Position numbers and translations under genes: made by a program. From a virus, in the IMG/VR virus record IMGVR_UViG_3300044611_001527, positions 1-37,512 of that record: DNA of 37,512 bases. One strand, given 5' to 3'. A model generated the notes under the pieces. It had not been told where the DNA came from and did no database searches. It saw nothing but the letters and a program-made list of their open reading frames with translations. Below, piece by piece: positions 1-37,512 of this stretch. Position 1 is the first letter of the stretch, and every line of letters starts with the position of its first letter.

Positions 1-51
1 GTCACTGACTGGTGAGTGTCACTGACTGGTGAGTGTCACTGACTGGTGAGT
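1..51. repeat. Three perfect 17-bp tandem repeats at the left edge
   Basis: The unit GTCACTGACTGGTGAGT is repeated exactly three times with no spacer (1-17, 18-34, 35-51) and is followed by a degenerate partial copy. The array starts at the first base of the window, so it may extend further left. The same GTCACTGACT core recurs in the longer hairpin repeats at 69-203. No reading frame uses this stretch. It could be part of an origin, a genome-end structure or a slippage-prone spacer; the sequence does not decide. Confidence 0.9.
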
Positions 52-68
52 GTCAGTGAGTGAAGCAT

Positions 69-203
69 CATTCACTGACGTATGCCATTCACTGACTGAC
101 GTATGCCAGTGAGTGACGGGCGCTTGTCAATGAACCCCCATTCATTGACTGACGTTTGTCAGTGAATGAGCGTTCATTCACTGACTGACGATAGCCAGCG
201 AGG
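69..203. repeat. Degenerate direct repeats, each an imperfect hairpin
   Basis: Four copies of a unit of about 30 bp lie at 69-85 (short), 86-116, 139-170 and 175-203. Each begins CATTCA(C/T)TGACTGACG, apart from the first copy, which lacks one ACTG. Copies two to four then have three A/T-rich bases followed by G(C/T)CAG(T/C)GA. The two halves are near-complementary; in 139-170 CATTCATTGAC can pair with GTCAGTGAATG with one wobble. Units that are both direct repeats and hairpins suggest protein-binding sites or structured DNA, as in some origins. No gene overlaps them. Confidence 0.8.
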
Positions 204-243
204 CCCCCGGGCATCCCCCCGCGCCCCCGCGCCCCCTCCCCCC
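204..243 (-). other. G-quadruplex candidate (i-motif on + strand)
   Basis: The + strand has C tracts of 6, 5, 5 and 6 bases at 215-220, 224-228, 232-236 and 238-243, separated by GCG, GCG and a single T, with a further C5 tract at 204-208. The - strand therefore reads as four long G runs with loops of 1, 3 and 3 bases, a textbook intramolecular G-quadruplex pattern. It directly adjoins the hairpin repeats at 69-203. Folding is inferred from pattern only. Confidence 0.7.
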
Positions 244-289
244 GATAGGCTTCAGAATTCGCGCGTCGTTTTTATAACCATCGAAACCC

Positions 290-310
290 CATTAAGCTAC
301 ACTTAACGCG
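290..310 (+). promoter_or_regulatory. Semi-palindromic TTAAG box, copy 1
   Basis: The site reads CATTAAGC, then TACA, then CTTAACGCG. It shares both arms exactly with the box at 8088-8108 (opposite strand), and matches most positions of the copies at 2338-2358, 8050-8070 and 15805-15825. All copies lie between genes. Here the nearest rightward gene starts at 859, so this copy may instead serve a leftward transcript outside the window. Operator, promoter element or RNA 5'-end element are all possible. Confidence 0.55.
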
Positions 311-322
311 TAACAGAGCGCG

Positions 323-350
323 GGCTGGTGGGCTCATGGCTGGTGGGCTC
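323..350. repeat. GGCTGGTGGGCTC direct repeat
   Basis: A 13-bp unit occurs twice (323-335 and 338-350) separated by two bases, followed by a degenerate GGGCTGGCTGCTGGG. It is part of the non-coding stretch 1-858 and has no visible coding role. Short near-tandem duplications like this recur in several gaps of the window. Confidence 0.75.
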
Positions 351-385
351 TGGGCTGGCTGCTGGGTGGAGTGGTAGAGTTTCGG

Positions 386-414
386 TTGACTATTATTCTG
401 GGTTATTATTTATA
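386..414 (+). promoter_or_regulatory. Possible sigma70-type promoter
   Basis: TTGACT (386-391) is followed 17 bases later by TTTATA (409-414) in an AT-rich patch that contrasts with the GC-rich surroundings; TATTAT at 404-409 matches -10 better but is too close. No convincing gene starts within the next 400 bases, so it would give a long leader before 859. The stretch between this site and 764 holds only short GC-rich inverted repeats (540-555; 678-683 with 695-700). Confidence 0.35.
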
Positions 415-763
415 GAGTGGATGGGTATCTGGTGGGGCTTTCGTCGGTAACTTGGGTGTACCTCAGACGTGGGGCAGGTGAGCTGCTATGGACACTTCCG
501 CGGCACTTCCCGCAGGCCCCGCGCGAACCGTACCCCCAAGAACCCCCGGGTGTTCGGACATAGGGCGAGGCGGGCTCAAGCCGACAGGACGCCTCGGCAA
601 GACATCTCGGCTGGACCGTACCTCCCAACAACCAACCCACGCACGCCTCATGGTCCTCTTGGGGCAGAAACTTCGGAGTGCGATCTCACCCACCTCGCAC
701 GACCGTGCTTCGGGCCCGCTGCGTCGGCCGCGCGTCAGGGCGAACTTTTCTTGTGGGGAGAAG

Positions 764-792
764 TTGGCGCTGCGCAGGCTGCTGGTTATAGT
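764..792 (+). promoter_or_regulatory. sigma70-like promoter for the 859-1614 gene
   Basis: TTGGCG at 764-769 and TATAGT at 787-792 are separated by 17 bases, the optimal spacing. The -10 matches five of six consensus bases and the -35 four of six. Transcription would begin near 799 and leave about 60 bases before the start codon at 859, which has AGGA at a suitable distance. This is the best bacterial-type promoter in the left gap. Confidence 0.55.
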
Positions 793-858
793 AAGAGTGC
801 CCGGTGAGAAGAACCCCGCCGGACCTCCCAGACCAAATCGCTCAGTAGGACATTCATC

Positions 859-1614
859 ATGGCTCGCCCCGCATCCGCCCCCGTCACCTACACCGCCGAA
901 GACATCGCCACTATCGCCGCCAAGTCGCCGCTTGAGCTGACCGCGCTCGACCGTCAGCGGCTCGCCAAGTACCAGCGCGATCAGGCTTCGTCCGTGAACC
1001 AGCCCGTCGAGGATGCCTTCACGGCGATGCACAATCAGGCCATTCGGAACCGCCTCGCGGTTCGCGACTTCATTCTCGCCGAGGCCGCGCTCGCGGATTC
1101 CCGCGCCGAGCTGGAGAACGTGGTGGTCAGCCAGGGCCTCACCAAGACCCTGAAGGCCAGCAAGACCCCGGGCAAGGGCCGCCAGGAGGACCTGGTTGTC
1201 CCGGCCATCCCGGTGCGGCGCACCTCGTTCGCGGATGCGATGGGCATTCAGGAGCAGATTCTTGAGGACAACGAGAACCCCGGCACCGTGCTTCCCGCGC
1301 TTGTCGGTCGTCAGCTCGCCATCTCCGTCTTCGAGCCCTGCATCGCCGCCCAGGCGCCCGCGAGCACGATCGCTCTCCTCGTCCGCGCCGGGGTGCTTGC
1401 CCCGGAGAAGACCGAGGGCGCCGAGCGCAGCTCCGGCAAGTACGTTGTGACCGGCCGCCTCGTGTCCCGCGAGGACATGGAGAAGCTGGTTGAGCGGCAG
1501 GCCAAGGAGGAGGCTACGGCTTCCGAGGCTTCCGAGGCTGGCGCCGAGTCGGCTCCGGTCGTCGCGGAGGCCCCCAAGAAGGGCGGTCGCGGGAGCAAGC
1601 GCGCTTCGGCCTGA
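859..1614 (+). CDS. Unknown phage protein with low-complexity basic C-terminus (251 aa)
   Basis: I do not recognise the family. The start follows AGGA about 8 bases upstream and a good promoter at 764-792. The first ~190 residues look like a mixed helical folded domain, with a charged middle (SKTPGKGRQED). The last ~45 residues are Ala/Glu/Ser-rich with repeated SEA units and end in a basic GGRGSKRASA tail, a layout often seen in proteins with a disordered nucleic-acid-contacting tail. It stands alone on its strand, closed by a strong hairpin at 1641-1666, and lies away from the head genes. A DNA-binding or early role is a guess from the tail and promoter only. Confidence 0.85.
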   Translation: MARPASAPVTYTAEDIATIAAKSPLELTALDRQRLAKYQRDQASSVNQPVEDAFTAMHNQAIRNRLAVRDFILAEAALADSRAELENVVVSQGLTKTLKASKTPGKGRQEDLVVPAIPVRRTSFADAMGIQEQILEDNENPGTVLPALVGRQLAISVFEPCIAAQAPASTIALLVRAGVLAPEKTEGAERSSGKYVVTGRLVSREDMEKLVERQAKEEATASEASEAGAESAPVVAEAPKKGGRGSKRASA

Positions 1615-1640
1615 TACGCCATCTGGGTAGGTAACAAGAG

Positions 1641-1678
1641 GGGGAGAGGACTTCGGTTCTCTCCCCTTCTTCGTTGTT
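1641..1678 (+). terminator. Rho-independent terminator with UUCG tetraloop
   Basis: GGGGAGAGGAC (1641-1651) pairs with GTTCTCTCCCC (1656-1666), 11 pairs including one G-U, closing a C(UUCG)G tetraloop, which is exceptionally stable. TTCTTCGTTGTT follows. It lies about 27 bases after the stop of the 859-1614 gene and ends that transcript. Confidence 0.85.
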
Positions 1679-1765
1679 GGCGCTGACCAGGTGCGCGGGG
1701 CTCCGCAACGGAGAAATGCGGGGGAGGGCGGCGCGGTTTGGGCAGATTTTCACAGGTAAAATAAA

Positions 1766-1798
1766 GGAGTACCGGATCTCTCCGGCACTCCTATTTTA
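1766..1798. terminator. Bidirectional terminator between convergent genes
   Basis: GGAGTACCGG (1766-1775) and CCGGCACTCC (1782-1791) form a 10-pair stem with one wobble pair and a six-base loop. On the + strand TATTTTA follows; on the - strand TTTATTTTA follows. The stem sits directly beyond the stop codon of the - strand gene 1799-2326 and behind the first terminator, so it can stop transcription from both sides. Confidence 0.85.
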
Positions 1799-2326
1799 CT
1801 ATCGGCGACCAGGGATTGGGGGCAGGTCCATCCACCACACAGGCGGCGCATCTTTCTGCCTAAACATCAAATCGTCAAACATAAACTTGCCCAGTGGATC
1901 ATCAATACGCATTCCACTGGTTACCGCCCTATCGTCGTTCCAGGCGAACAATACGCGCTGCTCGAACTTAGGAGGGTCAGTAGCTACATCGCGCCACGTA
2001 GGGCTCTTGAGGTTTAGCAAGAAGGTCAACGCGTCCTTCACCGAAAGGCGGTGAATCCTGTGCGAGCCAGCCTGAGCTGCTTTATCTGTCGGCACTCGCG
2101 TAACATACATTGCCAAAGTGTGCTCCAGTGCTTCGACAATGGCGTAGGGTTTGGCCAAACTTTCGCGAATAATGTTTAGCAGCGGAGGCTCCAAGCTGGA
2201 CGGGCGGGACTCTTGGTAGATATGCCCGTTTGGACATCGCTGTTCATCGCGCCCTCCGCCAAGGTACGCACGGTCGTGAAACTCAAACTCGGCTTTGCAC
2301 GTAGGACAAGTGGCTAAGACAATCAT
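1799..2326 (-). CDS. Zinc-ribbon-like unknown protein (175 aa)
   Basis: Residues 7-10 (CPTC) and 31-35 (CPNGH) form a possible metal-binding ribbon at the N-terminus; the remaining ~140 residues match no family I know. The start has GAGGAG 7 bases upstream. It is the last gene leftwards on the - strand but is separated from the scaffold-like gene by a terminator at 2731-2762 and a repeat-filled gap, so it is probably its own transcript. A TTAAG box at 2338-2358 lies only 11 bases before the start codon, so that box is likely its control site or within its leader. A strong terminator follows immediately. Function unknown; a small regulatory or nucleic-acid-binding role is possible. Confidence 0.85.
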   Translation of the reverse strand: MIVLATCPTCKAEFEFHDRAYLGGGRDEQRCPNGHIYQESRPSSLEPPLLNIIRESLAKPYAIVEALEHTLAMYVTRVPTDKAAQAGSHRIHRLSVKDALTFLLNLKSPTWRDVATDPPKFEQRVLFAWNDDRAVTSGMRIDDPLGKFMFDDLMFRQKDAPPVWWMDLPPIPGRR

Positions 2327-2337
2327 GCTTCACTCCT

Positions 2338-2358
2338 CGGTAAGCTGTACTTAACCGC
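2338..2358 (+). promoter_or_regulatory. Semi-palindromic TTAAG box, copy 2
   Basis: The site reads CGGTAAGC, TGTA, CTTAACCGC, matching the arms of the 290 and 8088 copies with small changes. It ends 11 bases upstream of the - strand start codon at 2326, just beyond the ribosome-binding site. That position fits a promoter-proximal operator or a 5'-untranslated structure. Confidence 0.5.
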
Positions 2359-2595
2359 AAGGTAGCGAGAGCGCAAGGGCGTTCGGGGCTCCGCACGGGA
2401 AGTCGTGGTGGGAGGGGCGGCGCCGTGGTGTGTCATTTCGCCCACTTTCGCAGCTCGGAGCGCGTGGTTTTTAACCCCCGTTTTCACCCCGCAGCGTCCC
2501 AACGTGCGAACCAGGAGTGCTGCTGGTAGGGCGCGAGGGCATCTCAGGGCGTCATCTTGTGGCATGTTCGCGGGCATGGACTCAGGGCGTTTCAA

Positions 2596-2723
2596 ACCCT
2601 ACCAGAGTACCCTACCAGAGTACCCTACTGCGAATCCTACTGCGAACCCTACCACAGTCATTCAGTATCTCATTCAGTATCTCATTCAGTATCTCAGGGC
2701 ATGAACTCATGGCATGAACTCAT
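2596..2723. repeat. Three consecutive 12-13 bp tandem arrays
   Basis: First, ACCCTACCAGAGT is present twice exactly (2596-2608, 2609-2621), followed by degenerate copies at 2622-2633, 2634-2645 and 2646-2658. Second, CATTCAGTATCT is present three times exactly (2659-2670, 2671-2682, 2683-2694). Third, GGCATGAACTCAT is present twice exactly (2698-2710, 2711-2723). The arrays are in the non-coding gap 2327-2880; the rest of that gap (about 2360-2595) shows nothing I can assign. Repeat identity suggests recent duplication. Confidence 0.9.
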
Positions 2724-2730
2724 GACGTAG

Positions 2731-2762
2731 AAAACCCCCGGAAACCATTACTGGCCCGGGGG
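2731..2762 (-). terminator. Terminator for the scaffold-portal-terminase transcript
   Basis: On the - strand CCCCCGG and CCGGGGG (2756-2762 and 2735-2741) form a GC-rich stem around a 14-base loop and are followed by TTTTC. It lies about 120 bases after the stop of the 2881-3732 gene and should end the leftward head operon. Confidence 0.75.
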
Positions 2763-2771
2763 CTGGTGAAC

Positions 2772-2818
2772 AAGCTGTAGTGTGGTATGGTGGGTGTGAT
2801 GGGTGTGACGGGTGTAGT
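2772..2818. repeat. AAGCTGTAGTG half-box and 9-bp tandem repeat
   Basis: AAGCTGTAGTG at 2772-2782 is identical to part of the TTAAG box at 15805-15825 (opposite strand). Next to it GGGTGTGAT, GGGTGTGAC and GGGTGTAGT follow in tandem (2792-2818). Both are non-coding, between the terminator at 2731-2762 and the scaffold-like gene end. Whether the half-box is functional is unknown. Confidence 0.5.
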
Positions 2819-2880
2819 GTAGTAGGTGGTATGCTTGATATCACACCACCCATCACTTACTTGTACTACTCCAGTTCTAC

Positions 2881-3732
2881 CTACGCCTTCTTGGCCATCC
2901 ACTCCGCCAGGTAGTTCTTCTTCTTTCCGGCAGCGTCCTTCGGCATGTCACCCGCGCTCGTCTCGCTCATCGCGGGCGGGTTGCGCTTGAGGCCCGGAAT
3001 GCCAGCGACCACATCTGCGGCGGCGGCCTTGCCCTCCTCGCGCGAGGCGGCGGGCTTCGGCTCCTCGGCCTTGGGCTCGACCTTGGGCTCGGGGGCCTTC
3101 TTGCCGTTCTTGCGGGCGGTGCCGATGGCGACCATCACGGCGTTCGGGGCGTGCTCGAAGAGGTCGGCGTCGTCCTTCAGCGCGTCGTAGTAGGCGTCGA
3201 TGCCCTTCATCACTTCCTCGTCATCCGCCAGGTCCGGGGCCTCGGCAGCGACCGATTCGCGCAGGTGCTTGACGAGCTGGCTGAGAAGGTGCTTCTGATA
3301 CTTGTCATTCTCGGACTTCAGCGAGCCGTTGGCGGTCTCCATCTCGGCGAGCTTCGACTTCAAATCTTCCAGCTCAGCAATCATCTTCTCCTTGTCACCG
3401 TCGGCCGCCGCGTCGGTAACGTCCTTGACTTCCTTCTCCAGCATATCTTCGGTCGCGTCCGGCAGGTCGGAATCGGCGAGCAGATCGTGGAGGCCGCGGA
3501 TGTGGCTCTTCACACTGTCGGGCGTCTTGCCCCAGTCCTCACCAATTGACTTGCCCATGTGCGCGTCCCACGGGTCGGCCTCTTCGGTGCCCTCCGCCAT
3601 GGAATCTTCCTTGGGCAAAAGCTCATCGGCGAGCTTCATCGCGCCCGCCTCGTCAACTCCGGCGGCGTCGAATGCGGCCTTGCCGGCTTGAACATCTTCG
3701 GGGGTGTACTGCGGGGACTGGGGCATTAGCAT
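2881..3732 (-). CDS. Probable capsid scaffolding protein (283 aa)
   Basis: A scaffold helps the coat protein assemble into a procapsid and then leaves. The protein is highly acidic, Glu/Asp/Ala/Lys-rich, with a predicted coiled coil around residues 115-160 (charged heptads after KEKMIAELEDL). The Pro/Ala/Lys-rich linker near 210-240 leads to a short basic C-terminus ending in AEWMAKKA. That is the usual scaffold layout, in which the basic C-terminal helix binds coat. It lies downstream of the portal gene on the same strand, as expected. Start ATG has AGGAG six bases upstream; a second ATG two codons on is possible. No sequence motif proves the role, so the call rests on composition and position. 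Confidence 0.65.
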   Translation of the reverse strand: MLMPQSPQYTPEDVQAGKAAFDAAGVDEAGAMKLADELLPKEDSMAEGTEEADPWDAHMGKSIGEDWGKTPDSVKSHIRGLHDLLADSDLPDATEDMLEKEVKDVTDAAADGDKEKMIAELEDLKSKLAEMETANGSLKSENDKYQKHLLSQLVKHLRESVAAEAPDLADDEEVMKGIDAYYDALKDDADLFEHAPNAVMVAIGTARKNGKKAPEPKVEPKAEEPKPAASREEGKAAAADVVAGIPGLKRNPPAMSETSAGDMPKDAAGKKKNYLAEWMAKKA

Positions 3733-3799
3733 TTGGAACTCCTGTTAGGTCGAGGCTAACCGAAGTCGGCCCCGACCGCCAGCCATTAAGCGATGCGCG

Positions 3800-4309
3800 T
3801 CACTGGTTGCGCAACATCCCGCTCTTCTCCTGCTCAGAGCGGCGGGCCCTGGCACGGCGGTCGCGGGCATCGACCTCTGCTTCGGTGTGACCCCAGGTGC
3901 TACGGCGATTCTCGATAATCTGGTGTTTTCGCGTCTCGTACTGGAGCTTCCTGAAGTTGTCATCCACGCGAACAAGGGTCTTGCCGGGATTGGCGGCCTC
4001 TGTCTCGGCGACCTTGGCGTTCCACTCGCCGCGCGAAATCCACTTGCCCGGAGCAATCTCCACGTCGCACATGCCATACACTTGCGGGGCGCCGTACTCG
4101 CCGCTCGAAAGCTCGTCATCGTCGGTCAGCTTGCTGAGCCGTCGGAACTCGGTCGCGGCACCGCACTTGACGCAGCAGTGCTTCTCCAAGCTACTGACGG
4201 TGGCGCGGACTTCAAGGTAGCCACACGCTTCGTTGGTGCAGAAGCGGTTCTCAATGGTGTTAAAGCCTTTGTCGGCCTTGGAAGTGGATGGATGCGGAAG
4301 ATTGGGCAT
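3800..4309 (-). CDS. Zinc-ribbon-like protein in the head operon (169 aa)
   Basis: Cysteines at residues 24 and 29 and the CCVKC cluster at 45-49 suggest a four-cysteine zinc ribbon in the N-terminal third. The C-terminal ~60 residues are strongly charged and helical, ending in an Arg-rich stretch (DRRARARRSEQEK). I do not recognise the family. It sits between portal and scaffold genes on the same strand, 67 bases downstream of the portal stop and 67 upstream of the scaffold start, with AAGGAA ahead of its ATG. Its place suggests a small head-assembly or packaging accessory role, but a nucleic-acid-binding regulator is as likely. Confidence 0.8.
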   Translation of the reverse strand: MPNLPHPSTSKADKGFNTIENRFCTNEACGYLEVRATVSSLEKHCCVKCGAATEFRRLSKLTDDDELSSGEYGAPQVYGMCDVEIAPGKWISRGEWNAKVAETEAANPGKTLVRVDDNFRKLQYETRKHQIIENRRSTWGHTEAEVDARDRRARARRSEQEKSGMLRNQ

Positions 4310-4377
4310 GACGGCGTTCCTTTATACGATGGAAGGGGTGGGGTGTTGTGCGGGGTACTGTCTGGCGCGACTAAATC

Positions 4378-6150
4378 TCAAAGCTCAGGCATCTCAGGGG
4401 GAGCTTCAGCGGGCATCTCAGGTGGCATTTCAGGAGGCATCATCTCAGGACCAGGACCAGGACCAGGTGCAGGGGCGGCGGGTGGTGCGGCGGCCTGGAG
4501 CTGGGCCAGCATCTCCGGCGGCACCGTACCCCCAGAACCACCAGCAGCAGTCGCTTGGTCAGGCGGTGGAAGCATGCCATTCGGAGTCGCCTCAGCGTCC
4601 GGAACTTGTTTCTTCAAGTCCGGTGGCATACCCAGCATGTCAACCAGGTAGTGTTGTAGCTTGATAGAGTCGATGCCCTGCATGCTCTGGAGCAACGGCA
4701 GCCAGTTCTGCATCACTTCGGCGAGAACCGCCGGGTTGTCCTTCAGCGGCGAGTAGGCAACGGCCTCAAACTGCAACGACATCTTCGCGAGAATCTTCGG
4801 AGTCAGCTTGCCGTACCGCCCATCGAGGTACTGAATCCCCTCGGCGGGCAACAAGTCCTGCATGATTCGAAGGACTCGTCGCGCGACTGCCTCAAGCGCG
4901 CGGTTCAGCCGGGTAACGCGCGTGGCCAATCGGCTGTCAAGCTGGGCCTCCATCATCTGGAGTTCCTTCGCCGTGCGCACGTTCATCTGCCGCCCGCGCG
5001 AGGCTTCCACGAAGGCCGACTCGCTGGCGGCGTAGCCAATCAGGCGGTCCAGCAGTGTCGCGATTTCGGGCGGAAGTGCCGGCATCGGAGTCGGCATGAG
5101 CACTTCATCGAGCGGGCGCTGCGAATCCCCACTGCCGGTGCGCTCCAGCGGTACATACGAGAACACATTGTTGCGGCCCTTCTCGCCCTCAGCCGCCGCA
5201 ATCGAGGACGGCTCGATTTGGCCCTTGTCGTAGAACATACCAGGGACCATCTTGCTCACAATGGTTAGCACCAAAGTCAGCAAACTGTCCATCTGGTGCT
5301 GCGTCTTCTGAATGAGGCCGGCCTCAGCGAGTCCACCCGTGCTATATCCGTCGTACACCATGTCGAAGTGGATGTATGGGCTGCCGTATTCCAACTTGTA
5401 GCATGCGAGGATGCAGTTGGTGTCTGGTGAGAACACGGTCATCTCGTTACGGGAGCAGTCCACGTAGTACACCAGATTGACCCAACGCTCAGCGTCAAGA
5501 ATCTGGCGGTCGCGCATCGCGCGGTCCTCGTCCAGAAGCCAATCTGGAAAGCTGGTGCCGTTGATGTGCTCGCATGCCTTCTCGTCAAAGCCGTACTCGG
5601 GCATTTGCGCGATGCGGCGGAACTGGGACAGTGGAATCGTCGCGTATTCCATGTGGTACCGGCACGACTGGTGGTCGCGCGCCGTGCGGTCGTACCAGAA
5701 GCGCGAGGGCTCAATGGTCGAAATCGCGAGCTGGCTGTCACAGTCCACTTCCACCTTGAAGATGCCGCGCTTCGCCGTCAGATTGTCGAAGACGGTGGCG
5801 CGAACATGCTGGTGCATGTCCTGGCTGTCGAAGATGAGTCCCAGCATCTCGTCCAGCGCGGCCTTGTAGCGCTTCACCTTGTCCACTTTGCCGTTCACGC
5901 AAACGCGCGGGTTTGGCGGAACCAGTCCGGCGAGCGCGGTGTCTACAACGCAGTGCGTCAGATTGAAGCTGGCAGTATAGTCGAACCCCGCAGAGTCTCG
6001 CGGGGGACCGTACTTGCGGATGCCACCGAGGTTGTTGAGCGCGCCTCTGTAGCGCAGCAGAATGATGTCGCGCTCGTAGCGAGAGTACGCTTCATAGTCA
6101 TTCTTGTGGGCTGTGATGAGGTTTTCGATCAGGTCGGCGGAAGCGCTCAT
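4378..6150 (-). CDS. Portal protein (590 aa)
   Basis: The portal forms the dodecameric ring at one capsid vertex through which DNA is packaged and ejected. Evidence is its length, its position directly after the large terminase, and portal-like features: an N-terminal helical segment (residues 1-45), the YTASFNLTHCVVDTALAG helix region near residues 60-77, a central mixed domain, and a long helical crown-like region near 370-440. The C-terminal ~55 residues are a Pro/Met/Ala/Gly tail built from repeated PPEMP and GPGPGP units, which is unusual for a portal; these come from tandem short DNA repeats at 4380-4480. The start has GAGGAA six bases upstream. Translation is probably linked to the terminase, with 36 bases between them. 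Confidence 0.85.
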   Translation of the reverse strand: MSASADLIENLITAHKNDYEAYSRYERDIILLRYRGALNNLGGIRKYGPPRDSAGFDYTASFNLTHCVVDTALAGLVPPNPRVCVNGKVDKVKRYKAALDEMLGLIFDSQDMHQHVRATVFDNLTAKRGIFKVEVDCDSQLAISTIEPSRFWYDRTARDHQSCRYHMEYATIPLSQFRRIAQMPEYGFDEKACEHINGTSFPDWLLDEDRAMRDRQILDAERWVNLVYYVDCSRNEMTVFSPDTNCILACYKLEYGSPYIHFDMVYDGYSTGGLAEAGLIQKTQHQMDSLLTLVLTIVSKMVPGMFYDKGQIEPSSIAAAEGEKGRNNVFSYVPLERTGSGDSQRPLDEVLMPTPMPALPPEIATLLDRLIGYAASESAFVEASRGRQMNVRTAKELQMMEAQLDSRLATRVTRLNRALEAVARRVLRIMQDLLPAEGIQYLDGRYGKLTPKILAKMSLQFEAVAYSPLKDNPAVLAEVMQNWLPLLQSMQGIDSIKLQHYLVDMLGMPPDLKKQVPDAEATPNGMLPPPDQATAAGGSGGTVPPEMLAQLQAAAPPAAPAPGPGPGPEMMPPEMPPEMPAEAPPEMPEL

Positions 6151-6167
6151 GGTGATTCCTCGTGAAC

Positions 6168-6190
6168 ATAGGTAATGCGCAGTAACCTAT
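6168..6190. repeat. Inverted repeat across the terminase-portal junction
   Basis: ATAGGT (6168-6173) and ACCTAT (6185-6190) flank TGCGCA-containing spacer. One arm covers the terminase stop codon and the other lies 17 bases before the portal start. In mRNA it could form a small hairpin affecting ribosome transit between the two genes. This is pattern only. Confidence 0.4.
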
Positions 6191-8028
6191 TTGCCGCCGC
6201 GCTGCCACAGCCACGAGTTTGAGCGGATTACAGGCGTGATTCCGTTCTTCACGAACTCGCGCGCCTCAGCAGATGGCGGACAGCGGGGGCGCGGGGTCAG
6301 GTCCAGCTCGCCCTGGTTATTCTGCGCAACACCCAGGCGACTTGGGCGCTTGTTAATGAGCTTCTTGGTGAAGGAAGGCAGCAGCGAGCCTGCCATCATA
6401 ATCGTACGGGCGCGGTCGAAGTGGTGCTTTGCGCCGTTCGCGCCTCGGATGCGCTTGTGTCGCCAGGTACCAGAGTAGCTAAGTAACTGCTGAAGCGTGC
6501 CGGTGGAGCGCAACGTCATGTCGCGGTCCCGCAGCGCGATTAGCGTTTTACCCTCGGCCTCGGCGACACTCTTGCCGGTCGCGCGCCAGCCCATGTGGTT
6601 GTTGTCGGCGAAGTAAATGTTAATCTTCTTGCCCTGCGACACCAAGTTCTTCAGTACGCCGAGACACGATGATTCGTTGGCCTCAACAATCAGCATCGCC
6701 GCGTGGGCGCCGCAGCGGTAATACTCGCCGACGCGCTCAAGGCGAAGGGCGAACTTGTGCGAGTCCTCAACCGCCTCGAAGAACGCAACCTCGTTCCAGT
6801 CCTGGTCAAACACCGTGAACGCACTGGGGTCACCATCGCCGTCCAGGCCGGCGGAGTCGGCGAAAATGTAGTAGGTGGTCCCCGGCTTCGGCGTCTCGAT
6901 AATAGAGCAACCAAGCTCGAAGTTGTAGGGGTACAAGACATCAGAAGTGGCGTCGCGCAGAAGCTCGTCAATTAGCTCGGGCGGAAATGTCGGCTTGTCA
7001 GTGCCGACCCAGCCGTGGTACGGCGAGCTTGGGTACTTGGTTTCGAATGCCTGCGCAGTCCAGCCCTTCGCGAGAATCTTGCGGCGCCACTGAAGGTTTT
7101 CGTAGGTCAGCCCGCGACAGCGATTGAGCAGTTCGCCCTCCTCGGCGGTCGGATTGAAGCCGCGCGGAACTGTCTCGGTGAACTTGGGACCGAACCACCA
7201 CTCGAAGAACAGGGGGTAATATTCACTTCCGGTGGTCCCATCTGGCATGTTGAGGCGACCCATCGAGTTCAGCGAGTCGTTCCACTGGCTGCGATGCAGG
7301 GACTCCAGACGGCCCGGCGTCGTCTCGATAAGGTCACGGGCGTTCGGGCGCCGCTCGTATGCCGGGAAGAGCTGCTTGAGCAGTTCCTCTTGCCCGTCGA
7401 TTTCGCCGTACTCCGTCAACAGTACGCGATCGGGCGACGTTCCGGCGCCGGGTGAGCGCCCCTCTGCCGAGTCAATCTTGATGGAGCCGCCGCTGGCGAA
7501 CTCAATCTTGTGCTGGGTACCGATGCGGCCCTTGGCAAGCGGTACTTGGATGCACGGGTCCAGCTCTTCGTACGCGGTGACAATTGCGCCATGCAAGTCG
7601 TTCGCCGTCTCCCTTTTATTAGCAAACAACCGACCCTTCAGACCGAAGTACATGCAGTCGCGTAGTAACCAGCCCACTGCGGCGCCGGTTGACACCTGAG
7701 CCTGTCGCGGTTTACTGCCAACGAAGCAGTGCCGATACGAGTGCAGCGCCCAGAAATACCACATTTGGAAATACTGCGGAGTGGGGTGCTGCAACATCGA
7801 ATCGTCGGTTTGGATCTTGCTGGAGCAGAAGAATCCATCTACCGTACCCAAGACATCCCACACCGCACTCAGGTCCAGCTCGGGCGCGACCGCCATGCGC
7901 TCGTTGTCGTCCTGGCCCCACAGCATGCACCCCGTAGCGGCGCCGCGCCGAGTGTACAACTCATCGGCCGGAATGTGCGGAGGGGCGACTTTCTGTCCGT
8001 GTCCCCAGCTTCGGATTAGTTCGGCCAT
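6187..8028 (-). CDS. terL: Terminase large subunit (613 aa)
   Basis: TerL is the ATPase-nuclease that drives DNA into the procapsid and cuts the concatemer. The ATPase domain shows a deviant Walker A at residues 106-114 (KPRQAQVST), Walker B with catalytic acid at 202-211 (VLLTEYGEID), and a coupling motif ETTPG at 235-239. The RNase-H-like nuclease domain shows its acidic residues at D391 (ADSAGLDGDGD), about E449 (IVEANESS) and D538 (KHHFDRAR). The length is typical. The start ATG follows AGGACAGG. It is the first gene of the leftward head operon, with a TTAAG box 21 bases upstream of its start. A small-subunit gene is not adjacent. Confidence 0.93.
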   Translation of the reverse strand: MAELIRSWGHGQKVAPPHIPADELYTRRGAATGCMLWGQDDNERMAVAPELDLSAVWDVLGTVDGFFCSSKIQTDDSMLQHPTPQYFQMWYFWALHSYRHCFVGSKPRQAQVSTGAAVGWLLRDCMYFGLKGRLFANKRETANDLHGAIVTAYEELDPCIQVPLAKGRIGTQHKIEFASGGSIKIDSAEGRSPGAGTSPDRVLLTEYGEIDGQEELLKQLFPAYERRPNARDLIETTPGRLESLHRSQWNDSLNSMGRLNMPDGTTGSEYYPLFFEWWFGPKFTETVPRGFNPTAEEGELLNRCRGLTYENLQWRRKILAKGWTAQAFETKYPSSPYHGWVGTDKPTFPPELIDELLRDATSDVLYPYNFELGCSIIETPKPGTTYYIFADSAGLDGDGDPSAFTVFDQDWNEVAFFEAVEDSHKFALRLERVGEYYRCGAHAAMLIVEANESSCLGVLKNLVSQGKKINIYFADNNHMGWRATGKSVAEAEGKTLIALRDRDMTLRSTGTLQQLLSYSGTWRHKRIRGANGAKHHFDRARTIMMAGSLLPSFTKKLINKRPSRLGVAQNNQGELDLTPRPRCPPSAEAREFVKNGITPVIRSNSWLWQRGGK

Positions 8029-8049
8029 CTGCCTGTCCTGCGAGTGCGG

Positions 8050-8070
8050 TGTTCAGCGCTACTTAACTGT
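8050..8070 (+). promoter_or_regulatory. Semi-palindromic TTAAG box, copy 3
   Basis: TGTTCAGC, GCTA, CTTAACTGT retains the right arm and most of the left arm of the box. It lies 21 bases upstream of the terminase start codon on the - strand and 18 bases from the better copy at 8088-8108. Two boxes in the short divergent gap suggest coordinated control of the two head operons. Confidence 0.45.
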
Positions 8071-8087
8071 GTCAATGGGCCCATGCT

Positions 8088-8108
8088 CGCGTTAAGCAGT
8101 GCTTAATG
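8088..8108 (-). promoter_or_regulatory. Semi-palindromic TTAAG box, copy 4
   Basis: Read on the - strand this is CATTAAGC, ACTG, CTTAACGCG, identical in both arms to the copy at 290-310. The core TTAAGCA-G-TGCTTAA (8092-8106) is a perfect palindrome around one base. It lies 59 bases before the terminase start and 86 before the capsid start, in the centre of the divergent promoter region. No confident sigma70 promoter was seen for either side, which makes the box the best candidate control element. Confidence 0.6.
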
Positions 8109-8194
8109 TCCTTGTACAACTTCTTGGAGTGGCGAGCGTAGAAAGACTATCGGATATGCTAACGGCACAACGGTTTGCAACAGGAGATTCCACC

Positions 8195-9364
8195 ATGGGC
8201 GCGTATACTGGTAGCACGGCGATTGACGCCTTCATCGACGAAGTCAAGATTGGCATTGACGCCGTCGAGAAGACCGGCGTTGAGACCTGGCTTGACAAGA
8301 ACCTCGTCCTCACCGACTTCATCACCAAGATTCGCTCGAAGAAGCCCATGGGCGCGCTCGGGTGGGCCGGCGACATCAAGAAGGCGACCTCGGGCGCCCG
8401 GTTCAAGCGAATCGTGACTGGTACGGAGGAGCTGGCCCCCGCGCCCAAGCTCACCCGCGCCGTGACGAAGCTCGGCATCAACCTCATCGAAGGCGCCTTT
8501 GTGATGGGCGACTTCCAGTGGGAGCTGATTGAGATTGAGAACAGCCCGATTCAGGCTGCCAAGTCCTTCGTGAGCGATGTCATCATCGAGACGCAGAAGG
8601 CGTATGCGTACACGCTGGAGAGCTACATGCTCATCGGCGCTCTGCCGGGCGAGCAGGCCGCCGTCTTTGACGACGTGGCCGAGCTGTACGGCATGAACAG
8701 CCTGTGCGGCGCTGTGAACGCTGGTGGTCTGGTTGATGGTGTGAACTACGGCTTCATCGAGTTCCTTACCCCGACTGCCCAGACCTCGGCCGGCCATCTC
8801 ACGATGGGTCTCGCCCGCGATCAGGCGATTGGTCACTACAACCAGTTCAAGCTGTGCGGCGCTTCCGGTCTTGCCGAGACTGACGCGCTTACCTCCGGCA
8901 AGAACCTGCTTGGAACCATCATCCGCGAAATCAATCGCGCGAATGGTGGGAACTCCAATCTCCGGTTCATCGCTGACGTTGATACGTACGCGTACGCCGA
9001 GTCGCAGCAGAACACCCGCGTTGTGCCCATTGTGGTCGGCGTGCCCGTCGGTGAGAATCTTACCGAGTGGGACTCCACCGTCGAGTACATGAAGGGCGTG
9101 CGGATTCAGGCGTCCCAGGTGCTTGACCGCACCGCTTCGACGCTGGCCGGTACCGATGCTGAAGACGGCTTGATCTACTGTCTGTCGCCCAACCGTATGT
9201 TCCGTCTGGAGCACAACGGCGGTCTTCAGGCCATGGGTCGTGCCCTTGAGCACATCGACGGGCTGGCCACCTCGCGGGCCATGCGTTGGCGTCACAACGT
9301 CAACTTCGGCTGCGAAGACCTCCGTACGCTCGGCGTGCTCTGCGGAACCGCGCTCACCGCCTGA
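8195..9364 (+). CDS. Major capsid protein (389 aa)
   Basis: The coat protein builds the icosahedral shell. I chose the ATG at 8195 (MGAYTGST) because AGGAG lies eight bases before it; the frame is open upstream to 8099 but that extension has no good ribosome site and crosses the regulatory region. Features fit a tailed-phage coat: an N-terminal helix, a mixed alpha/beta body, an extended loop region near KPMGALGWAGDIKK, high codon quality, and a second virion-type gene directly downstream. Length of ~390 residues fits P22- or HK97-type coats. It is transcribed away from terminase, portal and scaffold, which is uncommon. Confidence 0.8.
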   Translation: MGAYTGSTAIDAFIDEVKIGIDAVEKTGVETWLDKNLVLTDFITKIRSKKPMGALGWAGDIKKATSGARFKRIVTGTEELAPAPKLTRAVTKLGINLIEGAFVMGDFQWELIEIENSPIQAAKSFVSDVIIETQKAYAYTLESYMLIGALPGEQAAVFDDVAELYGMNSLCGAVNAGGLVDGVNYGFIEFLTPTAQTSAGHLTMGLARDQAIGHYNQFKLCGASGLAETDALTSGKNLLGTIIREINRANGGNSNLRFIADVDTYAYAESQQNTRVVPIVVGVPVGENLTEWDSTVEYMKGVRIQASQVLDRTASTLAGTDAEDGLIYCLSPNRMFRLEHNGGLQAMGRALEHIDGLATSRAMRWRHNVNFGCEDLRTLGVLCGTALTA

Positions 9365-9381
9365 TTAGGTGTGGTACGAGT

Positions 9382-9412
9382 GGGGCGGTTCTGGGTTATT
9401 CCAGACTGCCCC
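9382..9412 (+). terminator. Hairpin after capsid gene, weak terminator or attenuator
   Basis: GGGGCGGTTCTGG and CCAGACTGCCCC form a stem with one bulge, 18 bases after the capsid stop. The tail (ATTCTAACATCTACTTCTT) is only partly T-rich. Partial termination here would lower expression of the next gene relative to the coat protein, a common arrangement, or protect the mRNA 3' end. Confidence 0.55.
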
Positions 9413-9419
9413 ATTCTAA

Positions 9420-9474
9420 CATCTACTTCTTGCATCTACTTCTTGTACTCCCATATCTCGTATCTCTTATCTCT
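9420..9474. repeat. Tandem repeats between capsid and next gene
   Basis: CATCTACTTCTTG occurs twice in perfect tandem (9420-9432, 9433-9445). TATCTCG, TATCTCT, TATCTCT follow as a 7-bp triplicate (9454-9474). The stretch is pyrimidine-rich and non-coding, directly ahead of the ribosome site of the 9494 gene. Confidence 0.9.
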
Positions 9475-9493
9475 TGCTTGAAGGACACTCACC

Positions 9494-10087
9494 ATGGCTC
9501 GCTACGACACCATTCCCTCCGCCATCTGGCTCTCTTCTGCGGTAGCCAACACCAACTTCCTCGGGAAGAAGCTGCACTTCTCGGCCTCGCAGATGGCTGA
9601 GATTGTTGCGAAGGCGGACGCCGAGGGCCTGACGATGACGGGGCTCACCAGCTTCTCCTTCGTCGGCAACTCCACGCTCGTCTACGTGAAGAACGGCACC
9701 GCCTCTGACCTGGCGGTTCCGGGCGGCATCCTCGTGATGCGCTCCGGCGCCTCCAACAAGTTCGACGTGGAGCCGAACGCCACGAACAACACCACGACTG
9801 CCTACACCCGGCAGCTTGTGGTTGGCTCGCAGCTCTTCCCGATCGCCGCTGGCGAGTACGGTTGGGCCATTTCGTACGAGACTGACGAGATTGCCCCGGT
9901 CATTGCTGGAACTGCTTCGGCCACGTTCCTTCGGGTTCCGGTCACTGCGGCCCTCAGCTCCTCGACCAACGAGAATGGCATTGTCGTCGCCGCCTTCGGT
10001 AGCGCCGGTCTGGCCCGCTGTATCATCGGTGTCGGCCTCGCCAACTCCACGAGCGCGGGTGACATGATTCCGATGCTCTGCGACTGA
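9494..10087 (+). CDS. Virion protein downstream of capsid, possible decoration protein (197 aa)
   Basis: The gene follows the coat gene on the same strand with AAGGA nine bases before the ATG. The product is rich in Thr, Ser, Asn, Gly and Val, with alternating beta-strand patterns (STLVYVKNGTASDLAVPGG), no signal peptide and no membrane segment. Small beta-rich proteins encoded next to the coat gene are often head decoration or head-fibre proteins; here that is inferred from position and composition only. The transcript ends at the terminator at 10138-10169. Confidence 0.7.
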   Translation: MARYDTIPSAIWLSSAVANTNFLGKKLHFSASQMAEIVAKADAEGLTMTGLTSFSFVGNSTLVYVKNGTASDLAVPGGILVMRSGASNKFDVEPNATNNTTTAYTRQLVVGSQLFPIAAGEYGWAISYETDEIAPVIAGTASATFLRVPVTAALSSSTNENGIVVAAFGSAGLARCIIGVGLANSTSAGDMIPMLCD

Positions 10088-10137
10088 GCCATCGTAGAGG
10101 AGATGGGCGGATGGTTCCACTCATCTTCCTACAACCG

Positions 10138-10176
10138 AGAAGGCCCGAGGAGAAATCCCCGGGCCTTCTTCATTTG
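10138..10176 (+). terminator. Terminator of the capsid operon
   Basis: AGAAGGCCCG (10138-10147) pairs perfectly with CGGGCCTTCT (10160-10169), closing a 12-base loop, followed by TCATTTG. It lies 51 bases after the stop of the 9494 gene and before the convergent gene ending at 10198, so it may also shield the two operons from each other. Confidence 0.8.
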
Positions 10177-10197
10177 TACAATAAGTCGCTGAAAGGT

Positions 10198-10506
10198 CTA
10201 ACTCTGCGTGATCACAGTATGTCCCAGTTTCGCCAGCTCTGCTTCAATTCGTCCCTCGATGTGTTCCCTTGATGCAGGACCAAAAGGCGAGTATCCATCG
10301 GGGTAAATGAAGTTGTTGCACTCGCCTCCGAAGCCCCCAGCGATGTGAACATAGATGTAGCTGGGAGGTTCAGTCTTCGCCCCATCTGCGGTCAGATAAT
10401 GCCATCGCTTGCCTCCTTCGACATCATCGTGGGTCGGTGCAGCACCAGGCCGAACGAGGGTGAGTCCAGGCGTATTAACGCTGATATCATTCGGTTTAGT
10501 TTGCAT
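10198..10506 (-). CDS. Unknown small protein (102 aa)
   Basis: The family is not recognised. The product has a disordered-looking N-terminus, a central aromatic/Gly-rich part (SYIYVHIAGGFGGE) and a helical C-terminus. AGGAAA precedes the start by seven bases. It lies 50 bases downstream of the nrdJ stop on the same strand with no terminator between them, so it is probably the last gene of the nucleotide operon. Nothing in the sequence ties it to dNTP synthesis. Confidence 0.75.
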   Translation of the reverse strand: MQTKPNDISVNTPGLTLVRPGAAPTHDDVEGGKRWHYLTADGAKTEPPSYIYVHIAGGFGGECNNFIYPDGYSPFGPASREHIEGRIEAELAKLGHTVITQS

Positions 10507-10556
10507 ACGGATTTCCTACTTTGGTTGTTATTGACACTACTCACATACTAATTTCA

Positions 10557-13247
10557 TTATGAGCATCCACTCGTGCCACCACAGTTCGTACAGCGATAGC
10601 ACGAGCCAGAGCGGACCATCATCGAGCCACACGAAGAACAGAAGGGCGCGTCCGAGCCTTCCGGACGATAGGCTACTGGCGCACCGTGATACAGTAGCGA
10701 GACATAATCACGCGACAGATGCGCATCCCTCGCGGGCACTGCTCCCGCGCCGAAGCGCAAGTCGAGCCAGTGGAAGATGTAGTCAATCAAGCTGGACGCG
10801 CTGTGAATCTCCGAGTGCCCCGTAAAGCCGCTGGGCTCGAAGCGGGTGTGGCGGAACTTCTCGATCAGCGTAGCCAGCGGAACGCCGTACTGAAGGCCCA
10901 GGCTGATCGAAGTGGCGAACGCATCCATCAGACCGGAAATGGTGGAGCCTTCCTTGGACATGGTCAGGAAGATTTCACCAGGGGTGCCGTCGGGGTACAG
11001 ACCGACATTGACATACCCCTCGTGCCCGCCAATCTCGAACTTGTGATTGATGGCTTGGCGTTCGGCCGGAAGGCGCCGACGGATTGCGCCGAGCTGGACC
11101 GCCATAATGGGGCCAGCCGGCGTGTACTTGGGCTCTGCCGGAGCAGCCTCAGTCACGTCACTCACTTCTTTCTTCTTGGTGTTCAGCGGCTGGCTCAGCT
11201 TGCAGCCGTCGCGGTACACGGCGATTGACTTGAGCCCGAGCTTCCATGCACTAATGTAAAGTGCCTTGATATCTTCCACAGTATAGTTATTGGGGCAGTT
11301 CACCGTCTTACTGATTGCACCGGAGAGGAATGGCTGCACGGCCGCCATCATAAGAATGTGCGCCTCGGGCGAGAGCACCCGCTGGCCGCTGGCCGACCGG
11401 AGGGCACAGTCGAAGACCTCCAGATGCGCCTCTTCCAGTCCAGCGCCTTCGACGTGACCGTACTCCTCGACGTGCTTAACGATGGCATCGACCAGGTCCG
11501 GCACGTAGCCGAGCGCCACCAGGGCCTCGCGAACGCCATCATTCGCCAGCCGCATGAAGCCGCCGCCGACCAGGTTCTTGTAGGACACCAACGCGATGTT
11601 CGGCTCGATTCCGGTAGTCGAACAATCCATGAGCATTCCGATCGTACCAGTCGGAGCGAGCACGGTGACCTGCGAGTTGCGATATCCGTGTTTGTGTCCT
11701 TCCGTGTAGCACAACTCCCACATGCGCTGGAGCACCGCCGGCTGATGAGCGTCCAGCGCCGCGTTCCAGTGCTTGCTGATCACCCCCAACATCGCATTAC
11801 GATTCTTCACATAGCCGGCGAAGGGCCCCTTCACCTGTGCCAGCTTGGCAGACATCGTGTACGCGGCACAGTGCATCGCTGACGTGATGCTGGCGGCCAG
11901 CTCGCGCCCGTCAGCGCTACCGTACCCAAGCCCAGATACCATCAACAGCGAGCCGAGATTGGCATACCCGAGGCCGAGCTGGCGGAAGTTGCGCGCGTTC
12001 TCGCCAATCTTCTCGGTCGGATAAGAAGCGCGGTCAACAAGGATGTCCTGGGCGATGATGATAAGCTGGCAAGCGGTCGTGAACTTCTCATGATCAAACC
12101 CAAGCACGCCCTCCTTTCTGAACTTCATCAAGTTAAGACTGGCGAGGTTGCACGCAGAGTCGCTAATGTGCATGTACTCCGAACATGGATTGGAGGCTTC
12201 AATCCTTCCACTCTCAGGGCACGTATGCCATTCGTTGATGGTCGTGTCGAACTGGAGCCCGGGGTCGCCGCAGAACCAAGCCGCCTCCGCCATCTGCTCA
12301 AGCAGCATCTGAGGACTGACGGTGCTACACACGTTTCCAGTAGTTCGCTCAACCAAGTTCCAGCTACTACCCATGAGACACGCAGCGCGCATGAAGGAGT
12401 CAGACACGCGCACGGAATGGTTGGCGTTCTGGAAGTAGATGGAGTCGTACGCGCCGCCCTTGGCGTTGAAGGCGCCATCATACCCGGCTGCGATAAGGGC
12501 ATGTGCCTTCTTCTCTTCCACCATCTTACACGAAATGAACTCCTCGATGTCCGGATGGTCGGCATCAAGAATCACGATCTTCGCCGCGCGCCGCGTCTTG
12601 CCTCCGCTCTTTACCACGCCCGCGAACGAGTCGAAGCCGCGCATGAAAGACACGGGACCACTCGCCAGTCCGCCACCGGTCAGCTTCTCCGTCGAGCCGC
12701 GAATCTTGGAGAGGTTGACACCCGCGCCGGAGCCGCCCTTGAACAGCCGCGCCTCAGTCGCCGCCAGCTCCATGATAGAGTCCATCGTATCTTCGGCATT
12801 GTTAATGAAGCAAGCCGAAACCTGCGGCTGGGCATCAACGCCCAGGTTGAACCACACCGGACTATTGAACGCGAAACACTGGTGAAGCAGCAGCCAAACC
12901 ATATCAGCATAGAAATCGCGGCTGGACTCGTAGCAGTCGAAGTAGTTATCCACATAACCCCATGCTGAAATGGTATGAGCCACGCGCTCAATCATCTGGC
13001 GAACAGAACACTCACGCCCTTCCTCACCGAGATGGCCCCGGAAATACTTCGAGGCGGCGATGTTGACCGCAGTGTCAGACCACTCGACAGGCGCCAGAAC
13101 ACCGAGCTGCTGGAAGACGATGCCCCCCTTCGAGTCGGAGATGGTGCAGTCGCGCGTTCCCCACTCCACGGTGCTCCAGGGGTCGATGCCCTCGGGACAG
13201 AACTTGCGAACCCAGGGCAGACCATTGTGCGTATCAGCGACGGACAT
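10557..13247 (-). CDS. nrdJ: Adenosylcobalamin-dependent ribonucleotide reductase, class II (896 aa)
   Basis: This enzyme reduces ribonucleotides to deoxyribonucleotides using a cobalamin-generated thiyl radical, without oxygen. Active-site residues are visible: the N353-P-C355-S-E357 triad (radical Cys C355), and a redox pair C146 (SACFIN) and C366 (SACNLASLNL) at the spacing known for the family. NSPVWFN at 128-134, PTGTIGMLMDCSTTGIEPN and NCPNNYTVEDIKALY are family signatures. The C-terminus carries the Cys-rich tail (CSSCG, CYRCTNCGGTSGCS) that relays electrons from thioredoxin. All key residues are present, so it looks active. It overlaps the dNMP kinase gene by 14 bases and has GGAG six bases before its ATG. 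I saw no intein. Confidence 0.96.
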   Translation of the reverse strand: MSVADTHNGLPWVRKFCPEGIDPWSTVEWGTRDCTISDSKGGIVFQQLGVLAPVEWSDTAVNIAASKYFRGHLGEEGRECSVRQMIERVAHTISAWGYVDNYFDCYESSRDFYADMVWLLLHQCFAFNSPVWFNLGVDAQPQVSACFINNAEDTMDSIMELAATEARLFKGGSGAGVNLSKIRGSTEKLTGGGLASGPVSFMRGFDSFAGVVKSGGKTRRAAKIVILDADHPDIEEFISCKMVEEKKAHALIAAGYDGAFNAKGGAYDSIYFQNANHSVRVSDSFMRAACLMGSSWNLVERTTGNVCSTVSPQMLLEQMAEAAWFCGDPGLQFDTTINEWHTCPESGRIEASNPCSEYMHISDSACNLASLNLMKFRKEGVLGFDHEKFTTACQLIIIAQDILVDRASYPTEKIGENARNFRQLGLGYANLGSLLMVSGLGYGSADGRELAASITSAMHCAAYTMSAKLAQVKGPFAGYVKNRNAMLGVISKHWNAALDAHQPAVLQRMWELCYTEGHKHGYRNSQVTVLAPTGTIGMLMDCSTTGIEPNIALVSYKNLVGGGFMRLANDGVREALVALGYVPDLVDAIVKHVEEYGHVEGAGLEEAHLEVFDCALRSASGQRVLSPEAHILMMAAVQPFLSGAISKTVNCPNNYTVEDIKALYISAWKLGLKSIAVYRDGCKLSQPLNTKKKEVSDVTEAAPAEPKYTPAGPIMAVQLGAIRRRLPAERQAINHKFEIGGHEGYVNVGLYPDGTPGEIFLTMSKEGSTISGLMDAFATSISLGLQYGVPLATLIEKFRHTRFEPSGFTGHSEIHSASSLIDYIFHWLDLRFGAGAVPARDAHLSRDYVSLLYHGAPVAYRPEGSDAPFCSSCGSMMVRSGSCYRCTNCGGTSGCS

Positions 13248-13848
13248 TCGGGACTCCAGTGAGAAGAAGCAGGTGCTCGAACAGTTGGGGAATCTGAGAG
13301 GACAGGTCAGAGAGGGAGGTATGGTTCACAGCGCGCATCTCAGCAGTCTCAACCAGCTTCAGCGCGTGTGCTTCGGATTCGTGGGTAATCTGCGCGGGGG
13401 CTACTCGGTCGTTAAGCACACCAATGATGATGCCGCCGTGCTGTCGAATCGCGGCTGCCTCGTTGGGGAAGCGCACATCTGGAATAAGAACGAATCCAGG
13501 CTGCATATTCGCCAAAGCATAGTTGACCCATGTATCCGAGTAGATGGACCGCGCCACCTCGGTCCCGAGGCGCTGGAAGGCAAACCGCGGCGTGAAAGAA
13601 TACCGAGGGTCTACCGCGTCTTTAAGCGCGCCGTGGCACTGCTCGTACGAGAAGCCATACAGGTCAGCGCAGACCGTCTTTACCTTGTCGGCCAGCCCAA
13701 TCCGCGAGTTGGCGAACCCCTTGCTCAGCATATACGACATCAGCATCGAGGCGACGGTATCTTTCCCGGCGCCAGCGAAGCCCACGATGCCGACTGGAAC
13801 GCAGGTATGTTGCGAACGGTTCTGGAAAGTGGCTATTGCGGGGTGCAT
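13234..13848 (-). CDS. Deoxynucleoside monophosphate kinase (204 aa)
   Basis: It phosphorylates dNMPs, recycled from degraded DNA, to dNDPs. The P-loop GFAGAGKDT spans residues 23-31, and GTEVAR and DVRFPNEA further on match the nucleoside-binding and LID-like parts of the phage T4 gp1 type. Length fits. Its start overlaps the upstream gene by 16 bases and its end overlaps nrdJ by 14, so translation is coupled; its own ribosome site (CGGAA) is weak. Together with NrdJ and the MazG-like protein it forms a dNTP supply set. Confidence 0.9.
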   Translation of the reverse strand: MHPAIATFQNRSQHTCVPVGIVGFAGAGKDTVASMLMSYMLSKGFANSRIGLADKVKTVCADLYGFSYEQCHGALKDAVDPRYSFTPRFAFQRLGTEVARSIYSDTWVNYALANMQPGFVLIPDVRFPNEAAAIRQHGGIIIGVLNDRVAPAQITHESEAHALKLVETAEMRAVNHTSLSDLSSQIPQLFEHLLLLTGVPNVRR

Positions 13849-14525
13849 GGGGTTCCGATGACCTGAAGTTGGTTGTTGATATACACTCGTCCGTACTCAG
13901 AGCGAATGTGCTGCAACTCGTTCTTGATGTACTTGCGCTCAACAAGGCGGCTGTCTTCGCTCTGGTCCACCTTGTTGTGCTGCCACTCCAATTTGACCGA
14001 CTTCACCGCCGGCTTCAAGTCAGTCTCCATATCCATGTCGGCGTAGGTACCGCGAGTCATTGCGGGGAATCGCTCGTAGCGGTAGCGAACGCCGCAGCCG
14101 AGGCAGACTTCCTGCTGACCGTGCTCGCGCAGCTCAACAAACGTCCACAGCGTGGCATTACAGTGGAAGCAAGCGTCGGCCGTCTCGAACAGCGGGGCGC
14201 CCGTGTCCTTCGTGCTGTCCCTCACGATGATGCCCAGCTTGGTACACACAGCGCGCAGGCACTCGATGGTCTCTTCCCGGCTGTCCATCCATTCAGTGCG
14301 CCAGCAGTAGAGTTCCTGGGGCAGCTTGCGGAATCCGGTGAGCTGAATCATCCACCGATGCTTCACGTACACCATGCCAACCTGGTTGCCCAACTCATCG
14401 TGAATCCAGAAGCGTTGCAGCTCGTTGTGGTGCGGCCCGGCCGGCACCCCAGCCGGAATCGCCAGGGTCGCGACTGGCGATACGAAGTCAGCATCACGGT
14501 AGAAATTAAGCACGCAGGCCGCCAT
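13833..14525 (-). CDS. Zinc-ribbon unknown protein in the nucleotide operon (230 aa)
   Basis: Two CxxC knuckles, CFHC near residue 118 and CLGC near 141, make a clear zinc ribbon in the middle of the protein. Around it are a beta-rich N-terminal half with VGMVYVKHRWMIQLTGF and a charged helical C-terminal part. I do not know the family. It overlaps the MazG-like gene by 20 bases at its start and the dNMP kinase by 16 at its end. Its ribosome site is poor, so it relies on coupled translation. The context suggests a partner in nucleotide or DNA metabolism, but no catalytic motif is visible. Confidence 0.8.
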   Translation of the reverse strand: MAACVLNFYRDADFVSPVATLAIPAGVPAGPHHNELQRFWIHDELGNQVGMVYVKHRWMIQLTGFRKLPQELYCWRTEWMDSREETIECLRAVCTKLGIIVRDSTKDTGAPLFETADACFHCNATLWTFVELREHGQQEVCLGCGVRYRYERFPAMTRGTYADMDMETDLKPAVKSVKLEWQHNKVDQSEDSRLVERKYIKNELQHIRSEYGRVYINNQLQVIGTPCTPQ

Positions 14526-15291
14526 GCCGATAGGGGCGGCCCTTGTTGTACTCGTGCTTCAGCATAATCGCCGGAATAATCTTGCCCGGGAACTCGCGGT
14601 TCAGCAGCTCAAAGGTGCAAAGGTAGATATCCCACAGCCCGACGATGAAGTTTTCCTGGGACGTGCGCCGATACATCTCCCACAACACCGACACCTGAGC
14701 CGACAACCAATCCGCGATACACCTTGAATGACCATACGCATATACATTAGTAGGCGTTCTAATCTCAATACCACTAAACACACTTCTAATGTAGTTACGC
14801 ATGCCTTCTTCGACAAAATTGTAGTCAACCGCGCCGAACCGGACGTTCGGGTGGTCATTCAGGAAATAGCCAACGGCATCGGCCATTCGAATCACCAGGT
14901 CCGCCAGCTCAATCCACGCGCCTTCGGGCTTCATCGAAGTAACATTACCGGACGTGTTGTAGTAGACATCATACTTCTGCTGAAGCACCTCAACACGGAA
15001 TTCCTTAATCTCGCCCTCGAAGTTTTGCAGAATCTCCGCCACGTCGCGGGGCTTCAGCGCGCCAGTCTTCTGATCGTGGTACCAGCCGTGCTCAAACGCG
15101 TTCCGATAGGCAAGAACCGCGAACTCGTAGGGCTGAAACTCGCCATCCTTCACGTACACATGCAGCGCATCCACCAGCGACTGTGAAGAGGTAGTAGTAA
15201 TGCGACTATCCTCCCCTGCTTCACCCACCCCGACCTGTTCTTGCGGTGTAAATAGCTGGAGTTGCCATGCTTCGTTCTCGGTGTTTGACAT
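14506..15291 (-). CDS. MazG-like nucleotide pyrophosphohydrolase (261 aa)
   Basis: All-alpha NTP pyrophosphatases of this type hydrolyse (d)NTPs to monophosphates using acidic residues in ExxE and ExxD helices. Here E94-xx-E97 (GEIKEFRVEV) and E128-xx-D131 (IELADLVIRMADAVGY) are visible, and the C-terminus LKHEYNKGRPYRHGG is typical of phage MazG-like proteins. Unlike the compact phage forms, about 90 residues are inserted between the ELAD helix and the C-terminal motif. It starts two bases after the lipoprotein gene's stop and overlaps the next gene by 20 bases. Likely partner of NrdJ and dNMP kinase in shaping the dNTP pool, or in lowering alarmone levels; the substrate is not determinable here. 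Confidence 0.82.
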   Translation of the reverse strand: MSNTENEAWQLQLFTPQEQVGVGEAGEDSRITTTSSQSLVDALHVYVKDGEFQPYEFAVLAYRNAFEHGWYHDQKTGALKPRDVAEILQNFEGEIKEFRVEVLQQKYDVYYNTSGNVTSMKPEGAWIELADLVIRMADAVGYFLNDHPNVRFGAVDYNFVEEGMRNYIRSVFSGIEIRTPTNVYAYGHSRCIADWLSAQVSVLWEMYRRTSQENFIVGLWDIYLCTFELLNREFPGKIIPAIMLKHEYNKGRPYRHGGLRA

Positions 15292-15293
15292 GA

Positions 15294-15587
15294 TCAGTTG
15301 CTTCCCGTGTCATCAGTGGTGGTATCGCAGAAAGTGTGCTCGTCCAGCAGGACAATCCCGCGGCGGCCCTCGTCAACCAGCAGGACTGCGCGACAGTCCT
15401 CGGTCATTCGGTCTTCAATTAGCAGAATGGTGACATCTTCGCCATTGTGGTGCGCGGTAGTCGCATAGCGCGAAGAGGGCAGCCCAGAATACTCCAACTG
15501 CAACGCGCCGCCGCGCCCCGTGTCGGGAGCGCCGCCACCCTGGCAGCCGAACCAGGTCAGCACGAACAGCAGAATCGCGCGGCTCAT
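15294..15587 (-). CDS. Small putative lipoprotein (97 aa)
   Basis: The first 15 residues (MSRAILLFVLTWFGC) resemble a short lipoprotein signal with the acceptor Cys at position 15, although the residue before Gly is bulky for a lipobox. The rest is soluble, acidic and ends in a Thr/Asp-rich tail. Its start overlaps the end of the membrane-protein gene 15584-15787 by four bases (ATGA). A small TM protein overlapping a small lipoprotein recalls two-component spanins, but there is no long periplasmic coiled coil in the partner. It may instead be an envelope or superinfection-exclusion protein. Confidence 0.7.
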   Translation of the reverse strand: MSRAILLFVLTWFGCQGGGAPDTGRGGALQLEYSGLPSSRYATTAHHNGEDVTILLIEDRMTEDCRAVLLVDEGRRGIVLLDEHTFCDTTTDDTGSN

Positions 15588-15787
15588 GGTGTCATCCCAA
15601 TCGGCGCGCTGTCGTCGGTGTCAATCGCCTCGGGCTGGTCGAAGTAGAAGGTGCATGTTCCGTAGCACTTGACGCTGAGCGCCACGACAATCATAAGTAG
15701 AACGAAGACCACGCTCGGGTTCTGGAGCGCGTTCCAGGGCACCCCGTAGTAGTCGTCTTCGTCCCTGTCTTCTTGCTTCGAGCCCAT
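15584..15787 (-). CDS. Small single-span membrane protein (67 aa)
   Basis: A hydrophobic segment at about residues 25-41 (PSVVFVLLMIVVALSV) follows an acidic N-terminus, and a short acidic tail of ~25 residues follows. The polarity rule would leave the N-terminus ambiguous, as flanks carry few positive charges. It has the best ribosome site in this region (AGGAGGTG seven bases before ATG), so it is probably strongly made. It is the first gene of the dNTP operon and overlaps the lipoprotein gene by four bases. Holin, spanin-like or envelope-exclusion roles are possible. Confidence 0.75.
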   Translation of the reverse strand: MGSKQEDRDEDDYYGVPWNALQNPSVVFVLLMIVVALSVKCYGTCTFYFDQPEAIDTDDSAPIGMTP

Positions 15788-15804
15788 CGCACACCTCCTG
15801 TGAG

Positions 15805-15825
15805 TTCGTTCACTACAGCTTAATG
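15805..15825 (-). promoter_or_regulatory. Semi-palindromic TTAAG box, copy 5
   Basis: On the - strand it reads CATTAAGC, TGTA, GTGAACGAA, sharing the full left arm and part of the right. It lies 17 bases before the start codon of the operon's first gene (15787) and in the divergent gap with the + strand gene at 15914. The same placement relative to - strand genes is seen at 2338 and 8050. Confidence 0.5.
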
Positions 15826-15913
15826 CGCCGCTTCTTGCCCCGCAAGCCCAAGAAGGCCAGATTTCTCACTTTTCCCAGGTTAGCTCGCACCATGAAGACC
15901 TTGAGGAGACACA

Positions 15914-16240
15914 ATGAGCGAGCCCATCGAGCCTACACTGAACAATCTCGGGAGTGGAACTCTCGGAGCTGTCGTAATGGCCCTCCTGGGCTTGATCTAC
16001 AAGCTCGTCACGCCCAGACCGCATGCGGAACCCACTGTTACCAAAACAGAGGCGCCCGGCAAGAGCGCCGTCGATGAGCGGCTGGACGCGCTTCAGCACC
16101 GTATCACTGTTCTCGAAACAACTGTTACGCATATCGACCACAAAGTTGACAACATCTCGGTAGACATCGCCCGCGCCGTCGGGGAGATTGGTTCCGTCGC
16201 CGCTTCAGTGCGTGGAGGGTCGAATGGGCGTGTTCGATGA
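15914..16240 (+). CDS. One-TM protein with coiled coil, possible holin or spanin (108 aa)
   Basis: A hydrophobic segment (residues ~17-32, GAVVMALLGLIYKLV) follows a short acidic N-terminus, and a heptad-like helix (residues ~52-98, DERLDALQHRITVLETTVTHIDHKV) forms a probable coiled coil. That architecture matches small phage holins and inner-membrane spanins. GAGGAG lies six bases before the ATG. The next gene overlaps it by 17 bases. There is no endolysin alongside to support a lysis cassette, so the role stays tentative. Confidence 0.75.
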   Translation: MSEPIEPTLNNLGSGTLGAVVMALLGLIYKLVTPRPHAEPTVTKTEAPGKSAVDERLDALQHRITVLETTVTHIDHKVDNISVDIARAVGEIGSVAASVRGGSNGRVR

Positions 16241-16559
16241 CGAATTCGACGGTGACCCCGACAGCGACCCGTTGGAGGACACGATGAGCGGCAGCGAAGA
16301 CCACGGTATTCAGTCCGATCACCGTAGTGAACCAGTCGTGTTGGAGCCATGGCAGCAGCTCGTGTTGCTGCGCGCAATGGGCCGACTGCTCAAAGCCCAG
16401 CGCCACTTGAATCCGACACTACGACAGATTGCGCCAAACAGTGACGTAGAAGATGCCGCGTTTGACGCGCTGGAACGGTACAAGTTCGGGCGCCGCCGTA
16501 CAGACCACATGTACGATGCAGCGCTTGAGGAGACAAGCTCAAGCACCAGCATCCATTAG
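16224..16559 (+). CDS. Unknown acidic protein (111 aa)
   Basis: I chose the ATG at 16224 (MGVFDDEF) because GGAGG lies five bases before it; an in-frame ATG at 16188 has no ribosome site. The first ~45 residues are acidic and Asp/Ser-rich; residues ~50-100 are helical and basic (WQQLVLLRAMGRLLKAQRH). No family is recognised. It overlaps the TM protein gene by 17 bases, implying coupled translation. It converges on the primase gene with only 19 bases between stops and no visible terminator. Confidence 0.7.
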   Translation: MGVFDDEFDGDPDSDPLEDTMSGSEDHGIQSDHRSEPVVLEPWQQLVLLRAMGRLLKAQRHLNPTLRQIAPNSDVEDAAFDALERYKFGRRRTDHMYDAALEETSSSTSIH

Positions 16560-16578
16560 CCGCCATCATCGTTGCCGC

Positions 16579-19173
16579 TCACACACGCCGAAACGGGTAC
16601 ACAAAGTTGCGCCCGCTCGGCGTTTGTACTTTCTTGTCGGTCAGTCCGGGCCAGCCAAGCACCTTGATTGCTTCGGATAGTAGTTGTGGCCAGCCAGTTG
16701 TGAAAATGCCCTTATGCCCTGACTTGCGCATCGTCTCATTATAGTGGTCTTCAATCGCCTTAGAGGACACTCCAATGCTATTTGGAGCGCCAATCGAGGA
16801 CTCTCCTTTGATTTTGTCCTCGTCTTTGATAACCACATAGTTCTGTTTAATAAACATCGCAATAGGATTTGATTCCAGCCCCCACTCACGGACTATCCGC
16901 GTGCTTGACTTAGGAATGGTATACGCGTCCTTAACCTCGAAGGAACACTCCAAGGCCAGACAGATAAGCGCCGGAATTTCCACCGACATCTTATCGCTAA
17001 GATATGTATCCCTATCGCTTTCTGGTAGCACATTATCACAGCGCAGACAAATAAAGCGACGCCAAATTCCGTCGGTTGCGCGTCGAACAGGGGGCATGTT
17101 GTTACATGCAAACACATGCGCGGCAGTAATGCTATGATTCTTGCCTTGAATTCCTTTCAGTTCGGTGTCTCGCGCCTCACCGCACACCGCAGCCTTGAAT
17201 CGCGAAGTCTCCATAATCATGTCAGATTCCATGTCATACATGAGATTGATACGCTTACCAACGAGAGAGCCTGTACCAAAGCGTTCTTCCATTGCTTGGA
17301 TTGACACACCGCCAATCGCATCCGGTGCGAAACAGAGTCTAAAAAGGTCCAACAGACTCGACTTGCCCGAGCCCGCAAGTCCCACAACAAGCAACGCCCG
17401 TTGAAGCTTCCACGACCGCCCCAGTAGGGCTACACCAAGGAACTGAAGAAAGAACCTAATATTTCCATCCACGTCCTCGTCGCCATCCCACAGACGCTTG
17501 AGCACACGAAAGATGATGGGGCACGAGGCAGCTAACTCAGACAACACATCTCCATTTGTAAGCTGCGGTCTAGTGTAGTCAAAGTTAAGATATTGTCCTT
17601 TTGTAACGCCATGCCGCCTGTGATTACGGCTCAAGCTGTCTTCTGGCTTGTCCGCATACATGAAGCCGTTTCTGAAAGCCAATCCAGCCGTGCGGTTACT
17701 AAACAAACCACCATTTTGCTTTTCAATGCAGTAGTGCATTGCGCACTGAATGATACCTGCTTCTTTCTGCGCACTGAATCGGTAGCGTGTCCACTTTGCT
17801 TCACCATCTTTGTTCTTTTTGAGGTAGCGATACTTCTTCAATTCCGCGAATGCGGACAACACGCAGGAAACGGACCCTGGCCCAATCTCAGAGACATCCC
17901 AGTATTGCCCATTGTATAGATAAAAACTCTTGTCTATCGTGGAATATCCGAGCATTCCATCCAAAATGTCATCAACCAGCACGCGCGCAAGATCAGTATC
18001 GTCGTATTCATACTTGTGCTTATACCGCGCTTCAGGTTCTTCATCGGCTTCTTCTTCAGCCACTTTCTTAGCCATCTTTTCAGCGTCAGCATTCAGGCGA
18101 CCACAGAACTTCGCGACCTTCTCTTCGCCGCAGTGCTCCAGATAGGCGGCGACCGACAAAATCGCGGGCGTTTGGCACTGCTTGTGGAAGCAATGAAAGC
18201 TCCACCAGCCAGTATCCTTCGGCGTAACGATGCAGTCCTTATCCTTCGCGACACCGTGTTTGCCCGCGTTCAAGCATTCGACGTAATGTTGCCGCTCGTC
18301 TTTCTGCGTGATGTAGAGGTCACACTCGGTCAGCAGCTCGACCCACTTGAGAGTGGACAAGGCGTACTTTCCGGAGAACCACGCGGGCAGCTCCTTCCAT
18401 TCTTTGCCCTGATGCAACTTGTCGATAGACGATTCAGCTTTTAGTCCAGCCGGACGCCCGATGGCGGGCTTGAATCGCGCGAAGAAGTCGTCTGCCGAAA
18501 TCCGCGCATCAGTGTTTTCCGATACCAACCGAACCGGCTTCAGTTCGCCAGTGTGCCCATCCATTACTCCCTTGCGATTGTAAGCACCCGGCATCCGAAC
18601 GTAGCGGTTGACATTACAGCACGCATCGTCCGCAAGATTGAAGCCGGCCGCCTCATTGATAGTCTTGATGAGCCGCTTCATACAGGCTTCGTACTTATCC
18701 TTGATTTTGTCCCCGTCCGCGCCACTGACATTCACCGGGACATCGAACCAATAGTGGAAGTGATAACCGTACCCAGTAACCACCAACGCGCGCTCCTTTC
18801 CGGGCAGGATCGCGGCGAGATGCGCCTTCACTTCATCCAAGTGGTCTTCAAGGCACGCGCCAAGATCATTCCACTTGCCGTTCAGCATGTTGTCCTTGAA
18901 CTGTCGCCGCGCCTCGGAGTCCGTTGGCTCGGTCCCCTTCAAGAAGAAGTCAAGCATGTCAAAGTCGAGAAAGAACCCAACCAGATGCGTAACATTCGCC
19001 TTGGATGCCTGCCGTGCATCCTCGCGAACCAGGTTGAACGTCTCGAAGTCGCCCGCCGCTCCGGCCCCGGGGAAGTCGTTCGGGTTGCGGAGGTACACCG
19101 CGCCAGGAAGTGTAGGCGGATGCAGGGCAACTACAGATGTGGCTTGACGCTGTTCGACGGAAAGGCTATCCAT
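16579..19173 (-). CDS. Primase-helicase: AEP-type primase with SF3 helicase (864 aa)
   Basis: It should make primers and unwind DNA at the replication fork. The N-terminal third shows archaeo-eukaryotic primase motifs: DFD at 70-72, TGYGYHFHYWF at 133-143 with the catalytic His, and RMPGAYNRKG at 193-202. A zinc-binding-like segment with C300, C314, C328, H330 and C333 follows. A D5-type N-terminal helicase domain is next, then an SF3 ATPase: Walker A GLAGSGKSS at 598-606, Walker B NLMYDMESD at 643-651, sensor N691-N692 and arginine finger near R705. AGGA lies eight bases before the ATG. All motifs are intact. The candidate origin at 19.95-20.37 kb lies upstream of it. Confidence 0.92.
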   Translation of the reverse strand: MDSLSVEQRQATSVVALHPPTLPGAVYLRNPNDFPGAGAAGDFETFNLVREDARQASKANVTHLVGFFLDFDMLDFFLKGTEPTDSEARRQFKDNMLNGKWNDLGACLEDHLDEVKAHLAAILPGKERALVVTGYGYHFHYWFDVPVNVSGADGDKIKDKYEACMKRLIKTINEAAGFNLADDACCNVNRYVRMPGAYNRKGVMDGHTGELKPVRLVSENTDARISADDFFARFKPAIGRPAGLKAESSIDKLHQGKEWKELPAWFSGKYALSTLKWVELLTECDLYITQKDERQHYVECLNAGKHGVAKDKDCIVTPKDTGWWSFHCFHKQCQTPAILSVAAYLEHCGEEKVAKFCGRLNADAEKMAKKVAEEEADEEPEARYKHKYEYDDTDLARVLVDDILDGMLGYSTIDKSFYLYNGQYWDVSEIGPGSVSCVLSAFAELKKYRYLKKNKDGEAKWTRYRFSAQKEAGIIQCAMHYCIEKQNGGLFSNRTAGLAFRNGFMYADKPEDSLSRNHRRHGVTKGQYLNFDYTRPQLTNGDVLSELAASCPIIFRVLKRLWDGDEDVDGNIRFFLQFLGVALLGRSWKLQRALLVVGLAGSGKSSLLDLFRLCFAPDAIGGVSIQAMEERFGTGSLVGKRINLMYDMESDMIMETSRFKAAVCGEARDTELKGIQGKNHSITAAHVFACNNMPPVRRATDGIWRRFICLRCDNVLPESDRDTYLSDKMSVEIPALICLALECSFEVKDAYTIPKSSTRIVREWGLESNPIAMFIKQNYVVIKDEDKIKGESSIGAPNSIGVSSKAIEDHYNETMRKSGHKGIFTTGWPQLLSEAIKVLGWPGLTDKKVQTPSGRNFVYPFRRV

Positions 19174-19265
19174 ACTGGAGTCCTGTGAGGGCTGGGGAGC
19201 CGGAGCGGGATGGTGGGAGGGATAGAGTAACCGTCGAGGCGGGCAGGGTCGGGACGGAACTCACT

Positions 19266-19297
19266 GAGGTCGGTAGGGGTCACACTCTACCGGCCTC
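19266..19297 (+). terminator. Hairpin between convergent-free minus genes, possible + strand terminator
   Basis: GAGGTCGGTAG (19266-19276) pairs with CTACCGGCCTC (19287-19297), 11 pairs with one wobble, followed on the + strand by TTTCATTCT. On the - strand no T-tract follows, so it would not end the 19810-19300 transcript cleanly. It may stop antisense + strand transcription, or stabilise an mRNA 3' end. Confidence 0.5.
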
Positions 19298-19299
19298 TT

Positions 19300-19599
19300 T
19301 CATTCTGGGAAGTTACGCCTGATATAGCTATGATACGCTGCGTTGGCGATGCGCACAGATTCAGTACAATAAGCAACGGCGTGCGCCGCTTTCATTGTCT
19401 TGATAATGGCCTTGGCTGAGTGGTCACCGAGATCATCACCATCGCGTTGCATCATGTAGACCTGACCCGCCGCATGCCTTCGGCGGTCGTTTACCCCATC
19501 ATCAATGAAGTAGAGCACGTACTCAACGAAGGTGGGCTTCGTAGCAAACACGGGGCGCTTGATGCGTATGCCAGTGTTGAATTGTACAATGGTGCTCAT
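19300..19599 (-). CDS. Unknown small protein (99 aa)
   Basis: The ATG at 19599 (MSTIVQFN) was chosen; GAGG lies about nine bases before it, and the longer upstream frame would run through the neighbouring gene. The product is a mixed alpha/beta small protein with a basic helix near the middle (DDGVNDRRRHAAG) and a helical C-terminus. I recognise no family. It begins one base after the stop of the ribbon-helix-helix gene, so both form one transcript and may act together; a partner of the regulator is conceivable. Confidence 0.7.
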   Translation of the reverse strand: MSTIVQFNTGIRIKRPVFATKPTFVEYVLYFIDDGVNDRRRHAAGQVYMMQRDGDDLGDHSAKAIIKTMKAAHAVAYCTESVRIANAAYHSYIRRNFPE

Positions 19600-19600
19600 A

Positions 19601-19810
19601 TTACTTGACCTCGGCGTCGAACGAAGCGATGTACATCGCAACAGCTTCGCGTAGTACATCCGAGCGCAGTGCGCGAATACCCGTCGTGCGCATCTTGTGG
19701 CTGGCAATCTCATCCAGCCGGTCTGATGTTTCAGCCGTGATGTTGAACGCGCACTGGTGGGTCCAGTTGTTGTGCTTCTTCTTGTCGATGTCGTTCTTGC
19801 GTGCGGTCAT
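19601..19810 (-). CDS. Ribbon-helix-helix DNA-binding regulator (69 aa)
   Basis: Residues ~20-65 read as a ribbon-helix-helix fold: a short strand (CAFNITAE), helix 1 (TSDRLDEIASHK), a turn, and helix 2 (RSDVLREAVAMYIASF). Such proteins bind DNA as dimers through the strand pair and usually repress nearby promoters. GAGGA lies eight bases before the ATG. Upstream lies the repeat-rich gap 19811-20743, whose inverted repeats and CAGGACA sites are natural candidate operators, giving possible autoregulation. Confidence 0.8.
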   Translation of the reverse strand: MTARKNDIDKKKHNNWTHQCAFNITAETSDRLDEIASHKMRTTGIRALRSDVLREAVAMYIASFDAEVK

Positions 19811-19994
19811 GGGCAGGTCCTCGGCGGGTGAAGGGGAGCTGGGGAGTCGGGCGGCGCGGTGGGCGCCCCGATGTACTTATACTGCGGGATGCCGGCGGCG
19901 GCAAGGCGGCGGGGCGAGAAAGTTGATCTCCTCTACGATGTCGATGGTACCTACAGGACAACGGAAGTACAGGAACAAGCAGGGTTTTTAGATG

Positions 19995-20027
19995 GTGTCC
20001 TAACCGTGTCCGGAGGGGTAAGGACAC
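19995..20027. repeat. Imperfect inverted repeat (operator candidate)
   Basis: GTGTCCTAACC (19995-20005) and GGTAAGGACAC (20017-20027) are complementary at ten of eleven positions around an 11-base spacer. The GGACA core is shared with the CAGGACA sites further right. It lies about 185 bases upstream of the ribbon-helix-helix gene and could be its operator. Confidence 0.55.
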
Positions 20028-20127
20028 GTATTCGGTAAGTAGAACCTCAGCTATTCAGCGTTGTCGGCGGTAGATGGGGGGTATGCGTACCGCTTCCCAG
20101 TAGAAAGCAGCATGCGATAGAAAGAAT

Positions 20128-20193
20128 AAAGTCCGGAAATTGGCAACAAAACTGCCTTCTGGCTGATGGACTTTCTTCTTTCTTTCCTTCCCT
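20128..20193. other. Nested inverted repeat and pyrimidine tract
   Basis: AAAGTCC (20128-20134) and GGACTTT (20168-20174) form a perfect outer stem that encloses GGCA/TGCC (20142-20145 with 20153-20156). A 23-base uninterrupted pyrimidine run follows (20171-20193), then TTTTTACTATAG. The AT-richer composition relative to the genome is typical of DNA-unwinding elements near origins. Confidence 0.5.
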
Positions 20194-20221
20194 ATTTTTA
20201 CTATAGTACCGATCTCACTTT

Positions 20222-20366
20222 TACAGGACAGTCAGGACAGCAGGAAATAGTGAAGGAAGAACCTGGAATAAACCTGTCCTGAGTAGTCAGGACAAGCAGT
20301 GTCAAGTCAGGACAGCCCAAAAGCCAGAGACAACCTGTGCTATGCTCAAAACGACCCTGTCCTGAC
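20222..20366. repeat. CAGGACA iteron-like sites (candidate replication origin)
   Basis: GTCAGGACA occurs at 20231-20239, 20286-20294 and 20306-20314, and inverted (TGTCCTGAC) at 20358-20366. Near-copies lie at 20224-20230 and, inverted, 20275-20283; another CAGGACA is at 19954-19960. TGTCCTGA and TCAGGACA at 20275-20294 form a clean palindrome with a four-base centre. Seven copies in about 410 non-coding bases is far above chance. Clustered sites near a primase-helicase and an AT-richer pyrimidine tract resemble iterons of an origin, though operators for a regulator are equally possible. Confidence 0.65.
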
Positions 20367-20590
20367 CCCCTGAACACCCGGTGCCTCCCACTGCCCCCGG
20401 AAGAAAGGCTGCCCAAGAAGGCCCTCCGAACTCCCCACGGGGACACTTCTGCGGCTTTCCCGGACTTACAAGAAGGAGGAGGGGACGAGCAAAAGTCGGC
20501 GTCCGCCCGTAAAGTTGGTCGCACGGAAAAAAGTACCCGGACGAAAGTACCGTGGGGGGCCTGGGTCCGGTCCAGGCACCACCACGAAGA
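20367..20590. other. Non-coding stretch without assigned content
   Basis: This GC-rich stretch of the 19811-20743 gap has no credible ribosome site with a convincing frame. Open frames exist on the - strand but are Ser/Pro/Arg-rich, read through the CAGGACA array, and lack gene-like composition. A short CCTGG/CCAGG inverted repeat near 20560 is the only pattern seen. Confidence 0.5.
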
Positions 20591-20632
20591 AGGGAGGCGG
20601 GCCGCTCCATCGTGAGCCGGCCGCGCCTCCCT
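20591..20632 (-). terminator. Long hairpin, probable terminator of the DUF3307 operon
   Basis: AGGGAGGCGGGCCG (20591-20604) pairs with CGGCCGCGCCTCCCT (20618-20632), 14 pairs with one bulged base, enclosing a 13-base loop. On the - strand TCTTCG follows. It lies 112 bases after the stop of the 20744-21208 gene. The T-tract is weak, so Rho help or a non-terminating role is possible. Confidence 0.55.
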
Positions 20633-20743
20633 GGTGTGTCCTCGCCTCGTCGTCGGCCCGGAGCCCAGCGGTGCCCGGTTTTTAACTCGGGAACCTGGGG
20701 TCGAGGGCATATCGGTCCAACTCGCGCGGCCTCTGCGGCGCCC

Positions 20744-21208
20744 CTACCGACCGAGCAGAGAGAGCACGATGTACGCCGCGAACCCGACGTTGATGGTGTG
20801 GTGGGCGAACTGGTCGAAGCCGAGCGCCACCCAGAACATCTTCTCACTGACACCCCAGCGCCCGCCCAGCCTCTTGTGAGCTTTCATGCGGTCTACGATG
20901 CAGTGAAGCCCCACGTCAGCCAGGAAGAGCTGGAGGTCCACGAAGTGCTCGTCTTCCACTTCGAGCACCACGCACAACAACCGCACGATGAGGAACGTGC
21001 CCAGGCCGTGCGTCCAACAGTGCTTCAGAAGCGGACCAGCCCAGATGAGGAAGTCCTCTGCGCCCTTCTTCGGCGCGTCTGCATGAATCTGGAACACATA
21101 GTCGCACAGGAAGTGCTTGAGCTGAAACGCGATCATCAGGGCGATGAACACGAGGAGTTCGATGTTCTGGTTGAACAGCGTGAGCATGGGAACATCTTGG
21201 AAGATCAT
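20744..21208 (-). CDS. DUF3307-like membrane protein (154 aa)
   Basis: Three or four hydrophobic segments are visible (near residues 18-32, 68-90 and 126-152). Conserved polar residues match the DUF3307 pattern: HFLCDYVFQ near 31-39, HCWTH near 63-67, HCIVDRMKAH near 102-111, and a C-terminal DQFAHHT. The repeated His/Asp residues inside membrane helices suggest metal binding; the family has no agreed function. AGGAC lies nine bases before the ATG, and an in-frame ATG seven codons later is an alternative. It is last in the - strand set after the AT-hook and HTH genes. Confidence 0.75.
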   Translation of the reverse strand: MIFQDVPMLTLFNQNIELLVFIALMIAFQLKHFLCDYVFQIHADAPKKGAEDFLIWAGPLLKHCWTHGLGTFLIVRLLCVVLEVEDEHFVDLQLFLADVGLHCIVDRMKAHKRLGGRWGVSEKMFWVALGFDQFAHHTINVGFAAYIVLSLLGR

Positions 21209-21213
21209 GGTGA

Positions 21214-21483
21214 TTAGTCCTGTACCAATGATGCGGGAGAAGTAGGTGGTTGTGTGTTGGGTACGGTATCAGCCTCAGTATCCGCCTCCGCATTATCTGG
21301 CATTAAGGCATCAGACACCCCACCACAGGTCATATTATTCTTGTTATACTTGTTTGTTCGCACATGGAATGTCGTGCGGCACACTCGCGCTTCCTTGCAC
21401 GCCTTCCGCTCGGACAATCCGCCAGCGATTAGTTCAAGGGCCTTCGCGACTCGCCCATCCACGTTCTTGTAGGGTCTACCCAT
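21214..21483 (-). CDS. Helix-turn-helix protein (89 aa)
   Basis: The ATG at 21483 (MGRPYKNVDG) was chosen because GGAGGTG lies just before it; the frame is open further upstream but overlaps the AT-hook gene. Residues ~14-46 form a helix-turn-helix (VAKALELIAGGLSERKACK, turn, VCRTTFHVRTNKY) like those of resolvases and of phage small terminases. The C-terminal ~40 residues are acidic and disordered. It overlaps the upstream gene by eight bases. No small terminase is adjacent to terL, so this is one candidate; a transcription regulator is the alternative. Confidence 0.7.
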   Translation of the reverse strand: MGRPYKNVDGRVAKALELIAGGLSERKACKEARVCRTTFHVRTNKYNKNNMTCGGVSDALMPDNAEADTEADTVPNTQPPTSPASLVQD

Positions 21484-22555
21484 TGCCCACCTCCGCGTTA
21501 TTTGAAGCATCCCATACCATGCACAGCGAGTATGTTCCGTCCGGCAGTTGGACCGGCGTTGCTTCCCAGCCCTTCTCACTTAGTTCGTCAATAATCTCCA
21601 CCTGAAGCTGCTCCCAGATGGCATCGTTAACCTGGTGCTGAAAGAGCGCACGAATCCGCGTCATCGTGAAGCAGTCGATGATATCTCGCAGGCAGTGGAC
21701 GACGTGTACAATGCCGGAGTACCCGGGAACTTGCGACTTGGGCGGCTGTACTACCTTTACCTCGATATTGGGTTTCATCGCCTCGACAATGCGCTGGTTG
21801 TTTGGACGAGTGATGACGACATCTGCGACCGCTTCCATTGCCTTCCCAGTGCGTCCAGAGGCCGCAAGCGTGTGCAGGTCTTCGTCACTGGATTCTTTGG
21901 AGGCGGTAGCACGAAACCTCGCGACATCCACATCATCTTCATCAATGCCAACACGATGTTGATTCTTCATGGCGCGCGGTACTTTGTTCTTACTGCCGGG
22001 CGGACGTCCACGCTTGCGCTTCACCGGAACAGGCTCGGCAACCCCAGCTTCTGAGTCATTTGTTATTGCATCACGCATGTCACGGTCGGTCTTCTCTGCT
22101 ACAGCGACCAAGTGTAGGGGGAGAACATCGTAGTCCGGCGAGACACAGGGCGGGGCAAGCACTCGCTGCGGAGTAACATCGTTGACACTTCCGCCAGCTA
22201 CGAATGCGATACCTGGAATATGCGCAAGTAGGCGGCGCGCTTCGGTGTCGGTATAGCTGGCTGGGACGTACACGGTGCTCTTTGCTTTCTGATACTCGAC
22301 CATGCCGGCCGCCCACCAGCCCGCGCGCCGAATCATCGTGCCGAAGCTGCGCGCTTGGCATTTGAACTCGCGGCGGGTGACGCCGATTGCTTCGGCGAGG
22401 TTGTGCGCGAATAGATACGACGTGCCGGTGTCGATTGCGGTGACCAGATGGCGGTGCAGTCGGACGAGCGCGATGTTCAAGTCGTCCTTCGACAGCTTGA
22501 GGTCTACGGCATCACCAATCTCCTGCGTGATGCTGTTGGGCTTGCGGACGGTCAT
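21476..22555 (-). CDS. AT-hook DNA-binding protein (359 aa)
   Basis: The segment KRKRGRPPGSKNK near residues 178-190 is a canonical AT-hook, which binds the minor groove of AT-rich DNA. An N-terminal domain (1-165) with a possible helix-turn-helix near AIGVTRREFKCQARSF and a C-terminal alpha/beta domain (265-359) flank a charged linker. No family is recognised. AGGAG lies eight bases before the ATG. It heads a - strand set of three with the HTH and DUF3307-like genes. Upstream lie two palindromes (22682-22712) and a TTAAG half-site at 22604. A nucleoid, replication or regulatory role is inferred from the hook alone. Confidence 0.75.
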   Translation of the reverse strand: MTVRKPNSITQEIGDAVDLKLSKDDLNIALVRLHRHLVTAIDTGTSYLFAHNLAEAIGVTRREFKCQARSFGTMIRRAGWWAAGMVEYQKAKSTVYVPASYTDTEARRLLAHIPGIAFVAGGSVNDVTPQRVLAPPCVSPDYDVLPLHLVAVAEKTDRDMRDAITNDSEAGVAEPVPVKRKRGRPPGSKNKVPRAMKNQHRVGIDEDDVDVARFRATASKESSDEDLHTLAASGRTGKAMEAVADVVITRPNNQRIVEAMKPNIEVKVVQPPKSQVPGYSGIVHVVHCLRDIIDCFTMTRIRALFQHQVNDAIWEQLQVEIIDELSEKGWEATPVQLPDGTYSLCMVWDASNNAEVGNG

Positions 22556-22681
22556 GGTGGGGCTCCTGGGTGGACCGCAGGACAGCTCTGCGGGCTCCCA
22601 TCACTTAATATCGCAGGAGATCGCTGGCAAGTTTTTATTCGAACTTCTTGTTAACTACGATTCAACCTGGACTTTTTAAGA

Positions 22682-22712
22682 TAGTTTGTACTCAAACTAA
22701 ATCGTCCGGACG
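22682..22712. promoter_or_regulatory. Paired palindromes in a divergent promoter region
   Basis: TAGTTTG and CAAACTA (22682-22688, 22693-22699) form a perfect inverted repeat around TACT. CGTCCGGACG (22703-22712) is a perfect 10-bp palindrome three bases later. They sit in the middle of the 248-base gap between the divergent genes 22555 (-) and 22804 (+), the natural place for operators. A half TTAAG box (CTTAA at 22604-22608) and a CAGGACA copy (22578-22584) lie in the same gap. Confidence 0.5.
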
Positions 22713-22803
22713 TGGCAGATGTAGTAGGGTGCGTTGCGGGGGGATTAAAACTGTGATAGCCTGCTTCCAAGCGTAGTTATCCACTTCTTTCCGGGGCAAT
22801 CCG

Positions 22804-24318
22804 ATGTCCAGCCTCATCTACTCCGAGTTGAAGCGCCAGGTGATGGACCTGATGACGCTGGACGACCCTTCGACGGTGCAGTTTGACGACCGGGTGCGTG
22901 ATGCCGCTCGGGCCGCGCTGTCCGAAATCGAGCCCACGGCGGTTCAGCAGTCCACGTTTACGACCCAAGTGTTTGAGGACCGGACGACGGGTACGACTGA
23001 GGTATATTTGGAGGCCACTGCGGACCCTCGCGTGCTGATGTTCACGGATGTAGCGGGCGTGTCTGAAACGCTGCCGTGGACACCCCCGGTGAACGGCACT
23101 TGGGACCGTATTATGAACTTGGCACTTACCGTGACTATCATGGCGTCTGGCGTCGTCATTTCTACGACTGAATATCGTGCGCTTGCGTGGGAATTCTTTA
23201 GTATTGAGACCGGCGTGTCAGAGGGTGACCCGCCCAACACTATTCGTTACTATGTATCGCTCGATCGCCCGTGGCACAATACGTCTGACACGGGCATTAC
23301 ATTCCGCATCTACCAGAACACGGTGTGGACCCCGAACTGGACGAATGGCTTGACCGGTGCGATGCCCGGCCGCATCTACGGAACGGGCGAGCAGAACATT
23401 CTGCTGGGTACCCAGGAGCAGTTGAAGCCTACGAAGCGTGAGAGCGGGCAGGGCGTCCCCCGTCTTGTCGCGCGCAATGGGCAATACTCGCTGCCTCCGC
23501 TTCGCCGCGCTGTTATCGCAACGGCGGATGACAATACACCCTGGGATGGGCCGGAGCAGGAAGGCCAGTGGCAGTTCTACGCGACGATTGTTGGTGGGCG
23601 CCAGGACCGACGGTATAACATCGGAGGCACCGAGATTGTTGACCCTGTGTTTGAGTCGGCACCGACGCCCATTTCGGTCGAGTTTGACCACACCGACCAC
23701 GGTGGTAGTTCGATCGTTCTGACTGCGCCCAATCCGGATCAGATGCTCAACTTCGACACTGCCACTCTCAGGAAGGGGCACTCTGGCCTGCGCGTCCGTT
23801 TCTATGCGGCTTGCAATGGATTGATTGCTTCCGGCGCGGGAACTCGGAACGACGTGTCGGCAGATAACATTCCGTATCTGCTTGCCGAGGTGGACCCCGA
23901 GCCGAGCGCGATGGATGTCTCGTTTACGTGGTCTGGCGAATCGCTTGACCGGATGCGCACTATGTTCGCATCGGGTGAGCAGTTTGGCTACGAGCTGTAT
24001 CCGCGCCCAGATGATGACTATGTGATTGACTGGCAGGTGATGAAGCGGATGCCTGCATTGTGGTCGGAATACGACCCCATGCCCATCAAGCCTGAAGCGC
24101 TGAATGCGTTCCTGTATCTGTGGGCAGCCAATCTCGGTCCCAAGGTGGGCATTGGTCTCGACGTTGCCGAGCAATGGCGCGCGGCTTCGCGGCCTCACAT
24201 GCGGAAGGCACTGGCGGTCGATGCGGACAATGGCATCATTCGCAGTCACGGTTATGGTATGCTCGGCGGTGACCCCATCGCGCAGTCGTACCGGAAGATT
24301 CGTCCAGTCACCTACTGA
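22804..24318 (+). CDS. Probable head-tail connector or tail adaptor protein (504 aa)
   Basis: It is the first gene of the long rightward virion cassette. The first ~60 residues look helical and resemble the N-termini of phage connector and tail-tube adaptor proteins (SLIYSELKRQVMDLMTLDD, then VQFDDRVRDAARAALSEIEP). The middle is beta-rich, and the last ~80 residues are helical again (EQWRAASRPHMRKAL). This 'helical ends around a beta insertion' layout fits a T7 gp11-like tail tubular A position, but the protein is much longer than gp11. The ribosome site is weak (GGGG about eight bases upstream). Confidence 0.6.
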   Translation: MSSLIYSELKRQVMDLMTLDDPSTVQFDDRVRDAARAALSEIEPTAVQQSTFTTQVFEDRTTGTTEVYLEATADPRVLMFTDVAGVSETLPWTPPVNGTWDRIMNLALTVTIMASGVVISTTEYRALAWEFFSIETGVSEGDPPNTIRYYVSLDRPWHNTSDTGITFRIYQNTVWTPNWTNGLTGAMPGRIYGTGEQNILLGTQEQLKPTKRESGQGVPRLVARNGQYSLPPLRRAVIATADDNTPWDGPEQEGQWQFYATIVGGRQDRRYNIGGTEIVDPVFESAPTPISVEFDHTDHGGSSIVLTAPNPDQMLNFDTATLRKGHSGLRVRFYAACNGLIASGAGTRNDVSADNIPYLLAEVDPEPSAMDVSFTWSGESLDRMRTMFASGEQFGYELYPRPDDDYVIDWQVMKRMPALWSEYDPMPIKPEALNAFLYLWAANLGPKVGIGLDVAEQWRAASRPHMRKALAVDADNGIIRSHGYGMLGGDPIAQSYRKIRPVTY

Positions 24319-24409
24319 CGACCGACGTAGTTAGCAGCAGAGATACCTAAACTGTAGTAGTATCCGAGTTAGTGTCCCGCATCCACAGCAGCAGAAAGAG
24401 GAAACCAAC

Positions 24410-24916
24410 ATGTCTGAAGTCCACTGGAATCGTCAATGGCCCGCCCCCAAGATTGGGGATGTCTTCGTCACCAGCCATGCGAAGGGTAGTACATGCTACC
24501 GCGCGATTATCGGCGTTGATGAAGACGAGAACGGCTGGAAGGCTCTTGTCGTTGATGAGGCGCGCAACGTCGTACGCATCACTCCGGGCCATCTGAAGTT
24601 TCACAGCGGTGTGACTCGCGATGCTTGGCGTCCGATGGGCACCGTGTGGAACGAGACGTACCAGTGTTGGGTGCCCCCCGGGTATGAAGTCGTCACTACG
24701 CGCGAGTTCAAGCATGGAGTAATCCAGACAGTCAAGAACGGCGATGAGAAGGCCGCTCACCCTGCGACTGAGATTATTGCTGCTAAGGCGCTTACACCAG
24801 AACCCACTACTGCTATTACTCCTACTGCCATTCCCAGTACGCCCACTACCCCATCTGCTGCTCCCAAAGCTCCAGTCCCGGCGGCGCCTTCTCCGCGAGC
24901 CCGCACGGTGGCGTGA
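24410..24916 (+). CDS. Unknown protein with Pro/Thr-rich tail (168 aa)
   Basis: Residues 1-115 are beta-rich with several Trp residues (RQWPAPKIGDVFVTSH, VTRDAWRPMGTVW). Residues ~125-165 are a low-complexity Pro/Thr/Ala tail (TPEPTTAITPTAIPSTPT). GAGGAAA precedes the ATG. It lies between the connector-like and tail-tube-like genes, so a minor virion role is plausible; I recognise no family. The 91-base gap before it carries a CTGTAGTAGT motif (24351-24360) resembling the TTAAG box core. Confidence 0.7.
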   Translation: MSEVHWNRQWPAPKIGDVFVTSHAKGSTCYRAIIGVDEDENGWKALVVDEARNVVRITPGHLKFHSGVTRDAWRPMGTVWNETYQCWVPPGYEVVTTREFKHGVIQTVKNGDEKAAHPATEIIAAKALTPEPTTAITPTAIPSTPTTPSAAPKAPVPAAPSPRARTVA

Positions 24917-24944
24917 TTCGGTGCCTTAGATTTTGGAGGTTCGC

Positions 24945-27041
24945 GTGCCGAAGCCCACTCTGACTGAACTACTCTTGGCTCCCGGCGAGTCTGATGACTT
25001 GCTGACGGTAGACGTTGCTGACCGCATTCAGAACTTGCTGCCGTCTCAGGAGGGTGGTCTTCAGTCAGTGCGCGGCCCCGCGCTGTTCGAGCCGGACTCG
25101 ACGGCTCTCGGGCGCATCAAGGGAATGGCGTATGCGAATCTCCAGAATGGCTCGGCGAGCACGCTGATTGTCCGCGCGGCAAATAAGTTGTTTCTGCATC
25201 ATGGCTGGGAGCGCGAGTTCGTTGAGGTAGCAACTGGCCTCTCGGACTCGTTGCACCAGTCGTATCCTGACCAGTTTGTGGTGATTAACAACGTCGTCGT
25301 ATGGACAAATGGGGTGGATGCGGCTCAAGTGATCCTCCACGACGGCGTTGTTTTACCGCTTGGCTTCGACCGCGCGCCCTCTGCGCCCAGTCCTGATGGT
25401 CCAGAACAGCCAGATGAGTTTCAGGTGGTGAACTATTACAGCAACTCACAGGGGTACTCCTGGCCAGGTCCCATCGGAACCCCGGGCGACGTGCTCTCGC
25501 AGAATCAGGGCAAGCTGCTTGCTGGTAGCTGGGTCTACTGCGACCAGTACAAGGACCAGTTTGGCAATCTCTCGCCGAAGTCGGTGCTGTCGGCCTCAGT
25601 AGATATCTCTGAGATTGCCACTGCGCCGATGAGCTTCTACCACGATCATAACACTGGACCTTCCTACGATGTGACCTTCGACAAGGCCGCATACGGGGCT
25701 ACGATTGACCAGCTCACGCGGCAGTTCTTCGTGCGCCTCGAAGGCGACGGTCCCGAGCACGCTGTTGGCCACGTCGTCGGGCGCTCGAAGGACTTGAAGC
25801 GTAACGATGCGACCATGTATGTCCTCGGCGAGACGGGAGGGCTTAGCTCCATCGCCATTCCTGACTCGTGGTCTGATGCAGCTCTGGGGCGCAAGACTAT
25901 CAATCCGGTTGGTGTGCCCATCTTCCGTGTGATGTGCGTTCATGGTGGTTGTCTGGTCATCGGCAATCTTCGCGGCGAGCCAGGTAAGATTCGCAAGAGT
26001 CAAGTTAATCTGTTTGGCACCTTCGACCAGGACGACTGGGTTCTTGTTTCGCAGGTAGATGAGGTCACGGCGCTCTGCTCTCATTTCGGCATGCTCATCG
26101 CGTTCACCGAGCGCGGGATGTTTGACATCACCGACATGAGCAAGCCTAAGTCGCTGAGCCAGGGTATCGGCTGTAGTGCCCCAAGGAGTGTTCAGTCGCT
26201 GCCTGACGGTGCGCTGATTTGGCGCGCGGCCGACGGCTGGTACGCCTGGAACCAGACCGAAGGTGCGTCCACTCCGGTGCTCATCAGCGCAATCCACCGT
26301 ACGCTCGTTGAAGAGGAGCTGAACCTCAGCCGCATTCGGCACTCGATGTCTGCTTACGACTCGAAGCGCAACATGTATCTGTGTGCGGTCGCCTCTGCCG
26401 GCTGTACGCACAACGACATCATCCTCGGGTACAACCCGACGCGCGGCTGGTGTCGATTTGACTACGGTGTTGAGATTGGTGACATCATTACCTGCGATGA
26501 CATCTACAAGGACATCCTGGTCGGGGCGCATTGGACCAATGATGATACTCCACCTACTACGTTTGATAATCTTCTTGTGCTTTACAAAGAGAATGACTGG
26601 ACTCCGCCGGCACGAGTTAGCCGGTACCGCACAAAGTGGTTCCGCGTGGATGGCGTCGGGCGATACCGATTCAACGTCCACAACGTGTTTGTGACTTTCG
26701 TTGAATCCTGGGCCGCGCCGATTAACATGTTGGTGCGCAAGAACATGGAAGCACACGTTGTTTCCACGTCGCAGGTTCGATTCAACGAGGTTCCGCTATC
26801 CGTCGGTCACTCGCCGTACGCCATTGAAGATACGATGGTGGGTACGACGAAGTTGCGCAACCCCCGCATTGGCACGCGAATGGCCGGTGCGCAAGCGCTT
26901 GATGTGCGCTCGGTGCAGTTCGAGTTCGAGGCCACTTACCCCGAGCAGCTACACCTTCTCAGCTTGTCCGTCGCGACTTCTACTGCGACCGGTGACAACG
27001 ACGATCTCATCAACCGTAACCCCAAAGCGAACGACGCATAG
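24945..27041 (+). CDS. Probable tail tube/hub protein, beta-propeller type (698 aa)
   Basis: The start is the GTG at 24945 (MPKPTLTELLLAPGESDD): GGAGG lies five bases before it, whereas the TTG at 24933 sits on that ribosome site itself. The product has repeated beta-blade-like segments with aromatic/Gly turns (such as IAFTERGMFDI, LIWRAADGWYAW, ILVGAHWTND), as in podovirus tail hub proteins of the T7 gp12 size class (~700-800 residues). The stop is 14 bases before the next gene. No enzymatic motif is seen. Confidence 0.65.
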   Translation: MPKPTLTELLLAPGESDDLLTVDVADRIQNLLPSQEGGLQSVRGPALFEPDSTALGRIKGMAYANLQNGSASTLIVRAANKLFLHHGWEREFVEVATGLSDSLHQSYPDQFVVINNVVVWTNGVDAAQVILHDGVVLPLGFDRAPSAPSPDGPEQPDEFQVVNYYSNSQGYSWPGPIGTPGDVLSQNQGKLLAGSWVYCDQYKDQFGNLSPKSVLSASVDISEIATAPMSFYHDHNTGPSYDVTFDKAAYGATIDQLTRQFFVRLEGDGPEHAVGHVVGRSKDLKRNDATMYVLGETGGLSSIAIPDSWSDAALGRKTINPVGVPIFRVMCVHGGCLVIGNLRGEPGKIRKSQVNLFGTFDQDDWVLVSQVDEVTALCSHFGMLIAFTERGMFDITDMSKPKSLSQGIGCSAPRSVQSLPDGALIWRAADGWYAWNQTEGASTPVLISAIHRTLVEEELNLSRIRHSMSAYDSKRNMYLCAVASAGCTHNDIILGYNPTRGWCRFDYGVEIGDIITCDDIYKDILVGAHWTNDDTPPTTFDNLLVLYKENDWTPPARVSRYRTKWFRVDGVGRYRFNVHNVFVTFVESWAAPINMLVRKNMEAHVVSTSQVRFNEVPLSVGHSPYAIEDTMVGTTKLRNPRIGTRMAGAQALDVRSVQFEFEATYPEQLHLLSLSVATSTATGDNDDLINRNPKANDA

Positions 27042-27055
27042 TTGGAGTAACGCAT

Positions 27056-28717
27056 ATGGACTACGACTTTCCAACGAAGCGACTTCAGCCGAAGGAGCTT
27101 GCGAGCCCCAAGGCGCTGAATGGCGACATTCAGGCGGCCGGCAATCGTTTGCTCCAGGTCACCGGACACAACATTGAGGCGGCTGACACTGCGGCGAACG
27201 CGACCGAAAGCCAGTACATGGCCGGCGCTATCTACGTTGATGAACACTTCGAAGACCCCGGATACGACGAAGGCTCGGGTGGCTTCAGCTATCCGGATGA
27301 CACTTCTGGACAGATGTTGGACGATATCGGTGGATGGACCGAAGTAGAGAACCTGGAGATTACGCTCACCACCGGCACTTCTGAACTGGCGGTTGACGTG
27401 TCGGTCCAATACATCTGGCACTCATTCGTTCCTGCTGGCGTGATTGGTACTCCGCCGTTTGATGGGTGGGACCATATCGCAGCAGATTGTGCCTACCGAG
27501 AAGTGAACCGATCGACTTCTCTATATGGCACTCCAGTCACACCGACGGACACGCTGGAGAACCTGGCCTTCGATGACTTGACGGCGATTGACTCTGGTGA
27601 CTTTGCGATGGCGGGTGTCCAGTTCGCGTTCTCCATCGCCGGGCAGATTGTAGAGCCGTCGATTACGGGGCACCTCGGGGTGCATCGGCGGGACTTCCTT
27701 CCTGTGAAGGCGCGGTACGAGCGCACCGACACGACTCCGGCGCCAGGTCCGCAGACGCCGCGTACAGCTCCGATTACTGGCCTTGGTGCGACGGTTTATC
27801 AGGCGCGATGTGGTTTCACCGTGTCAGTCGAACCAGGGACATACGTGATTAAGGTCCATGCCAAGCGCGTGCCGGTCCCGCATCGCGGGACTGCGACGGC
27901 GAAGCGGTCTGACGATGACTTTATTCGGTTGTTGTCGCGGAAGATTATGGTGTGCGACAAGCCGATTTGGGCGGCGCCGCGCGATTACAGCAGCACGATT
28001 GCGATTCCGCCGTTCAATCCGGATGACACGCTTACGTCGGCCTCGATGTTGACGAATCGAATGGCAGTCGCGCGCAATCGTATCAATGCGCTTCCGGTGG
28101 CTGCGATTAAGCCGTGGTCGTTGCGTCGGGCGCACTTGCCTCGCACACTGATTGACGCGAACATCGCGAGCCAAGCACCGGGGTCATTCTCTTCCACCGA
28201 ATCGCTGTACCCTGGCTATGGTCACTCGCGCGATCAAATCATTGACACGACTGGAACCGGTGTCGGCTGGTATCAGGTGCGTGACGGCGCGACGAAGCTG
28301 GAAGTCGCGGGGTCGAGTGGCGCGTGGGACTCCACCGTGTCCTCGTTCTTTCGTATCAAGGCGAATATCGAGATTATCAAGATTGCCAACTCGGATACGG
28401 TATTCCGCATGTCGGATGCCGTGGCGCTGGCGATTGGATACTTGCCGACGGGCAGCTCAGACTGGGTAATCATCCAGAACTCGGTGGCTATCTACGGCAA
28501 GAACAATGTGTGGACGTACGATGAGAACCCAACAGCCATCGTAGGGTTCGACAACATTGATGGCTCCCTGTTTACCTGGCTGGACTTGCGGCCTGTACAG
28601 CACGGAGTTACAATCGACAAGTTCTCCATCTTTATTTCACTGATTTCACCGAAAGATGAAGCAGTCGAAGTATTCTGGAACAGCGCGTCCATCCAGGTAG
28701 TGCAGGAACTCCCATGA
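27056..28717 (+). CDS. Beta-rich virion protein, possible tail or head fibre (553 aa)
   Basis: GGAG lies ten bases before the ATG. Residues 1-50 hold a helical stretch (SPKALNGDIQAAGNRLLQVTG) after which the protein is beta-rich, Thr/Ser/Gly/Asp-rich, with jelly-roll-like alternation (VENLEITLTTGTSELAVDVSVQYIW begins the first sheet). This fits a trimeric fibre or adaptor with an N-terminal attachment part, but nothing is diagnostic. Its end overlaps the next gene by four bases (ATGA), so the two are co-translated. Confidence 0.6.
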   Translation: MDYDFPTKRLQPKELASPKALNGDIQAAGNRLLQVTGHNIEAADTAANATESQYMAGAIYVDEHFEDPGYDEGSGGFSYPDDTSGQMLDDIGGWTEVENLEITLTTGTSELAVDVSVQYIWHSFVPAGVIGTPPFDGWDHIAADCAYREVNRSTSLYGTPVTPTDTLENLAFDDLTAIDSGDFAMAGVQFAFSIAGQIVEPSITGHLGVHRRDFLPVKARYERTDTTPAPGPQTPRTAPITGLGATVYQARCGFTVSVEPGTYVIKVHAKRVPVPHRGTATAKRSDDDFIRLLSRKIMVCDKPIWAAPRDYSSTIAIPPFNPDDTLTSASMLTNRMAVARNRINALPVAAIKPWSLRRAHLPRTLIDANIASQAPGSFSSTESLYPGYGHSRDQIIDTTGTGVGWYQVRDGATKLEVAGSSGAWDSTVSSFFRIKANIEIIKIANSDTVFRMSDAVALAIGYLPTGSSDWVIIQNSVAIYGKNNVWTYDENPTAIVGFDNIDGSLFTWLDLRPVQHGVTIDKFSIFISLISPKDEAVEVFWNSASIQVVQELP

Positions 28718-29478
28718 GCACCGTTACTTTTACAGGTTCGTACGCCAACGGCGCCGCTTTTGACGAGGCGGGCCATGCGGATAACTTGTACTCGTCCAGC
28801 TCTGGTACTGGGTTGCACTCTGAGCGCAACGGGCGACTGACCGTTGATAACTTCGATGGTGGTCTTGCGATTAAGTGCTCAGACATCTTGGCCGGAGAGG
28901 CGTATCGCACCTACGCGGACTCGGGCCTGCGCGGACTCGCCTACGTTTCGAATGCCATCTCGGATAATACCGATGATGGCTTCGTCTCGGTATTCCAGGC
29001 CGGCATGCGATTTAAGCTTCCACGAGAAGCGCGATGTATCGAGTGGAACTGGCAGGCGTACTACCATTTGTTTCGCACGCGCACTGAGGTTGAGACTGAA
29101 GCCACGCAGGGACTTGACTTCGAGGTCGAGCTGGGTGCGATGGTAGATGGCGTCATGGTCGCACACTCGCGGCGCCAGTTGCCAGCGACCATGTTCTCGT
29201 TCTACATGCCGACGGGTGGTCCTTCCTCTTCGCCGCTGACCTTTCTGGTGAACAACGAAGCCATTGCAGCAGCACAGTATTGCGGTAGTCACATGTCGTT
29301 GAACCATGCTGCGGGCTGGACTGGGTTCGCGATGCGCGTGCGGATGCAGAAGACGCAACAGCCGCCCATTCGTTTCAAGATGGAGCGCAAGACTTCGAAG
29401 TGGACTGCGCGCCCGCACGATGCGTTCAATCGGGTGACTCTCGGAGTGCGCAACTGCTGGGCTCTTGTGCATTTTTAG
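28714..29478 (+). CDS. Beta-sandwich virion protein, possible receptor-binding (254 aa)
   Basis: It begins inside the stop of the preceding gene (ATGA overlap) with AGGA seven bases before. The whole protein is beta-rich with Ser/Gly loops (YSSSSGTGLHSERNGRL), no signal peptide and no membrane segment, ending in a strand pair (VTLGVRNCWALVHF). Coupling with the 553-aa gene suggests the pair forms one tail appendage. Receptor binding is an inference from composition and place. A short hairpin (29488-29506) lies between it and the next gene. Confidence 0.6.
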   Translation: MSTVTFTGSYANGAAFDEAGHADNLYSSSSGTGLHSERNGRLTVDNFDGGLAIKCSDILAGEAYRTYADSGLRGLAYVSNAISDNTDDGFVSVFQAGMRFKLPREARCIEWNWQAYYHLFRTRTEVETEATQGLDFEVELGAMVDGVMVAHSRRQLPATMFSFYMPTGGPSSSPLTFLVNNEAIAAAQYCGSHMSLNHAAGWTGFAMRVRMQKTQQPPIRFKMERKTSKWTARPHDAFNRVTLGVRNCWALVHF

Positions 29479-29526
29479 TAGCTTACACGCTGACTTTGTG
29501 TTAGCGTTCGCGTAACGAGGTTCATC

Positions 29527-30186
29527 ATGGGTGCTGCTCTTGCTGGTGCGGCCGGAACTGCGGCGGTGGCGGGTGGAACTGCGGCGGCGGTTCCGCTGGC
29601 TGTTCCATTGATGGCTGGAGCAATCGCAGCTCCGATTGTGGCGAAGGCGGCCGGCGGCATCGTCGGCAACTTGGTCACGCGCAAAGAGTTTAAGTCGCAG
29701 CTCGCGCAGAACAAGGAAGACCAGGAGCGCATGGCGCAGGGCAAGTTGGGCATCTCGAATGCTCAGCGCCGCGCGATGCTCTCTCAAGCTACTTCTGCCA
29801 TGCGCAATGACCAGCGAGAAGTTGCTGCTCCCCAGAACGGACTGAAGTCTGGTTACAACTTGCAGAAGGAGCAGCAAGACAAGCTTGCGCGTGCTGCTGC
29901 GATTGGTCAGATGAGCCAGGGCATCGACCAAATGTCACAGCAGCAGGCTGTCAGCGCCGCCGATCGCATCATGAACACGCGCAATCAGCTCATGCAGCAG
30001 AAGGCTGCGCGCTGGTCGCTGGCCGCAGCACCAATCGGCGAAGCTGCTGGAGCTGCTGGAAGCTATGCACTGGCGGATAAGGCTGGGATGGACCCAAAGC
30101 AATATTTTGATACCATCGGCCAGAGCTACGGCTATGGCAAATCTAACTCTACTGGCACCACTGCTTCGAATGCGGGAGTGAGCTAA
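29527..30186 (+). CDS. Internal virion (ejection) protein, T7 gp14-like position (219 aa)
   Basis: The first ~48 residues are almost entirely Ala, Gly, Val, Ile and Pro, a hydrophobic membrane-inserting segment. The rest is helical and Gln/Ala-rich (QATSAMRNDQ, QMSQGIDQMSQQQ). This is the layout of small podovirus ejection proteins that form part of the trans-envelope channel; T7 gp14 has 196 residues. GAGG lies six bases before the ATG. It is followed after two bases by the next gene. Confidence 0.65.
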   Translation: MGAALAGAAGTAAVAGGTAAAVPLAVPLMAGAIAAPIVAKAAGGIVGNLVTRKEFKSQLAQNKEDQERMAQGKLGISNAQRRAMLSQATSAMRNDQREVAAPQNGLKSGYNLQKEQQDKLARAAAIGQMSQGIDQMSQQQAVSAADRIMNTRNQLMQQKAARWSLAAAPIGEAAGAAGSYALADKAGMDPKQYFDTIGQSYGYGKSNSTGTTASNAGVS

Positions 30187-30188
30187 CA

Positions 30189-32546
30189 ATGGCACCAACC
30201 CTTGATGATGTCTACGGCAGTGTCGGCTATGTGGGGCGCGAGCGCGCGCTTTCGTCCGATGACCTGGCCAGCGTGGTTCGCGCGCTTACGCAACTCGAAG
30301 TCGAGAGGTCCCAATCTACCGACCGAAGCCGCAAGCTTCTGGCCGAGCACGAAGCCAACCAGGTTGATGCTGCGGCTAACGTAGCTGATACGTTCACCAA
30401 GCTGAAGGCTGCGCGTATTCAGGGCAACTCTGACGCGTACAATGCTTATGCTAAGGTGCTTGTCGGTCAGATGGACACTCTGTCGAAGACATCATGGGAT
30501 GTTGCTTCGCGAGAGTTCGCTCCGCTGTTTATGGCTGCGCGACAGGCAGAAGCACAGAATAAGGAAGGCGACCCGAAGGTAGCTTACTGGAGCACTATCG
30601 GCGGTGGTCTGCTTGGTATGATCAAGACGCCGTACGGCGAGGCGTATGCCGACCAGTTGCTCGCTACTGCAAGTCAGGGCGGGCGAGACTGGCGCAAGGA
30701 ACTCAAGCCGGGCACTTTCGAATACCAGCAGATGGAAGACCTTGAGCGGGTTGCCGAGGAGAACAAGCAGGTTCGCGGGAACGCGGATGCGTGGGTCGCG
30801 AGCATCAATCTCAAGCTCGGCGGCGGGGGTTTCTCTGCCAGTGATTTGACGAAGGGACCAAACGAAGACGCCGCGATTGAGAACGCGATCAATCGCGCGA
30901 CTAATGGTATGGACGTTGATACGCTGAAAGCCAACGTGGCGGACTTGCGCTCCACGGTTGACAATTCAGGTATGGACGATACCATCGCAATGCTCAAGAA
31001 GATGCTGGGAGAGAAGACCGGAAAGGGCGACAACTCCAGCTATATCAAGACGCTGCAACACCCGGAGTTTCAGGCGTGGGCGAAGGACCATGGGTTCGTG
31101 GTGGGTCAGGTTCTGACGAATCCTGATGGCTCGTTTGCTGGTGTCAAGCCGGGGAAGGACGACTACATCGCGGCGAAGGGCTACGTTTATCAGATGAAGC
31201 GCGACCCGACTGCCCGGCAGCGGCGCTGGCGTGCTTCACATGACATCGTTCGTCTGGACTGGAACGAAGGTGCCATGGAAGGAGAGAAGCCACGCGACCC
31301 CAACGATGTTGTGAAGGCAGAGAAGTTTGTTGTTGTCGATGCGGATGGTAGTCCTCATGTTATCACGCGTTATTTTACAGGAGACATGTCAAAGGAGGTG
31401 TACCTTGACGGAACCGGCGCAACAAAGACGCTGGCTCAGGTAAAAGAGATCGGAAACATCGACAAAGACAGTGTGCAGTCCTTCGTACTCAGCGAGGAAA
31501 AGGGACTGGTGCACAAGGATGTTATAGATGCCCCGGACAAGCTGGGCAACTATTTGAAACTTAACCCTGGTGAGGCTGATGTTCGACTGGCGGCCGAGAG
31601 CGCGGAGCTGAAGAAGGCGTCGGCCGGTTCGCCTCAGTATGCCTATGGTGTTGACTTGGGTTTGGCTGGTGGACATGGCGTTCGCGTCATCATTGACGAA
31701 GATGGTAAGCGGCGCACCATTCCGGCCAGCGCCAAAGTGACGCGCCTCGAATCACTGACTCCTGAGCATGTTAGCGAATTGGATAAACTCAGGGCGAACC
31801 GTGTCAACCAGGCCGTCAAGCGCACGGATGCTCTGTCTCCGCAGCAGAAGGAACAGCAGCTTGGCACGCCGGATGAGCCGATGAGCCTCAAGGAGAAGAT
31901 TGAAGAAGCCAAGAAGCAGGATATGGTAGAGAACAAGGCTGCGAACGAGCAGAAGAATGAATCTACCTTTGATAAGGCGGGCACCCTTCATGCAGAGGAG
32001 CCAGGCAACGCGCGTAAAGACCGTGCTTACGATGCTGACCATTCGCTGCGAGCACGCGAGCTAACTCGTGAGTACGCCCTACAGAACCATGCGGAGTATG
32101 AGAACGATATCGCTCCGCAGGGTGTTCCCACTTCTGCAACCCTGGTAGACCCAGAGGCGGGCATGTCTGGAGTTCCAGGGTCAGAAGCTCGTGGGCGCGT
32201 GCTGGAGGGTGCGCCGGATAGCACTGGACGTATAACAATGGTTGCTCCGATGCCAAATGTAGATGCTGCTGATGGTCCGCGTACACTACAGAAAATGCGT
32301 GATGCTAACGCTGCGCGTGTGTTGTCTGGCGGCATTCCAACTTCTGTGAAGGATAGTGACAAGCAGCTTGTGCTTAGTCCGCGTAAGTTCTCTATGTCGG
32401 CCAAAGAGCCGCAGATGGATGATGTGGGTAAGTTGCAATTTGCTGCACGTAATTGGCACGCGCGACAGATTGAGAGAGATAAGGCAAGGCAGGCAGCGAA
32501 AGAGGCAGTGCCGACTGGAGCAGAAACCACGCGACCTATCCCGTAG
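30189..32546 (+). CDS. Internal virion (ejection) protein, T7 gp15-like position (785 aa)
   Basis: A long, mostly helical, charged protein with no membrane segment; T7 gp15 has 747 residues and the same place, after the small hydrophobic ejection protein and before the giant one. The N-terminal ~400 residues are predicted helical with Glu/Lys/Ala heptads; the last ~230 are Lys/Glu/Gln-rich and probably disordered. The start is two bases after the previous stop, with GGAG about ten bases upstream. No lytic or enzymatic motif is seen. Role inferred from gene order and size. Confidence 0.6.
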   Translation: MAPTLDDVYGSVGYVGRERALSSDDLASVVRALTQLEVERSQSTDRSRKLLAEHEANQVDAAANVADTFTKLKAARIQGNSDAYNAYAKVLVGQMDTLSKTSWDVASREFAPLFMAARQAEAQNKEGDPKVAYWSTIGGGLLGMIKTPYGEAYADQLLATASQGGRDWRKELKPGTFEYQQMEDLERVAEENKQVRGNADAWVASINLKLGGGGFSASDLTKGPNEDAAIENAINRATNGMDVDTLKANVADLRSTVDNSGMDDTIAMLKKMLGEKTGKGDNSSYIKTLQHPEFQAWAKDHGFVVGQVLTNPDGSFAGVKPGKDDYIAAKGYVYQMKRDPTARQRRWRASHDIVRLDWNEGAMEGEKPRDPNDVVKAEKFVVVDADGSPHVITRYFTGDMSKEVYLDGTGATKTLAQVKEIGNIDKDSVQSFVLSEEKGLVHKDVIDAPDKLGNYLKLNPGEADVRLAAESAELKKASAGSPQYAYGVDLGLAGGHGVRVIIDEDGKRRTIPASAKVTRLESLTPEHVSELDKLRANRVNQAVKRTDALSPQQKEQQLGTPDEPMSLKEKIEEAKKQDMVENKAANEQKNESTFDKAGTLHAEEPGNARKDRAYDADHSLRARELTREYALQNHAEYENDIAPQGVPTSATLVDPEAGMSGVPGSEARGRVLEGAPDSTGRITMVAPMPNVDAADGPRTLQKMRDANAARVLSGGIPTSVKDSDKQLVLSPRKFSMSAKEPQMDDVGKLQFAARNWHARQIERDKARQAAKEAVPTGAETTRPIP

Positions 32547-32563
32547 TCAGTTATGGGGTGGGC

Positions 32564-35500
32564 ATGCCTACCCCATCGACCATCACGCCCGCCCAGGTCT
32601 CCTCCACTTCTGCGACGATTCAAAACGTCGTAGAGGATCAGAAGTTTTTGGAGGAGTGGAAGGCTAAGAAAGCCGCTGAGGCAGTCAAGACTGCTCCGGC
32701 GGCTTCTCCTGTTTCTGCTCCCAAGGCAGAGCAGCCCAAGCCGGTTGACACGCCGACTGACGTTAAGCCGACTGGTGTGCCCGTAAACAGGTCTGCGCGT
32801 TTCGAGGCGAACAGGCAGAAGACGCGGGCGACGACGGGGCAGATTGCGCCGCAGGCTACTCCGGTCGCAAAGAGCGAGGCGGCGGCGATTGTAAAGTCTT
32901 CCCCAATCGTGGCGAAGAAGCCGGTTGTCCCCGCACTTCCTCCTGCTGATTACGCAGCGAGCAAGCAGCGAGATGAAGCGCGGATTACTGCCGACAACGC
33001 CGCGTCCGAAGCTGCCAATGCGGCGGCTGAAGCTATTCGGTCGGCGCGCAATGGAGTGAGTCAGCTCCCGCCGCAGACTCTCGCGGGACTTGAGCCGGCG
33101 CTCGTCAAGGCCGAGGGAATGTCGGAGCACGAGGCGGCCTCCAATCGCGAGAAGGAAGCGGAGTCGCGCGAGTTCTACCGGGTATTGGGCGTGAACAAGG
33201 CGAAGTTCCCTGCGGTCGCTGTGGAGAAGCCGCGCACTGAGATGCCCGACCTGGACACTCTGGACATTCCTGGTGCAATTGATCGTTACTCTGTTGCACA
33301 GCACAATCCCGAGTATGTCGGTAAGCGTGCGGATGAAGGCTTCTATACGTTCATTGGTAAGGAATGGGCAACGAAGGGCGTTACCCCGGAGGTCGGCGCT
33401 GGCGTACTCGCTCGTGAAGGGGTCGAGCTTCCTACTGTTGTGGACCAAGCGCGGTTCAACGCCCGTGGCACCTTGAATGATCCCAACGACCCTGAGCGCC
33501 TGAAGTTCAACACCTGGATGCACCGCGAGCGCATTCCTCTGACGAATGCTCTGAAGGCGCAGAAGCAAGCTGAGACTATCAAGACGACTGAATCTCTACG
33601 TCAACTTGCAACTGAGCCTTACGAGCCCGGGAATACTGAGAACAAGTTCGGCATCAGCACTCGCTTGGGTGTGGTGAACGCGGATAAGCTTGGCACGTTT
33701 GCAAGCAACACCACTGACTCGACGCCGGAGGTTCACTCGCCGGCCGCGCAGTACCAAGCGGACAAGCTGTTCGCCTATCTGACTGTTCGCTCTGGCGGTG
33801 AAGACCCCCGCGATTACTTGCAGCAGTACGCGGCTTCGGGCGACTGGCGAACTGCCGTCAAGACCAATGCTGAGCGTATGCAGCAGTCGTCGGCTAAGCA
33901 GGGCCACCCGATGACCAGCGAGGAGGCGCTGAACTTCTCTCTGCGCGCCATTGCAGGTATGCAGACGAAGGGCCAGTGGAACGGCGTTGTCCGTGTGACG
34001 GATGAAGACGCACCGATCTACAGTTCGTTCAAGAACAGCCTGCTTCCTGAGACTGTGATCGTTGGTCTGTCCGGTCGGCCAGGTGTCGCGGGCGGGCATG
34101 TGGTGGCGCGTTCTGAGAGCTTGGCAAACTGGTTCTTCAACGGCGCGCTCCAGGTTCCAGAGTCGATTGCTCAGGGTGTCAAGAAGGCTGGAGTGAAGTC
34201 GTATCTGCAAGCGCAGACCGAACTCCCCATGACCGAGGAAGAGATTGCTGACCAGGTGGCTCCTCCGTGGACTGCGACTGACCCTATGGGCAACCCGCTT
34301 GTTCCGCAGAATGTGCGCACGACCGAGCGTTCTGCCCGCCGCATCGAGCTGATGATAGAGAGTGTGCAGTCCGAAGTTCTGGATGCCATCGAGAAGCGGG
34401 CGAATGCCGTCTCGACCAATCTCGAAATCGGTCAGCAGTTCCAGGCTGACAGTTCCGCCATGGTGATGCTTGGCGGCCTTGGCTTGGTCGAGAGCGTGCT
34501 CACCCCGAGCCCGGTCGAAATCGCAAGCACCGGAATGGCGGCTAAGAAGGGTGCGGCTACTCTGGCCAAGAACACCGATGTCTATAAGTCGTGGGCGCCA
34601 TACGCCAAGTATGTCAGTGATACGTTGAACGAAACTCCGGCGATGAAGGCGCTCAAGTACGACGTGGTGCGCGGTGTGGCGAATGCTGCTCGGCGCGTGA
34701 TTCCCGGTACTGAACTGCCGCTTGACCTGTCCAATGCGGATTCGGTGGACAAGGTTGCCAAGCTCGGCGAGGCGGCGCAGGCAAAGGCGCAGAAGAGCGG
34801 GTACACGATGCACACTGCGCATGCTCCAGTAACGAGCACGCACACTGAGCTTGACCCGGCTTTGAACGCTGCGCGTAAGGAAAAGGAAGCGCTTGAATCT
34901 GATTTGCGTGTGCGGATTCCCGGGACAAGCAAGCACCACGACCGTCTGACGGCTGAGCTGGAGCAGATTGTACGTGAGACTGAGGGTGGTTCGCTCAGCC
35001 CCCAGGCGCGCGCCGCCGCGCGTGCGCTCAATGACGAAGAGATGAGCGTTGCTCTGGCACGAATGGGCGCACAGGCGGATGCCAAGCTGCCGAAGACTGC
35101 CCAGAATATCGCGGAGGAAAGCCTCGAAGCGCGCGTCGGCGGGGCGAACATCGCCAGCTCGTACAAGCGCAAGGAATCGACGGTTGAAGAAGCTTCGTAC
35201 AACATGCTGTACGGTACTCGCGATCAGACGAACGCCGTGCTGACGCTGCGCAATGCTGTAGTCACCAAGCCAGGCAATGTCATTGAGTCGCTTGTGCAGG
35301 CTGCGACTCGTGATGAAGCTATCAAGGCAGTTGTCGAGTCGATGGGCGCCGAACAGACTGTGCGCAAGGGCGGCAAGAAGATTGTTACCAAGGTGCCCGT
35401 CACCGACCCTGTTGTCATCGCGTTTCGCGAGAAGCTTGCGGGTGACATTGTAGACGGCAAGGTCAGCATTGACCAAGCGAAGGCTCAGATTAAGGCGTTC

Positions 35501-37512
35501 GTACAGGCTCAGCGCAAGGGTACTGGCGGTGCGCTTGTTGGCAAGGCCAAGGCGGTTGCTGTCAATGCCGCTGCGCTGAGCGCACGCCAGGGACTTAGCG
35601 GTCTGAACCGGGCGTTCACCGAAGCCAAGATTCAGAACTACTTGATGAACCCGACGGACACGCTGGATACTGCGCAGCGCGCGCTCTTCTTGCGCGAGGA
35701 AATCCGCAACACTGCCGGGCGCGTACTCGCGAAGAACATGCGCGACGTACGCATCCTGGGTGGGCTGGGCAGCCGCGAGTCTACTGCCGCGCTGATTACC
35801 ATGTCCGAGAAGAGCGCGCGTCAGTCTTCGATGGGCAATGCGACGGAGCGTTCGCTCAATCTGTGGGGCACTATCAAGGAAGCCAGCGAGGCGAAGGCGA
35901 TCAACCGCGCGCCGCTGTCGGCTGATGGTCTTGCATTCAAGAATCGACTGGTGGAAGTCTTCAAGGATACCGCGCATCCGCTCACTCCGACGCAGGCGCG
36001 GTATCTCGCGGGTGTCACAGATGCTCGCGCTCGTGCCTGGGCAACTGCGAATGGGCGGCCCGCGAGTGCCTACTATGCTGAGCGGTTCGGTGAAAAGTTT
36101 GGCGACACCACTCTCGGACTGACGCGCGGGACTGACGTGCCCGGTGCGAAGGGTGCGACGATTGCGCTTGAGGCTGAGGCCGCACAGAATCGGCGTATCA
36201 TCGAGTTCTTCAAGAGCGCCGACTTCTCGACTGCGGCCCACGAGTTCGCACATGTGTTCCGCGCGGATATGGGCCCCGAGGCGATTGCGCTGCACGCCGC
36301 TGAAATGCGCGCGATGGGCGTCGGCGTTGAAATCGGACAGGGTGATGCTGGCCTCGACATCGTTGACATGGACCCCGACATCTTCAAGCAGATGCAGCGC
36401 GTGTACTCCGAGTATGCCACTGCATCTGCTTCGAAGTGGGAAGACTATGTTGACGAGATTGACATACTTGAGAATGAGATTATCAATCTGGTCAACACCA
36501 TCTCCGGTGGTGGCGAAGCAGAGGAGCTGAAGGCTTTCCGTCGCGAACTCAAGGCCAATCGTGAGCGCCTGAAGGAGCTGCGTAACGATGAGTTCAGCCC
36601 CGAGATGGTGGCTGCGCGCGTGATGTTTATCCGCGACAACGTCCCTGCAAATGCTACGACCAAGCTGAAGTTGAAATATCGTTTGGCCGAGGAGGAGCTG
36701 GTTCGCGAGTCTGCCGAGCGGATGGCGAATGACGCCGCCGAGCTGGATAGCTTGACCGACGCGAACAAGGGCGCGAAGGACGAGATGGTTGTCCGCAGCG
36801 ACGAAGTCACGGTCGAGGATGCCGGCGCGAGTGTTGGGACTGAGGTGAAGGCTGAGGTTGGTGTTGGGGGTAAGGTCGAGCCCGAAACTACCCCTGAAGT
36901 CAATGTAGCGAACGTCGCGGATGATTTCGGCGATGAGGAGCGTGCGTTCGCCCAGATGGAAGCTGACATTGCTGCCGAGAAGGCACGGCGCGCTAAGTTC
37001 GTTCCAGGCAAGACTGTGACCGAAGCCACTCCGGTAACTCCTGCGGCTCCAGTTGCTCCGGCGGCTTCGGCTAAGGTCAAGCGCGCGCCCCGTGGTGCGA
37101 AGCAGACTACGCTTGACCACGAAGCAATCTACCGCATCATCTTCAAGCCCGGCAATGAGGTTGATGCTTACGGTGGTGGCAAGGACATCGTTCAGAGTTT
37201 CGACTACAAGCCTGACGGTACCTGGTCGGTCACGGTCAAGGGCGAAGACGGACGGGTGCGCACGCACAACACTGAGCCGAACAAGGCGACTCTGGCCAAG
37301 TACAAGCCCGAGCTTGACGCGGCGAAGGAAGCACTGCTTGCGAACAAGACCAAGCCTGAGCCTGTTGCCGCCCCCAAAGAGTACGTTCCACCGACGGACA
37401 AGCAGGTCACCACTGCGGTCAACGCGACTCTGAAGCAGCTCGATGGCTACAAGGACCTGGCTGAGAACGGAAGCAAGGAAGACATCGCCGACATCAAGGC
37501 GCTGCTGAACGC
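32564..37512 (+). CDS. Giant ejection/polyvalent protein with HExxH motif, cut by window edge (at least 1649 aa)
   Basis: The frame opens at ATG 32564, 17 bases after the previous stop, and stays open to the last base, so the C-terminus is missing. Residues ~1-150 are a Pro/Ala/Lys linker; long helical regions follow. At about residue 1226 lies HEFAH (36239-36253, context ADFSTAAHEFAHVF), the zinc-metallopeptidase HExxH signature in the setting seen in large phage polyvalent proteins. A coiled coil lies near 1300-1345, followed by an acidic linker and a Lys/Arg-rich part. Position and size match T7 gp16, the large ejection protein. No lytic transglycosylase motif was recognised. A long - strand open frame opposite it is only the shadow of its codon pattern. 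Confidence 0.8.
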   Translation, partial: MPTPSTITPAQVSSTSATIQNVVEDQKFLEEWKAKKAAEAVKTAPAASPVSAPKAEQPKPVDTPTDVKPTGVPVNRSARFEANRQKTRATTGQIAPQATPVAKSEAAAIVKSSPIVAKKPVVPALPPADYAASKQRDEARITADNAASEAANAAAEAIRSARNGVSQLPPQTLAGLEPALVKAEGMSEHEAASNREKEAESREFYRVLGVNKAKFPAVAVEKPRTEMPDLDTLDIPGAIDRYSVAQHNPEYVGKRADEGFYTFIGKEWATKGVTPEVGAGVLAREGVELPTVVDQARFNARGTLNDPNDPERLKFNTWMHRERIPLTNALKAQKQAETIKTTESLRQLATEPYEPGNTENKFGISTRLGVVNADKLGTFASNTTDSTPEVHSPAAQYQADKLFAYLTVRSGGEDPRDYLQQYAASGDWRTAVKTNAERMQQSSAKQGHPMTSEEALNFSLRAIAGMQTKGQWNGVVRVTDEDAPIYSSFKNSLLPETVIVGLSGRPGVAGGHVVARSESLANWFFNGALQVPESIAQGVKKAGVKSYLQAQTELPMTEEEIADQVAPPWTATDPMGNPLVPQNVRTTERSARRIELMIESVQSEVLDAIEKRANAVSTNLEIGQQFQADSSAMVMLGGLGLVESVLTPSPVEIASTGMAAKKGAATLAKNTDVYKSWAPYAKYVSDTLNETPAMKALKYDVVRGVANAARRVIPGTELPLDLSNADSVDKVAKLGEAAQAKAQKSGYTMHTAHAPVTSTHTELDPALNAARKEKEALESDLRVRIPGTSKHHDRLTAELEQIVRETEGGSLSPQARAAARALNDEEMSVALARMGAQADAKLPKTAQNIAEESLEARVGGANIASSYKRKESTVEEASYNMLYGTRDQTNAVLTLRNAVVTKPGNVIESLVQAATRDEAIKAVVESMGAEQTVRKGGKKIVTKVPVTDPVVIAFREKLAGDIVDGKVSIDQAKAQIKAFVQAQRKGTGGALVGKAKAVAVNAAALSARQGLSGLNRAFTEAKIQNYLMNPTDTLDTAQRALFLREEIRNTAGRVLAKNMRDVRILGGLGSRESTAALITMSEKSARQSSMGNATERSLNLWGTIKEASEAKAINRAPLSADGLAFKNRLVEVFKDTAHPLTPTQARYLAGVTDARARAWATANGRPASAYYAERFGEKFGDTTLGLTRGTDVPGAKGATIALEAEAAQNRRIIEFFKSADFSTAAHEFAHVFRADMGPEAIALHAAEMRAMGVGVEIGQGDAGLDIVDMDPDIFKQMQRVYSEYATASASKWEDYVDEIDILENEIINLVNTISGGGEAEELKAFRRELKANRERLKELRNDEFSPEMVAARVMFIRDNVPANATTKLKLKYRLAEEELVRESAERMANDAAELDSLTDANKGAKDEMVVRSDEVTVEDAGASVGTEVKAEVGVGGKVEPETTPEVNVANVADDFGDEERAFAQMEADIAAEKARRAKFVPGKTVTEATPVTPAAPVAPAASAKVKRAPRGAKQTTLDHEAIYRIIFKPGNEVDAYGGGKDIVQSFDYKPDGTWSVTVKGEDGRVRTHNTEPNKATLAKYKPELDAAKEALLANKTKPEPVAAPKEYVPPTDKQVTTAVNATLKQLDGYKDLAENGSKEDIADIKALLN

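Follow-up and report, generated by a model that had tools for sequence, protein, structure and literature searches.

Short boxes recur between the genes of an uncultured virus of bacteria, and this locus raises the question of what reads them. The window analysed here is the whole stretch of 37,512 bases from virus record IMGVR_UViG_3300044611_001527. In the original prediction five copies of a semi-palindromic TTAAG box were picked by eye and proposed to be the recognition element of a phage-encoded regulator or polymerase, with a ribbon-helix-helix protein as a candidate binder. The analysis below supports a recognition element well and a phage-encoded regulator as plausible, and leaves the polymerase without support.

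Gene map and the six boxes

The lineage is without a close relative beyond one contig in the collections searched, and few of its genes can be named by homology. Megablast of the first 25 kb of the window and tblastn of the terminase-like (6187-8028) and portal-like proteins both gave no match among 50,697 phage records. No prophage or contaminant copies of the phage were found in bacterial genomes. Six protein scans of IMG/VR viral contigs returned a sole relative, IMGVR_UViG_3300036985_005979 (38,655 bases), which is colinear with the window and mostly 71-91% identical over the aligned stretches. Window positions 310-661 and 1678-2377 are missing from it; the second of these stretches holds gene 1799-2326 and its box. 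Genes were called from codon-position substitution patterns between the window and this relative, which also served as a footprint.

Noncoding DNA makes up 9.5% of the window, and searches of the window for tRNA and Rfam families gave no match. The transcription units are listed in Table 1. Function names are weak except for the RNR, the kinase, the primase and the portal: gene 6187-8028 is called terminase-like solely because it neighbours the portal-like gene, and gene 8195-9364, the start of which is fixed by AGGAG ahead of ATG 8195, is possibly the major capsid gene, as judged by position only. The class II RNR of the relative (L009:8977-12909) contains an in-frame insertion of ~414 aa that is absent from the window copy (10557-13247) and that ends with HN before the next host-protein residue, as inteins do. 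An ORF of at least 1651 aa (32558-37512) runs off the end of the contig and has no notable Pfam or PHROG match; the contig of the relative ends near the same place. At the other end, window positions 1-205 hold an array of direct and inverted repeats of the TCACTGACTG/CAGTGAGTGA type, also present in the relative, which may be an origin or the end of the genome. In the window CTAG occurs once against 139 expected, CTGCAG is absent against 11.7 expected, and GATC is at 0.37 of expectation.

Table 1. Boxes, candidate regulators, transcription units and genes in the window
Feature	Position	Strand	Description
Box 1	290-310	+	CATTAAGCTACACTTAACGCG; left-end noncoding region; exact TTAA-N7-TTAAC
Box 2	2338-2358	+	CGGTAAGCTGTACTTAACCGC; upstream of start codon of gene 1799-2326 (-)
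Box 3	8050-8070	+	TGTTCAGCGCTACTTAACTGT; in head-to-head region 8029-8194
Box 4	8088-8108	-	CATTAAGCACTGCTTAACGCG read on -; faces box 3
Box 5	15805-15825	-	CATTAAGCTGTAGTGAACGAA read on -; in head-to-head region 15788-15913
Box 6 (new)	22650-22666	+	GTTAACTACGATTCAAC; in head-to-head region 22556-22803; inner bases differ, without TTAAG
Head-to-head regions (three)	8029-8194, 15788-15913, 22556-22803		
Candidate regulator, 89-aa HTH protein	21214-21483	-	MGRPYKNVDGRVAKALELIAGGLSERKACKEARVCRTTFHVRT...
Candidate regulator, 69-aa ribbon-helix-helix-like protein	19601-19810	-	62% identical to relative
Unit	22555 to 16579	-	AT-hook protein, HTH protein, DUF3307 protein, ribbon-helix-helix-like protein, primase
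Unit	15787 to 10557	-	nearly contiguous; box 5 at head; genes 15584-15787, 15294-15587, 14506-15291, 13833-14525, dNMP kinase 13234-13848, class II RNR 10557-13247; products: two small membrane/lipoprotein-like proteins, pyrophosphatase-like, dNMP kinase, class II RNR
Unit	8028 to 2881	-	portal-like gene and neighbours; boxes 3 and 4 upstream
First gene of 8028-2881 unit	6187-8028	-	97% identical to relative; third-position changes 0.88
Portal-like gene	4378-6150	-	in 8028-2881 unit
Single-gene unit	2326 to 1799	-	gene 1799-2326
Conserved gene	8195-9364	+	98.5% identical to relative; divergent from 6187-8028
Plus-strand genes	859-1614, 8195-10087, 15914 to ~16559, 22804 to right end	+	

The box consensus is CATTAAGC-N4-CTTAACGCG, with a core TTAAG-N5-CTTAA within GTTAA-N7-TTAAC. 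The window holds six copies, all intergenic, with at least one in each of the three head-to-head regions. Boxes 1 to 5 lie exactly where they had been placed by eye, and on the gene map drawn from codon-position substitutions they do fall outside coding regions, as had been claimed; box 6 and the fit of the box to the CtrA consensus had been overlooked. The two copies named as the best, boxes 1 and 4 on opposite strands, share CATTAAGC and CTTAACGCG exactly, so that 290-310 and 8088-8108, once the latter is reverse-complemented, have 17 bases in common around four variable ones. Boxes 5 and 6 deviate from a perfect dyad. The half-sites reported at 3784 and 22604 (CATTAAGC and CTTAATATC) are real and conserved in the relative; the one reported at 2772 contains no TTAAG. 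Beside box 6, at 22682-22699, lies a different palindrome, TAGTTTG-TACT-CAAACTA, with one base changed in the relative.

A box stands near the start codon of the units 15787-10557, 8028-2881 and 2326-1799, and the 11-21 bases stated for starts 2326, 8028 and 15787 proved correct (11 bases for box 2, 21 for box 3 and 17 for box 5). Boxes 2 and 5 are close to Shine-Dalgarno sequences, box 5 immediately before that of gene 15584-15787 (-), and boxes 1, 4 and 6 are distant from start codons. Some four helical turns (40 bp) separate the centres of boxes 3 and 4. For the 22555 unit, in which the candidate regulators are encoded, the sole box is the weaker box 6, ~95 bases upstream. The orientation of the boxes relative to the genes varies.

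Departure from chance and conservation

The mutual likeness of the copies is unremarkable: the best pair of noncoding 21-mers agrees at 17 of 21 positions, and 17 or more was reached in 30 of 60 shuffles of noncoding DNA. Leave-one-out matrix scores set the five sites picked by eye clearly apart from the remaining sequence; these scores are circular, since the sites had been picked for likeness, and they are not used as proof. The symmetry of the box is a different matter. TTAAG-N5-CTTAA with at most one mismatch is found at four noncoding places against 0.06 expected (in none of 1000 shuffles) and nowhere in genes. In a scan of the noncoding DNA for all 5-base palindromes with spacers of 0-12, to which the sites picked by eye were not supplied, GTTAA-N7-TTAAC came out as the top gapped palindrome (log10P -8.67, the left-end repeat array aside), and the best of 400 shuffles reached -6.86. 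It was this unbiased scan that revealed the sixth box at 22650.

With at most one mismatch TTAA-N7-TTAAC occurs at six places in the window, two exact and four with one mismatch, all of them noncoding. In shuffled noncoding DNA 0.32 would be expected, and six were reached in none of 1000 shuffles. Other spacings (2-12) of the same pattern give 0-3 places, of which 0-1 are noncoding. Four of the six boxes lie within the head-to-head regions, which form 14% of the noncoding DNA (P 0.005), and the TTAA-N7-TTAAC scan of the window found none in co-directional gaps inside units.

In the relative the pattern, again with at most one mismatch, occurs at five places, all orthologous to boxes of the window. 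Across the five boxes that both genomes share, all 50 arm bases are identical, and the spacers show 3 changes in 25 bases. Box 1 keeps 18 of 21 bases (L009:198-218) though its right flank is not alignable, and in box 4 two of five spacer bases have changed between identical arms. Box 3 is identical at L009:6879-6899 and box 6 at L010:2201, and boxes 3, 5 and 6 weigh little as evidence of conservation because the stretches around them are conserved throughout. Box 2 and gene 1799-2326 are jointly absent from the relative. The arms are more conserved than spacer and flanks, in small numbers, and the conservation is partly common ancestry because only two genomes were compared. The two findings that the original prediction had named as fatal to it did not appear: no equally good matches lie within genes, and the boxes are conserved in the relative. 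A wider search of phages for CATTAAGCNNNNCTTAACGCG returned one unrelated contig, with the match within an ORF, and this hit was set aside. For GTTAAGYNNNGCTTAATG it returned 84 stretches; the 80 listed loci are without homology to the window except for the known relative, and in eight loci examined in detail the matches are nearly all within long ORFs.

What may read the box

A landing site of one regulatory protein that would time the genes of the virus is the most likely explanation, because mirror-image boxes are intergenic and stand at every back-to-back unit start. The operator of a dimeric protein would look like this: a dyad that recurs, in either orientation, where transcription units begin. 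The box, conserved and phage-wide, belongs to a known operator type and has a sequence that is new. With moderate confidence we take the boxes to be operators of one dimeric sequence-specific DNA-binding protein that is probably encoded by the phage. Such a protein would recognise GTTAAG-N5-CTTAAC, an inverted repeat, in the promoters and leaders of the phage transcription units and would switch these units together. Dimeric binding is suggested by the dyad symmetry and control of transcription by the position of the boxes. Where they lie 11-21 bases before a start codon, repression would be preferred to activation, and the placement of boxes 2, 3 and 5 near starts suits either repression or a very short leader. 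The 40-bp spacing of the facing boxes 3 and 4 would suit cooperative binding. The surroundings of boxes 3 and 4 gave no sigma-70-like promoter, so that no promoter could be placed. That the protein comes from the phage and not from the host is suggested by the TTAAG inner bases and by the absence of a box-rich genome among the host genomes sampled.

Both candidate regulators are encoded in the 22555-16579 unit. In the HTH protein the N-terminal region is almost identical in the relative and the HTH is strongly conserved, with a diverged tail; a three-helix model is predicted (residues 11-40, pLDDT ~83), and family and fold matches are weak. The ribbon-helix-helix protein named in the original prediction also has weak matches to its family (NCBIfam ORF56, E = 0.0018, below the cut-off), and its model (mean pLDDT 63) gave no fold match below E 0.001. 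The models of both proteins are of low confidence. As a candidate the HTH protein ranks no lower than the ribbon-helix-helix protein. There is a slight lean, not a result, to the HTH protein as the binder of the box, since the unchanged arms of the box would fit the better-conserved reading head.

The main rival to the phage-regulator reading, though an unlikely one, is that CtrA, a cell-cycle regulator of the host, binds the boxes, which would imply an alphaproteobacterial host and phage genes tied to the cell cycle. The published CtrA consensus is TTAA-N7-TTAAC (PMC4046655), and a search of the window with up to one mismatch returns the six boxes alone; since this consensus was picked once the motif was already in view, the fit is suggestive only. 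Several phages of Alphaproteobacteria have genes under CtrA control, a tie to the host cell cycle has been proposed for phiCbK-like and other phages, and the CtrA boxes of phages cluster intergenically, including one gap between divergent genes (PMC9437464). The inner bases speak against CtrA. Five of the six boxes carry TTAAG/CTTAA inverted half-sites (on both strands or as an intact half), and TTAAC as in known boxes is present inside box 6 only, whereas most listed Caulobacter CtrA sites read TTAAC (PMC3751295) and the three TTAA-N7-TTAA sites in the first 12 kb of phiCbK, taken as a control, show TTAAC whichever strand is read (6 of 6). A small CtrA matrix puts only box 2 first, the other boxes scored ranking 15th-30th, and GANTC is not depleted (1.08 of expectation). 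Less than decisive is the class II RNR, for which the nearest enzymes among the matches listed lie outside Alphaproteobacteria, at ~47-55% identity and from many phyla.

A takeover by the phage of operators that belong to some other host regulator is also improbable. Phages do adopt host operators, e.g. those of LexA, Spo0A and CtrA (PMC9437464). However, among 150 genomes of one phylum none has a regulon-like number of TTAAG-N5-CTTAAC, with a few copies each at most, and seven genomes reached via the RNR relatives hold 0-2 copies; these counts cover exact matches, and the reversed-pattern control is poorly matched for TTAA-poor genomes. It is similarly improbable that the box is either a variant CtrA-type site, tying all divergent promoters to a host cell-cycle regulator through TTAAG half-sites, or the one site through which a single phage protein of a new family controls all head-to-head promoters.

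The polymerase half of the original prediction would require a phage RNA polymerase that starts transcription at the boxes, as at hairpin promoters of the N4 type, and this is very unlikely. The boxes do lie 11-21 bases before three start codons, and box 4 contains a stem-loop AAGC-NNN-GCTT, with a 6-bp stem and a 3-base loop both in the window and in the relative. In N4 promoters the closing pair must be G:C and the loop bases are fixed (PMC4496689); most boxes lack these features, and the G:C closing pair is present in box 4 only. No RNA polymerase turned up in a family search of this incomplete genome fragment, nor does the unfinished ORF (at least 1651 aa) match anything, and the boxes do not keep one orientation to the genes. 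With no virion RNA polymerase gene found in the fragment, and with boxes that do not share the 3-base loop, G:C closing pair and fixed purines, an N4-type hairpin promoter was rejected. It is more improbable still that the boxes act as RNA, in 5' leader hairpins bound by a translational repressor: boxes 2 and 5 are directly ahead of Shine-Dalgarno sequences, but boxes 1, 4 and 6 are far from starts, the boxes occur in either orientation, and there is no Rfam match. Chance similarity picked by eye is hardly credible, for while the likeness among the copies alone is ordinary, the dyad, spacing, placement and conservation are each beyond shuffles.

Relation to known systems

A box at every divergent promoter offers a direct handle on the transcription programme of this phage and on the genes that may be switched together, and it gives two small candidate proteins a testable role. 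Should host CtrA read the box after all, an independent lineage would be added to the phages that putatively read the cell cycle, and the class of the host would be named.

The closest parallels in spacing are the CtrA boxes of phiCbK-like phages and of Brevundimonas phage vB_BsubS-Delta (PMC9437464), which share with this box the TTAA-N7-TTAA spacing and the intergenic location; in vB_BsubS-Delta they are concentrated in the gap where divergent genes start, another likeness. In contrast to them, five of the six boxes described here have TTAAG/CTTAA inside instead of TTAAC/GTTAA, there are one or two per region instead of clusters, and the host is not known to be an alphaproteobacterium. The early promoters of N4 (PMC4496689) resemble box 4 in a short inverted repeat around a 3-base loop. 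The stoperators of Cluster A mycobacteriophages (PMC9283540, PMC6550527) are likewise one site dispersed over the genome in multiple copies. Stoperators are reported to be asymmetric sites to which a monomer binds and which also stop elongation (PMC9283540), whereas the box described here, with six copies, has dyad symmetry and stands where units start; an asymmetric site in many intergenic gaps and also inside operons is not what is seen here. The master repressor MrpR (YopR) of SPbeta and its operator element SPBRE (PMC10516654) differ from the present case in sequence and perhaps in host and regulator; they resemble the arrangement proposed for the boxes in that a phage master regulator has a repeated operator element.
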